From Lasiosphaeria ovina (taxonomy: Eukaryota > Ascomycota > Sordariomycetes > Sordariales > Lasiosphaeriaceae): a stretch of DNA of 64,000 nt. Both the position numbers and the translations under genes were made by a program. Below the pieces are notes generated by a model. That model was not told the DNA's origin. It ran no database searches and saw only the letters and a program-made list of their open reading frames with translations. Positions 1 through 64,000 of this stretch are shown here, piece after piece. The stretch lies in NCBI GenBank assembly GCA_033439765.1, contig JAULSN010000005.1, forward strand, positions 3,115,001 through 3,179,000. Reading direction: 5' to 3'. How positions within the stretch are numbered: position 1 is the first letter of the stretch; the number at the start of each line of letters is the position of its first letter.

Positions 1-264
1 AAAAAATTGTCACAGAATCTTATAATTTGAAGACTAGCGGTATTATTAAGTGCAGTATAAAGAGACACCTCGACGCTCATCTACCTTCCCTCTTAATTAG
101 CGTTCGCTATTACTAGTCCATCTCTCCAGTGACCTCTCACGAGTTGAATATCTCATCCTCCTTATAGAAAGGGTTGGCAAAATCTAGTGAATTCCTGATT
201 CTGGTACTGTCTGAGATCTTGAAGTCGCTTGAAAGTCATCTGGGCAATGCGAATATAGGGAAAA

Positions 265-1132
265 CTACATCACCTCCGTATCGACCCAGCTTAGGTTCTG
301 TGACGGGGAAGAGTAGTAGACGTGGTTGTCCTCAAACTCTATCAAAGTCTGATGCATATAGGCAGAGAGCGGCGCAGGGTACTGAAGAGGCTGATATTCG
401 ATATGCGGATGTTGAACCGGTATAAATCCCTGGTGAGTGCTCCAAAGATTGGCTCCGCCATTCTGGATAGTTGACTGGCGTTCCTCATCTGCCTTTCGTG
501 TACCCTCCTCTTGCTGTTTGCGTGCTTGTAAGATTTTTCGGGTTTCTTCGAATTCTAAAGGACGGAGATATTAGTACTCGACTAGTAACATATATATAGG
601 GTATATGGAAGTGGCGGTGGAGGGTCCCAGGAGATTGGTTGGCCTCAGCACGCGAACCAGCAGTATACCGAAGAGAAAAAGGAAGATGAACTGTGCCTAG
701 TAGAAATCCCGTCCTACCTTTAGGCTCCCGGCGTTTGCCATGATTCTTGTTAATCACGTGGACGTTGAGATGACTCAAAGTCCCGTAGGCCTTCTCACAC
801 CCATTCCACCTACAGGCATACTGGCGTTCAATTTCTTCGTACTTCCTCCTGCGAGAATTTTTGGGTCCTCGCCTTTGCCCATGACTCATGTACTTCACGT
901 GGGCGTTAAGATGTTTCAAAGTCCCGTAGGCCCTCTTGCACCCACCCCACGCACAGGCAAATTTGCGCTCAATTTCTTTGTACTTCCTCCTGAATTTGAT
1001 GAGTGGCGCGCCGGCATCAGCACCAGGATACTCGGCCGCGCTGTTGGACGTATTGAGGCATGTCGAACCCCTCATGTTACGTGTCTGGCCGTTATACTGA
1101 GAGCAGTGAGCATCAGCAAAAATGTATCTCAC
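265..1132 (-). CDS. Con7-like C2H2 transcription factor with duplicated finger module
   Basis: Two exons, 1132-718 and 554-265, with a 163-bp intron; the joined frame is 234 codons. The first exon carries two near-identical modules of about 45 residues. Each has a basic EIER-type lead-in and a C-x4-C-x12-H-x5-H finger ending near SHG/NHGxRR. The second exon resumes with a charged helix (EFEETRKILQARKQQEEG) that continues the Con7 layout, then a Gln/Pro/Tyr-rich tail. From family knowledge, Con7 is a fungal regulator of conidial and infection morphogenesis and normally has one such finger. No in-frame ATG opens the first exon (the frame is open from about 1198), so an upstream exon is missing or the gene is 5'-truncated. 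Domain call firm; start uncertain. Confidence 0.72.
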
Positions 1133-1198
1133 GGCAAGTTGCCGCCACTTCGGGTAGAGTGGTATATCCCACCGTGGGCCGGCCTTTGCGCAGATCTG

Positions 1199-1967
1199 TC
1201 AGTGCTCTGCTCGAGCCCAGCAGTGGGCGGCCTGTGGCACGAATCGGCTGCTGCGTCCGCGACTAGGTCGATGCTCGATAGGTTCGAGGCGCCTGTGATT
1301 CGAGACGCTGGCGTACTGGAGTATCGAAAGGCCCGCGTGGAGTAGACGTCTGGGGGGAAAGCTGGGGTAGGGCAGCCGCGACAAGTGGAGGCGGCCGAGG
1401 TGGGAAAGTAGGGGAGCTTGTGGCGATGAGGCTGGCGCCCAACCCGGACTTGAGGTTCGTAGCGTAGGGTATGGTGCGTAGGGTATGGTGCAACAACGAC
1501 GACCTGGGCTCTGCTGCCTGAGACAGGTAGCGTCTCTTTGCTAGCGCACGCGTCGCAGCAGTCCACGTCCACTCCTGTACAGGCTATCATCAATCAGCAC
1601 TCCATCCGCTGACCAGGCGGCAGGCGTCGTTAACTCACGAATATGTCCGTCCTCTCCGCTTCCTGGACTCCTCCTTAGCAAAACAAATGGCCAGGTAGGC
1701 AGGTAGGTAATTCCTTCGGTTTTTGGCAGAAGCAGCGCGGTAGGCGGACGGGCAAAGCCCCGCTTCGGGGAGCGGAGAGAGACGTAGAGAGCGAAGCGAG
1801 AATGGGAGAGGAGAAGAAGTTGTAGGAATGTAGCATTAAGTGAATAAGGAATGAAAGAGACGAGCGAGAGTACGACGTAGACGTCGTTTTGCGGGAGGCG
1901 GTCGTAAGAAGCTTATCGAGAGTAAGGTCCGGGCAATCTGGTATCGCACCTACATAACGGTCGCAGG
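1199..1967. other. No convincing gene
   Basis: Open frames on both strands are short, overlap each other and start at non-ATG codons. Around 1750-1775 there is a GC-rich hairpin (GCCCCGCTTCGGGG). Nothing else is recognisable. Confidence 0.5.
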
Positions 1968-2289
1968 TTATCCCTGTCTTAGTAATATAAACCAGCAGAA
2001 TAGTTGCGGCAAAGACGCCATAAGAGTGCACGCTACCCAGATCTTCGTTGTCCAGTGAATTTTTCTCCTTAGTACATCACAATACTCATATATCGACCAC
2101 ATAGTAACGAGAGAGCTGATTAGCAGCGCCAAGATCTTCGGGTTTGTATCGCTTTTGCGGCTCATGAAGACGCTTCCGATAAGCCCTCCTCCCAGTATCA
2201 AAATACTGCAGGAAACTGCCAAGGATATCTTCAATAATCACACATTGCTGCTGGGAAATATTGCGTTGATTTAGTAGTGTTGCCTCCAT
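1968..2289 (-). CDS. Possible small membrane protein, start unresolved
   Basis: Two coding-like frames overlap here. One, from an ATG at 2289, gives a short polar peptide ending at 2086. The other runs to 1968 and encodes three hydrophobic segments (near LAVSCSILILGGGLIGSV, ILALLISSLVTMWSIYEY and VACTLMASLPQLFCWFILL), but its first codon is TTG. A small intron could link them, yet I found no clean donor and acceptor pair. No family recognised. It may be a real three-helix membrane protein or a remnant. Confidence 0.3.
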
Positions 2290-3004
2290 AGTGGTAGAAA
2301 TAGCGTGGAAGGTGAAGACGAAGAAAGGAGAGTAAGCGGACGAGGCAAAATATATGATGATATTGAACGATCTTGTTGGGCCGCATGTTCAGAAGGAGTG
2401 TCGTCGCGAGAGCTGCAGGAGTGGGCCCCGTATCCCGATATCCTCGTTCATGGGACATGGCTGTGGGCACCAAGCGAACGAGGAAGGTGAACCAGCAGCA
2501 TCACTTCGGCGCGACACTGCCCTGTCGGGGAACTTGGCCCGGCGAATAGTATCCCGCCTCTCCCTGGGTGTATTCTGTCTTGCTCCGCAGCTGTATCTAC
2601 CCTGCGACATATGTCATGCATTCTCCGAGTTAGGACCGTAGTTGCACCCACCCTGGAGGCCGGCCCACAAGGAGAACAGTGTACAGGATCAAGAGTTTTT
2701 TTCCATAAAGTTGCCATTCTTGTCCGTTGAGCTTCGCAATAAAGCAACGCCAACTACATCATCGTGCCCACAAACGATAGTCAACTCCATTCATGCTGAG
2801 AACCGATTATGGCTTCAGTAAATGGGCCTATCTAGCCGCAAACTTCGAAACTCAATGTGATGTCCTCGTCCCTCTGTTGGGGTCAATCCTTCTGGACTGA
2901 TGTTTGCCCATTCTGGTTGTTACGCATATATAGGGAATTCCATTGGAGGGGAGTCGTATGGTTCTCAGCTGCCATTAGGGGTGGTCATCCAGATGGCTGG
3001 AATG
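2290..3004. other. No convincing gene
   Basis: Several overlapping open frames on both strands, none with a domain, a clean ATG or intron signals. I see no structured repeat before the palindrome at 3005. Confidence 0.45.
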
Positions 3005-3047
3005 GGACCCCTGTATACGATTTTTGAAAAATCGTATACAGGGGTCC
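3005..3047. repeat. 43-bp perfect palindrome, copy 1
   Basis: Two 21-bp arms (GGACCCCTGTATACGATTTTT and its complement) flank a single G. The same palindrome recurs at 51156-51197 with one arm change. In RNA or single strands it would form a long hairpin with a one-base loop. Its flanks differ between the two sites, so it behaves as a unit of its own. Confidence 0.9.
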
Positions 3048-3051
3048 TGAC

Positions 3052-3231
3052 GCCACACTCCCCATCTCGGCCACGCACCGCTCACCATTCCGTCACGGTT
3101 CGCCGTTCGTGAGAAGTCACTCGAGAGATGGAATGGCTGCGGCGAGCGCACCTTTCATAGGCCCTAACAAGTAGACTAGGGGCAGCAACGAAAACTGAGA
3201 AGCGGCAGTTCTGATTACGTACGGGTTTGTT
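3052..3231 (+). repeat. Dispersed element, partial copy 1
   Basis: Bases 3052-3165 match the complement of 50461-50570. Bases 3173-3231, ending GTACGGGTTTGTTT, match 41095-41150 and the complement of 50385-50452. It is therefore half of a longer element best seen at 50310-50570. No coding capacity; probably a non-autonomous transposon relic. Confidence 0.75.
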
Positions 3232-3737
3232 TGGCTCCTCGAGTACAATTCCGCCAATGAATATAGCGTACGGTGCAGCAGCCGGGGCTAATGTAGTGCA
3301 TACGTCCCGACAAGGATTCAAGTGGCGGGGCGTACAAATGACTCCAAGCCATAGGTGTACTGTCGAGGAAGGGGAGGACGAGGATAGCTGGACGCACTTT
3401 AGCGACGAAAATGGGATGATCATCCGTTCCTTGGCCGAGCTCTTGCCATGTCTGGTCGCGCTGCCGCCTGCTTACCTCCTGCAAGCCAAAAACAAATCCC
3501 TTTTGTGGGGGTCAGCCCACGAACTTTCTCGTTACGCAAGACGATGGCCGACGCCCCTGCTCGGTCTTTGCCAAAGGTACCTATGGCCTATGTAGCAACC
3601 CCCTACCTAAGGAATGTCACGGATCTATATTGAACAGTTGGGGTCATTGGGGCGGCGTAAATGTCTGTCGTTTGGTGAAGGGCTCGAACACCCCCTGGGC
3701 TGAAGGGCGATAACTGCTGAGACTAGCTTGGTCTGAA

Positions 3738-4175
3738 TTGGAATCTACGGCGTCTACAACGCCACAAACATCTCATGCTGGTGAAGCTCCCCAAACGACT
3801 TCTCGAACCTTGAAGTACAAGCTCTTAGCCAGCAAAATCTCGTCAAATACCTATACAACAGGTATAATCTTCCACTTCGCACAGCGAAATGTCGACAACT
3901 GAACACCTTTCTCCTCAGAACTAATTCGCCTGGGCCAATTCATTGGGGGTCGGATCAACCCAGGCGCTTTCTAGTTATTATTAGACTATTATACGTAAAA
4001 TAGGGGACACGATGACTCACCGTTCAATAGTAGCTCCATTTCAGCGATCAGTTCTTGTCCCTCGGGTTTATTATGGTGACGTATCTCAGCTAGGCTTTCT
4101 TCATAGATGCTAATGGGTTCGATCGCGAAACCAAGCTTGGAAATGATCTCAGCGTCATGGAGATGTTTGACACTC
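3738..4175 (-). pseudogene. Decayed inverted copy of the gene at 53945-54348
   Basis: Reading the minus strand, this segment tracks the exon-intron-exon structure of the 53.9-kb gene, including the GTGAGT donor and the CTAG acceptor. The second exon carries in-frame stops (a TAG where the intact copy has CAG, and a TGA). The first exon is cut off 5' of the region matching about 54020. Differences are rich in C/T and G/A transitions. The short block beside it (3695-3730) matches the complement of 56310-56355, showing a nested or chimeric duplication. Confidence 0.75.
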
Positions 4176-4267
4176 GATACTAATTAACCGCTTGCAAATA
4201 TTACACTGAGTCCCCTCGTCAGAAACTAGCTCTCAGGCCACAAGTTTCGGCCGACCGGGTCTCTCCG

Positions 4268-4495
4268 GTGGGAAAAGAGATGCCCGATAGGAAAAGAGAT
4301 GCCCGATTGGAAAAGAGATGCCCGATTGGAAAAGAGATGCCCGATTGGAAAAGAAATGCCCGATTGGAAAAGAGATGCCCGATTGGAAAAGAGATGCCCG
4401 ATTGGAAAAGAAATGCCCGATTGGAAAAGAGATGCCCGATTGGAAAAGAGATGCCCGATTGGAAAAGAGATGCCCGGTAGGAAAAGAGATGCTAA
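4268..4495. repeat. 19-bp minisatellite array 1
   Basis: About 12 head-to-tail units of GGAAAAGAGATGCCCGATT with slight variants. The same unit forms arrays at 37451-37818 and 52471-53015, in the opposite orientation. Because 19 is not a multiple of 3, the unit cycles through all frames and keeps them open; the open frames here are artefacts. Confidence 0.95.
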
Positions 4496-5122
4496 TACCT
4501 TAGTCCTTACGACGCCCTCTACTAAACCCTTATAGGCCGTACCCCTTAGTCGGAAGAGTACATCTACCTCGAGTAGCGTTACCGTAGGGCAGTCTTGTTA
4601 CGCGCGGCCAGGGAGAACTACGGTAGTGGTCTGGGGCGGGACCAAGCGTCGTCGGACAGGGCTGTAGTCGAGTCTGCCCCGGTAGGTAGGGGACGGGTGA
4701 GAGTGTCTGCCTGGGTAGGGGGGTGTATGAGTGGGTCTTGGTCCGCTCAGACCGGAGGTGCTCGACCCATAACCCGCGCCCCACTTCCCTAATCTGTTCT
4801 TCAGCCAATTTCTGATTGGTCTATGCGACGCTTCCCGTGGAACTTTACTGTGAATCTATGTACACTACGTTACGGCATTTGTTTACTTCGCCCCTGAGGT
4901 AGGCGGATGTTCTCCAGCTCACAGGGGGATCCTCACATACCAATACAGCGAGAGCCGCGGGCCGTGCTAGTTCTCAACCGCTTCACCACGAGTCTGAAGA
5001 TCATGTGTGCCTTAGGTCCGGTGCCGTAGATTCTTGGATTACCCCCGGCTGAGCTCTTCCAGAGATCTCTCTACGACCGCATTATTGCTGGAGTGGGTTT
5101 GAGCAGATCTGCAATCCTCGGA
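4496..5122. other. Array flank and gene-free spacer
   Basis: Bases 4496-4560 are the complement of the flank of array 3 (about 52415-52470) with several C/T changes. The rest (4560-5122) shows no domain and no intron signals. I see nothing else in it. Confidence 0.6.
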
Positions 5123-5464
5123 CTACTCTTCTTTATATGCCATTCTACATAGATCGCACTGGTAGTGTTCACACTCCTGACATATGTAACGATTGAAGAA
5201 TTGCGCCCCCTGGCAAATATGGCAAAACTCCGGTTTTACTCGTTTCTTAATGTCTTTCCAGACTCGCTTGCTAGCTTCAAGCTGTTTCTTCTCTTTTTCC
5301 TGTTGTTCGAGCAGCTTTGAGCGTGCTTTTCCATTTGAAGCAACCTCTTGGTTCCTTGATGTAGATCTCTCGCGGAATATATTCTGCTCCTCGCTAGGAT
5401 CATCATGGTTTCTTTTGCGAGACCTCGTATCATTTGGATGGAGAGTGTTGGGCTTGTCGTCCAT
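5123..5464 (-). CDS. Small coiled-coil protein with C-terminal zinc-binding cysteines
   Basis: Single exon from a clean ATG at 5464, 113 aa. The N-terminal third is polar and low complexity. Residues about 45-80 form a Lys/Glu/Gln-rich helix that could be a coiled coil. The C-terminus holds three Cys pairs (FCHICQ, YICQEC, YQCDLC), a pattern that fits a zinc ribbon or treble-clef site. No named family recognised. It resembles small fungal nuclear proteins of unknown role. It stands alone with no clear neighbour. The ordered Cys pairs and the ATG argue for a real gene. Confidence 0.6.
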   Translation of the reverse strand: MDDKPNTLHPNDTRSRKRNHDDPSEEQNIFRERSTSRNQEVASNGKARSKLLEQQEKEKKQLEASKRVWKDIKKRVKPEFCHICQGAQFFNRYICQECEHYQCDLCRMAYKEE

Positions 5465-6353
5465 CGCTATTCAACTCCGTCTTTCTAGACCTAAGGTCGT
5501 CCGTAAGGCCTTATCGAAGACACCGCTTTCTCCGAAGAGACGGGAAGGGGCCTAATCCTAGATAGTTAGTCCTATATGTTGAGCTTTATTTACGAGTATT
5601 AGTAGTGACAATCCTACTCACTAGGTAGGGCGTTGCGATCTGGCTGGTCGCCCGTATCGTTAATTGGATTTCGGAGTTGCTGAAAACAAGCAACCAGATC
5701 AAAAAAATGGAGGAGGGCAAACTGAGGGAGCGAGGAGAGAGAATGAATTACAAATGTCGTGAGATAGCACAGTTACAGAGCAAGACGGAACCCGGGGTAC
5801 AGGCCACTCGTTCAATTATGAACCCGACGGGACGGGTCATTATTAGACGATATTATTAATCCTGGCTGGCTTCTCCGCGATTTTCTCTCCCATTCTCACT
5901 GCCCAAAAGATACTTCCATAATGGGAGACTGGCGGTAAAAAGAACGGCAACGGTGATCATGGGGTGGATGTCTATCCTTGTTTTGCACTACTTGTACTTC
6001 CAATCAGTCCGAGACAGAGGACCAAAGTGAGGTGTGCCACCCACCTCGTATGAATATAATCGCACTATTGATGTCTGCAAGGAGCAATGGCGGTTGGAGG
6101 AAGGTGGGGGCAACAGCCAGGCGATCGGGGACAACCCCGGGAACTTGTTCTGGAAAGGGACGGCCCTTTTGGCTTTTCAGGAGGAGGTATTGGCTAGTGG
6201 ATCATTCGTCACGACTCATTTCGGACTTTCTCGACCGTCCTCTTTGGTTCACCTCCTCGTTCGCTTGATGTCAACGGCAAGGGTACGTTAGTATCTATCA
6301 CAGCTGACGAACGTACATCGTACTTCGGCCATCTCAAGTACACCTGCCAATAA
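5465..6353. other. No convincing gene; short dispersed repeats
   Basis: Bases about 5870-5930 share blocks with 50660-50790 (GGCTGGCTTCTCCGCGATTT and a CTTCCATAATGGGAG block). The block TAGTGGATCATTCGTCACGA near 6198 recurs near 29495. Open frames here lack domains and good starts. Confidence 0.5.
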
Positions 6354-7007
6354 TCAATCGCGCCGAAGTAGAGGCGTAGGCGCAAAGGAACAAGGACAGC
6401 TGCTTCCGGGGAGTGTCTCGGTCAGCCTGGCAATCCAAATCGAACCTCCGTGAGCCACGGCGCCGGACCCAAGGAGGCGTTTGAAGGCGTTGGTGCTAGG
6501 GCCAATCTCGGGCAATGGGTCCTTGCCTCGCTTCTGTGGTGTTGTTCCCCGCTTCCTCTTCTGGTTCTGGCCGTTCGGGCTGCTCGGGCCAAGGGGTTGG
6601 CGGCTGACCGTCGCCCTCTTGTTGCCGCAGAGCTTTGCTCTCTCGAAGTCGATGACCATGAAGTTCCCGTCGTACATGATGTTACGTAGTTCCGCATCTT
6701 CATGACGAACTCCCAGCCGATGAATTTCGGTATAGGCCCTAACAGTTGCGTCCATAGCAGCCACCTTGTTGACCTGGTCGATACACCTGGACAATGGCCT
6801 CCCAGCCCAGCTAAGTAGCAGGACGTGGTCGAAAACGCCTCCGTCGCAGTAGAATGGGAGCTGCAGGTCCATTAGGCCGACGCATACGGGAACGTATTTC
6901 CCCTGGATCTCAGCGAGCCGGCTGTAGACCGTCTCCTCGTGTCGTAGACGGCCAAGGTATTCTGGCTGCACGCCCTTGGCAACAAGTGTGTATCCAGAAG
7001 CTGACAA
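6354..7007 (-). pseudogene. Fungal protein-kinase-like fragment, 5'-truncated
   Basis: The frame encodes the catalytic half of a fungal kinase-like protein. A hinge-like LLLSWAGRPLS stretch, a catalytic-loop equivalent HEDAELRNIMYDG and a metal-binding MVIDFERAK follow in order. From family knowledge, such proteins have HxDxxxRN and VIDFERA in place of HRDLKxxN and DFG. There is no ATG: the frame opens at TTG after an upstream stop, and no donor-acceptor pair supplies a 5' exon. The C-terminus runs on as low-complexity sequence. Best read as a truncated gene, or less likely the last exon of a gene whose 5' end I cannot see. Confidence 0.6.
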
Positions 7008-7186
7008 CCCTACGAGTCGCCAAATGGACGTGCAGCGGAATTATTGCAGATACGTCATGTACATGTACTAGCGAAAAATACACCCCGCACGCAGCGGTCT
7101 TCTGCTGAGGTACATCTGAGAAGCCGAAAGGGCGATTTGGCGAATGGCTATACTTATTCGTTTTGCGAACTGAACTAGCAGGGGAT

Positions 7187-7300
7187 ATCTGCTGGGCCTA
7201 TAGTATTGCAATTGGGATCAGTTGTGTGCGCTTGAGGCAGAGTCCGCCTCATACGCGTGGAAGAGCCGTAATACGGATGCCTTCCACCAGGGCAGCGTAC
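7187..7300 (+). repeat. Dispersed ~110-bp direct repeat, copy 1
   Basis: Nearly identical to 40149-40260 (block GGGCCTATAGTATTGCAATT onward), with a small indel in the TCCGCCTCAT stretch. Non-coding in all frames. It shows no terminal inverted repeats that I can see. Confidence 0.85.
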
Positions 7301-7376
7301 GCGAATGGGAGCAGAGTAAAAGACAATTAGCGGATGTGACCCCCATGGACCCCCATGACGGGATTGAAGCAACAAC

Positions 7377-7510
7377 AGCTATTTTTACATCGCGCGCACC
7401 TCTTTTTACATCGCGCATCACACCTCTTTGTACGTCACGCGCCGCACCTCTTTTCCATCGCGCATCGCACCTCTTTATACGTCACGCACCGCACCTCTTC
7501 TATCCTGGCG
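7377..7510. repeat. Degenerate tandem repeat just upstream of the 7553 gene
   Basis: Five to six imperfect units of about 24 bp built on CACCTCTTT-(T/G)-TACATCGCGC. The array ends some 45 bp before the ATG at 7553, so it lies in the likely promoter or 5' leader of that gene. Confidence 0.8.
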
Positions 7511-7552
7511 CCATAACGTTTGGGGAATCACTCCCACTTGGCTCTTGGGAGC

Positions 7553-8642
7553 ATGGAGCATTCCAAGGCGGAAAAAGCTTTGGAAAGAGTCATTGCTGCT
7601 GCTGGAAAACTTAGCATACTCGGAGTCCTCAGCAACGGCGAGACCAAGCGTATAGATGAAGCCAGAGGTGTTCTAATGACCACTCAAACGAACGACAGAC
7701 GCAAAAAGTACAAACTTTTTCTCTATGGCGTTCTTCGCTATTCAACACCAGCGGCGGTGTTGCTTTGCGCCATTGCTCTTGGACAAGTTCGCATCACTAA
7801 TCTGAAAGGCGGTGAACGAAACGAGCTCTGCCAGTTAATCCAGAACAATCAGAGCTCCATCAACCACTCTACAATCGTTGAGCTTGCTATTAAATGTCAA
7901 ATTTCAACTTCTGTAAATGGTATTTATCCCGTTACATAGACGCTATAGACAATGCTCATAATAGACAGATGTACCGTCGTCATTACCGGCAGCGCCTAGT
8001 TCGCCAGGCGATAAACGATCAGGCAAGCGCCGCCGATTATCAAAGACGACAGGCACGGCTTCTGAGAATCAAGGCCAACTTACGGCGTTGAACATCTCTT
8101 CAAATGATCCGGCCTTTGCGAGCACACGGGGGCAGCGAGTCATTGAGAGAGCCTCCCTACACGGGATCGCGAAGGTTTTCGACGAATACATGTGTAGTGC
8201 GATTAGGAGAGTCGCTGTACAGAATGAAATCAAAGCTGCAGTGACTACGGTCCTACCTCTCTGGGGAGGACCGGTGGATTGTCTTATGAGTCTGGATATC
8301 TGCGAACTGGAAGTTAAGCAACTTGCCATGGCTCTATTCAACGCGAAAGTGACATGGGTGGGACAAGGTCTGCACCTTGTTCTGAAGGAAGGAAGCACGG
8401 TGAGCATACCCAGCTGCTCCGAAGCCACGCTCAAAGGAGTTCAAGATGAAGCTATCATCGAGGTGTTTGGTCCTGAGATTCGGGAGGCGATCTGGGAAAG
8501 CCCTGTACGCAACCGAGAGCTGGAGGAAGGGAAACATTTGACGGAATGTATCTCCATGATCGTTACACAAAATGGAGCGATCATCAACTTATCTCTGGGC
8601 TTAGAAAGATGCCTTCAGTTACAGAACATATTATACAGTTAA
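7553..8642 (+). CDS. Unknown 345-aa fungal protein, two exons
   Basis: Exons 7553-7912 and 7965-8642 with a 52-bp intron (GTAAAT donor, TAG acceptor); the frame is kept exactly. The N-terminal 120 residues look helical (EHSKAEKALERVIAAAGKL onward) with one hydrophobic stretch, PAAVLLCAIALG. A Ser/Pro linker and a basic patch (GKRRRLSKTT, possibly a nuclear signal) join it to a C-terminal alpha/beta-like half of about 160 residues. No conserved motif or known domain recognised. Codon use is balanced and the second-exon frame shows amino-acid logic before its first listed start. Function unknown; gene likely real. Confidence 0.7.
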
Positions 8643-9156
8643 GACGCAACGTAATCCATGTTCCCCACTCTTAAAAACAATATTCATCTGTCAAGCTTGT
8701 CTTATACCGAGTGCATCTGAGGTTCTAACGTAGTCGCTGGTGGTTGCAGAGGACAAAGGTGGATGCCTGAGTGAGACTAAATCTCTGTTCCTCTTGATGC
8801 TCGCAACCAACCTGTCTCGGTAGACTATGCAATCTCCTTGGGGCCTCTGCGAGACCATTCATATCTCAAGCACCAACCGTATGGCATGCCGGCTCACGAG
8901 TCTTCCTTTACCTGCCCCTCGGTAACGTACAGCTTCGTACCTACCGGTACCTGTCCTTGCCCATCTGGCACGCCAATAAGCTTCGTTATCTCTTCCCCAC
9001 TGTAGACGGTGACATTGCATCCCTTCCAGTACACCATTTGACCTCTACCGGTGATCATTATAGCGACGTTGACGGCGACAGTCGTGAAATCTACGGTCGG
9101 GTCGAGTGCTTGTTGTTCGAAAGACTAGGGTCGCATTAGATAAGAAACAACGAGTC
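8643..9156. other. Spacer upstream of the regulatory-domain gene
   Basis: No Zn(II)2Cys6 cluster could be found in any frame here, although the gene that follows belongs to a family that usually has one. A short frame near 8880-8995 (with CPS and CPCPSGT) looks faintly coding but ends in a stop. I see no repeat. Confidence 0.5.
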
Positions 9157-11100
9157 ATGAAGCAACTTGCCATCGGGCTCTCCAGATACACGGCCATAAG
9201 TGACGGGTACGACATGTGCTCTAGCCCCGTATCGCCCGCTAGCGCCACCGACGTCCACTACGAGAACTCGAGGCTGACGACGTGCTACAGCAAGGCCAAG
9301 GTACTAGAGTATATGGACAGCTTTGAGAAGAACATCCTCAACATGCACCCCATTATCCTACCCAGACAGCTACGAGCTCTCGTTCAGGTCTTCCTCGACA
9401 CGCGTTTGCAGGCGGGGCGCAAGGCACCCACGGCTGGCACCAAGCGTAAGCGGTCGCCCATCTCCGACCCAGACACAATCAATGCGCCTTATAAGCCCAG
9501 CAAACCTAGCATTGACGACGGCCTGGCACTGCTGGTATTAGCCCTCGGCAAGGCCTGCCTCCACAAGGGCAAAATGCCAGACATGGTCCGCTCCGACGGG
9601 CTCGACGGGGAACAGCAGAGGCAGCCGCGCGGGTTGCCAACCCAACGCTCGCCACCGGGCTCACACTCGACATCCGGCCTGCCGTCGCCCAAGCTGGAAG
9701 ACCGGAAGGGAAGGGAAGGAGCAAAGGAGCTGGGGCGGCAGCCGCCGTTCTGGGGCATACCAATGCCCAAGAGAGACAGCTCGCTCAAGAACTACGATGT
9801 CATCCCAGGCCTTGAATACTTTGCCCCCGCTACCGATATCCTCGGCAACCAGATGGCCGGCAGCACCCTAAAACACGTCTGGGCTCACATCCTGGCTGGG
9901 CTTTATTATGACCAGCTGGCGCGGCCCATCGAGAGCTTCACTCATATCACGGCGGCAAGTCGGGCGTTGCTGACGATATTCAGGCCGTGGGTATTGATGG
10001 ACCATCAACGACCAGATGATGGACGCGCTGACATACCTTAGGCTGCTTTCTCGATTGGAGTCATATAAAATTCGCGAGAGGCGGGACAACCAGCTGGTCA
10101 TCGCCTTCTGGACGTGTTCATGCCTAGAAAGGTGAGATGTCAACACCCACAATCTCAGCACATCAAGACTGACGAAGGGCCTCCTATAGCGACCTCCTGG
10201 CTGAAATGCCGCTCGTGCAGTCGGGTATCCTCAACTACGACATGTTGTATCCTAACATCTCGATGCTGAATGAGGGCGGGGTTGAGTTGCGTGTGTGCGA
10301 GTCGTATATCGGGCAGCTGTACTTGCATAAGCGCCTCAAAATGTTCGACGAGGGGCAGTCGGCGGACGGCGGCCCCGCGCTCAAATTCCGCCAAGATATG
10401 GTCCCGGAGAAGTGGGTGGGCAACCAATTCAAGTTCTGCGAGTCCGACCCTCCAGCGGCCGACATCCTCTCGGCTCGGCTGCGGGCTGCGTATTGGCACA
10501 CCCAGGTCGCCGCCTTCCGCCCGTTCATCAAGCAGATCCTACAGTTCTCTCACGGCATCGAGAATCACCTGGATGTCGAGCGCGCTGCCGACATTCGCCC
10601 GGACTTGCTCGAGCACGCTGGGATGGGTATCAATGCTCTGATCGAGAGCACCAGCGTCTTCCAGGGCCTGGCCAAGGGCGAGCGGCCCATCATCACTAAT
10701 GCCTTTGGCACCGCTCATGCGTAAGCTGGCCTCCTTTCCTGATCTCTTATAATGACTTGACTTGCCTCCTGTTCCCCTACCTTGAGAGGGTTGGTAGTTT
10801 GAGCACTTCCCCCCTTGGTGTGTACAGAGGAAGTGTGCATCACTGACGTAACCAAAAAACAGCCAATGGGGCAATATCCTTGTCCTCGCCGCTTGCTGCA
10901 AAAGTGATGTTCTGCGCCGCCACGTCGATGAGAGCGTACTCGGCACTCTCTTCAGCCGCACCATCGACTTCTTCGAGCTTATCTCGGTCGGAAAGAGCGC
11001 CCTCAACACCGACCTCAATATCCTACGCGCGCTTAAGAAGCGCCTGTTTTCTCACGCCCGCGAGCTAGCCTTGCGGAATGTCGGCCGGCCGGCCCCATGA
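9157..11100 (+). CDS. Fungal-specific transcription factor regulatory domain (C6 family), no visible DNA-binding domain
   Basis: Four exons, 9157-9986, 10042-10131, 10190-10720 and 10863-11100, with introns of 55, 58 and 142 bp and good branch sites; 562 aa. The protein has the layout of the C6-factor middle and C-terminal region. A VLALGKACLHKG helix is followed by NYDVIPGLEYFAPATDILG, the LESDLLAEMPL block spanning an intron, DILSARLRAAYWHTQVAAFRPF, and FGTAHAQWGNILVLAA near the end. From family knowledge this is the fungal_trans-type domain that normally follows an N-terminal Zn(II)2Cys6 cluster. The first in-frame ATG is at 9157 and no cluster is visible upstream. It may have lost its DNA-binding exon or act as a partner protein. 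Confidence 0.8.
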
Positions 11101-11287
11101 GTCAGGAAGCGCCAGGGAATTCGGGGCAATCGGGAGATAGTGTGATGGAGAAGAACGCCCATATTATATAAATACGGGGACGCTAGTTTCCCAGATGCAT
11201 GTTCCCGTTGTACAGCGGCTAGAAGATACAGCTAGTTACTGGCAATACATTAACAACTTAAGAACCGTCAGAAAATATGACAAAACC

Positions 11288-11944
11288 TTAATTGAGAAGC
11301 CAATCCGGGATATTCGACGTCGGTTCCCAAGTTGGGTGCTCATAACCCACCCACTCGACATAACACCTTGACCCATGAACAGCGTAAACTTTTTGGATCT
11401 GGTAGAACTCTGTATATCCGCCCTGACCTAGGATCATTTGGTCTCGGTTTCCATCCCAGAATGACCAAACTAAGTCGGGACAAATAGCTTGGATATCGGT
11501 TTCATATATCCATGCTTGTCTCTCTCCATTTTGAACTTGGAACTTGACAAGAGAATATGGGACGTCGTCGGGGTCTTCTAAGATGAAACGGAGAAGAGTC
11601 GATGATGCTGAGACAAGATCCGTAATGGGTACCTGTGACCTCAAGGCGCTTCGTAGTCGCCGAGTACCGGATTGCTTCAGCCGTGATTTAGTGGATTGTC
11701 TCGGCTGTTCAGCTGTGTGGTGGGCTTTCGTGATATCTCTCGGCTGCTCAGCTACGTGAGCTGGGTGGCGGGTAAAGACGGGTCGGTGACCGCCCCTTTT
11801 CATGAACCCTATTGGCATAATTGAGGATATTTTAGCGGGAGGAAGGCAGGAAAATGGTGAGACTGGTGATATAAAATCGCCGGCTATTACAATCTTCCCA
11901 CTTATATGGCTACTCGGAAACTCGGGGTTGGCAGAGCGCTTCAT
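11288..11944 (-). CDS. Chromodomain protein
   Basis: Single exon from an ATG at 11944, 218 aa. The first 90 residues are basic and low complexity. The last third carries a chromodomain-like motif: EFYQIQKVYAVHGSRCYVEW, then VGYEHPTWEPTSNI. From family knowledge, chromodomains fold as a three-stranded sheet plus helix and read methyl-lysine on histone tails, using aromatic residues such as the Tyr/Trp/Tyr seen here. Before it lies a stretch of about 70 residues (ILEDPDDVPYSLVKFQV onward) that I do not recognise. There is no integrase or reverse transcriptase around it, so a retroelement remnant is unlikely. It is convergent with the factor at 9157-11100. Confidence 0.7.
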   Translation of the reverse strand: MKRSANPEFPSSHISGKIVIAGDFISPVSPFSCLPPAKISSIMPIGFMKRGGHRPVFTRHPAHVAEQPRDITKAHHTAEQPRQSTKSRLKQSGTRRLRSALRSQVPITDLVSASSTLLRFILEDPDDVPYSLVKFQVQNGERQAWIYETDIQAICPDLVWSFWDGNRDQMILGQGGYTEFYQIQKVYAVHGSRCYVEWVGYEHPTWEPTSNIPDWLLN

Positions 11945-13162
11945 GATGCCACCTGGATGTAAGAAGGATTTGTGCTGAAAAGGTCCAGCGGTTGGTTATG
12001 TGGTTGTCCCTTCGTGGATAAGAAAGAATCCTTCCAAACACAGCCCCCTCGACGCTGCGCGGAGACAAAAACTGTCCCTTGCTGGCATCCTCGTGACGCT
12101 GTTCAATATACGAACCAGAAATGCGTATCCCGAGGGTATGGCAGTAGCTATAATTGGATAGGATTCCATGTACGACCATCATTCAGTATGGCTTTCCGCT
12201 TAGACGCTGGGTTTGGTTGACCGATTTGGTTCTTCTTTCCTCACTTGGAACTGTCAAGTCAACGGCGCGTCAATTGTGAGTGGCCGCACAGGCGGCACTT
12301 CGTGGCCGCATTAGGCTAGCGGTGCATCGTGGCCGCATCAGGCTAGCGGCGCATCGTGGTCGCATCATCGAGCGGCGCATCCAGTGGCACGCGACACAGG
12401 CTTCGTGGCACGCTAATGTCTAGTTAGCGGCGGGGTGATAAGACTACCCAATTACAGTTGTTACCATTCCGTCGGTACACGCTATCTCCCTTTTAGACAT
12501 CGACACATGTAGAGTACGCAGGATTCGCTCGCGCTTCTCAAGTGCCCTGTTTGGTTCCAACCTGTTTTTCAAAGACCTGTTAGGTGGCTTGGTAGTCCCC
12601 GGCAAGCTAAAAGGTACCTAACGCCACTAAACCAGGGCCCTTTTTCTGGGAGCCTGGCGCCACTTCATGGCTCTAACCCCGCATTGGCAATGTGTTGCCT
12701 GCCAGAGTGTGTAAAAATGAGGGCATTCATTCCTAGCGAATTTGACTGCGCGCCCGGGCATTTGATTGCGCCTGGGCGTTTGAGGGTGCAATTAAGGGTA
12801 CAATTGAGGGTGCGTACGGAGTATTGGTGTGTAAAAAAGATCACGAAGTAAACAAAGGACTTGGCCTTGTAGTCTCAGATCCTCCACTGGGTTGGTGTTT
12901 TGTTCCTTCAGGGGTCCACAGGGCTACAGGAGGGCCTGCAACCAATCAACAACCGAACCAAAACACCAGCGACGACTGGGCTGCGGTAAAGCGGGCTAGT
13001 CGTGTCAATGCACTGCCATTCCAACGTCTGGACATAACGGAGGCCTTCTTCATTCCCTCCATAGTAGGGGAGCGCTTATATTTTGGAACTAGCGTTAATT
13101 GTGTAGTCCCTTCCTCTTGCCGTGGTTTATATATACAGCACTTATGTCTCAATATACACTAA
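11945..13162. other. Gene-free interval with tandem GC-rich units
   Basis: Bases about 12285-12430 hold three to five imperfect units of CATCGTGGCCGCATCAGGCT with related GGCGCATC blocks. Similar CGATGCGCC blocks recur at 15490-15620 and 31715-31860. The remainder has no coding signal that I can defend. Confidence 0.55.
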
Positions 13163-13780
13163 TTGGTTGTCACAGTGTTTTCCAAGCTTTCAATAGTCTT
13201 AGATGTGGAAACCCTCGATCACGAAATCTCTCAATCTCGGTTGCATCCTTACTCTTGCAATCTCGCGGCCGTCTTACCCTTCACAGAGCCGTCCACGATA
13301 GGGCTATATTCTGCCTTTCCATTATTCCCTTTTATAGAGCTCTCTAATATCTCTTTATCTTCACGGCTACCCAACTTCCCAGAGCCATCCTCCGCTTTTC
13401 CATCCGCCTCCGCGATTCCAGAGCTCCCCAACTTCCTAGAGCCCCCCTTTCCCGAGCTTTCCTCGCCCGTAACAGGGCCACACAATCCCAAAAGAGAACT
13501 ACAACAGTGCGAGCCTTGTGAAAAGGATTTCACCAACCGCCCTAGCATCATACGACACAAACGAAAGCACGAGACTTCTCACCAGTGTAATATATGTGAA
13601 CGAAAGTTCAATAGACGTTGCGACTTTACAAAGCACAGAAAATTACACGGTTCGACTACAAAAACGCCCCTACGGTGCTGGATCTGTAATATGGAGTTCT
13701 TGAGGCCCTATGTTTTTAAAAGGCACATCTTATCAGCGAGCCACCAAATGGCTCAAGTTAGGGTAGCACCCAATTCGTGA
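13163..13780 (+). CDS. Three-finger C2H2 protein, 5' end unresolved
   Basis: The open frame is 205 codons. A Pro/Ser/Phe-rich N-terminal half is built of FPEL/PNF/EPP-like units. Three C2H2 units follow: QCEPCEKDFTNRPSIIRHKR, HQCNICERKFNRRCDFTKHR, and a wider one starting RCWICNMEF with a final SASH. The frame opens after TAA at a TTG, and no in-frame ATG exists before the fingers, so a 5' exon is missing from my model. The low-complexity half is paralogous to 30148-30714 on the other strand, which lacks the fingers. Probable nuclear DNA-binding protein. Confidence 0.65.
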   Translation: MVVTVFSKLSIVLDVETLDHEISQSRLHPYSCNLAAVLPFTEPSTIGLYSAFPLFPFIELSNISLSSRLPNFPEPSSAFPSASAIPELPNFLEPPFPELSSPVTGPHNPKRELQQCEPCEKDFTNRPSIIRHKRKHETSHQCNICERKFNRRCDFTKHRKLHGSTTKTPLRCWICNMEFLRPYVFKRHILSASHQMAQVRVAPNS

Positions 13781-14414
13781 CGGGCGTGCGCATAAAGAGA
13801 AGAAGCTTGCTTTATTTGGCGCGTCACAGAGGAAGCAAAGACGGCCTCGAGATGCAGCTGGCCGCCTTCCTCGGCTGTACCATCCCGAACTCTACCACTC
13901 AGATAATACAATATATTGCGCGCAAACACTTTATAATATACTCTCTGTCCCGTTGTCGCGAACCTCGTGAGCCGCTGGAGAGTCGGAATCGTCGTCGGCC
14001 CTACAGTCCCTGACAACAGCTGTGTAGGCTCATGTGTTTGAAACGCCACCAACAGGGGACGAGGACTGCGTCCCTCTGCTTTCTTCTTTCCCCCTCCCTC
14101 CGTATACCGCAATATACGAAAGTTCCCTGTTGCCCCAACTCTTGTGATATCTCACAAAAACTTGTCAGTTTTTGCCACTTCGTTACATAACCGCGCGCGT
14201 TCTCAGAGTCACCTTTCATGTAGAGGCTGTTGGGTGGAGGCTGTTGGGAGGCTGTTGGGAGGCTGTTGGGAGGCTGTTGAATGGAGCGAATAACCAACAA
14301 ATTCTACAGATTCTAGTATGCTCTCGGGCGGGATTCGGCAATCCCAAGGACAATGCAACCTGTCACAGATGGCACACTCTCAATCTACACCGTCTCTTCT
14401 CGAGATTCCTTAGG
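13781..14414. other. Spacer with an 11-12 bp tandem repeat
   Basis: Bases 14220-14282 repeat GGAGGCTGTTG about five times. Bases 13957-14000 match 56816-56860 (TCGCGAACCTCGTGAGC), so a small segment is shared with that distant locus. No gene is supported. Confidence 0.6.
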
Positions 14415-14856
14415 ATGAGGCCAGTTCCCAGGTCGATCCCCAGGTCAGTAATATTGGACCTGCCATTCCTAGATGAAAGGGCTAATCTTTTCGGGAAGAT
14501 CAAACATAAACCAGCTTCGCGTACTCGATGGAGGGTACCTGAGCCGGAGAAACCGTATGAGTGTGGATGGAGTGGTTGTAACAACCGCTACGATACTATC
14601 TCCGACTTGAACGACCACATCATACTGAAAGAACATGGTAGGAGGCGAACATGGGAGGGTAGGTCAATGAAGTCCATATAAACAAATCCCAAAACTAACC
14701 GTTGATGTAGATTTTCCGGAGTTCTGTGACTGGCAACAAAACCAGAGAGGAAGAATCCTTGAAGCCCCCCCATCAGTCATTTACTTCTATCTCGTCAAAT
14801 TACTCCCAGATTATGGGCAGCCAATTGGAATTGGAGGGCTCTTAATAGATAGATAG
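14415..14856 (+). CDS. Small Con7-related C2H2 protein
   Basis: Exons 14415-14637 and 14711-14856, 122 aa. The 73-bp intron has a GTAGGA donor, an ideal ACTAAC branch site and a GTAG acceptor. The single finger, YECGWSGCNNRYDTISDLND then HIILKEH, keeps the C-x4-C-x12-H-x5-H spacing and the CGWSGC style of Con7. It lacks the helix that follows the finger in Con7 and instead ends in PDYGQPIGIGGLL. The start is the first in-frame ATG; the frame is open well upstream, so a longer protein is possible. It is more diverged from Con7 than the gene at 265-1132. Confidence 0.65.
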
Positions 14857-17228
14857 ATAGCTACCTACCCACGTACTTAGATGAATCTGTATTTTTATTG
14901 CCGGATTTTTATTTATCTCTCTCGAAGGTTCAGTGTTGAAATGAGTACGTCTCCGACTGTTAAAACGTCTCCATATACTGTGGGTACATAGGCCGCCAAA
15001 CGGTACCGCCTATGAAAATACCACATTCGCTGGCTGCCCCGCTCCAAGCGCTGGCAACGCAGTTGCACCGCAATTGCACCTCGCTGCAAGACCTAGGCGA
15101 CTGCCTTGCAAATGAAGCTATTCGCAGATTAGTACTGCGCGACGAAGTAAATAATGAAGAAATGAAGCCATACCGATGCATCGATTGAATGCGGCGATGA
15201 CGATGATTTGGTGGTTGTTGGAGGTGGGTTGCAGTGGAAGGTGAAGGTTCGGCTGCGTTATGGTAAAAAGTGGATACTCCGCGGCAAAATGTTGGATGCA
15301 CTGGTGGGCGGTATTTGGGGACGATTTACGTATAACAGTCGACGGAGACGTATTCGTTGAAATAGCGACTCATTTGACCGTACGACAAAAGAGGGCACAT
15401 GCTTTGTGCCCGCATCAATCTGAGTATTGTCACCCCCCACCTTTCGTTTTTGCCTCAGACAAGATATGGTCACGCATATGCAGCTATGCCACGATGCGCC
15501 GTTCACTCGATGCGGCCTGATGTGCCACGGGTTCGGCCACGATGCGCCGATCACCACTCCGCCGCCCCGGCGCGTTCAGCCCAAATGCGCCGTTGACGGC
15601 CACCGTCGGATCTAATGCGCGGGATTGTTTGTCCGCGCGTTCTTGATTAAGAAAGAACAACCAATACAACCGAGAATATTACGAGGGAAGTATTCCTGCG
15701 CGGCACGCACGACTCCCTTGCGCGCGTAGAACCGAGGCTAATGCAGGTGCCGCACGGCGAGTAGCTGAAAGTAACCAGCACCTGCCACGAGCTCCGACGG
15801 AGCTCGTTGGCCGTTTTTTCCTAATTTAGAACGCGCTGATAAACCATCGCTCCTCACATCAATGGCACATTCGGGGCAACACTGTATAGGGACGGCAGTA
15901 TAATTTTGTGTGCTTTTTGCAATATGCCATTCCGTGAACTTGTTGCGCACAATATCGGTACACACTAACTTGAAATATTCTCTACCAGCACTCCTTCTGC
16001 TTTCTTCAATTACCTACAACGCCACCATGAACTCAAAATTGGGCCCTGGAATACAACATTGCTGGCATCTGGATGCAAAAAATCCAGAGCGCGGAGAACG
16101 AGGAGAAAGATTTACAAATGATAGGTTATTAGTGGGACTGGAAGAGCACAAGAGCACAGGTGACTGCTGTGGTTTGACTGGTTTGGCTGTGGTTTGACTG
16201 TGGGGGGGGGGCATACTTTGCCCTACAAAAGTCGGACCGGGTGAAGGAGCTGGGATACTTTCCGTAGCAACTGCCTGCAAAAATGGGGTGGCCGTGTCAA
16301 TTGTTGATATACGCAATTGAGGGTATCAAAAGTAGGGCATTTGTGCGGTTTTTCGCCTATATGCTGTAGTTTGTGCTTATTCAACGTGTCGGCGGAGGTG
16401 CCGGGATGTCTAGCCCAGTGGCCAGCATTTGGGACTTATACCGTCCTTCACCCACAGATTCGTTCAAGCTTCGTCAAGCCCCCTGTGATAGCGCTGTTTT
16501 TTTTGGCCCGAGTATCCGTATGTACAGATAGCCCCCCTTTACCCCACTTACCCCCCCGGCTGAGCCCTTTCAGCTCTCAGGGACAGTGAAAGGGAGGATG
16601 GGGCTCTCGATCGATGCGGGTCTCTAAGATGTCGTCGGTCTGCTGTTCGTATTCACCCTGAAGGCAGGCAAGTTGCGTATGACGGAGAGATCAAGCAGCT
16701 CAGCAGTACAGCCTCTTCTAACTCCCCACTACTAAGCCAGCCGAGGATCTATCACCATTGGAGCGATGCCCGAATGTGTTTGCCGGCCCTGTCCGTACAC
16801 AAACCAAACACGTTGCATGAGCCTCACCTCACCTGTGACCTGACCTGGTCAGGGGCTGCTTGTTGCTCTGACGCCGCGCCAGCGAGCTTTCCTTTCTCCA
16901 CCCTCTTCCTCTTCCCCAGAACTCCCGCCCGCTCGGGAACCTCAGCCATCGTCTGTCCATTGCGTTATGCACCTCCGCGGTGTATACTTACCGATGGTTC
17001 AGAAGAAGCAGATTGCTGGAGTAGCCGCTGGGAGACTTGACTAAGCTCGGCCATCCTCGATACTTGACAATGCGCCCTCCCGAGCCTGCGTCCCTACCAC
17101 CTTAGGGACAAGACAAAGAAGCGGGACGCTGAGCTTCAATGCCCGGCCAACACACCCACCGAAGCTATCACCTTCCGAGTGGCGCATCGCCTCCACCATC
17201 CGCACGCACGGCGACTTGCACCTGAAGA
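14857..17228. other. Gene-poor region with dispersed GC-rich repeat
   Basis: Starts with a short GATA microsatellite near 14846-14862. Bases 15480-15850 carry CGATGCGCC blocks, a CGCGTTCAGCCCAAAT stretch and two inverted copies of TAATTTAGAACGCGC-like sequence, all related to 31715-31865. Open frames between 15860 and 16600 overlap on both strands with non-ATG starts. I could not support a gene in these 2.4 kb. Confidence 0.5.
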
Positions 17229-17420
17229 CCAGTCAGAAGTAGCGGTCAGTGGCAGGACAGCAATTGTGCTGATAATTCTTACAAGCCAGTCAGTTTGTCA
17301 ACTGTAGCCCCTTATCATCCAGATCCAGACCAACTTATCTAGGTAGTCAACTATCAACCTCCTATCACGCTGTATTTTCTCGCAAAGTACACGACGAGCT
17401 GTACGAGGGCGTCAGTTTGA
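17229..17420 (+). repeat. Dispersed ~190-bp direct repeat, copy 1
   Basis: Nearly identical to 53137-53330 from CAGTCAGAAGTAGCGGTCAG to GAGGGCGTCAGTTTG, with scattered single-base changes. Sequence similarity stops abruptly on both sides. No terminal repeats seen. Confidence 0.9.
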
Positions 17421-17950
17421 TAGCGGCAATTCTCTTTATTGGCGAGCGAGACTCGGAACCGGATTGGTCTAATGCCCGGGAAGAGCGCGAGCTCGAGGGT
17501 GTAAAGGCTGCAATCGCGGTAGACGATAGCTTGTTCGACGTGCTCATCCTCCGGGTTGACCTCCCCGTCCAACAAATTTGCAGATACCCCCGCCTCCTGA
17601 ACTTCCAATCACCCATCGGCGTTCCGGGCGGGGGCCGGCCCCATAGCTTCGTCGACACTGCTGTCTTCGCCATCTCCTTCTCGGCGGCTTTGACGATGCT
17701 TGGTAATGGGCTTGGGCACGCTGCAAGGTGCGCTGGCGCAGATTTTGGTGATATCGAGGACTGGTCGATGGATGCGTCAGAAAGATGGGCTACCTGATAA
17801 TCGGCGGGAAGAGGGAAGAATACTTCAGGCTGGAGGGTTCAAGAGGGGCTCGTTGGGGGGATATCTGGCGGGAAAGCTTCTGATCCTGGCGCGACCGGCG
17901 AGCTGTGTGGGTCGCGTCGGCGGTGGGGGGCGAAGCTCGTTTCAGTGATC
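17421..17950 (-). pseudogene. Degraded coding-like segment
   Basis: On the minus strand, amino-acid-like text jumps between frames: one frame reads EVFFPLPADYQVAHLSDASI and another GEVNPEDEHVEQAIVYRD. A stop falls in between and no intron fits. It abuts the 190-bp repeat exactly where similarity to 53.3 kb ends. I read it as a frameshifted gene remnant cut by the repeat. No family recognised. Confidence 0.35.
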
Positions 17951-19859
17951 GTACGAAGAATTCCCCGTCTCATCGCAAGCACTGGCATCTAGCGCTCCGG
18001 GATAGATGTAATCAATCGGTCGCGTTCGCGGTGAACTCGGGACTGGACGACTCGGTCCTTTAGCTGCTGAGAACCGTGGGATGCGGACGCGATCTGGGCT
18101 CTATCGGCCGACGCGCTGTGTTCGCGGGCAGGTTCTGGAAAGCTTTTCTTAAGCGCTAAATTGCTGCCTAATTACGTATCACCTCCCCCGTTCTAGACTT
18201 GGACACAGCACATTTTCTCGGTTAAGCCCTTTCCTCTAACTGCTAGCCAGGAGCAGCTATTACGGCATCCGCCAGCTCGATAGCGTTTAATCGCCCTCCA
18301 CCGCCCCTCCGCGTCGCCCTTCAACTCCTTTGCGTGAGATTAACAGGAACGCGTGTTTACGCAACACATTCGGACTCGCAGACCGGAAGTACAGGTACAT
18401 ACGTGTCGCTAATGGTTTCCCCGTAAACCTTTCCCTCTTCAACCTGCTTCTCGCCATAGTTTTGTTCCTCTCCTGACGCGTCAACAGCTTTACAACAAAC
18501 GCCTCCGCCCCTGACCCTCGATCCCGGCTGTTCTCAATAAAGCCGTCGCCGCCGTTGAAAGCGCCTGCTAGGGCCTTCCACTCTCTCGTGCACACTCCCC
18601 AGGGGCGTCCTCTACCTCCGATGAACTCGCCGGCACCACCGCCTGCCTGTGCTCCGAGCTCCGAGCGGAACGTAGACGGCGATGAACTTTCAGATTATTA
18701 ATTGTTAACACAGGTCCTCTTGGAGGTTGGTACTTTATGGATATGTTTTCCTTGACACTGCTCACGCGCTAATCGATGGAGCGCTCGCTTCTAAACTTAG
18801 CTTGGCTTTCGACCGCGTTATCCGACCGATATGATCGCCCTCCTCAACTCCCGCTCGTCACGTTCCCTCCCGAAGGGCCCTCTGATTTCTATCCCTAGAC
18901 TTTGGATGGGGCCGCGTCGGAATCGAAGTACGTTAATGAAGGTCATAGAGTCGGGAAGCCGAAGTAGGCAAAAAGGGTCAGACTAAAAGGGAGCTTTATT
19001 GACACCAAGACCTGAATTGCAGCGGCTTCTACTCAAGTCTACCCCGAGGCAACTAGCTCCCAAAACGCATTATGTCCATAACATGGTCCTGTACTCCCCG
19101 CTGCACATTATTAGCGAAGGCCCAGTAATGGTTAGATGGTCGATTATTTGTTGACACTTACGGTCGGCTTTGGTACGTTTAGGTTACTCGACTCTTTCCG
19201 CAGGTGGGGCATTCGCCCCCTTGGAGGCCCTTATCACCGCAAGTTTCGCAGGGGTTTTGGTCGGACATCTTTTAGTTCCTAGCAAAAGCAGAGGATCGGG
19301 AATGGATAAGTATAAAGCGATTACTGTCCAACGTTCGCCGTTAAAAAAAAAGCTGTTAAGTAGAGTGTGAGTGGAAAAGGCGTCGTTGACGCCCGAGATA
19401 TTTATCTGTCCTGAAGCGACGGGCTTCGCCAATTACGGTCCACAGCACCCTACGACATTGATTGGTTACGCTTCAGCGGCAGCGGGACCAACTTGTCATT
19501 CGAAATTCACCATTGTAGGAATTACCGATCAATCAGGCTCATGCGGCTGCAGGGCTGTGATTGGTCGACAGGGAAAACAAGTGGGGAACCACCAATGCGC
19601 AGGGCACATACGCCCTGCACGTGACGACAAGCGCACGGGCCACACGTGCGCAAGCACGTGATTAACCCCCACTAATGCGCCCGCATCCTGTCCCCGTAGT
19701 TCGTGATCCTTTTACATAGAACAGAGCAGAATACAACCACATCACCACCCCTACCTTACGCTACAGTTACTATAGTGACTATTGCGAATGACCTTGTCAT
19801 TCCAACAACCATAGTCTCCCGCAGTCCCCACCACTGGTCAACTCCTTGGCAATTTGAAT
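17951..19859. other. No convincing gene
   Basis: Open frames are short and start at non-ATG codons or overlap antisense. No satellite, inverted repeat or domain was recognised. Confidence 0.4.
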
Positions 19860-20948
19860 ATGGAGAGTCCGTGGCAAGAGTGCGCTTGTTCTGCTTTGTT
19901 TCCATCACTCAGCGCATTAAACGATCATCTCGACGAATATAAGGTTAGAATCCGCCTACTTATATTTTATTTAAAATAAACTAATATTATCTAGTCTTTA
20001 AAGACGAACCTCGAAAAAACCATCGCTAGCGCGTCCCTAGCGCTCGAAAGCTGCAGAGCTCACTCAGCGGCATTTGAAGATGGCCATGAACAGAGCACTA
20101 AAGTGAGAAATTGTCCTTATAACGGCTGCAAACGAGTCCAAGCGTTTTCCAAGCTCAAGGAAGTTCGGATACACTATCGAGGGCGTGAGTCTACTCCCGT
20201 TCCACCTGCCCATCGCCCTTCCTAAGTTCTAATAAGGTGTATGTAGATGTCGAATGTAACGAAGTATGTCTATGCTGTGGCGGACGATTTAAGTTGGCAA
20301 GCGCATTTTTAAGGCATATACCCGATGCATCACAGATGGATCGTATGATGGCCCATTACATGTCAACTAGGCGCGAAAACCTTGTACGGCGTGTCGATAA
20401 GGAGCTGTTTGAGGCAGAGGGGAGAAAGAATAAGACGCAGGAGGAGGATGAGGATCGAAGGCCACCAAAAAGGGTCAAGCTGACCGAGATTGATCCCACG
20501 GCCAGTAATGGTATGTGACGCGCTATACCTCTACACCTGTAAAGCTCAGCTCGTCTGCTAGATTGATGATGCGCTAATTCTTCCTATAATACCCCGTACA
20601 TCAGCTTCCCAGAGCACCCAGTCGCTTCTTCTAGAGAACTCGTCAGAAATCGTTACGGCTATAGGAGCAGAGCGCAATGTCGACCTCAGCGCCCCAGTTC
20701 ATGAAGCTGTTAACTTTACGGGCATCGCGACAGAGCATAAGTTGCGCCCCAATGCTCCGGTTCATGAAGTTATAAACTTTGCGGGCAACACAATAAAGTC
20801 TGACTTTGGCCTCAGCGTCTTGGATCATGATCTTATGAGCTTTGCGGACATCGCGATAGTGGCAGGGGAAGAGAGCATCATCGCACCAATTCACAATATT
20901 ATCAACTTTGCTACAGCTTACGAATTAGAACCAGGGATTCCATATTAG
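19860..20948 (+). CDS. C2H2-like protein with four C-terminal 21-residue repeats
   Basis: Four exons, 19860-19943, 19995-20184, 20247-20510 and 20605-20948, with introns of 51, 62 and 94 bp; 293 aa. The ATG opens a frame with a likely coiled coil (LNDHLDEYKSLKTNLEKTIA). A first finger-like unit follows (CPYNGCKRVQAFSKLKEVRI then HYRG), then a second Cys-pair unit, CLCCGGRFKLASAFLRH. A charged segment with a PPKRVK basic patch comes next. The last exon holds four imperfect 21-residue repeats beginning APVHEAVNF, APVHEVINF, VLDHDLMSF and IAPIHNIINF. I know no family with this repeat. The finger part suggests nucleic-acid binding; the repeats may bind a partner. Confidence 0.72.
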
Positions 20949-20957
20949 ACTTAATAG

Positions 20958-21766
20958 TTATGTCTTGCTTTGTTCCTCAACGCTCTTGCCTCGCTCCCCG
21001 ACATTGCTTCCTCGCTTTTCGAGAAGCTTATAATTCACTTTAATTTTCTCACTCTCCATGCCTAGGACTTGCGGCTCTAGCTCGAGGGGGACCGGCATTT
21101 TGGGCCAGTTTTTGTCGAGACTATCACTCTTCACAAACTCGACCGCAATAGTGTACGCTTTCACTAGGACGTAGCGTAGTCTACCATCGAGAATGACTCT
21201 AAGAACATATTAGAACGAGCCTGTTAGAGTGAAGCGATTACTTACATGCCGCCATCGGGGAAAGGTTCTGCCTTAGCTATGCAGTTCACTTCAGAAAGGG
21301 CAGACGGCTCGGTTTCCCATAAAAACCGAGCACCCTTCTTCCTAGGCAGGTCGTGTATGTGCGAACCTTTGTAATATTCCACTTGCGCTCCTTTAGGGTG
21401 TAGATGAACCAGCAGAGAGTGCCGACCAACATTTGCGCCGCCCGCCCAGAAGGACACTATATGATCAGGGTATGCTCCGTATCTCAACAAGTGTACGAGC
21501 GTGCATTCCCCAAGAATGGATTCGACAACGGCCTTGATATTCTAGAAAACTGTCAGATGGCTGTCATATCGGGGTCCTGCGGCACTCACTCTATCGTCGA
21601 GGACATATTTTCGGCAAAAGTCTAGTCCACATTTCGAGACCCAGGGAAAGCCTTTCTGTTCAATATCTGATATATCTTCGCCTATCGATGGATTATCTAG
21701 ACGAAAGAAGCCGTCTTCATCGAGGCACCTCTCTGCCACTTCCAAGGAGAATATACTTGACGCCAT
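20958..21766 (-). CDS. Fungal protein of unknown function, 237 aa, oxygenase-like segment
   Basis: Exons 21766-21590, 21541-21246 and 21198-20958; introns of 48 and 47 bp with GTGAGT and GTAAGT donors. The centre reads VSFWAGGANVGRHSLLVHLH, then VEYYKGSHIHDLP, then GGIVILDGRLRYVLVKAYTI. I recall similar fungal proteins whose GSHxH and small-strand pattern suggests a cupin or 2-oxoglutarate-oxygenase-like fold, but I cannot place a full metal triad. The end (KWPKM-like, then VNYKLLEKR) also fits that recollection. The start is the first in-frame ATG. Its stop lies 10 bp from that of the C2H2 gene, so the two genes are convergent. Confidence 0.68.
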
Positions 21767-21894
21767 TGAGGTTTGTTTGCTAAACAGATTTCTCTGCGGA
21801 CTCCCAATTGCGGGGTTCTCAGCATTCACTGCCCCACGGCTAATCCGCGGAAACTTACGGATGAAGAGCGCCCAGCCATCGGCTAGTGGGTCAA

Positions 21895-22045
21895 CTCTTT
21901 TATCCGCTGCATGACGAGGGTGACAATCCGTGAAACCCTCCTACGTGACAAGGGTCACAATCTGTGATCCCCTCTACTACGCAACAAGGGTCACAATCTG
22001 TAATCCCCTCCATCACGCGGCAAGGGTCACAATCTGTGAACCCCT
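21895..22045. repeat. ~37-bp minisatellite, locus 1
   Basis: Four units of ACAAGGGTCACAATCTGTGA plus CCCCTCCATCACGCG-like spacer. The same unit forms the array at 35360-35505. A 138-codon open frame crossing it starts outside any gene context and is not called. Confidence 0.9.
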
Positions 22046-22519
22046 CCTACGTATCTTGTGAGGCGTGCAGTTTGAAGCGCGAAGCCGTTGTCAAGGATAA
22101 CTCCCCTTACTCCCTCAGGGGATACCCGATCCCTCTCTGGGCCGCTTTTTCGCCGACTCCCTCCTTCTTCAATTGGGTTGACCCCGCGCCCCAAATGCCC
22201 GAGTCCCCACAGTACCATATGGGGCATTTGCCCCTGTCTCGATTGTCCTACCCCTGGGTTCCTGTTTCCACACCACAAGACCTTGTGCGGAACTTACAAG
22301 GGTGCCCAGAAGTGATCCTTGTCCACCACTGTAGTTGGTTGTGGTGTCTTGGGCAGCTAACTGTATGGATAAGGAAGTAGACTCAGGAAGTTTATGTATG
22401 TACCTCGTTCTCGCTGGAAAGTTGCACGTTAAGTTGAGCGACGAGCCTGAGTTCTGCAAAGGTGGGCAGCCAAGGTAGGTAGACAAGGTAGGCCGGCAAG
22501 GTAATAGGTTGCAACTGAA

Positions 22520-23665
22520 ATGCTTACCCCTACCGAAACCATGCCTACACCATTATTTATCTATAGCTCAACGCGTGACCGCCCAATTTGTATATACTCT
22601 TTAGATTTATATAGGCCAGTATTAGATCTATATTTCTTCTCACCTTTAGCCACGCGTATAGATAAGCACCTATCATGGAACACAACACTTGTTGAGGATG
22701 GAACAGCTTCTTGGGATGAACATGGAACACCTTTGAGAAAAGACGAAAAACCCTCCTGGGCAAAGGAAATTGCCGACATGTTGAACACCCTATCGATACA
22801 GGTACGGGGTCTTAAGAAGGATATGGCAGCTGCAGTTACTGGAACTTCTCAGCCAAGGTCAGGTGCCGAAGCTGATGCCAGGGACCGGGAAATGGCTGGT
22901 GATTGTCTCACAGAGCCCAAGCTTTTGGTTGTCGACACCGACGCCGCCCCCATCAGCAAGCTGACTGATGTTGGTGGTATCGAGTTCGAGTCCACCTTGC
23001 ACCCCGAGGAGACGGCCTCCGACCTGGCGAGCAACCTACTAGAAGCCGACGGCCCGAAGTTGCTACCCAAGCTCCAGATCCCGGCTATATATAACGACCG
23101 GATCTCGGCCGGCAGCGATATATCAGACATCATTGATAGCCCTGGTGATTCTAGTCCCTTAGCTTTCTCGACCGGCAGCGGCACGTTAGGCATCATTGAT
23201 AGCCCTGGTGATGAAACTCACTCGGGAGCGGAGCACGAGTACAACCAAGATAACGAGCATAAAGACAGCGACAGCGCGTCTTCCCAAGACTGGGACGAGC
23301 TAAAGATGCTTGAGAGCCTGAAGCGCCTACGGACCAATGCGGATCGGTGTCCCGGCTCGGCATTTGACTGGGGGCTGCAAGCCTCGGCGACGCCGCTGCC
23401 GCACGAGCCGACCGAGAGCCCCTGTACGGCATACTATAGGGCCAAGTCGGCCAAAACCAAAATTGAGACCGTACTTTACTACTTTGACCCTAGGGGGGTC
23501 AACGCTTTGTCACTTATCGTACTCGCTTATTCACCACATTACAACAATATCCTAATAGAGATTTATATGTGTTTTTTTCCGGGCCTTAATAGCGTATTAA
23601 GGTTATTGCTTAATTGCAATACAATGTTAAGTGCCAAAACTGGCTGGCCCAAGCTCTCGCGGTGA
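22520..23665 (+). CDS. Acidic low-complexity protein interrupted by a repeat
   Basis: An ATG frame of 381 codons. Residues about 60-310 look coding: a helical EIADMLNTLSIQVRGLKKDM segment, then an acidic Ser/Asp region with two copies of an IIDSPGD motif and a SQDWDELKMLESLKRL helix. From about base 23426 the frame enters the inverted-repeat element (TACGGCATACTATAGGGCCA), and the C-terminal 75 residues are encoded by repeat DNA. The first 60 residues are atypical too. I infer a real gene body truncated by the insertion. No family recognised. Confidence 0.45.
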   Translation: MLTPTETMPTPLFIYSSTRDRPICIYSLDLYRPVLDLYFFSPLATRIDKHLSWNTTLVEDGTASWDEHGTPLRKDEKPSWAKEIADMLNTLSIQVRGLKKDMAAAVTGTSQPRSGAEADARDREMAGDCLTEPKLLVVDTDAAPISKLTDVGGIEFESTLHPEETASDLASNLLEADGPKLLPKLQIPAIYNDRISAGSDISDIIDSPGDSSPLAFSTGSGTLGIIDSPGDETHSGAEHEYNQDNEHKDSDSASSQDWDELKMLESLKRLRTNADRCPGSAFDWGLQASATPLPHEPTESPCTAYYRAKSAKTKIETVLYYFDPRGVNALSLIVLAYSPHYNNILIEIYMCFFPGLNSVLRLLLNCNTMLSAKTGWPKLSR

Positions 23666-23865
23666 GAGGGTTACATTGCAACTGGGCCTTTTCGGCTCTA
23701 TAGATGTTCCGGTTATTCGATCCGCCGCCAGAAAAATCTTCACTTTCCTTACAAGCCAGTCAGTCAACCTACATAATACACGCAGCTAGGTTGCCAGGGT
23801 CTCGTAGTCAAGCCGGGCAGTCAACCTGTTAACTGCAAGCTAGCTTCCCGGGTCTTGTTCAGCTG

Positions 23866-24141
23866 AACGGAGCCACCGTAGGCGAGCTTGCGAGCCGGAG
23901 GTGGCGTAGAGAGGCTGTCTCTTCTCTTTTACCGTGAGGGTGCCGAATGTTTTTCGAACGCTGATTGGCCAGTTTACGTCCGTGTCGAAATGGACTCGGG
24001 GGACTGGTCGATCGGATAATCCTCGGATTCCTTAAGCCGCGGAATACCGAGCGCAGCGAGCTGCCCGCCGCAGGCGCCCCCGGAGGGCTGCCGGAGGCAC
24101 CGTTCAGCGACCCCTTCCTGACTTGCCAGGTAGCTTATTTT
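23866..24141 (+). repeat. 275-bp MITE-like repeat, copy 1
   Basis: Near-identical to 45826-46101 in the same orientation. The start GCTGAACGGAGCC has an imperfect inverted partner near the end, GGCACCGTTCAGC, followed by a common 35-bp tail ending TAGCTTATTTTA. An internal hairpin (CACCGTAGGCGAGC / GCGAGCCGGAGGTG) is also present. A short frame crosses both copies but only because they are alike. Confidence 0.85.
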
Positions 24142-24179
24142 AGTCAAGCAGTACGTAAGTAAGTTGCCTAGGCTAGCCA

Positions 24180-24985
24180 GTTGACAGAAAGGTAGGTACG
24201 TTACAAGCCAGCTGCCTGGGCCAGTTAGCCAACCTATCGACTACAATCCAGGTCCCAGGAGCCAGCCAGTCGACAGGAAGGTAGGTACGTTATAAGCCAG
24301 CCAGTCGCCCGGGCCAGTCAGCCCGTCAACTACAAGCAAGGACCCAGAGCCAGTCAGTAGGACCGCTCGGGCGCTGGGTTTTTAGTTTGGTATATAACGC
24401 GCCTACGTATCGTGAATGTAATATTACTACCTGGCTACGTAATTACATCTTTCATACCCGGGCCATATAGTACTGGACTGCCCGGTTTGACTGTAAGACC
24501 CTGACAACCTACCTACGTACAGGTTGACTAACTGGCCCGGGCAACTGGCTTACAACCTACCTACGGGCATAGGTTGACTGACCGGCCTGGGCAACTGACC
24601 TGCGTACAGGTTAACTGCAGGACCCGGGCGACTGGCTGGCTCCTAGGACCTGGCTTGCAATTGCAATTGACAGGTTGACTGACTGGCCCGGGCAACTGGC
24701 CTGCGTATAGGTTGACTGCAGGACCTGGGTAACTGGCTCGCAAGAAAAGGGAAAATTTTCTAGCTACGGATCGAAGGCCCAGTTGTAGTATAACCCTCTT
24801 TGTTGAGAGCATTGGCCAGTTTTTGCACTAACTTGTTATTACACTTAAGCAATAGTGATTTTGGTGTAATATATAAAGAAGAAGGTAGGTTAGTTTCAAG
24901 CCAGTTACCCGGGTCCTGCGGTCAACCTGTACGCAGGTCAGTTGCCCGCGCCAGTCAATTGACAGGGGGGGGGGGGGGTTAAGAG
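24180..24985. repeat. Fold-back cluster of short palindromic units
   Basis: Units such as GCCCGGGCCAGTCAG and GGTTGACTGACTGGCCCGGG alternate with TAGGTAGGTACGTTA stretches. They run forward in 24180-24360 and 24890-24960 and inverted in 24500-24750. The block ends with a run of 14 G at 24965-24978. No coding potential. Confidence 0.75.
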
Positions 24986-25379
24986 GTTACAGTGCAACTG
25001 GGGTACGATATAAATGGAGGTACAGTAATAGAGCAAGTGGCTGACGATGGCTTATAATAGAGTGCAGGTAGTTGACGATGGCTCACAACATAGTACACGT
25101 AAAGGTAGGTAGGTGGCTAACGAAGAGTGATAATTCAAGCATATGGTAATTAGGGAGAGCATTGTACGAGGCAACGGCGAAATGTACGTAGGGTAATTCG
25201 GTGAGGGCATAAGAGGGTTATCGACCACAATGGTTATTACGATTGTACTACCCTGTTTGATGCAAAGGCGTAATGTGCTGTCTTTATGTAGTAAAACCAA
25301 AATGCCATTGTACGGTCGGGGTAGACCTATATACCGATTTTTGGTTTTGGCCGACTTGGCCCTATAGTATGCCGTACCC

Positions 25380-25772
25380 TGCCCCAATAGGCCAAGCTCG
25401 CCCAAGTCGCGCAACGTATCACCTAACCTAAGCCGCCGGCCGGAAAACCCCTTGTACGACGACCCGCCATTAGTACTGATACGGCAGGCTAATGACCTGT
25501 TCTTCGACGTTCCCGTCATCAGCAGTAACATCAACCCGGGCGCGCTGCAGCTATCGCCCGGCGTCGAGCTGGTCGGGAGCTTCACGCGCATCTCGCCGCA
25601 CTGCCCGCACCACGGCGTTAACTCGTCGCGCACAAGTGTCCGCACCGCCACTCTCCGTAAAGACGATGGTGGCGACGACGGCGACGGCGACGATACCGGC
25701 TATAACGGTAGTAGCGGTAGGACCGTGCCCCCTTCGGCCGCGTCGACGCTGGCCCGGAGCTCGGCAGGATAG
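25380..25772 (+). CDS. Gene fragment with strong codon bias
   Basis: The frame from just inside the repeat boundary to TAG at 25772 is rich in C-ending codons and reads like protein (VPVISSNINPGALQLSPGVE, then GSFTRISPHCPHHGVNS). It has no ATG and its 5' end abuts the inverted-repeat element, so it is a fragment. The last 40 residues become Gly/Asp low complexity. The antisense frames look poorer. No family recognised. Confidence 0.4.
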   Translation, partial: CPNRPSSPKSRNVSPNLSRRPENPLYDDPPLVLIRQANDLFFDVPVISSNINPGALQLSPGVELVGSFTRISPHCPHHGVNSSRTSVRTATLRKDDGGDDGDGDDTGYNGSSGRTVPPSAASTLARSSAG

Positions 25773-26678
25773 GGACTTTTTGCGGCAACGGGACAGGAGG
25801 CATGGCCTCATCGGAGAAGGCGAGGGCTGCGGCGCGGACACGACGACGGAGAGTACTTTTCACAATTGTTTTCCTAGGAAGGACGTTCATGATTTAGCTT
25901 ACGCGCCTGCCAGGCGTTGTTTAGGGAAGGAACACTCACCAGGTCTTCTGGCTGCCAGCTGGTCGTTGGCTTCGGGACGGAGCCTGGAGGGAGGGGTTAT
26001 CGTGTTACGATCCTGTGCAGGAGGCTCCAGTAAGCCGACTGTGATTCTTCGTTCCGCAGTACTAAATAGCGATAGAAATGGTCGCCCTTAGACGATTTGA
26101 GCGATTATAAGTCCCTGGGCTGGAATTACCGTATTCAGAAGTGTGTTGACGTTGGCGACCGACGGTGGCGGCGACGGAGGTGAGGTGCAATTGCAAGACA
26201 GGTCGTTGCCAGCGCTTGAGCATGGCAGCCAGCAGAAGATAGTGCCCCCGCCAGGCAGACAGCTCACGAATAGTGTACCAAATTGAGAACAAAAATCGCT
26301 ATATAAGCGCTTTTAAATATTCCTGGTATCCGCGCGTCTCTTAAGCGAAACCCAACTCCCGAGAATGGTAACAGTCACAACCTTGAGCTCGGACCAAAAT
26401 AGCGGCAGACACGGCCCTTACTCATCCTACCTACTCAGCCACGACTCCACGACGAGAGGCGATATAGGCTGCGTAGCCGCGGCTGCCATAGACCTAGGCT
26501 ATTAACTCCTGTCTCCTCTGTCAACCCTGAACATTCTACCGTCAATACCGAACCTGTTGCCTCTTTCGAGCCTGTCCCTTTAGAACCTGTCTCCTCTGAA
26601 CCCGTTCCCATTTCGGAACCTATCGCCCCTTTATAATCTAGCTCCGCCCAATCCGCCCCTCCTCAGTTTAATGTCGTA
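25773..26678. other. No convincing gene
   Basis: Overlapping low-complexity frames only. Bases 26500-26640 hold loose tandem phrases on GAACCTGT(T/C)(G/T)CC. No domain seen. Confidence 0.45.
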
Positions 26679-29038
26679 CTACGGACTGACACTGAATTGA
26701 TGGGTTTCCGAGTTGTACCTGAGCCACTTACCGCCCTGCGCGGCAATCCGACAGCCCAGATACAGAGCACGTTCCTTTCTGTCCTCACTCATAGAGGGGA
26801 CCTCGAAATACTTCTCATCGTCGTCGATCCTCTCCTGCGACGAGAACCACTCATCAGGGAAGTACTTGTCCGCCCAGAGAAGACCCCTCATGGCGTAGTC
26901 CTCGGGCAGTGGCCGTTTGGGCGCATTCTCGGCCTGGGGGAAAGCCTCCCCTTCGATGCGAGAGTAAGTTTGGTATGAATCAAGTAGCGTGTTGAGTATA
27001 TGAGCTGTTAGCTTCCACGGAAAACCGGGCGCCAAATATGACATGGCAGCCGGGGCAAATGTCAAATAGTGAACGAAGACAAGTATGACGTGAAGATACG
27101 GCAGGATGTTTGGGTCACCGAATCTCCGTAGCACAACGTCGTGGGTCCCGTTGGCGAGTTTAAGAGAAGCTACGAGCTCTTGCGGTGTAGAATCTTCTGC
27201 CCAACCTCCCAGCATATGCTGGTCGTGCGACTCGCTAGAACGGATTTGCTTGATAGCGCTGAATATGGGGTTTCTGTTACTTCCGTATCCAAGGATAGCG
27301 GCATAGTTTGAAATCCCAATATGGTATCTAGCACGAGGTCAGAATCTACGAGGGGATACGAGCAGGAGACTATTACTTACGCAGGCTCAAGCTATGAACG
27401 CGTCGACCGGGCAATCGTACCGTCTAGGGAACTTAAGAACTCGTCCATAGAAGACTCGAGTTTTTCTAGTATCTTCCCGCTAAATATAATACTATGAGTC
27501 TTTATAAAAGTAAGATTAGTTGGCCCTAGTCTCGACTGCTAGGTTGAATTTGGCGCTATAATAGGGTCGAATAGAGTCATAATACTTTCGCGTGCCGATG
27601 AGAAGGGTACGGCCATATATAGGGATTTGGTATAGTAGTATAGCTGCTATAGCGTATTCGGGCGAGCGAGAATAGCGAGATGGTAGTAGAGCCGTCCCGT
27701 TATCGGGGCCTTATCCGAGGCCTTGGAGTACCAGTGCCTACTTACCGAGGTCCAAACTTCGCGGTCTCGGATATCTTCATCCTCGATCGCCATACGGTAC
27801 CTACCCAAATCTCCCAGGCATTCAATCCACGTATCTTCAAAGGCCGGGACCGTTTCGTATAGTAGAGCTATTATAGAATACGCCAAGTAAATGAAACTCA
27901 GCATATATTCCAGACTGGCTAGAAGTCGGTATCTCAAAAGCTCGAGGAAGCTATAAATACCATGCCTCTATATCCGGGCTGGTATAGCGTACTTGCTTAC
28001 TAGTCTCCTCAACTCCGGACTGGCTGATGGATGCTACGAGGCGAGGAAAAAGTCGTAATACTCGTAAAGGGAAGTACTATGGAGCGCTATTAATACTTGC
28101 CATTACTCGTTATTCAGCTTAGTAGAGGGATCATTTTTGGTATTCTGAGTATCGACCTTAATGTATTTGCTCTCGACCAAAACGAGGCCTACGTAGATTC
28201 CCTTGACTTCGGTAACTAGCTACTCTTACGAGATGGGTCTCGTCTTAGGCTGTTTTATGAGCTCGGTCGAATCCTCTTCAGCGTTAGCCGGAGTCCGGAG
28301 ACTCGAGACCTGAGATTGGTGAGTTGAGCGCTGAGACCGAGGGCCGGGGATAGAAGAAACGCGGAGGCGGTGATTAGCGGCCATATTTGACTTGTCGTAG
28401 GACGGCGGCCGAGTAGACCATAGTCGGCCCTTAGGCGGAGGTCCTCTCTTGAATTCTCCAAGGCCGTCGTCCGCCTTGGGGGTCGACGTGGGCCTTACCT
28501 TTAGCCGCCTTGGGGGAGAGTGGCTCCTAGAAGCCGGGCTTCGTTTCGTAGAGTCCGTATCCGGCTCCTAATACGAACCGTGTATCTCGGTGGCTGGCGC
28601 AGATCCACCACCTGGTGGTGGATCTGCCGCCTGCCTCCGCTGTAGCGGCCGTGCGGAAGATAGCTGGCCGCCCTCACGAGCTGGCACGTCCCTTGCGGCT
28701 CTCGGGCCGGCTTCTAGACTCACATTTCTAGATGTGCTATAATCAGCATCCCAAATTAGCAATAAGGTTTGGAAACAAAAAACAAAAGAGCCGAGTACGA
28801 GAACTCACATTTCACCTACTGGCTGTGCAGCCTTCCACAGAGATTGGACCCAAGCGGCTTTATCCTCGGCCTTTTCTGGGAGTAATTGCACGTGGTCGCT
28901 TGCGACATGCTTCTCGAAGACTGCCAACTCAGCGGGTTGCAGCTCCTGGTTACACAGAGGACACACAGCCTTTTGGAAGCGACCAATCGGCCGGGATGCT
29001 CGCTGAAGCCAGTTGTTCCAGGATTTGTTATTGTCCAT
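26679..29038 (-). pseudogene. Est1-type DNA/RNA-binding protein, inactivated by point mutations
   Basis: Three exons, 29038-28809, 28736-27381 and 27327-26679, join to 745 codons in one unbroken register. There are about nine in-frame TAG/TAA codons, all between about 28570 and 27390. The ATG exon has a C2H2-like unit (AVCPLCNQELQPAELAVFEK then HVASDH). The body contains the Est1-type block: YETVPAFEDTWIECLGDLGR, then YRMAIEDEDIRDREVW and ASDKAPITGRLYYHLAILAR. From family knowledge these proteins relate to Est1/SMG7-like telomerase and mRNA-decay factors and are expanded in some fungi. All stops can arise by C-to-T change of CAG/CAA (or G-to-A in TGG). First and last parts are intact and GC-rich. 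Point damage without indels is the RIP signature. Confidence 0.85.
28599..28627. repeat. 29-bp perfect palindrome
   Basis: GCAGATCCACCACC, a single T, then the complement. It lies in the Pro/Gly-rich part of the Est1-type coding sequence (around PPPGGG), where it would form a tight hairpin. Confidence 0.85.
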
Positions 29039-29789
29039 TTCTTGGCTTTCGGGTTGTGAAAGAGCGGGCGGCCGGTGGGTGACAAGAGGAATGTGGCTCT
29101 TTGAGATTGCAAGCCCGATAGATCTCGAGAGGGTACGTTGGGAGTCTTGTAGGTCTGAAATGGTGAGCGCGCTGGCTCTGGCGGGTGCCTTATCTGCACA
29201 AAGTGCTTCAAGTGGGCTTCAAAAAACGGCTGGCATTTATAAAGGTGCCTAAGTACATTCAACAAGTAGGAAGAGGGCAACGCAGAAAATGCGTCATGAG
29301 GGCCTCGCAGGTTGGGGGGCGAGAGATGATACTCTAAGGAGAAGAGCCCCATCTATAAGTCGCATTTGCGAATTTGCGAACCATGGAAAGGCAACCACGC
29401 AAGTGGCAGGGGGAATTCTGAGGGCGCACTAGCGCCCCTCTGCAAATATATTGGCGACACACAGTATCGCGTACGGTAGGGGGAGGCCTAGGCTAGTGGA
29501 TCATTCGTCACGACTACTCTGAAGACCACTGGGTCGAAGCTGTTGGTCCGCCGATTGGAACAACCAGTAAATGCATCAAGCTCCAACTTTCCAGTCCCCG
29601 TGAGGATGGAGGGGGTGTGGTTTTAAAAGCTTGTGACCGGGAAGCCTCCTTCGAGCGCCGTCATGTATGTGTAGCAGCGCCTAGCCTAAAAGCCCTCGAT
29701 AGAGCCCTTCGTTCTGCTGTTCGTCGTTAGGTCCCCTAGTAGCTGCTCGTCGTTTGACCCGAGTCCGAGGTGGGATATCTTCGTGGCCC

Positions 29790-30030
29790 GTGGTGGCCGT
29801 GGTTGACCTGACTGGGTGGAGATCTCCACCCCTCGAGTGGGTCTCTGTTTGGTGGCCGTGGTTGACCTGACTGGGGTGGAGATCTCCACCCCTCGAGTGG
29901 GTCTCTGTCTGGTGGCCGTGGTTGACCTGACTGGGTGGAGATCTCCACCCCTCGAATGGGTCTCTGTCTGAACGGCGGGCCGTAGTGGCCGTAAAATTAC
30001 CTGTCTATTACATCTTTTTACGATCGATGC
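29790..30030. repeat. 60-bp satellite with BglII-centred palindrome, locus 1
   Basis: Three units of about 60 bp, each with GGGTGGAGATCTCCACCC, a CTCGAGTGGGTCTCTGTCT tail and a GGTGGCCGTGGTTGACCTGA head. The final 90 bp (about 29945-30030) are the complement of 45360-45440, with several C/T changes. Solo or partial units occur at 31225-31290 and 44895-44935. Confidence 0.9.
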
Positions 30031-30147
30031 CAAGGGTTTGAGATGAGGTTTGTAAGGTATTGTTGTATTAATATATATTTCAAGGATCAAAACAAAGGGG
30101 GGCTGAGAAGTCACGAGCTGGGCCCCTTACCAGGCAGCTGTGGTAAA

Positions 30148-30714
30148 CTATTTACCGTGGAATGGTGTACTACACTGCCCAGTCAGTACTATAGTCAATG
30201 GTACGTACGAAAGCCGTGGGACAGAGAGAGGCCCTGTCACGGGCGAGGACGGCTCCGCTGCGGAGGCAGATGGCGGCTCTAGGAAGGCGGAATCCAGCCC
30301 TGGGAAGGTAAAGGATCCTGTTGTAAAGGACAGCTCTGCGGAAGCGGAGGAAGGGTCTGCTATGAAGGCCGAAGACTCTGTGAATGCGGAGGACAGCTCT
30401 GGGAAGGCAAAGGGTCCTGTTGTGAAGGACAGCTCTGGAAAGGCAGAGGATGACGGCCCTGCTGTAAACGACGGCTCTGTGAAGGGAAAGTTGGCCGCGA
30501 GATGGTAAGGGTCTTGATGCAACTGAGGTCGGGATGGCTCGTGGGCCTGGAATTCGCTTGAAGAAGCAGTATTTATAGTATTATAAAAGGGATTGTGCCG
30601 AAGGGGATCTATATCTGCTGTATAATCTAGAGGCAGAAATGACATGTCCATCTCGTCGTTCTCTATAAGAGCCGGATGATGGTAAGGGCCGGGGAAACAC
30701 TGCGGGGGTGTCAT
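30148..30714 (-). pseudogene. Finger-less paralogue of the C2H2 protein at 13163
   Basis: From an ATG at 30714 the frame gives 188 aa of Phe/Pro/Ser/Glu low complexity (FPELSFTTGPFAFPELSSAF and similar). The unit style, an FPFTEPS start and the SSPVTGP junction match the N-terminal half of the 13163 protein. After SSPVTGP the homology ends and the three zinc fingers are absent. A frame immediately upstream (30711-31082) overlaps its start by ATGA and is Pro/Gln-rich. It may be a truncated copy or a gene that lost its fingers. Confidence 0.55.
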
Positions 30715-31452
30715 ACTGGGGTGATTTGAGGCGCCTTTGGCGATTGGACCGGCCCTGGGTTTGGCTGCGGCGGTTGCATACTTTCATTCTGCTGCGTAGG
30801 CTGAGAGACTCCGTGGACAATCGCTGTGGCTACTGTTTGCGATGTTTGCCGATTCGATGGGACGAAGCGACGGGTAACCCTTCCGCGGGATGGAGGGGGA
30901 GGGAGGAGGCAGGTTTGGAGAGACGGCAGCAGTCGGGGGGGCTCATCTGCATGGGTGGGTTTTTTTGCTGGCAGCTGTGAAGATTGGGGTTGCACGCGCA
31001 GAAAATGTGGAAGGTGGGGCTGCATCCTGCCTAAGTTGCCCCGTAGATAGCGACACACAAACCAATTCCCGTTCACTACCAAAGCAGCTTAGATTCTTCA
31101 GGATGTCAGGGACAATCCCTCTCCCTCGGAGGTAAAGAAAGCTCTCTGGCAACTGCCTCCAAAAATTGGATGTGGAAGCAAATCGTGCAGGGGTGAATTC
31201 AGGGGTAAGTAAACAAGTAGAAAGTCACGTGGCGGTTCCCTGCCCGCCGTTTAGACAGAGACCCACTCGAAGGGTGGAAATCTCCACCTAGATTTAGGTC
31301 AACGACAGCCTCATTGGTGATTTAACACCGCCTGCTCCCTGAGCCCACCCCAACAGACGATCTCTACTACTTCTCTACCGGCGGTCCTAACTAATTCGTA
31401 CAAATTTGCAAAATCTTTCCCGTGCGGAAACAAGTCGCTGCCAGCATCTAAT
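30715..31452. other. Pro/Gln-rich frames and partial 60-bp satellite unit
   Basis: A minus-strand Pro/Gln-rich frame (30711-31082) may be a 5' part of the C2H2 paralogue, but its start is not ATG-supported. Bases 31225-31290 carry one degraded satellite unit (ACAGAGACCCACTCGAAGGG and GTGGAAATCTCCACC). Confidence 0.45.
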
Positions 31453-31649
31453 ATGTGTACTTGGGAAGAAATCTCGTATGCCTGCGGCCACAAAAAGCTC
31501 AGCCGTCAGGCCTACTCGTGCGCCATCTATACTCGGCATATTATGGCGAATGCACCTTCAGTCTTAAGCACGACCGTACGGTACAAGTTATTAACTACAG
31601 AAATGACTGCCCCAATTGCCGCAAGATCTATGAATTCGTCAACTTCTAA
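31453..31649 (+). pseudogene. Small Cys/His protein with a frameshift
   Basis: The ATG frame starts MCTWEEISYACGHKKLS, a style I know from small fungal proteins. Its natural continuation (YYGECTFSLKHDRTVQVINY, then NDCPNCRKIYEF and a stop at 31649) lies in another frame. The shift falls near 31515-31545 and no intron fits. The Cys/His pattern (C-x-H, then CPNC) suggests a zinc site. Read as a pseudogene by one indel, unless there is a sequencing error. Confidence 0.5.
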
Positions 31650-32395
31650 GCCTACGCTATCCCACCTGCAGCCAGAATGTCGGGTTTTGAAAACTCCTCG
31701 TCAATATTGGTAGCCAGCTCGATGCGCCGCTCGATGCGCCCTCGTTGATGCGCCACCCTCACACCACTTGCGCCGTTCGGCGTGTTCAGCTCAAATAAAT
31801 GGGCCGCCGGTGAACATGAGATGTAGTGAGGCGCAATGCTTGTCGGCGCGTTCTAAATTAGGGAAGGGCGACAACTTGATCGCACACCTTCGCGGTTAAT
31901 ATTTCCTTCTTCGGCGGTGATACGTGTTCTGTCAGGATGGGTGTGTCAGTCGTACTCGGAATCTTGTCCAATCATAGCTATTACCATCCCCTCGGGATGC
32001 GCTTGTCTGATTTGATTCCAACATGCATGAAAAGAGCGTTACGAGATGTTAGGAGTTGCCATTTTGGTCTCCGCGGGTACTAGTTCCAAGGCGCCAGGGA
32101 TTCACATGCTGGTCTACGAAGGGACGACGGCCGCATACTCAACCGTTATCACCAACTCAGCTTCTGCATTAACTCCGTATTTCCGGGTAGTTGTATAAGT
32201 GTAGTGGACGAATTGTAATGGGTGGGATTTGCCCCATCACTCACCAGTCTCTCCCATTCCTCCTTCCTCAGCATCCTCAGTTATGGCTCTAATAGGATTC
32301 ATGAGAAGGGGTGGTCACTAACGATACTTCTTTTCCCGCCATTTGACTGACCATCCCCGCCATCAAGTCCACCACACAGCTAAAAAAGGCCTTGG
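31650..32395. other. Dispersed GC-rich repeat, then no gene
   Basis: Bases 31715-31865 share CGATGCGCC units, GTGTTCAGCTCAAAT and GCGCGTTCTAAATTAGGGA with 15490-15850. The remainder has no supported feature. Confidence 0.5.
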
Positions 32396-33400
32396 TTAGA
32401 GCCGATGGGGCCGGATCACAGCCTTTGTCGGTCTCCGGGGCTCTACCAACATAGCCCCATGCTCCCCATGAGCCCCGCAGGAATCCCAGCGTTGATGCGA
32501 CTCCGAAAGCGATCTCTTCCCTGACAAGGCCGCTAGGTGCTCAGGTTTCACAGAGTTCATATTGTCGCCATATTTTCGTGTATCGATCAAAGCCGTGTCG
32601 TTCGCCGTCGTAGTCGTAGAACCTCCAACAGGATTCCACCTTTCTCTCCACCCTTCTCTCCACCTTTCTCTCCACCTTTTCCATACAATGTACTCCAAAA
32701 CAACGGCCACGCAAGACAAACATTGAGCTAGGTGCGCCCATTCTTGCCGAAGAGCTGCGCTCACAATCCCCACTATAACCGCCTGTAGATTGATAATTAC
32801 CCAGAAACCAAGCCTCCTCCGATCCTCCCATCTGACTTTCCCCTTAGTCTGTATCTGTATAATCGAACTAATAGCAATAATAGTAACGGCGGTTTTGAGA
32901 ATAATCGGCTCAATCCACAGGAACTCAGGACCGTACTCCTTTAGTTGCCATATCCCCGTGCCGACGAGAGTAGAAGTACACAGCACTTCAAATATAAAGA
33001 GAACGGGCACCAATCGAGGGAAAGGAGTACGCATTCTTCGAAATAAAGGGTACACAAGAGCAGTAACCTAAAAGTAATAAGTTAGTATCTTTATAACCGA
33101 GAGAGAGCTCTTAAATACCTCGAAGATCCTAGAGGCCAAGAGAGACACGCCTTTCCAGGCCAAGAATAATTCTCGCGTATATAGGAGATGGCCAGCTCTA
33201 GCGATGCCAAAGGTAACCGCAAGGGCGGAACCAATAATTCCGAAAATGACTGAGCAACTTAGTTGGACCCAATCGGGCCGTGGTGGCTGTATCCGTTTGC
33301 CTTTGTCCGCCGAGAAGGCACAAAGAAATTGAACGAGCAAGGGAGCTGCAAATGCGACAGCCGCCTCGATCACTTCATCTCTAGTGATATCGTCTTGCAT
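32396..33400 (-). CDS. Seven-helix membrane protein of unknown function
   Basis: Exons 33400-33119 and 33067-32396 with a 51-bp intron; 317 aa from an ATG at 33400. I count seven hydrophobic segments. They lie near residues 12-30 (VAFAAPLLVQFLCAF), 48-70 (LSCSVIFGIIGSALAVTFGI), 75-95, 105-127 (LVPVLFIFEVLCTSTLVGTG), 135-157, 168-190 and 195-215. Then comes a short Arg/Trp/Glu repeat (WRERWREGWRERW) and a polar tail. The layout fits a small fungal 7-TM protein or the membrane part of a transporter lacking its ATPase domain; no ATPase follows. The RW-rich repeat just after the last helix is unusual. Function unknown. Confidence 0.72.
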
Positions 33401-35359
33401 TTCGACAAATGGGTAACACAGTATAGGGGAGTCGAGACAAGGGCAGTAAGACAACCATTGTGGCTTGCAGGAAAGTGCAGTTTGAGCAAGCATATGTGCT
33501 GGGCTGCCAGACATATATGCACCCACCAGACGGAGAACGGGCCGGCCCTACAGCAATTTGCATTATTCAGGATCCATACTTTGTCACAAGCAACGTGGGA
33601 TGATTCTCCTCATTTGTAAGGAAAAAAGCAACGTTCCCCAGCATTCAGCTGGCGGAGCTCGTCCCCCTTGGCCCCCTTGGCCTCGTTCCTGCAAGCCTCG
33701 ACATGGACCTGGGCACTAGGCCCGGTTGATCGGAGCAGGACCCTTGTCTCCGTGGGACCGGCCATTACGGCGGAAAGACACTCAGGATCGTGACTTCAGT
33801 ATTAGGACAGAACGAGGAGCGTAGGGAACGCACGTCGGGATCACTGTTCCCAAGGCTCAGTTCCCGTGGCAAGGAGACCGGGGGGGAACGCCCACTTGCG
33901 CTGAAGTCGCCATCCCAGAACGCGGAGTGGCTTGAAAACATGCACGTGGAACTTCATAGTTGACCACAACGGTATCCAACGGAATCGCTACAGAGCTGCC
34001 TTATTGATGCCAGAATTCATTGTGGGGTTCCCGCTTATCATATTGGATGCACGTGACCCTACGATCGTGAGATACGCCAACGAGCAAATGGGTGATCCGA
34101 GAGCCGGGGGCGTATGGAGTCACGAAATAGCTAATCATTACTTGCACGTAGTAAACAAAGAATTGGATTTCCGCGATCTGAGCACCATGTCTCCCCCCGT
34201 CTCTGGACCAGTCTTCGGCAGAACCTTATCTAGCTCGGTCAGATCCTCTTCTTTTGGTGGTGCAGGTAGAAGAGGAGGAGGGGGCGGCGGTGAAGGCCCG
34301 GCATTGTCATTTTGTCCGCCGTTGGGCAAGCCCGATGAGGTGTTCGGCATGCCGGTCATGAATGTGGCGGGAATCGGGATATACTGATGGTACTTCCAAA
34401 ACAATCTTCTCAAACTCCTGTGATACCAACGTGGCCAGTCGGCGGGGAATCAATATGGTGTTGTGATTTGACTAGCTAGGAACGGGCGTATCCGGACGGT
34501 TGAACGCCGGGTCCGTGTTTTGTTGATCCCGCCTTATGGCCTACCGGTAGTGTATAAAATAAGACAGCAACTCAAAGTCAAAGGACCCTCAGCTCTCTAG
34601 CAGAGGGTGGAGTTTAAAGGTGTTTTGGGTGGTGGGGTCTCCCTCGTCTGATAGAGAGTGGGCTAAATCGTGAGCTGCGGGGTGTCGTTGGGCGGCGGAG
34701 ATATTGGCGATCGACAGACCGATACCTTCAGCCCAGGTTGGTAGAGCAATCGACGAGGATAGACTATCTGTTTGACAGTATTCAGAGCATGGTGTGTTCT
34801 TGCGGGCCCTTATACCTGCCGGCCGGCGTGTTCGGGTCTAGGCCGGTCAAGGAGCGAATTCTAGTGAGCAGATCCTCTTTGTATGGGAGGAATAATCGCC
34901 CTAGAGATGAATCCCGTATTCACGGTTGGTGACAGTCTCTTCATACGGATACACCTTCCTTCCTCGTCCTCCTGCAGCTGGTTATGCAGTCCAAACTGGC
35001 ACACTTCCGGAATATACGAGATCAAGGTCTTTACCACCTGGACGCAGGATACGCTACAGGGGCCCGTCTACGTAGTAGATTTCCCTTCCAGAACCGAAAC
35101 TAGCTAGAGACTCCTGCGGACATGCATCGCCGTGGATCGTTGCTTCAACTACATGTTTCTAACGTGGAGCAATCTCAGCGAATTGAAGCTTGGTTCCCCA
35201 CGATGGAGATTTATGGCCGAGGTGATGCATGATCCGTTGTCCTAGTTTGGCCTTGACGTGAGCGGCTAGGGGCGGCCGGCATCCCGGAGTACACAGCAGA
35301 CCTGCAGACAGGCCATTGAACGCCACGAGCACATGTGGCTTTCACTTTTCAAGCACGCC
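33401..35359. other. Weak coding signals only
   Basis: A plus-strand frame, 33932-34387, reads plausibly (FPLIILDARDPTIVRYANEQ) and ends in a Gly-rich tail, but it starts at TTG and an antisense frame is equally long. Minus-strand text near 34890-35060 (VQVVKTLISYIPEVCQFGLH) also looks faintly coding with stops beyond. I do not call a gene. Confidence 0.35.
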
Positions 35360-35505
35360 CTACGCAATAAAGGTCACAATCTGTAATCCCCTCCACCACG
35401 CGACAAGGGTCACAATTTGTGATCCCCTCCACTACGCAACAAGGGTCACAATTTGTGATCCCCTCCCCTACGCGACAAGGGTCACAATTTGTGATCCCCT
35501 CCACG
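35360..35505. repeat. ~37-bp minisatellite, locus 2
   Basis: Four units of ACAAGGGTCACAATTTGTGA plus CCCCTCCACTACGC-like spacer, the same family as 21895-22045. Relative to locus 1, several units have T for C in ATCTG/ATTTG. Confidence 0.9.
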
Positions 35506-35896
35506 ACAGGGGTCAGCGCTGATCGTCTACATCTCTTTTGGCAAGCAGATTTTCGCATTTGAGAGCCTTATCGTGAGAGAGTAGACGACTATCCAGTTCA
35601 AAGGTAAAATTATCACGTCGAAAAAGACAAGCCTCACAAGCTCTGGACTGTATCGGCAATCGCTTGAATACCTAATGGTTTGCCTCAGTTCTCTATAATT
35701 GCGCAGCAAGCCCCAGAGAATCATGGCGACTGGATCTATGGCTATAAGCTATAGGTACTGAGTACTATATAGTTGACAGTCGCATAGAGTTCCGGAGTTC
35801 ACAGCTCACGGTGTTCAAAGTTCGAACTTTCTACAAGCTTACGGCGGTTGCCTTGCGCATTGCCTTCCCACCTTGAAATCCTCAGCTTCTGACTCC
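35506..35896. other. Short spacer
   Basis: Short frames only; the antisense frame at 35799-36062 is a shadow of the gene at 35897. Confidence 0.4.
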
Positions 35897-36249
35897 ATGG
35901 TTTTCGCTTCGCCGCAAGCATATACTCTGGACAACATGACACAGGTTTCACACCCTGCCTGCGAGCTGTGGACGACTTGCTAACTCTTTTATAGGATCGG
36001 TCTGAGGTTTCAAGCCCAGATAAATTGTTCAACCACTGCGCAGCTGGTGGGAGGGCTTTCATAGTTGGTCAGGGGCCAAACCCGAATTCTAATAAGATGA
36101 TGTATTTAGTGGAACTCGGAGATAAATCTACTACTCTTGTCGAGGAGGAGGTCTTGAAATCAACACCCGTAGGGAAGAAATTGCTCCGTGGCTGGGGAAT
36201 AGATGATTGGGAATTTCTGAGCTTTGTTAACTGCTGTTTTTGTGTATAA
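35897..36249 (+). CDS. Small protein of unknown function, 100 aa
   Basis: Exons 35897-35944 and 35995-36249 with a 50-bp intron carrying an ideal GCTAAC branch site and a TATAG acceptor; the frame is kept. The product starts MVFASPQAYTLDNMTQ and contains a Gly-rich CAAGGRAFIVGQGPNPNS segment and a Lys/Glu-rich segment (VEEEVLKSTPVGKKLL), ending NCCFCV. There is no signal peptide or membrane segment. No family recognised. A nearly full-length antisense frame exists (35799-36062), but only the plus strand has splice logic. Confidence 0.55.
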
Positions 36250-36424
36250 TCCTATGGAGATGGTCGAAGGCGAAACGTTTTACATGTGGCCGCTCTTATC
36301 GTGAAAATCGAGCTGCTAAAGGTCAGACTTTGGTAAAATGATCCACTTCCCCTATCACCCCGTTCCCCTCGTCTGCAGGTGATGAAGCTCGACCAGGTGA
36401 CATTAGTTTGCGCAGTTCGTATTA

Positions 36425-36690
36425 GGGCCTTTCCCGCCTCTCCCACCTTTCCCACCTTTCCCACCTTTCCCACCTTTCCCACCTTTCCCACCTTTCCCAC
36501 CTTTCCCCACCTTTCCCACCTTTCCCACCTTTGCCACCTTTGCCACCTTTGCCACCTTTCCCACCTTTCCCACCTTTCCCACCTTTCCCACCTTTGCCAC
36601 CTTTGCCACCTTTGCCACCTTTGCCACCTTTGCCACCTTTGCCACCTTTGCCACCTTTGCCACCTTTGCCACCTTTGCCACCTTCTCCAC
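36425..36690. repeat. 9-bp array in alternating homogeneous blocks
   Basis: About 29 units of (C/G)CCACCTTT. CCCACCTTT units fill roughly 36426-36525 and 36556-36592; GCCACCTTT units fill 36526-36555 and 36593-36680. Since 9 is a multiple of 3, each frame gives a three-residue repeat on both strands; these frames are not taken as genes. Confidence 0.92.
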
Positions 36691-37450
36691 CTTCCCGCCT
36701 TCTCCACCTTCCCGCCTCCATGATAGATGCATCGCTTTGGACTCCAACCAGGACTTGTCTTACGTAAGACCAGTGCCAAATACTGTCTCCCAAGACCAGG
36801 TGTCTCAACAGCAAAGATAATTGGGGTCATGCAATAGCTATCTGAATAGATAGAAGTCAAGCGCCTTTCCACGCCATAAATATTGGGTATGTGGGTTCGC
36901 GTAGGCTGATAGATAGTTGTTGCGGTAAACGGAGGGAATGGGGAAAGGAGTAAGCAGAGGGAAGGTCATTTACTTCCAGAATACAGACAGTCGAAAACAT
37001 CACAGTCAGCCTACCCTGCGAGAGACAGGCCAGCCTTGCCCGCAGTCCTCAGTCCCTGCTTACTGTGTTCTATGTTGCGGTCAGTCAACCGTTGATAGCC
37101 CTGCCTTCTAGCCTGCCCTGCAGTCCCTGACTAGAATAACAACCTGCTGGTATTATTGGGTTTGGGCCCGTTGGGCATGAAAGACATATATGGTATGCCT
37201 CCTCTCTTGGAAGGCAACAGGGCGTTCCTCATCATATCAAGAAGAGAAGAATTCGAGGCTGCAACTGATCCCACCAATCTACTGACCACCCACCCTCCTT
37301 CCGCCTTCGACTTAACATCACCGTCAGCCTTCTCCCGCATCCTCCCTTTCAGTGCCCCTCCCCTCGAGAGTAGCGATTGAGCGGGATTTTGAACAGCCGT
37401 AGGTAAACCCAGCCCCCCAGCCACACCTACATTAATACGGAAGCTGGGTC
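36691..37450. other. No convincing gene
   Basis: A minus-strand frame at 37131-37424 reads moderately well (VVSRLVGSVAASNSSLLDMM) but begins at GTG and has no partner exon. Nothing else is visible. Confidence 0.4.
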
Positions 37451-37818
37451 AGCATCTCTTTTCCTACCGGGCATCTCTTTTCCAATCGGGCATCTCTTTT
37501 CCTATCGGGCATCTCTTTTCCAATCGGGCATCTCTTTTCCTACCGGGCATCTCTTTTCCTATCGGGCATCTCTTTTCCAATCGGGCATATCTTTTCCTAT
37601 CGGGCATATCTTTTCCTATCGGGCATATCTTTTCCTATCGGGCATATCTTTTCCTATCGGGCATCTCTTTTCCAATCGGGCATCTCTTTTCCTATCGGGC
37701 ATCTCTTTTCCTATCGGGCATATCTTTTCCAATCGAGCATCTCTTTTCCTACCGAGCATCTCTTTTCCTACCGGGCATCTCTTTTCCTACCGGGCATCTC
37801 TTTTCCCACCAGTGCATC
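37451..37818. repeat. 19-bp minisatellite array 2, in a gene promoter
   Basis: About 19 units of GGGCATCTCTTTTCCTATC and variants (TACCGGG, CAATCGG, CATATC). It ends about 40 bp before the ATG of the Zn(II)2Cys6 gene at 37859. Both array 2 and array 1 end in CATCTCTTTTCCCACC, and arrays 1, 2 and 3 begin with AGCATCTCTTTTCC when read in this orientation. Confidence 0.95.
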
Positions 37819-37858
37819 TCGTTACCATACACTTCTTTTGATTACTGAAAATCTTCCA

Positions 37859-39207
37859 ATGTCAAGCCTGAAAACGAACGGTACATGCCAGCGCTGTGCC
37901 ACTCGGCATCAGCAGTGTAATGGAGGCGAGCCCTGTTCGCGGTGCGAACCATCCAAAGTCAAGTGTTTCTACCCAACACGCAAACCATGGAACGCCAAAG
38001 TGGTCGAGCTGCCGCGGCCTATTTTGAAATCGGCCAACCGGATCCTGGCCGATGCCAGCCGGATTATTCAGTCAGTGAAGATGTTGACAGGTCACGGGTC
38101 TGCACGAGTCTACGATGTCGAAGATGTCGTGAATGGGCTGATAGAGTTTGCTCGGAATCCTGCCGATATGCGAAGCCTCGCTGATACTCAGTTGTGTGAG
38201 ACGTTCCAGGCTTGGGCGGATACAATCCACACATCTTTCACCGAAAGACCTGGACTTGATATGTCCAGTGAGTCTACGCCATCTCGAGAGGTCGCCTTAC
38301 AAGCACCTGTACCGTTGTCTTCTTCAGCCACCTCCCTACAACTCAGCCAAGCAAGCCTCGACCCGGGCCCGATGGCCCAGATGCACACTATTCCGGGTAC
38401 AGCGTTACCGACACACTTCTCTCCCAGCCAAGCAACCTATGCTCCTCAGCCGGGTTCGAGCCGCGAGATACTTCCGGACAGTAAGTTTCCTCCCAAAATT
38501 GTATTGGAGCCGCAGTCGAGATTATCCTAAACCCCCAATACAGGAGACAGGTCCCCCAATGCCGCTTCCACAGGTTCCCAAGACCTCTCATCCGCACTAA
38601 CGGGCGGCCTGGACGCGGCATCGGGTGGAAGAAAACGGCCAAGAGTAGATACAGAGAGTAGGCATGCTTGATGCGATTCTTCCGGCGAGAGGCTAACCAA
38701 GACACCACTCTAGGTGCGCCCGTCACCGGCCTTTCTCGACTGGCGCCTATCGTACCTGGTCCGTATGCCGCCGGCACGACTCTGAATCATCCAAGCCTCG
38801 GTCCAGCGCCAGCGCCTTGGCTGTACGGCCCGGTCACTTATACTGCATTATTCGACCAGCCACCGGTGAATAAGATTGAAGAACATTTTCCCGGTATCAT
38901 TGCAGATAGGGCGAAAATGAGGCAGAGTTGCCAGAACGGCCGGTTTTATTCCGACATTATACGATGGTATGTCTACAGTGATGCGCATGCTGAGATGGAC
39001 ATCGACCTCGGCGATATCGATGTCGAATCTTGCCGGCAAGCCGCAGGCCAAATAAGAGCGAGTTTGGAGCATATACATGGCATGGTTAAAACGGAGCAAG
39101 TTTGGAAGTTGAGAGTTGTTTTACCCCCCAAATCTGGTGGTCCTCTTCTTAATGCTCTATTCGAGTTTCCCTATACCGAGGAGGTCTTAAACTTAACCAC
39201 CATCTGA
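37859..39207 (+). CDS. Zn(II)2Cys6 transcription factor, 409 aa
   Basis: Exons 37859-38480, 38544-38657 and 38714-39207; introns of 63 and 56 bp, the second with a GCTAACC branch site. The cluster lies at residues about 10-37: CQRCATRHQQCNGGEPCSRC, then EPSKVKC. This gives six cysteines with C-x2-C-x6-C spacing in the first half and a basic following segment. From family knowledge this cluster binds two zinc ions and CGG-type DNA sites. The middle is Ser/Pro/Gln-rich; the last 110 residues are helical (SCRQAAGQIRASLEHIHGMV). No fungal_trans domain is visible, so it is a short C6 factor of the secondary-metabolism regulator style. The 19-bp array forms its immediate upstream region. Confidence 0.8.
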
Positions 39208-39585
39208 ATCACTTGAACACTCTGCCCTGCTGGAACAGACTTGGAGGCATGGCTCAGTAGTTCTTGGAAAGGAACCTCTTCGTTCCCAATCTTGATACTT
39301 CCTTTACCAAATACACCTTGTGCTACCCATTCTATCTCTCGATCCTCGTCTTCTGCTGGGAAAATGTGAAAGAGGATAGGTTCCGGTTGTCCACTTAGTG
39401 CGCGATCTCCCTAGTTGAGTTAGTAGAGACAAAGAAATGGAGTCAGGGTACACACAACGTCCATAATCGAGTCTCGGCTATACAAATAGTCTCAAGTAGC
39501 GTGGTTGTTGTTCGAAGGTCAAAGGGGTCAGAGTAGAGATATCTGATGTTTGCCCAACTTTGCGCGTAATTCCGTCGCAATCCAT
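39171..39585 (-). CDS. Small acidic protein, tail-to-tail overlap with the C6 factor
   Basis: Exons 39585-39484 and 39410-39171 with a 73-bp intron holding a perfect TACTAAC branch site; 113 aa from an ATG. The second exon reads clearly as protein: EPILFHIFPAEDEDREIEWV, then GSIKIGNEEVPFQELLSH. The donor (GTATAG) is the weakest part; another donor about 50 bp downstream (GTGTGT) is possible, which would change the exon-1 frame. The last 37 bp overlap the 3' end of the C6 factor on the other strand. No family recognised. Confidence 0.5.
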
Positions 39586-40591
39586 ATCTTTGGCGAGGTT
39601 TCACCTTGGTACTGTGCGGGGCAGATCCATAACGTTATCGGCTGGTTGCGACGCGGAGATGATTTCTTTGTCATGTGACATCGGCACTGGAAGTGCGGGG
39701 ACCGGCCGAAGTGTAAATGGGCAAAACAGACATTCGAACTTTCAACAAGAGATTCTATCCAGAGCCGAAAGTCAGAGCAGACGAAGACTTTTTAACGATT
39801 TTGGGGTGAGTCTCGATCTAGCTAAGCTACGTACATACCAAAGTACTTGTCTTAGTGTACTCCAAGCAGGGATCGCCCAATCTAACACACTCCGCAGCGT
39901 TTCCCTAGTCCCTGCTTAACAGCGACGACAAACGCGGTATCAACGCCACTCTGCAGATCATACGCCCCGGACGGCACCTCTTGAGCAGCCCTTGCAGGAA
40001 GTCATGCAGCCGGCCGGTGGAGGGCGGGAGCTAGCGCCCCCAGGCTATCCATCCCGCACCGGCTGCCGCCATAAAATGACAGCACGCCGCCCAAAGTTCA
40101 ACGGGTGGAGGCTGCAGCAAACAAAGGAGCGGGGGGGAGGGGGGGTTGCTCTATCTGCTGGGCCTATAGTATTGCAATTGGGATCAGTTGTGTGCGCTTG
40201 AGGCAGAACAGTCCGCCTCATGCGCGTGGAAGAGCCGTAATGCGGATGACTTGCACAGGGCTGTAAACCCACGGTTTGGGCTGATCCTACTGGGCACGGC
40301 GGTACGGCGACTATGGACAGAAGAAACAGAAGAGGCGGGTGTGTGTGCAGTATTGTGCTGCAGTAGTCGGGTCTAGCCACTACGCCCTAGCTATGACCAA
40401 CGACAAGATTAAGGACAACGAGAAGGGCTTCCATGAGAGAAGAGCGGAAGGTCCGAGTATTCTCAGCGAATCACGCATATGTGATCCCTATCGAATCTAG
40501 GCGCAGCCGTGGTATATAATAGCTCGATCGTCAATCTTCTCTTGCCCCTGCTGCTATTATCGCTCAAACTCGAGATCAACAACATACAAGC
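39586..40591. other. Spacer with dispersed repeat copy
   Basis: Bases 40149-40260 are the second copy of the 110-bp repeat at 7187-7300. Coding-like phrases at 39600-39720 may belong to a 5' exon of the gene at 39171-39585. From about 40520 the sequence is shared, inverted, with 55440 downward. Confidence 0.55.
40149..40260 (+). repeat. Dispersed ~110-bp direct repeat, copy 2
   Basis: Matches 7187-7300 closely. It begins CTATCTGCTGGGCCTATAG and diverges after the GGATGACTTGCACAGGG stretch. Non-coding. Confidence 0.85.
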
Positions 40592-40933
40592 ATGACCCGC
40601 AACTTCTCAATTACAAGCTGGAACTATGGGTACATCATTCGAGCCACGCCACCCTCTTCTGAAGCTGACAATTCAGTAGATAATACCGGCTACCAGACCG
40701 AGTCACGTCCTCATACGAGTGTGACAACGACCAACAACGGCGAGGCAAATTATCAGGTCAAATGTGTTGGATGTGGAGCGCATTTTGTTTTCCCTACCGC
40801 GGAAGTTGAGTGCGATGGGGCGAGATGTATTAGGAAGAGCTGTAAATGGCAGTGTTCGAGTTGTAGACGCTATATCACCCTTGCGGGTTGTCTTGGGGTG
40901 ATCATATGTGCTGGGTACTCACACCACTACTGA
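40592..40933 (+). CDS. Cys-rich small protein with possible C-terminal membrane segment
   Basis: Single exon from a clean ATG, 113 aa. The N-terminal half is polar. Residues about 55-90 contain CVGCG, then CDGARCIRKSCKWQCSSCRR. That gives seven cysteines arranged mostly in pairs, consistent with one or two zinc sites. The end (YITLAGCLGVIICAGY) is hydrophobic and may be a membrane or buried segment. A paralogue lies inverted at 55010-55354. The two copies share about 100 bp of upstream sequence, so promoter and gene were duplicated together. No named family recognised. Confidence 0.65.
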   Translation: MTRNFSITSWNYGYIIRATPPSSEADNSVDNTGYQTESRPHTSVTTTNNGEANYQVKCVGCGAHFVFPTAEVECDGARCIRKSCKWQCSSCRRYITLAGCLGVIICAGYSHHY

Positions 40934-41477
40934 GGAAGCCGTTTGAAGTCAGCGTAGCCGCATAGCTTGTAATTAGCAATAGCTGTGAAGAGAAAATCTC
41001 GGCGAGGAGCACAACGGTCAATTGCAAGACAGTTGTGAGGGTCTTCTACCTGCGCGTACGAAGCTGCGGTACACCATGTACACTAGTGGACAGCAGCGAA
41101 AACTGAGAAGCGATAATTTTAATTACGTACGGGTTTGTTTAACGTCTCCGGAACAGCTTGGTCTCCCGAGTTTGGGCGACTAAGGCCCATTGGCTGGTGT
41201 CCGCTGAAGCAACGCCGATTCGGGGGGAAGGGGCGTTGAGTTGTCTTGTTGTTTTCACCGACTCCACGGCCCACTCGCCCCCGTCAGCACCACCAACGCC
41301 ACTCGCCCGTCCCACAAGGCCTCAACCCCTCCTTAATGCACTGCTTCCGAGGCTCGCTCTCCTGGCCTCCGCCGGGCTCAGCTACCGGGGGTGTGGTTTA
41401 AACAAACTTGTGCTGTGCCCCCTGACTAATCTTTCGCGGTGCTGGAGATCATAACAGGCTTCCATTCATTCCTCCCA
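40934..41477. other. Shared tail and dispersed element copy 2
   Basis: Up to about 40975 the sequence is shared with the 55-kb copy. Bases 41092-41240 are a left-half copy of the element seen in full at 50310-50570. The frame at 41158-41454 is a low-complexity artefact. Confidence 0.6.
41092..41240 (+). repeat. Dispersed element, partial copy 2
   Basis: Shares GAAAACTGAGAAGCG, GTACGGGTTTGTTT, CGAGTTTGGGCGACT and GGCTGGTGTCCGCTGAAGCA with the complement of 50310-50452. It lacks the half present in copy 1 at 3052-3165. Confidence 0.75.
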
Positions 41478-41975
41478 CTAGAGAGCTTCATTCCCTGAAT
41501 TAACCGTGTTTTGCACCTTTTCGATCATACTTTTGTGCGCGTACAAGCGTTTGCCCACCATCAGTACAAAACATCCTGCCAAGGCGAAGCGTGTCATGTA
41601 AATGTAGTCGGAAGTGATCACCCATGATGGGTGATATTTGTTCACCAACTTGAAATACACCTCAACCCCAAGCTCGCCGATCCCTCCTCCTACTATAAGA
41701 CTTTCCCATGGTGTGGCAGGGACGTGGAGAGTCGCGGTCCTCCCTTCTGCAATTTTGGTTATCTGAGAGAATTCCCAAGCATCGATGATCTCGGAGCGGC
41801 CTTGGAGACTTCATCAGTAGAATAAATCAGTTATTGGTACGAATATCTTACGCATGCTCTCCAGGTAGCGCATAGGTATAACCAACGGCTTTGTCAGGAC
41901 GCCGGGAGTATTCGAAGGGTTGTGCCGTAACACATCCTTAATAAAAACAACTAGAAGCTTCTCGTCTTGTTCCAT
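41478..41975 (-). CDS. Small membrane-associated protein, 148 aa
   Basis: Exons 41975-41852 and 41800-41478 with a 51-bp intron (GTAAGA donor, TACTGAT branch site, CCAAG acceptor). The ATG exon reads MEQDEKLLVVFIKDVLRHNP. Exon 2 contains a Gly-rich ESLIVGGGIGELGVEV segment and one clear hydrophobic segment (YMTRFALAGCFVLMVGKRLY) followed by a basic helix. It is probably a single-pass membrane protein. No family recognised. It is divergent from the coding sequence at 42087. Confidence 0.65.
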
Positions 41976-42086
41976 TGTCGGGAAGTACTAAACTCCACCT
42001 TTCCACCTTTCCACCTTCCCCTCTAAACACCTACATACCTCATTGGAACACAAATTCTTCGGTACATCGCAACCACAGCAAACACC

Positions 42087-42475
42087 TTGCCCATAGAGTC
42101 AATCGAGGTCCTCGAGGAACACTTTGAGCAACTTGCGGACGTCAAACGGAGGATTGATGACCAGATCAAGCAGCAGCTTGGGAGCAAGCGACGTCAACTA
42201 GGCAAACAACCCAAGTTTGATCCACGTTGGATGTTGGAGCCCGACACGGTCAAAACAGAACTGGCAGCAGTCGTCAAGTTCGTTAAAACCAACAGACAGT
42301 CAGACCAGCCCGCTAAACTAACGACTCTTTGACAACGCAATTCCTGGATAGTGTTGGTACACTGCTTGGCACCTTTCCAGAAAGCTCACCCGGACCAACG
42401 CAAGCACTAGTCGTCGCTCAACCAACTCCGCAGCACGATCCCAACAGGTACCCGTCCCCTGCTAGCTCATAGTTA
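42087..42475 (+). CDS. Helical protein, gene model incomplete
   Basis: The frame 42087-42332 reads IESIEVLEEHFEQLADVKRR, then DDQIKQQLGSKRRQLGKQ, clearly a charged helix. It begins at TTG with no ATG upstream, so a 5' exon is missing. A second coding-like stretch in another frame (SVGTLLGTFPESSPGPTQAL) runs to about 42470; an intron with a CTAACG branch site and a GATAG acceptor could join them. Its 3' end meets that of the JmjC gene at 42473, convergent. No family recognised. Confidence 0.45.
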
Positions 42476-44834
42476 CAGTCCTACCACCCGATTTCGTAAC
42501 CGCATGGTATTCCGTTGGATATTTCCACGTCTTCCTACTCCTTTCTGGACTTCTACACCGTCCCCAGATCCGGCTACATCTCCTCGCTCACGCCGGTCTG
42601 CTGGTTGGCCACCTCGCTTTCCAGTTCCCCTGGACCGTCTGAGTTTACCACCTGCTTCTAATATGTTCTTGAATTCAGGAAGCTGGCTTTTAGGAGCCCA
42701 TGGCCAAACTGGAACATCCTTTGTCCAAAAGTCTGCAACCTTCTCCATCTTTCTAGGGTACTCCTCAGCCACATCTTCATTTGAAAGGTATGGGAATTTA
42801 ATAGCGAATTGCGTGAGCTTCGCAGTACGGAGCATGTCGCGGCTGTCCCAGTGCATGGTGCCGCTCATTAGTACATTAGTCCGCGACCCTACAGCATGGA
42901 GGGTCCCAGATGGCATAATGAGCGAGCAGCCAGGGTAAAGTAAGAAAGCAATACATGAGCTGGTCGGTAGGCAATCCGATTGAGCATATTGCAGGATATT
43001 ATCAATCCCGAGGCCAGCCCACGTATGCCATAACTTCAGACCATCATCACAGAAGACCGTAGTGATAACGCCGTGCTGGTCGATATGGGGAAGCGAGAAT
43101 GCGCCTTTCGTAGCGCATAATTGAAACGAAACACACTCAGAAAGGTCTGATACTAGTCGTTTGCTCTTCTTGCCGCTCTGAAGGTCAGACTTTATATCCC
43201 GAAGAATCGAATATGCTGGTATTCCTTCAAAACATAGCAGATCGGGGTTAGATTTGTATCCCGCTAGGTTGAGAAAGTTTATTGGGCCCTTCGACGTAGC
43301 AAAGAGTTCAAGAGCCTCCCCTGTCTTCATGGATCGGGGGTGAGATATCTCCCCGGCTGGATCATCATACACGTGTACGTCGATGTTGTCACGAGTACGT
43401 AGGAAGTCGAGATAATCTGGTATGTTGAGGCGCTTTTGATCTGGATTCAGCTCTGCCGGGATAAATATAGGTAGTCGGGGAGGGCCAGCTTGGAGGATAG
43501 ACCGTGCATCGTCGAGTGAACACATAACATACTTATTTGTTGGCTGGTCATCCCATTTCCTCGCCCCGTATTGCTGTCTCGTGATAGGTTGGCCAATAAT
43601 GCTTTCGTTGAGAATTTCGATGTAGTCCGGGAGTTCGGAATGGAGCCTCGATCCAGGAAAAGCCGAATTTAGGAGATTGGCTGTGTCTTTCTTAGCACAA
43701 GCTAGTTCAATGTCGGTCCTTCTGCTATAGCGAGTGAATAAGTCCATGGCGTAACTGTCATTTCCGTGCAGCTTCTTTAAAGGTCGGTGCAGATCAGGCA
43801 GTGAATGCCTGCGTTTTGGCTTCTGGCTAGGCTCTATTCGGGTCGGCAAGGGCCGCTCCTCCGACATCTCTGTGGACAGCTCTGTGGACGGCGGCTCCGT
43901 GGATAGCGACCCTATGGACGACCCTGTGGGCGACGGCTGTGTGGATGGCGACGACGACTCTGTGGGTAGCTGTGTGGATAGCGACCTTGTGGACGACCCG
44001 ATAAGCGATGGCTGTGTGGATGGCGACCTTGTGGACGACTCTGTGGGTAGCTCTGTGGGCGACGGCTGTGTGGATAGCGACCCCGTGAACAACTCTATGG
44101 GCGATCCTGTAGATAGCTCTGTGGTTAGCTCTGTGGGCGGCGGCTCTGTGGACGGGAAAGGAAGGTATATGGACGGCTCTAGAGACTTGTCCCGGGTATG
44201 TTGTGTGCGGCTCTAAAGGAACGGCCTCACCAGATCTCAACGGAATCTGTAGCGCCGGTGATGGCGGTAACGTTGATGTATCCTGATGCTCTGCCCAATT
44301 GGAAAGGCTGGGTTCTAAACGGAGATCGATCCTGGCCGTTTTGTCGACATTCCAAGCAAATTCCTTCAACACCATACAACCAAACTTGTCAAAGCCATAC
44401 CCAAGCGGTAAGACCAACTCTTTCTCGGGTAGGGTCACCGTACGTAGGTTAGTTAAATCCTGCATTCGGATAGGGCTCGAAGTTTCCAGCGGAACTCTAA
44501 GAGAAGAGGATTCTTGAAGCCGCGACAACCTCGATGTGTTCAGCACCTTGATAGCTTCCTCCCAACATGGGAACGTGTACGCGGCAGTGCGAAGCAAGTC
44601 ACAGAACTTCCTTCCCTTAAGAGCCCATCGGTAGTGCTGGACAATATCTCGACCCCACAACACCGCCACTGTCTTTAGACAGGAGAGGCATCTAGGATTC
44701 AAGTCTCTTCCTTGCCCAGCAATGCCGGGGAATAGCTGCCACTTCTTCGCACTTTCAGTCTCGGCTGGTTTGTCTTTGTTCTGACCTGAGATTTTGTCGG
44801 CCGACAGCGTACGTCGGTTATTCGGTCTGGCCAT
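42473..44834 (-). CDS. JmjC-domain (cupin) protein, candidate histone demethylase-like oxygenase
   Basis: Exons 44834-44231 and 44106-42473 with a 124-bp intron (GTGAGG donor, GCTAACC branch site, CTACAG acceptor); 745 aa. The N-terminal 200 residues include a CLSCLK pair and a WALKGRKFCDLLRTAAY helix. A linker of about 65 residues is built of degenerate S/T/P/E units (STQPSPTELPTE). The C-terminal part shows the JmjC pattern: FSLPHIDQHGVITTVFCDDG gives the H-x-D iron ligands and SLIMPSGTLHAVGS the distal His. A GLKLWHTWAGL segment and NVLMSGTMHWDS follow the fold. From family knowledge these are Fe(II)/2-oxoglutarate oxygenases acting on histones or other proteins. The iron triad is intact, so activity is plausible. 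Substrate unknown. Confidence 0.78.
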
Positions 44835-45369
44835 GGCGAGGGCGATGCCCTTGTCGTCTCGGTGGTGGGGTTGTCGTCTTGATTATCAGGATGGGAAGAC
44901 CGAGTGGAAATTTCCACCCTCAGAGTGGGTCACTAGCAGGATCGCTGAGGTAATCCATCACGTGTTCGCCAGATCTTCGTCGCCTTGACCCGTCCCGAGC
45001 CAAGAATCTCAAATCACGACTAAACCCTCACAGGGGTTGCAGCTACGGCTAGGAAATTCACCACCTTGAAACCATTTGATAAGCCTCTCACTCAGAGTAA
45101 TGTCCATTCGCTCGCTTTCCTCGCTCGCTTGTCCATTTGCCCGCTTTCCTCGCTTGCTTGTCCATTCGCTCGCTTTCCTCGCCTGCTCTCCTCGCCTCGC
45201 TACTTTCTCGCTCCCTCAGATGGAAAAGCTTTCCGCCGCTGCCGCTGCAGCCAATGAGTCAAAAGAGGCTAAAGAGAAATTATTTGACTTGCTTACCCAA
45301 GTGGGAGACCACGCCGCTGCCCGGAAGCTCACCTGCAGACAGTCCCTTCACAGCCCTATGCATCGATCG
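44835..45369. other. Spacer with ~34-bp tandem repeat and small ORF
   Basis: Bases 44895-44935 are a partial 60-bp satellite unit. Bases 45110-45195 repeat TCGCTCGCTTTCCTCGCTTG with TGTCCATT spacers about three times. From 45219 an ATG frame (MEKLSAAAAAANESKEAKEK) is protein-like for about 45 residues, then runs into the satellite; it may be a truncated small gene. Confidence 0.45.
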
Positions 45370-45770
45370 CAAAAAGATGTAACAGACAGGTAATTTTACG
45401 GCCACCACGGCCCGCCGTTCAGACAGAGACCCATTCGAGGGGTGGAGATCTCCACCCAGTCACCTTGTTTGCCTACCTTATCTACCCACCTTGTCTGCTC
45501 ACCTTGGATCTCTTGGTTCTGTATCGATGAAGAATGCAGCGAAATGAGATGACTAATGTGAATTGCAGATCGGTGGTGGCCGTGGTTGACCTGACTGGGT
45601 GGAGATCTCCACCCCTCGAGTGGGTCTCTGTCTGGTGGCCGTGGTTGACCTGACTGGGTGGAGATCTCCACCCCTCGAGTGGGTCTCTGTCTGGTGGCCG
45701 TGGTTGACCTGACTGGGTGGAGATCTCCACCCCTCGAATGGGTCTCTGTCTGAACGGCGGGCTTGGTAAG
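45370..45770. repeat. 60-bp satellite, locus 2, with inverted terminal unit
   Basis: Three direct units at about 45570-45755 match those at 29790-29965. At 45417-45455 an extra unit lies in the opposite orientation. Its flank (45370-45416, AAGATGTAACAGACAGGTAA) is the complement of the flank at 29990-30025. The locus is thus bounded on both sides by the same terminal sequence facing inward. Confidence 0.88.
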
Positions 45771-45825
45771 CATGTATTTCAGCAACCGGACGGCAGCGGC
45801 GCTCGTTGACTACTGATTCCGCTGA

Positions 45826-46101
45826 ACGGAGCCACCGTAGGCGAGCTTGCGAGCCGGAGGTGGCGTAGAGAGGCTGTATTCTATAATACCGTGAGGATGC
45901 CGAATGTTTTTCGAACGCTGATTGGCCAGTTTACGTCCGTGTCAAAATACAGGACAGGGACTGGTCGATCGGATAATCCTCGGATTCCTTAAGCCGCGGA
46001 ATACCGAGCGCAGCGAGCTGCCCGCCGCAGGCGCCCCCGGAGGGCTGCCGGAGGCACCGTTCAGCGACCCCTTCCTGACTTGCCAGGTAGCTTATTTTAT
46101 A
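45826..46101 (+). repeat. 275-bp MITE-like repeat, copy 2
   Basis: Second copy of 23866-24141, differing mainly between the GAGAGGCTGT and GACTGGTCGATCGG blocks. Ends at TAGCTTATTTTA, after which the flanks differ. Confidence 0.85.
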
Positions 46102-46214
46102 GTTGACTACCAGTGTTATGGCTGCGGCATTCTGGTTGCCTGGATCTTGGCAGTAACGAGTCCCGAGTTGAGTATGCGCCGGGAGCCGGGAGCCCGGCTG
46201 ACCCAAATAATACG

Positions 46215-46335
46215 GATAAATTGTGCTTATTTGGCCCACCTTGTCTGCCCACCTTGTCTGCCCATCTTGGCTGCCCACGTTGTCTACCCCACCTTATCTG
46301 CTGCCTACCTTGGCTGCCCATCTTGACTACGCATC
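46215..46335. repeat. 13-14 bp tandem repeat
   Basis: About eight units of CCCACCTTGTCTG with variants (CCATCTTGGCTG, CTACCTTATCTG). Related units in reverse orientation sit at 22455-22505 and forward ones at 45463-45505. Confidence 0.8.
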
Positions 46336-46676
46336 TTGCTTGAAAGGGCCGAATACCACCTCAGAGGATGCCAGCTGAAACGCTGGCAAACTTGTACCTG
46401 GGTGCGGCCTGCCGACGAACCAGCCGAAGTCTCCATTCTACAGATTGCCGAGGCCAACGACAAGACAGTGGAGACCGCGGAACGCCAGACTATGTGGTAT
46501 TCTTCGTCCGCTGCGGCGATATCTGGGCTCTCTGGGTCGGAGATATGCGTCCTGAGGTCGATCACGGCAATGGCGACGACTGGGCAGACAGCAATTTCTA
46601 CAAGGACGATATCCCTTTTGAGCAGTCTGTACATCTGCAGGACGGTACCCATACCATCTTCAACGTAATTTTGTAG
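46336..46676 (+). pseudogene. Frameshifted coding fragment
   Basis: Two consecutive plus-strand frames look coding. The first reads DEPAEVSILQIAEANDKTVE; the second, from about 46480, reads TPDYVVFFVRCGDIWALWVG and ends FNVIL-stop at 46676. No splice signals join them, so a single indel is likely. It follows directly on the tandem repeat, which probably removed its 5' end. No family recognised. Confidence 0.4.
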
Positions 46677-46850
46677 AGGTATCCAACAGGCACAATCGTC
46701 GCCAATGAACTCGTTAACCCGAGTGAGGGATTGAAGGCGGCCACCCTGATGAAACTTCCATAGTTGACGTGAAGAAGGCAAAGCGACTGTGATGGCATTT
46801 CTGGGACCTAGCCAGGTCTGGTTTGAGGCAAGGCGTGGAATACGGGATGA

Positions 46851-47850
46851 TTATACTTTTCTAGTATCCGGAAACGAAGCCACAGATTCCGTAACCGTTG
46901 ATGGCTGTCCATTTGTACCGCGTGTCTCAAATCCAACGTGCAGTCCAATGGTCGTGCTTCGCATCTCATCGACCTTTTCCACCACTTCCAGTGTATTCTG
47001 AAGTATCATCCTCGTCCATCTCATAATTACGTCCTCAATCCCAAAAACCGAGACGATAGGTATCCCTAGTCTCTATCCGTACATCCAAAGGAGGTGTAAT
47101 ACATTTACGTTGTTCAAAGTGCCTTATGAATTCTCTCCGCCTCTTAAACTCCGCGCCACAATACTCATACGGACACCTTAGGACGCCGGGGTAATTGGGT
47201 TTGTTATCGTCGACGACGTCGTGCAGCTTATTCGGGTCGTGAAGCTGAGTCGTGTGTGCCCGGCATTTCTCGATTTGGGCTGATAAGATCTGTTCTTCGA
47301 ACTACCGCAATGGGTTAGGAACTGAGAACTTAATGGTACGTTGCACTTACCCGGTACGTATCGAGATGAAAAATGGTTGAAGAAGGAGAACGAGGAGAAG
47401 GAGAACGAGAAGAAGGAGAACGAGAAGAAGGAGAATGAGAAGAAGGAGAACGAGAAGGAGGACGAGAAGAAGGAGAACGAGAAGATGAATGGGGCGAAGG
47501 ACAAGGAATAGATACAAGGAGGAAGTGGCAACAAAACGATGGTAGTGCCCAGCGTAAGCAAATTTATACTTGTGGCCGCGGTCGTCGCGACTCAGACGTA
47601 CACCTCTCCCGAGATTGAAAATATCAGCGCGGTGAAATTCAGCCACCTGGTAGTCTTTCCTTAAAGAAGATGCTGAAGAGACTTCAACCCCCTGGTATTC
47701 TTAGATTATATCCCCTGCTAAAAAGTCACGAACTAACATTTTAAATCCCTGGAGAGGTGTAGGATCCCTTATTCCCTCAAAAGTTTCCAAAAAAACAAGT
47801 TTGCGCAGCTTCTCCCATACTGCCGCACCCTAGATTGTGAACTTCGCGAG
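46851..47850 (-). pseudogene. C2H2 protein gene with premature stops
   Basis: On the minus strand, coding text runs from about 47850: VWEKLRKLVFLETFEGIRDP, then YQVAEFHRADIFNLGRGVRL. A Ser/Pro/Arg-rich stretch is encoded by the GAGAAGGAGAAC-type microsatellite at 47385-47490. After an intron at about 47350-47300 comes QILSAQIEKCRAHTTQLHDP and a finger, CPYEYCGAEFKRRREFIRHF. In-frame TAG and TAA codons interrupt the 5' part, and a TGA lies after the finger; TAG/TAA fit C-to-T change of CAG/CAA. The exact ends and the last exon are unresolved. No ATG found. Confidence 0.5.
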
Positions 47851-47906
47851 GTTAGCTTCGTCTCTGTCTTGGCCGCGCGCATTTCGCCTCGTGCGGCGTC
47901 CTCCTC

Positions 47907-48910
47907 ATGGTAGAAAGTCACTGTGGTCGTCGCCAACTACGCGACACGCTCCCTGCCGGTAGTCGGTACCGCCCACCGCCGCTCGCCCGCCGCATAGCGG
48001 CGGTTGTACCGGAAGCTGGCCGCCGTCCCATCAACCAGGCACGCAGACCCCGATCAGTTATTAAACAACCAGTAGATACGCGTCCGCCGACCATATTTGG
48101 TAGTCATCAAAGGCATCAGGGGCGTAGGTCCGACAATTCAGGGGTTAATACAAAGAGAAACCCGCAGCGGGCAGCACGGCCAACGAGACCTTTGACCGAC
48201 GGAGTATGCCAATGCACAGGGAGTGAAGGCTGTGGAAATGGTTGTCAAAATAGAGCAGAACGGATTCGATGCGACGATTCGAACTGTGGGCTCGAAAGAA
48301 AGTGCGGCAATCACGTCCCGGCGTTTCCACCGCAAGAGGTTTTCGAAACTCTGGATAATGACGGTGAGCGTGGTCGTGGTCTTATGCTTCTAGTGACTGT
48401 TCCGCCTGAAACGATTCTCCAAGAATATACTGGGAAGATCATCAAAGAAGGCAGAGAATATAGGGTAAGAGGAACAAAGAGTAATATTATAATTTATGAT
48501 TTGCCTAACGTTACTAGGGAGAATATATTATGGAATCCGACGGTATTCGTATAGACGGTACGAATGGATCCAACGCCAAATTCGCCAACCACTCTTGTGA
48601 TCCAAACAGCACGATCGAGAAGTGGAAAATATCTGGTTCAACCCGGTTCTTTCTTACTTCAAAGACCACTATTCTGGAGTCTCAAGAGGTCACCTTTTCC
48701 TATGGCGATGCGTTCCCGCTCACGAAGTGCTTGTGCGGCGCGAGCAAATGTCTGGGATGGTTTGGAAAGGGGGCACGAAAACTCGGAACCGACAGGACAA
48801 CGCAGAAAGTCAGCCAAGAACACCACTGGGAGACCTTTGACGACTTCGTTGAAAAGGATCATTGGGGAATGTGGAATGGCCTACCATTCTTTTCACCATA
48901 CTTCACGTAG
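47907..48910 (+). CDS. AWS-SET-postSET histone lysine methyltransferase-like protein
   Basis: Exons 47907-48464 and 48518-48910 with a 53-bp intron (GTAAGA donor, CCTAACG branch site, CTAG acceptor); 316 aa from an ATG. Residues about 98-135 form an AWS module with seven cysteines (CQCTGSEGCGNGC, then CDDSNCGLERKCGN). The SET core follows: RGRGLMLL near 150, EYTGKI near 170, IDGTNGSNAKFANHSCDPNS at the catalytic NHSC motif, and EVTFSYG. The post-SET CLCGASKC closes it. From family knowledge AWS-SET enzymes (Set2/Ash1 type) methylate H3K36. All hallmark residues are present. It is much shorter than Set2 and lacks its C-terminal RNA-polymerase-binding part. The N-terminal 95 residues are Arg/Pro-rich and unrecognised. 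Confidence 0.85.
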
Positions 48911-49248
48911 GAGGTCAATCCGCGGTTCGGATCTCGGCGCCAGATGGTTGCCGTCATCGCCGTCATCGCCGCCGTCGCCGTTTAGGTTACTGTGGGACGT
49001 GAACTCGGGGGAGGTTGAATAGTAGTAAACTTGTGACAGTTTGTGAGAAGGGCTCGGTGCTTCTTCTGTTGTGGTATGGGAGAGAGTACAAAATACCTCC
49101 GGGGCGCGGGGCCTGGCGCAGACACCTGGGACGGCGGTATGCCATGGGCGAGAATAGTCTTGATTTGCTTTTAGATGCGTCCGGCTCAAGTGCTTAGAAT
49201 GACATTGCTCGGTACTTTTGAACTTGTAGGAGGGAACATGCAGATTGA
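48911..49248. other. Spacer between convergent genes
   Basis: A GTCATCGCC trinucleotide-style run near 48949-48980 is the only pattern. The short frames are not supported. Confidence 0.5.
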
Positions 49249-50072
49249 CTACTCGCTACTAGTAATATACTCCCCACTCTCTCGAATACGTTCAAGTAAG
49301 CCTTTCTCTGGTGCGAACCGCATCTTCCCCTTCCCCTTCCCCTTCCTAATTTGATGAATCCGGACGTGCCCATCTTGCAGGTACTTGACGCAACGTCCAC
49401 GTCCGAAGGCGCTGACCTGGCAATTGGCACATGGCCCGTCGACTCCTCCGTCCCCAATAGAACACATCGGCTTCCCAAACCGATTTGGATACTCGGATAA
49501 GCATGAGACACAATGCGCTGTATCACTCACAGGTGCCGAAAGTGGTAAATACCCAATTTCCTTTTGTTTTTTCGGCGGAATGTACACTTCCAACATCTCT
49601 TTGCCCTGCGAGTCCTTCGAGTCATAACTGCAATATGTATTATCTTTAATACATGTGGTACATGGCGATCCCCTGTCGCAGGATTTGTTTGAGTTTGTAC
49701 ACCTTTTGCACCGGTACAACTGCGTTTTGGATGAATGATCGATCTTCTCGTCCGAATGGTGATATGTCGAAATGTGCTCTTCTAAGAGTTTTTTGGCATA
49801 GTGAAGACGTCCGCAAAGAGAGCATTGATGCTTCAGTTGGGATTTATGTTGTACTTGTATGTGTTTATCGAGTCTCTCCTGCGTCTTAAAATCTTGTCGG
49901 CAGGAAGCGCATTTGTACGGCTTGTCCACTGTATGGGATCCTTGGTGCTTGTTGCTAGTGAAAGTTTTGTGGCAAATAGGGCATTCGTACGGCGTCTAAC
50001 CCTCATGTATTAGTTTCTTTTTGCCCAATTCTTCATTTTGAGATGGAATATACATACTCTGCGGCGACTCAT
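49249..50072 (-). CDS. Hybrid zinc-finger factor: three C2H2 fingers plus Zn(II)2Cys6 cluster
   Basis: Exons 50072-50058 and 49995-49249 with a 62-bp intron (GTATGT donor, ACTAAT branch site, GTTAG acceptor); 253 aa. The tiny first exon supplies MSRRR. Three C2H2-style units follow: YECPICHKTFTSNKHQGSH (short), YKCASCRQDFKTQERLDKH and HQCSLCGRLHYAKKLLEEH. Then comes a binuclear cluster, CKRCTNSNKSCDRGSPCTTC plus IKDNTYC. A further Cys-rich stretch (CVSCLSEYP, CSIGDGGVDGPCANC) follows and the end is basic (GKGKGKMRF). From family knowledge, C2H2-C6 fusions are known in ascomycetes but are usually much larger with a fungal_trans domain. This one is compact. Confidence 0.8.
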
Positions 50073-50309
50073 GGTGTTCTACCAAACCAACACTCTTTTC
50101 GACCACTAAACTCGGAGTGAAAAAGCCTCACTGCGCCAGCATTAGGGAGAGGGGGGTTTGCGCAATTCTTGAGGAGCTTCTCCCTCCTGGTAGCTGTCGA
50201 ATTCACTGGCGATATATTCGTGCAATTGGATGGGTACGAGGGACGATAGCTTGGAGGTTATGGGATTGATATTCTGTTTTGTTACAACAAGGGCACCTCG
50301 ACGCGCCTC
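50073..50309. other. No gene
   Basis: Short frames only; the promoter region of the hybrid factor lies here. Confidence 0.4.
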
Positions 50310-50570
50310 CCCCTGAATCGGCGTTGCTACAGCGGACACCAGCCAGTCGCTCAAACTCGCGAGCCCCAGGTACACCGGAGACGCCGAACAAACCCGTATA
50401 TACGCAGTAATCAGAATTACCGCGTCTTAGTTTTCGCCGCTGCCCCTGGTCCATTTGTTGGGCCTATGAAGGGTGCGCTCGCCGCCGCCATTCCATCTCT
50501 CGAGTGACTTCCCCCGAACGGCGAACCGTAACGGAATGATGAGCGGTGCGAGGCCGAGATGGGGAGTGTA
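50310..50570 (-). repeat. Dispersed element, most complete copy
   Basis: In minus orientation it contains both the half seen at 3052-3231 and the half seen at 41092-41240, overlapping at the GAAAACTAAGACGCGG and ACGGGTTTGTT blocks. About 260 bp, non-coding. I infer a small non-autonomous transposon; the ends are not defined by clear inverted repeats. Confidence 0.75.
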
Positions 50571-51908
50571 TTTCATGACGAAAGCTAGCAAGCTTGGTGG
50601 TAATCGTTCGTATCGTGGCTGAGCTGGGGGCCTTGTTTGGTACCTGAGCAGGGGATATGGCTGGCTTCTCCGCGATTTCCCTTCAATGGCTTGGCACGAC
50701 GTCTCTCTGATGCTTGGGCTTTCGCCTGTACCTTGTAATCCTGTGGCAGTCCTCCCCCGTCCTCACCTGCCTAAGATACTTCCATAATGGGAGGTTACGA
50801 CTTCGACATCAACTCCAACACCGATGTATACTCCCTGACAGCAGTTTATAGGGGACTTTGGTGTATTATCCCAAGGTTGAAGAAGGGATCGCATTCTAGA
50901 CTTGAGTCGCTCTAGGGCGCTGTGCAGCAAGCGAGTGGGCCGTATAACGTTGCGGCAGAACGAGTGCTGGCCAGCTCGTCGCGTGGCTGGCCCTGTCTTC
51001 GCAAAAATGTAGTGTGCAGGTTGAGGCCCCTGTTGCGGCTTATTCCATTGTACCCCAGTTTTTCAGGCAGTCGTCTGGTTGTTACCGGGTTCCCGCACAC
51101 ATTGGGGACTTCACTTGACTGGGGAGCTGTGTGGGGGTCATCCACTGCCAGCGTAAGCCCCTGTATACGATTTTTGAAAAATCGTATACAAGGGTCTGAG
51201 AAACCATTGAGTCAATGCCCGTAAAGATGTTGGTTGTATTTGTGGATCTGTAATCCCCCACTTTGACAGGTCCTGACTTCAAGCCACGTCTGATCGCCTT
51301 GTCCACCTGCTGCTCGCCTTGCCCTTTCCTGTCTGCGGAATTGGAATTTTACTGTTGGGTCGCGGCCGTCTGCCTGGCAGTTGTTCTGCGTCTTTTCTCT
51401 CCTTTCTACTTCCCACTCACTTGTTTCGCGGTCCGGAACAATGGACTTTTAGCGTAGGTGACTTTGTTCTCCCTGGCTGCACTCATTAGAGCTTGGCCCC
51501 AGAAGCGGGATCCCGCTTCTGGCTTGGTGTATGTTCCGATTCTACTTTATGCTCTACCCTGCGACATCCGCTATACCAAGCCTACCGCGAGCCTCTGCCC
51601 TAGTCTGGAGAACAGCCCACGCACCTCCGAGTCTGGCAGTTCCCGCCGTTGGTCGATCCCAGAGCTAGGCAATCCACCCTTTTGCTCACCCCCGCGTTCA
51701 TTCATTTGGGTCATCTGGCGTCCGGGCCCAATCTCCATGAATGGGGACCCCGGGACCCTGAAGTTGGTCGGCCTAATTCTTCCCCCCTTCGTCTTTAGTC
51801 CCCTCCGCGTGCCGTTCCCATCCTACGAGATCCGTATCTCTCTGAGCTGGGATCTAGGGTCCGCTTCGACCTTGCCTAAGGAGAAACGAGGTCGAGGTAA
51901 CGTGGTAC
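50571..51908. other. Gene-free region with palindromes
   Basis: Bases 50660-50790 share blocks with 5870-5930. Bases about 51500-51519 are a 20-bp palindrome (AGAAGCGGGATCCCGCTTCT). The 51458-52051 frame overlaps the next gene out of phase and starts poorly. No gene called. Confidence 0.5.
51156..51197. repeat. Palindrome, copy 2
   Basis: Same hairpin as 3005-3047, with one arm base changed (CAAGGG for CAGGGG) so the outer stem is imperfect. Confidence 0.88.
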
Positions 51909-52445
51909 ATGCACACCAAGGTCAGCACCCCATTACCGCCCCGCTCCACGATGGTTGCTTGGATCCTGGCCGAGCAGTCTCGCGCCGGAGCAACATCCAG
52001 TTTGGTGTCTGGTTTAGTGATGCTATTGCTACGGCGAGCGTATGCGTCTAGCGACCAGAAGCCAAGGGAGGAAAAGAGTGCTCCATACCAGGACCTACGC
52101 TACAAGACGCTGCTTAAGACCGAAGATAGCTTTATGGACAAGTCTGAATTGGGGATTATCAACGAGAGTAAGACGTTATGTCAAATATTGCTGGAGACAG
52201 CGTTAGCGGGGCCTCAAGATTCCTTGTTTCACTTCGACATCTTCGAATCAACCTGTCGGAAGGTGGAAGATAGAAATGAGGCAAGAGTTATCCGGGATAT
52301 TACGCCGTTGATTGTGCCACCGGCGGAAATCCTTTGTATATACGGTGCCAGTTACCTCAAACATATCGAGTCCCTCGACGAAGAAGGTTTCCTTCGCCTA
52401 AATGACGCGGAGTCCGACCAAGGGGTACGGCCTCTGAGGGTTTAG
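51909..52445 (+). CDS. Truncated fungal protein, DUF7924-like
   Basis: Single exon from an ATG, 178 aa. From residue about 55 it reads PYQDLRYKTLLKTEDSFMDK, then SKTLCQILLETALAGPQDSL, then NEARVIRDITPLIVPPAEIL and YGASYLKHI. I recall this pattern from a large fungal family of unknown function often found near repeats (DUF7924-like; the name is from memory). Family members continue for over 100 residues after the LKHL-like segment. Here homology ends and the frame closes just before the 19-bp array, whose flank it encodes. The array probably replaced the 3' half, so the gene is likely non-functional. Confidence 0.6.
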   Translation: MHTKVSTPLPPRSTMVAWILAEQSRAGATSSLVSGLVMLLLRRAYASSDQKPREEKSAPYQDLRYKTLLKTEDSFMDKSELGIINESKTLCQILLETALAGPQDSLFHFDIFESTCRKVEDRNEARVIRDITPLIVPPAEILCIYGASYLKHIESLDEEGFLRLNDAESDQGVRPLRV

Positions 52446-52470
52446 TGGAGGGCGTCGCAAGGACTGAGGT

Positions 52471-53015
52471 ATCAGCATCTCTTTTCCTATCGGGCATCTC
52501 GTTTCCTACCGGGCATCTCTTTTCCTATCGGGCATCTCTTTTCCTACCGGGCATCTCTTTTCCTACCGGGCATCTCTTTTCCTATCGGGCATCTCTTTTC
52601 CTACCGGGCATCTCTTTTCCTACCGGGCATCTCTTTTCCTACCGGGCATCTCTTTTCCTATCGGGCATCTCTTTTCCTACCGGGCATCTCTTTTCCTATC
52701 GGGCATCTCTTTTCCTACCGGGCATCTCTTTTCCTACCGGGCATCTCTTTTCCTATCGGGCATCTCTTTTCCTACCGGGCATCTCTTTTCCTACCGGGCA
52801 TCTCTTTTCCTATCGGGCATCTCTTTTCCTACCGGGCATCTCTTTTCCTATCGGGCATCTCTTTTCCTACCGGGCATCTCTTTTCCTACCGGGCATCTCT
52901 TTTCCTATCGGGCATCTCTTTTCCTACCGGGCATCTCTTTTCCTACCGGGCATCTCTTTTCCTATCGGGCATCTCTTTTTCCAATCGGGCATCTCTTTTC
53001 CAATCGGGCATCGTA
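52471..53015. repeat. 19-bp minisatellite array 3 (largest)
   Basis: About 28 units of GGGCATCTCTTTTCCTACC alternating with TATC variants, often as TACC-TACC-TATC triplets, suggesting a higher-order unit. The 227-codon frame crossing it is a by-product of a 19-bp unit with no stop in any frame. Confidence 0.95.
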
Positions 53016-53136
53016 TGCTTATTGGCAGGACGCCGTGTAGTGCATGTTTGATAGGCAAACTGCGGTGTCTGTTCACTCGGGCAACGGATAGCGCTGCGTC
53101 TCCGTCCTCTGTAGCTCTTCGAAGCTGACCAGACCA
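53016..53136. other. Array flank
   Basis: Short unique stretch between the satellite and the 190-bp repeat; nothing recognised. Confidence 0.4.
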
Positions 53137-53330
53137 ACAGTCAGAAGTAGCGGTCAGTGGCAGGACAGCAATTGTGCCGATAATTCTTGCAAGCCATTCA
53201 GTCTGTCAACTGTAGCCCCTTATCATCCCGATCCAGACCAACCTAACTAGGTAGTCAACTATCAACCTCCTATCACGCTGTATTTTCTCGCAAAGTGCAC
53301 GACGAGCAGTACGAGGGCGTCAGTTTGGGT
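53137..53330 (+). repeat. Dispersed ~190-bp direct repeat, copy 2
   Basis: Second copy of 17229-17420, ending at the same GAGGGCGTCAGTTTG point. Confidence 0.9.
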
Positions 53331-53944
53331 GAGGCGGGACTGTCCGTGCCGTCGGGATTGAAGGTGATCATAAGTAGCAGTATGGGATAATCTACACCCC
53401 CTTAGGCATGGGGTGGCCGTAAGTTTACGCTAGCTTTGCTAGAGCCTCATGCAGAAACCCTTGCCCGAAGCCGCCTACTTTGGATATCACTTGATACTAG
53501 TATAGAGTCCCTTGAGCTGAAGGAACGTGGGCGGCGAAGATTGGGCGACGAGTGGGCGACGAAGAGAATAGGGGGGGCGGGGAAGAAGGCTATCGGGGCC
53601 TGGAGCCACAAGGGATGGGAAATGGATCGGTTCCTACAATAGCGGTGGGCGAATAGAAACCGCACTAGGTCGTCGGCTGCTGCGGCCCATGCCCTACGTC
53701 CGGCCACACAGACAAACGCCGAAACATGAGGATGACGATGGGAAAAGAAGACTCACCAACAGCTACCCTACCAGGGCTCCATAACAGTAGTCCATTTCCG
53801 GTTTTGTCGGGCTCTTAAGAAATCTACTACTTATTTATTCCACTACCCACATCTTTGTTTACTTGTCCTCAGCCTACTTTGCACAGTTCCCCAAGCAGAA
53901 AACCAGAAGTCCAAACTACCAGCTACGTTCACTCCCAACACAAC
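53331..53944. other. No convincing gene
   Basis: Frames at 53436-53707 lie opposite each other and lack domains. Leader and promoter of the 53945 gene. Confidence 0.45.
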
Positions 53945-54348
53945 ATGGACCACGAAAGAAAGTTTCTCGAGCAGCAGATACAGGCAGCAAAGGCCTCGTA
54001 TAAGAGGTTGGCCGATTGGACGAGTGTCAAAAATCTCCATCAAGCTGAGATCATGTCCAAGTTTGGTTTCGCGATCGAACCCATTAGCATCTATGAAGAA
54101 AAACTAGCTGAGATACGTCACCATAATACCCCCGAGGGACAAGAACTGGTCGCTGAAATGGAGCTACTATTGAACGGTGAGTCATAGTTTTCCCTGTTTT
54201 ACGTATAATGGTCTAATAATAACTAGAAAACGCCTTGGCTGATCCGGACCCCGACCAATGGGCCCAGGTGAATCAGTTCTTGAAGGAGAAAGGTGTTGAC
54301 TTGGGAACATTCCGCTGTGCGAAGTGGAAGATTATACCTGCTGTATAG
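53945..54348 (+). CDS. Small helical protein of unknown function, duplicated locally
   Basis: Exons 53945-54176 and 54227-54348 with a 50-bp intron (GTGAGT donor, CTAG acceptor). The ATG gives MDHERKFLEQQIQAAKASYK, then LHQAEIMSKFGFAIEPISIY and EEKLAEIRHHNTPEGQELVA, a charged helical protein. Exon 2 reads DPDPDQWAQVNQFLKEKGVD and ends KWKIIPAV. No domain recognised; about 117 aa. An inverted decayed copy lies at 3738-4175, and similarity between copies continues about 110 bp past the stop. The last feature suggests the transcript end was duplicated with the gene. Confidence 0.62.
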
Positions 54349-55009
54349 GCATTTGACGAGATTTTGCTGGCTAAGAGCTTGTACTTCAAGGTTCGAGAAG
54401 TCGTTTGGGGAGCTTCACCAGTATGAGATGTTTGTGGCGTTGCAGACGCCGTAGATTCCAATGAAAGCGGGTTCATCCCCGACTCAGACCATAAAGGAGA
54501 ATGAAGGCGGGGTTTGTAGAGCGATAAAGTGAGGGGACCTGTTGTTAAAAGATGTAACCAAAAGTGTAGATCCCCAAAGTCCCGATCTGCCAACTCCTAT
54601 CAAAAATGGGTGTACCCCCTATTACGGCTTGTGGCCGGGCACACCCCATTTTTGAGGGTGGCAAGGGTGGGAAAATGGACCAGTTCCCACCTAAGAAACC
54701 TATCCGTTCCAGACAGAGAAGCCACCATTCTCACGAAAAATGGCATCTAAACGTTTTGCTTATCTATCGTTTTTCGAACCTCAAGTTGCTTTAATATCGG
54801 GCTCAGGAGGTTTTTATAAGTAGGTATCGATGCAAATATTTCCAATTAGGTCAAATTGTGGAAGAGGGCAAGATCATCTTCTGGCGGAGTGAGGAGAAGC
54901 AAGTATTTGTTCCTAGCAAACTTCGACAGCCATCAGGGCAACCAAATCCAAATGTAAGATTCCCTGGCCTCCACAAGCTATGCGGCTACGCTGACTTCAA
55001 ACGGCTTCC
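54349..55009. other. Downstream region with a hairpin
   Basis: Bases 54602-54655 form an inverted repeat (CAAAAATGGGTGT ... ACACCCCATTTTTG). From about 54965 the sequence is shared with the 40.9-kb locus. No gene. Confidence 0.55.
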
Positions 55010-55354
55010 TCAGCAGCGGCCTGAGTATCCGAAACATACGATCGCCCCAGCCAAACCCATAGCGGTGATAAGTCGTCCACATTTCGAACAATGGAATGCA
55101 CAGCCCTTTTTAATACAGTTCGCCACATCGCACTCAACTTCCGCGGAAGAGAAAACATAACGTACTCCACCACATCCAATATATTCGACCTGATAATTTG
55201 CCTCGCCGTTGTTGGTCGTTGCCACACTCGTATAAGGACGTGGCTCGATCTGGTAGCCGGTATTATCTACTGAATTGTCAGCTTCGGAAGAGGGTGGCGT
55301 GGCTCGAATGATGTACCCATAGTTCCAGCTTATAATTGAGAAGTTGCGGGTTAT
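55010..55354 (-). pseudogene. Paralogue of the Cys-rich protein at 40592 with lost start codon
   Basis: The full-length frame (115 codons) aligns residue by residue with the 40592 protein, including NNGEANYQV, CxxCG-like YIGCGG and the paired Cys. The start is ATA where the other copy has ATG. One cysteine pair is altered (CVGC to YIGC). A shorter internal ATG exists but would drop 44 residues. Upstream similarity continues to about 55440. ATG-to-ATA is a G-to-A change, as RIP would make on the opposite strand. Confidence 0.7.
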
Positions 55355-55850
55355 GCTTATATGTTGTTAATCTCTAGTTTGAGCGATAATAGCAGTAGGG
55401 GCAAGAGAAGATTGACGATCGACTTTATTGAAGAGAGTAGCCAAGCTGGTTTATTATATACAACTGTGGTACGTTTATAAAAGACGAGGCTCTCTGTAGG
55501 GATTGTGACTGCGGCTCAAAGACAGCAGCTCCCACCGAGGACTAGCAGCTCTATTACCGCCCAACCGCATCTGCAGGCGGCATCACCAGGGATACATAAT
55601 TGATTAGTCCGCCGGCCTCGCCTCACATTTCGGTGAGGTCGCATCAAATTCGGCCCTTGCCCATGACCCTGTCCCAGATAGAGAGGACAGGGTCAGCTGG
55701 GGTTGAGATTTGACCTGACCAGCCATAATTTTTGCCGCTGTGGCAAGCGATGACACAAATTGTTTGTACATCTCGTCCATAGTAATGTGGTAGTCCGATA
55801 ACTTTCCCGGAAAACAGCTTTCGAATTCTGGTCTAGGTCCGTGTTTATAA
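55355..55850. other. Duplicated upstream region, then no gene
   Basis: 55355-55440 resembles 40500-40591. The remainder (55450-55850) holds short frames only; a GACAGGGTCA-type repeat pair lies near 55662-55694. Confidence 0.45.
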
Positions 55851-56096
55851 GCGGGATATTCCTCAGGCTCCCACTACAAGCAGCTCTTTGATGGTCCTGG
55901 ATCAGCAGAGCCTCGTGGTCTATTCTTCCATACACAAAACACTGGCAAAGAGTCAAGATACCCTTGGTCGGTCAAAAAGTGGAAAGAACGTATGGAAACG
56001 TCTTTTGGACTCAGCCATAGCGCTTCGACTCGCTTAGGGAATGTTATAGGGCTGGAAGTATCTCGTACTCCCATCAATATGGGTGTTGAGAAGTAA
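55851..56096 (+). CDS. Internal or last exon of an unknown gene
   Basis: An open frame with no ATG but clear protein character: YSSGSHYKQLFDGPGSAEPR, then GLFFHTQNTGKESRYPWSVK and ASTRLGNVIGLEVSRTPINM, ending GVEK-stop at 56096. It is preceded by TAA, so it must be an exon behind an intron or a truncated gene. No donor exon was identified upstream. No family recognised. Confidence 0.4.
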   Translation, partial: AGYSSGSHYKQLFDGPGSAEPRGLFFHTQNTGKESRYPWSVKKWKERMETSFGLSHSASTRLGNVIGLEVSRTPINMGVEK

Positions 56097-56428
56097 CGAC
56101 CTAGATGCCTTGTTAGGTGACCTGAAGACGAAAAGAAAAGAGCTTGCCATGGGTACGGGATTGGTGCTTTATGGTGGAGGTATGTTCGCCGAACGACCTA
56201 GCGCTCCCCGTCTAGCTCACCAATTATTGCAGGAACCTCATCCCTTGGGATAAGAGGAGGGAGTCATCCGAATCCTGTCACTGGGACGCAAACCTCCTCA
56301 AAAATCAGACCAAGCTAGTCTCAGCAGTTATCGCCCTTCAGTTCAGGGGGGGTTCGACAGCGCCGTCGTAGAATCCGCAAGTAACGTGGAAGATCCATCC
56401 AAACAAAACCACCGAGAGAACAACCACA

Positions 56429-56885
56429 CTAACCAAACAAGCTCTTCCAGTAAACAAATAATCTAACCCATGACAGACGATCCGTCCGCCCGAGCGACTT
56501 GAAATGCGCGATAGTCCCGAGAATGGACGTCCACGAACCCGTGAAGGGCGTTCCGACGTTGACGGCTTTCAGATGGCCGAAGAGACATCGCAAGTAGTTT
56601 TGATTCTCCAGAACTGATCCCTCTGGAGCACTCGGGTATATTTCTCTGCTGCGATAGCGTTCCGTGGCCCCAAATAACAAGAAGACAAAGGCCAAAGCGA
56701 GCATGGCTGGCCAGAGAGGAGAGGTCGACGAGCACAAATTTGACCTGGACGGAGGTATCGAGGGCGCGGATGGCGTTAATGACGGGCTGGATGCGTCCAT
56801 TGCGCACAGTCCCGTTGGTCGCGAACCTCGTGAGCTGCTGGAGAATTAGAATCGTGTTGCGGTTTTGTGTTTTAGGTAACGTCAA
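56429..56885 (-). pseudogene. Membrane-protein-like coding remnant in two frames
   Basis: From about 56850 one frame reads ILQQLTRFATNGTVRNGRIQ, then FVLVDLSSLASHARFGLCLL. The natural continuation seems to lie in another frame with its own ATG at 56800 (LWPAMLALAFVFLLFGATER, then SAPEGSVLENQNYLRC), ending at 56429. No intron fits. The 56816-56860 block is shared with 13957-14000. I read it as a frameshifted gene; alternatively the 123-aa frame alone is a small single-pass membrane protein. Confidence 0.4.
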
Positions 56886-56919
56886 CCGGCCACGTTATTT
56901 CGGCAGATGGATCTATTCG

Positions 56920-57366
56920 TTATACATCTTCCAAAAACTCATGTTGTTGATTTTCGTATTCTTCAAAGGTCGGGTAGCTGCTATCGTGATGTTCGGAAGT
57001 TATTGCTGCGGAAATCGCCTCTGGGGTCGGTTCGGCGCCAGCTTTTAGTAAAGCACGAGCTCCTTCCATATTGCTGAAGCCGCATGCCATCTCAAGAACT
57101 GAAGGTTGATCATCTATACCGAGATCCTGTATTGACCTTGCATTGATATCGAACCCAAGCGCTTGAAGATCGCTAGCGATGGACAAAACTTCCACGTAGT
57201 TCATACAAAGCGCCAAATAGTGGATAGGAGTATGACCAAAGCTGTCAAAAGCGAGGTCTCGCACAACGCCTTTCTTCCACTCGGGCATTAAGCAGCGGAC
57301 AAATCTCGAAAGCCCAAGCTTAGCTGCAAGATGTAGCGCATGATATCTATGATCATATTTTGACAT
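56920..57366 (-). CDS. Ankyrin-repeat protein
   Basis: 148 aa from the first in-frame ATG (57366); the frame is open to 57492 but only from GTG. Ankyrin-like units: YHALHLAAKLGLSRFVRCLM, then GHTPIHYLALCMNYVEVLSI with ASDLQALGFDINA, then PSVLEMACGFSNMEGARALL followed by KAGAEP. From family knowledge these are protein-interaction repeats. The third unit is close to consensus (LLKAGAEPTPEA). It has no fused catalytic domain. The gene on the same strand upstream ends at 57476, inside the longer version of this frame, so the shorter start is preferred. Confidence 0.6.
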   Translation of the reverse strand: MSKYDHRYHALHLAAKLGLSRFVRCLMPEWKKGVVRDLAFDSFGHTPIHYLALCMNYVEVLSIASDLQALGFDINARSIQDLGIDDQPSVLEMACGFSNMEGARALLKAGAEPTPEAISAAITSEHHDSSYPTFEEYENQQHEFLEDV

Positions 57367-57475
57367 GGATAAAGACCCAGATGATAAGGGCTCCCAACAG
57401 TCTGGAATCGCAGCTTGCCATTCTCTTCCCCACCGCGGGTTGCCATTTTCCCACCACCCCCGTGGGAAAACCACA

Positions 57476-57810
57476 TTACGAGTGCTTCTCACTTTCCACT
57501 ACTCGAAGCAAATCCAATCCATGGTAGGTTCTCACCTGCTGCCAGGACAAATGGGGTGACCCTCCATATCCTGAACTTTTGAGGCCCTCGGATTCACTCT
57601 GGAAAACAATCGGCTTCTCTCCATCGTCAAAGGCTTCTCCTGACTCTCTCCCATCGGCCTACCAGAATATCAATATAGTTTCAGTAACAAAAGAGAAATA
57701 CATACCAAAGAACAAGCACAGGTAGCATAATTTACCCAGACCCAGTTTTGGCAGTTCTGGGTTATGAAATATTTGCAACGATATTTATAGAAACCGCCGG
57801 AGCCAGACAT
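57476..57810 (-). CDS. Small Cys-containing fungal protein, 95 aa
   Basis: Exons 57810-57706 and 57658-57476 with a 47-bp intron (GTATGT donor, GGTAG acceptor); frame kept. It begins MSGSGGFYKYRCKYFITQNC, then QNWVWVNYATCACSLADGRE, a pattern I recall from small fungal proteins with a conserved N-terminus of unknown role. The four to five cysteines and YKYRCKYF suggest a zinc site. It ends YHGLDLLRVVESEKHS. It lies just upstream of the ankyrin gene on the same strand. Function unknown. Confidence 0.62.
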
Positions 57811-58500
57811 TATGGCGCTCTTAGCGAGGGCAGCGAGGGCGGAGTGTGGAGTGTGGAGTGAGGGCAGCCGGATCTGACAAACAAAGTATGGGGGATGAGT
57901 CCGCGACAGGAGGACATTTGGGATTATTGCCCAACCAACGCGAGGTGTTTCACAGCCGTGGCCCGGACCCGGCAAAGGCCGTCCTCTTCCTCACTCAACC
58001 ATTCCTTCGTTTACTAACCCAAAGGCGCATAATGTGACCTCTCGATACTCTCCTTTTTGCTTTTGTTGGTCTCTTTGACATCCTCTCCTTTAACAGTGCC
58101 CCTTTCTTTCGCTTATTAGCTCCATTTTACCCATTCTCGGCGGCAGTCTACCAGGAGCGGAATTACTCAACGGTCTGATGTTCTCGACCCTCTTACCACT
58201 TCCCAGCATCTTATCTTCTCCAACCTACCCGCCATGGCCGCCAAAATCACGAAATACAAGGCCATGGCTAATTATTAACTAGTGATTGGTTCCTTTGCCT
58301 ATAATGAATGTGGATGGGTTGCTGTTTGCTTGAGGTAGAGAAGTGCAGCTGCCGAAAGAGGGGTTGAGCGCCTTTTTCTTACCTACTGTACCCATCTTGT
58401 CACTATACGTCAATCGCGGCTTATCTCGTTAATATTTTCCAGTCTAAGTGCTACATTATGGACTGGCGATTCAAAGTATCGTCGTCCTTTAGTCTACTAA
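57811..58500. other. Spacer leading into an AT-rich tract
   Basis: No gene. From about 58400 the sequence turns AT-rich with TATA/TAATA phrases typical of RIP-mutated DNA. Confidence 0.55.
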
Positions 58501-59732
58501 TAGAGTCGCGGTATTTATACTTATTGGATTATAGAGGAAGGGCTTGAATTCGGGAATATTAATATTATATTATAGAAAATAATAAAAGCTTCCAGTTTCC
58601 TCCTCCCTAGCCCTTCTTCCCTTACCCCTAATATTCCTATTTCCTAATCTAGAAATACAAAAAATAGTAAGCTATATAGTCATATATAAGTTCACTACTC
58701 GCGTCGGTACGTATGGGCACTATACCAAGTCCCTTATAATACCCTATAACGAAGTAAAGAGAGCCCGAATAGTTTATAACGACGGCGGATTAGAGGTTTC
58801 AAGTACTACTAGGGCTTTATATTCTATTAAAGAATATAATAAAAAGTCTAACCTCCTCCGCGAGGGTCTAGGTTCGTTATAAAGCTCAACTACCGTACTA
58901 TTCTAAATAATCGGACTAATTCTAGCTTAAGGCGATTATTCTAATAGCGGGTTCAAGTTTTATAACGTTAACTAGGATAATTACGAGGATTGAATAATAA
59001 ATAGGTTATTATTTTACTACTCGAGTAAAGAGATAGCTTAGTTAAGAGGAATAGGAGGGGAGGTATATAAGGCGGTACGCGAGGCAACGTTATATAATAG
59101 TTCCCGTTCTATAATATCGTATGAGGCGCTTACCATCTCTAATAGTATCTTCCTAAATGCCTATATATCATTCTATATACGTGCTTCAAAGGGCTCCTAT
59201 ATCGGATTAGATACGCCAAGCATATTTAGCGTAAGCCACTTACGGGTATAACCGCCTCCTCTAATATCGATTAAAATGGCCTTGGAGTTTATACTAATAA
59301 CGATATTTAACGGCTTTAAATCCAAGTAGGTTACGTTATAATAGTGGAGGTAGTTGAGCCTATATATAATTTGAAGCGCCTACTGGCGCTAGGGGACGGC
59401 CTCCGGTTCTGGTAATCGTAGAGCGTCCCGTAGAGTGCCGTTTAGGTGGTACTTAAGGAGGAAACCTCGAAGGAAGGAAGTACCAGAACTGCCCGCGTCC
59501 GCTACGGTAGTTCTATACGGGTTAATAGATGAGATGGTAGTAACTAGACGTACGATTTCTTCCGAATGAGGTAGCTGCTCTAGGTTACGCAGCTCCCGTT
59601 GTAGGATTTCGGTATCTTCGGGTTGGTATTGAGGTCTATCTACCTCCTTATAGACGTATAGCCGCTCGTCCCCGCGAAGGCGGACTACGTATATACCCGG
59701 CGCTATTTCTTCCTCTTTGGTGATTTCTGATA

Positions 59733-61837
59733 CCATCCCCCCCCCCTTACCCGATCACCCCACCTTACCCGATCACCATTTACACCAAAACACTATATAT
59801 TTGAGCAACGATTGTATAGTCATTTGTGAAGCTATTTACATGGCAAATATAGCAAAATATAGATAAAAAGCAGCTTAGTCCATATATCGTGCCGGCGCAC
59901 GGATTGCACGGCCAGATCGGGTTTGCCTTGCAGGCATAACATCGTCATTTTCGTCAGAATCTTCCTCAACTTCATCTTCAGTCTCATCAACTTGAGGCTC
60001 TTCGGGAACCTCACCACCTAGTAGTATAGTGGCCAAAGTCATGAACCGCTTATTCGGGTTCGGGATTTTTCGACGTTTTTTGGGCTTCAGTCGCTCCAAT
60101 TCAGCCTCGAGGGCTTCAATCTGGTGTTTCTAGAAGATGACTTCGGTCTGAAGCTTCTCAACTACCCGGGCAGCCTTCTTGAACTTCATCCTTGTCGAGG
60201 GACTAGTTCCTATGCCCAGATCCATAACCTGGCGACTAGTAGACGGGGTCTCCGGGACTCCAGGGGGTACAACGGGCTCAGGGGTCTTTTTCCTATCTTG
60301 TTGAATCTCTGGGTGGCTCAGGGCCTTTTGCCTACTAATTGGCCAATTCCCAGTCGTTCGGAACCCTGATTTGATGTTCCTTTCCGTGAATCCTAGCTCC
60401 CGAGCTACTTTATAATATCGTATAAAGTTGATCTTATCGACTGGTGCTGAGTCGATCAGACTAGCCAATTTAGCCAGTTCGCGCCTATAGTAGGCTTTAA
60501 CTACATTAAATACTCCGTTATCAAGTGGCTATAAGCCGTGAGAGGTATGGGCCGGTAGGAAGCAAAGATATATATTATAGAAGAAGTAATAGGTTATAAA
60601 GTCATCCTAGGGTAATAATATGAGATATATAGGTCAAAGAGGGCATAGACTTCATGACTTACCGTTATATGGCTACCGTGGCCATTAAGAATAATAAGCC
60701 GGGCTTCGCTATCGTACTAAAGCCATGGATTAGTCTATAGAATAAAAATATCCTCGAGCCAACTAATGGCTAGTTTGTTATTAGTCCAGCCCTTTTCACT
60801 AGTAACGAAGCTCCATTCAGCTATTTTGTTCATCTCGTCTTCAAACCACTACGTCTGAAGATCTTTTCCTTTGAAAATAATACCTGGATCAAGGACTTTG
60901 CCGTCGGCACTAATACATTCGATCATAGTGGACCAACTACGGCCCTGGTCACTTTTGAGGTAGGTTTTCCGAGTCTCTGAGCTCCCCAGGACTAAAGAGT
61001 CAAGGCCTATATATAATCAGCATAGTAGAGTATAATAAGCATTATTTACTTACCAAAGCCCGCCATAATGCCGGCCTTATCGACATTGAAAGTGAGCCCA
61101 GGCCTGATCCAGTCGTATTCTTTCTCCCTGATATCGAAATACCAGTTTACGGCTTTGGGAGTGAAGCCGTTGAATCGGGCTGCTTCCATTCTTTTACCCA
61201 CTTTTGCTTTTATCTCGGGGTTCCGGGCTTTGAAGGCCTCAATCCAGTATTTTCCTAGGGGCTCATTATCCTCCTTCTTTTTAAGCAGCTCTTTGACAAT
61301 ACTACAGACTTGTAAATAGGTCGGGGCATAGCCGAAGCTCTCTTAGCGTATGATCCAAGTAACAACACGCTTTTCTTCAGCGTCTGTGAGCCGCCGGGAG
61401 GGGTGGTAGACTTCGCTCTTTGTAGGGACTCCCTTGAGTCTATTGTATAACGTTATATATGGAATACCATACTTCTAGGCAGATTTTCGAATGGAAATAC
61501 CATTATCAGTAACGTCAAGATAAGCATTAACTATATTATCTTCAGTATATAAGGCCATAATAATAATATAGGACAATATACGTAGTCAAAGGTAGAAGGT
61601 AAGAAGTTAATGAGGTTAAAATTGAGCTTGACTTGCATCGATGTAGCGAAAAGACTACTGTATATGGGCTGACAAATCTGCTCAAACTTTGTTCTACATG
61701 CAATTACATAACTAGTTCAATTGTCTACTTGTGAATAGCTTCAAAATTGAACGCGTAGTTGTTGTTGGAAGATGTAGTGTTTTGGTGTAAATAGTGATCG
61801 GGTAAGGTGGGGTGATCGGGTAAGGGGGGGGGGATGG
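59733..61837 (-). mobile_element. pogo/Fot-type DNA transposon with TA target duplication
   Basis: Terminal inverted repeats of about 60 bp: CCATCCCCCCCC then TTACCCGATCACCCCACC at the left, and the exact complement ending GGGGGGGATGG at the right. Each TIR holds two copies of CTTACCCGATCACC. TA dinucleotides flank it at 59731-59732 and 61838-61839. The interior is AT-rich with many stops. Length 2105 bp fits pogo/Fot elements. Near-identical TIRs argue for recent insertion, although the interior is mutated. Confidence 0.9.
59875..61557 (-). pseudogene. pogo/Fot-type transposase, RIP-damaged
   Basis: The ATG at 61557 starts MALYTEDNIVNAYLDVTDNG, a pogo-style helix-turn-helix region (ISIRKSA, YGIPYITLYNRLKG). 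A CENP-B-like segment follows (KYWIEAFKARNPEIKAKVGK). The catalytic part starts at FNVDKAGIM (first Asp). A small intron (about 61055-61009, GTAAGT donor) precedes LVLGSSETRK. The second catalytic Asp should sit in LILDGHGSH but reads LIILNGHGSH, a G-to-A change. The C-terminal FTERNIKSGFRTTGNWPISR is typical of the family. About ten in-frame stops, mostly TAG, make it inactive. Confidence 0.88.
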
Positions 61838-62434
61838 TATGTCCCTTGACGCCCCGCCGCTGGCGTTGAGGGGGGGGAAGCGTACCCGGAGCGGATCCTC
61901 GCGAGTATAGAAACGTAGATATCCGGCGATGCTCGCATATAAGCTATTCGTATCAGGCTCCGCCTTCATCGGTAGCGTAGTGTTGCCCTCGGTAGAAAGA
62001 ATGAGTTCGGTAACGGTATCGCGCCATAGCGGTACGCGGTCGAAGTCGATGTAGAGATAGAGACCCTCGAGGTCCCTTCTCTAATGCGATGACGGGGTCG
62101 CCTCTGGCACTTTTGGTGCATCCTGGAAGGTGACGGTAACATGCCACCTAACGTCCGGGCGACGTACTAATAGTCTAAGTGACCGTTTCTGAGGCTCGCC
62201 TGGCCATTGTCTATAGGTCCGCCGTACAAACTCGACCACGTTCGGCGAGCGGAACCACTCGGGCCATTGCGTTCTCATCCATGTTTGTATCGTTGGGGGA
62301 ATGAGGTCCAGAAGTGCGCCGTTAAGTCTCGCGGTGGGGCTGGACAAGAGACGTAGCCGGAGGATGTGGGTGTGGATGAGGTCAATAACGAAGGCGGTTG
62401 CGACGACGAGGCGCGTCCCGAGCCAGAAGCGCAT

Positions 62435-62752
62435 ATCGGAGATCCCGAGCGAATTCGATGGGACGACAAGGCCTTCTTCTGGAGCAGGATCGGAGAAGGA
62501 GTCGGAGATGGCCCCGATCGTTGTTTAGAGTGATAGGCGGTAGGCTCGGGAGAGAGGCAATGGCTGAACTAAGGTCAAAGAAGCCAGGCGGCTGCTGGTA
62601 ACTGGATGGCCGGGTCTGGGCGAGGATGGGAGTTGGTTTGTGGTAGCTCGATAATGTCGATAATAGAAGTGGACTGGAGGGTCATTTGAAGTGGATCGAT
62701 TGACTTGGGCTGGTCGTTTGTCAAAATTGGGTCCTACAGACCACAGCTTAAA
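62435..62752. other. 5' flank of the kinase-like pseudogene
   Basis: The kinase-like frame extends about 100 bp upstream without an ATG (VVPSNSLGISDM), then stops. Nothing else is visible. Confidence 0.45.
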
Positions 62753-62938
62753 ATGGATGAACCCAATTATGTGATTTTATGCACGGACTTATTGGGTAGG
62801 GAGGATTCGTTCGAGCTTGGCATGCATTTTTGCCTGCCTTGTGCTAGCAAACACAGGGCGAAGTGTCACGTTGAATCCCTGCCCCAGCCGAGGGAAGCCA
62901 GCCTTGTGATTGTCGGAAGTACCCTGCCATCAAACTGA
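62753..62938 (+). CDS. Possible 61-aa Cys-containing protein
   Basis: ATG frame MDEPNYVILCTDLLGREDSF, then FCLPCASKHRAKC. The four Cys/His spaced residues could bind zinc. No intron evidence and no known family. It is short, so chance cannot be excluded. Confidence 0.3.
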   Translation: MDEPNYVILCTDLLGREDSFELGMHFCLPCASKHRAKCHVESLPQPREASLVIVGSTLPSN

Positions 62939-63648
62939 CTGAACGGCGGGCGGAATTCTCAGCCGCATGCAGAAAGCCCACAGGTATGCCAGCCACAGAA
63001 CCAGCCCTCCCATACCAACCGCAGATCAATGCTACATCTCGAGGTGTTTTCGTTCAAGAATGGCGAGTTTGACATACTGGTGCTCATATGCCCTTTAAGC
63101 TAACCGGTTCTCAGACCTTTCGTTAGGAACTTTCCAGGGTTCGAGATATCTCCCATAGAGCACGCCTCTCTCTGCATAAGGCACTAGTGGTGCCCTACAG
63201 GCGAGTCACCCGCCCGGTTCTAGCTCGGGGAAGCAGGGAGAGGCGCTCAGGTGACGAAATGCCGTCGGGAGAATCCATATACAGGACTGGGCGCAAACTG
63301 CAGTAGGCCGTGAGCATGTATGGCTAGGTGTAAGAACCCGCTTGCCAGCACATCCATAGATGGAAGCCACCATGCAAAGATTCACTTGGACTGTGTAGAG
63401 GCGTCTGACCGCACATTATATGCCAAAATCACAGCACTGCAGCGGCCCAATGAAGGATAAGAAGACAACGTCCTTTGCAGCCTAGGGGAAAGGTGTATTT
63501 GATCCGCTCTCCCAGTTTCTGCCTCTCGTCACAGCGCCCAGCCTTCCTATTACTCTAGTACTACGTACTAACGTTCCTGCTGAAATCCCGAACACGAGCA
63601 CCCCGCAAAATATATAGTATACCTTACTCACTACTTACTATTACTAAA
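62939..63648. other. No convincing gene
   Basis: A TATA-like stretch (ATATATAGTATACC) at about 63608-63622 lies 30 bp before the ATG at 63649. Otherwise nothing. Confidence 0.4.
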
Positions 63649-63917
63649 ATGGACGGCCATATTCTCATGTAAGTAATACCCCGGATCTTATATATACCTG
63701 TGGGGGTTAATATTTTATTAGGGAACTTGCCCTTCTTCAACAAGAGAAGAAGAAGAAGGAGAAGAAGGAGAAGGAGAAGGAGAAGGAGAAGGAGAAGGAG
63801 AAGGAGAAGGAGAAGGAGAAGGAGAAGGAGAAGGAGAAGGAGAAGGAGAAGGAGAAGGAGAAGGAGAAGGAGGAGAAGGAGGAGGAGGAGGAGGAAAAGG
63901 AGACAGAGAAAAATTGA
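63649..63917 (+). CDS. Possible gene encoding a (Lys-Glu)n helix from a GAGAAG microsatellite
   Basis: Exons 63649-63668 and 63722-63917 with a 53-bp intron (GTAAGT donor, TTATTAG acceptor). The joined frame is 71 codons: MDGHILMELALLQQEKKKK, then alternating EK for about 35 residues, then an Glu-rich end before TGA. The 6-bp GAGAAG repeat (63745-63880) is in frame. The protein would be a highly charged single alpha-helix. The exact splice signals and ATG make a gene possible; the low complexity means it could equally be a chance frame over a microsatellite. Confidence 0.35.
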
Positions 63918-64000
63918 GCGGAGGGGGGAACCGGGGGAGACTACTCTGCCAGTCTCTCGAATTAGTTATGTTAGCCTTCTACTAAGTAACTGCGCTGGGG

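Follow-up and report, generated by a model that had tools for sequence, protein, structure and literature searches.

A SETD2/NSD/ASH1-class SET gene and a KDM2/KDM7-fold JmjC gene lie 4 kb apart in a putative duplicated, accessory-like fungal island

The window, that is, the whole 64-kb stretch of DNA that was analysed (C28:3115001-3179000, in a genome of 51.7 Mb and 32 contigs), contains a SET gene and a JmjC gene located 4 kb apart. Our preferred reading, held tentatively and somewhat short of even likelihood, is that the window covers the greater part of one copy of an accessory-like, duplicated island with diverged histone-methylation enzymes, putative duplicates of an H3K36 writer and eraser. 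A second, paralogous region on the same contig, which shares part of the content, is new here. The original prediction had described an island of chromatin and DNA-binding proteins; this grouping was largely right, being firmer than first thought for the SET and JmjC genes and weaker for the chromodomain and the satellite.

The SET gene (47907-48907, plus strand) has exons at 47907-48464 and 48518-48907, joined across a 53-nt intron (48465-48517; GTAAGA...CTAAC...TAG), and encodes a 316-aa protein with AWS-like, SET and post-SET regions. Its intact frame, single intron, Pfam SET match (43.8 bits), NHSC and post-SET motifs bear out the predicted methyltransferase gene as real. The motifs GRGL, EYTG, NHSCDPN, FSYG and CLCGASKC were present, and the NHSC core motif is that of the SETD2, NSD and ASH1 methyltransferases. 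The closest solved relatives were SETD2 (1.8e-14), NSD proteins and ASH1L. Seven AWS-like cysteines aligned to SETD2 by eye, and Pfam gave no AWS match at E<=0.1. On its sequence, the gene is of the SETD2/NSD/ASH1 class with the core motifs present, and H3K36 methyltransferases are the class closest to its SET domain, this activity being predicted. Pfam found SET alone, and since the SRI and WW domains that are features of SET2 were absent, the product was not classed as SET2. Between EYTG and the ID motif, the insert has fewer residues than that of SETD2, and a lysine precedes NHSC where the SET gene on contig C30 has an arginine. Besides itself, the gene matched a truncated copy at C28:1775086, a gene on C12 (32%) and the one on C30 (41% over 87 residues). 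A protein search with the product returned one weak match (E 3.3e-4); this search depends on 5-residue words in common and missed SETD2-type proteins as well, so orphan status was not concluded.

The JmjC gene (42476-43867, minus strand, 464 codons) has a complete set of HxD...H ligands, as had been predicted: H261, D263 and H324 were invariant in 18 of 18 alignment rows, comprising the window protein, its database copy (P0001) and 16 relatives. The predicted structure showed the KDM2/KDM7 demethylase fold over model residues 66-415, at about 12-16% identity. Judged from this model, the catalytic domain is of the KDM2/KDM7 fold with complete iron ligands, and demethylation is its predicted activity. 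At E<=0.1, Pfam detected neither JmjC nor PHD, CXXC or F-box domains in the 579-aa frame or in P0001; with these three accessory domains absent, the protein was not classed as a KDM2 or KDM7 orthologue. Its named relatives were fungal, the nearest being from Bombardia bombarda (45%) and Apiospora marii (43%), and this suggests that the genome is that of a sordariomycete.

Both genes have partial copies elsewhere on the contig. The SET copy in the second region (70% identity) stops before the catalytic core and gave dN 0.142, dS 0.321 and dN/dS 0.44 (NG86, 83 codons) over 48148-48400, a stretch selected to avoid large insertions that the copy has further upstream. A partial C-terminal JmjC copy at C28:1021477-1021897 gave dN 0.021, dS 0.106 and dN/dS 0.20 (NG86), a few codons beyond the stop being included. 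Fisher tests on rounded substitution counts gave p values of 0.014 and 0.0007 for SET and JmjC, respectively. As pairwise tests against partial copies, these give modest evidence of constraint on both genes.

Another JmjC gene is located 2.6 kb to the right of the window. In this 919-aa frame (C28:3181570-3184329), JmjC was the sole domain matched, with no SET domain; KDM4D is the nearest relative of this JmjC domain (1.4e-15), which is situated 18.9 kb from the SET domain of the window gene. It matched a single 1408-aa ORF on C32 (locus L049, 2085-6311) in the JmjC domain and in a later region. The C32 ORF contains both JmjC and SET, the domain arrangement described for JmjC-SET proteins of filamentous fungi (PMC2474616), and belongs to that family by architecture. 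In contrast to that family, the flanking gene ends without SET, and the window SET retains NHSC and belongs to a different class. The window SET was rejected as the missing half of the flanking JmjC gene, as the SET of the C32 fusion is without NHSC.

The second region, island 2 (C28:1740001-1790000), is located 1.4 Mb away. It was searched against the window in blastn (E<=1e-5); a blastp comparison (E<=1e-6) used every stop-to-stop piece of at least 50 aa and took in the 10-kb flanks of the window as well. Common to both regions were Myb (63%), Zap1-type C2H2 (57% and 49%), the truncated SET, an Est1-like region (DNA 79-91%), a DNA transposon (DNA 74%), a BCS1-like AAA gene (89%) and a PF02373 JmjC (31%). 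The order of Myb, C2H2 and Est1-like was kept, and JmjC and BCS1 fit one inverted block. Within that block, the BCS1-type AAA pieces (locus L044, 1694-2197, and L042, 574-1368) are far more alike between regions than the JmjC genes, which may reflect conversion or very different rates. In the window, the Est1-like region (26682-29459, minus strand) has shorter frames than the island-2 copy, a sign of decay; the island-2 frame matched EST1_DNA_bind (4.5e-12), and the window pieces tested alone gave no match. The KDM2/7-type JmjC, chromodomain, C6, hybrid and regulator genes had no match in the 50 kb of island 2. As to whether the set is gained or lost as a block, for which the original prediction had proposed a synteny check, the comparison within this genome was negative: island 2 has two of the seven named gene kinds (C2H2 and the truncated SET) and a JmjC of another class than the KDM2/7-type of the window, which argues against one indivisible set. 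Although the genes do not form a single block, JmjC, SET and DNA-binding factors co-occur in both regions.

The predicted chromatin reader fared less well. The gene at 11291-11944 (minus strand) encodes 218 aa (P0019), in which the motif V-x-W-x-G-Y...TWEP is visible by eye. There was no Pfam match at E<=0.1; PF00385, the sole family up to E 10, scored E 0.14 and 12.6 bits against a cut-off of 25.1. The best PDB chain was the Rhino chromodomain (E 0.47), and searches of NCBIfam, Pfam and PDB sequences gave no significant chromodomain support. A chromodomain HMM built from two sequences did not separate the protein from shuffles. The AlphaFold model computed from the sequence by itself was poor (pLDDT 43.5), and a protein search returned only the copy of the same genome. 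The product is at best a probable divergent chromodomain protein. Elsewhere in the genome, chromodomain and DUF3435 matches are adjacent on the same strand at C30:2602822-2603860 and C7:503516-506350 (about 90 bp and 2 kb apart, respectively).

Among the DNA-binding genes, the short Zn2Cys6 (C6) factor (37859-38530, plus strand) was upheld, with Zn_clus at 26.5 bits above the curated cut-off of 21. In the C2H2/C6 hybrid (49252-49995, minus strand), both domains were detected and both were below the Pfam curated cut-offs; a candidate intron at 49996-50057 suggests an upstream exon. Several C2H2 genes had been predicted, and two of four frames passed the curated cut-off: 13163-13777 (plus strand, zf-C2H2 29.1 bits, cut-off 25.2) and 488-1198 (minus strand, two Zap1-type fingers, 37.8 bits, cut-off 27.2). 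The Zap1-type frame at 14148-14678 (plus strand) and a weak single-finger frame at 47038-47301 (minus strand, E 0.009) were below it. Both Zap1-type frames have relatives in island 2. The gene described as a C6 regulatory domain without its cluster is a putative regulator at 9157-10724 (plus strand; exons 9157-9986, 10042-10131 and 10190-10724). Its frame is intact under the introns that we chose, and its name as a C6 regulator was left unconfirmed, the unspliced pieces having no hit in Pfam up to E 10. Two small open frames rich in cysteine (40523-40930 and 55013-55366) form an inverted pair with 87% DNA identity and had no Pfam match up to E 10, and an ankyrin-repeat frame (56923-57498) and a weak kinase-like frame (6357-7040) were seen near the window ends.

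Arrays of a 19-bp satellite are located at 4271-4492 (inverted, variant unit), 37452-37806 and 52475-53012, and all 26 genome matches of the exact double unit were inside the window. Tandem-repeat coverage was 5.81% in the window, against 4.97% in the right flank, 3.14% in island 2, 2.8% in the left flank and 1.66% across 16 gene loci; at 5.8% of the window, "satellite-rich" was an overstatement. A gap of 52 bp separates the end of the array at 37452-37806 from the start codon of the C6 gene, whose promoter could therefore be altered by a change in copy number. An inverted duplication of about 0.8 kb (3737-4554 and 52413-54462, 90-91%) includes the satellite and brackets the interval of chromatin genes, with an additional piece at C28:3353992-3354192. 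Copies of a dispersed repeat about 284 bp long occur at 45817-46099, 23858-24142 and locus L050, 4846-5128; this repeat accounted for 37 of the 45 matches listed, on many contigs, for the query 37830-57829 (39 of 287 candidates scored). At 59737-61840 (minus strand) there is a DNA transposon that has terminal inverted repeats and carries a DDE_1 frame. No tRNA was found in the window, and Rfam gave no match there at gathering scores.

GC content was 0.511 in the window and 0.554 in the stretch 10-20 kb to its left, whose long frames we take to be a protein kinase and an ALG2-type mannosyltransferase. Two stretches on the right had GC of 0.476 and 0.452 and TpA/ApT of 1.28 and 1.52, respectively, which may be read as RIP-like. 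From these features, the left edge of the accessory-like island probably falls some 10-15 kb outside the window, and the island extends beyond the right end; we infer its accessory status from one genome. An AT-rich centromere was rejected at the GC of the window.

Genome-wide counts, which are lower bounds, were 27 for SET, 7 for PF02373, 82 for Chromo (many with stops), 134 for Zn_clus and 25 for C2H2. The 27 SET matches give 0.03 expected per 64 kb, with one in the window, and the at least 134 Zn_clus matches (150 of 193 candidates scored) give 0.17, with one listed. The 25 C2H2 matches listed (150 of 153 candidates scored) included none of the window fingers, which leaves C2H2 enrichment unsupported; the window JmjC and chromodomain were likewise absent from the 7 PF02373 and 82 PF00385 matches. 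The SET and JmjC genes could be adjacent by accident among many regulators, which are common. In 20,000 uniform placements of 26 SET and 7 JmjC genes, a SET was within 6 kb of a JmjC in 4.3% of trials, uncorrected for the choice of family or distance. For these lists the C32 fusion ORF was dropped from both, the window JmjC was added, and fragments belonging to the family of the window JmjC, on C28, C30 and C32, were left out. However, two JmjC and one SET fell within 26 kb in only 0.025% of trials (0.00025), a post hoc figure; distances were fixed after the data were seen, real genes are non-uniformly placed, and the two regions are related. By this simulation such a cluster is unusual, and JmjC and SET pieces are together again in island 2, although the kinship of the regions makes this non-independent. 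We consider accident unlikely.

The main rival is a duplicate graveyard, in which copies and fragments from several fungal families pile up and the chromatin genes decay without joint function; we regard this as a real possibility, if less likely than our preferred reading. It would account for the scattered fragments that the window has in common with island 2 and other contigs (72-96% DNA identity), the truncated SET and JmjC copies, the dispersed repeats and the shorter Est1-like frames, but the SET, JmjC, C6 and C6-regulator frames are open in the window, and SET and JmjC have fewer replacement than silent changes per site. Chance ranks below it, as does a degenerate Starship-type element, with the island as giant-transposon cargo whose tyrosine-recombinase captain has decayed. 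A match to DUF3435, the captain-type family, at C28:3277691-3278960 on the minus strand does point towards the island. However, its distance from the window is 99 kb, there are 4 TAG in one of its two pieces and 8 TAG plus 7 TAA in the other, and with 18 DUF3435 matches in the genome one this near is unsurprising; we find such an element very doubtful.

Our preferred reading of retained, diverged duplicates has points against it as well: the truncated SET copy in island 2, the C-terminal-only JmjC copy, the shorter Est1-like frames, the short SET insert, the lysine before NHSC, the Pfam-unmatched AWS region, and the lack of a KDM2/7-type gene in the 50 kb of island 2. Under that reading, the SET protein would add H3K36-type methylation and the JmjC protein would remove it. 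Both may act in addition to the core ASH1/SET2 and demethylase genes and may bias the state of facultative heterochromatin in poorly transcribed, duplicated regions, the islands among them; the zinc-finger proteins could serve as recruiters. The enzymes would then be retained duplicates in a shared compartment and no fixed multi-gene machine. Of the predicted chromatin-control set, writer- and eraser-class genes 4 kb apart stood, while the reader was only probable and a self-contained set was unsupported. Joint action of a K36-class writer and eraser is plausible, and the stretch might help to set its own chromatin state. The stronger version, that the paired paralogous islands carry their own histone-methylation kit (K36-class writer, KDM2/7-fold and KDM4-class erasers, recruiters that bind DNA and, perhaps, a chromodomain reader), set their own chromatin state with it and so form a selfish or adaptive epigenetic compartment, seems to us rather improbable. 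If opposing K36-class enzymes truly adjoin here, they offer a direct system for asking whether such DNA controls its own silencing.

Among the titles and abstract beginnings covered by a literature search, none mentioned linkage of a SET gene to a KDM2/7-type gene in a fungal island. The nearest precedent is Kmt6b and Kmt6c on accessory chromosomes of Fusarium oxysporum, extra histone methyltransferase copies that act on H3K27 (PMC12774646). The likeness is in extra methyltransferase copies outside the core genome and duplicated there; in contrast to those genes, the window SET is of predicted H3K36 class, has a JmjC companion and is located in an island of a 4.1-Mb contig rather than on a known accessory chromosome. 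Fungal ASH1 and SET2 resemble the window SET in NHSC, the post-SET cysteines and the AWS-like cysteines N-terminal to SET, whereas the window protein is short, is without SRI and WW, and has a shorter SET insert and an AWS region unrecognised by Pfam. The window JmjC shares its predicted fold and HxD...H ligands with the KDM2/KDM7 histone demethylases but differs in its low identity and in being without PHD, CXXC and F-box domains, and its family, missed by Pfam in the window protein and joined to N-terminal zinc fingers in many relatives, merits separate attention.
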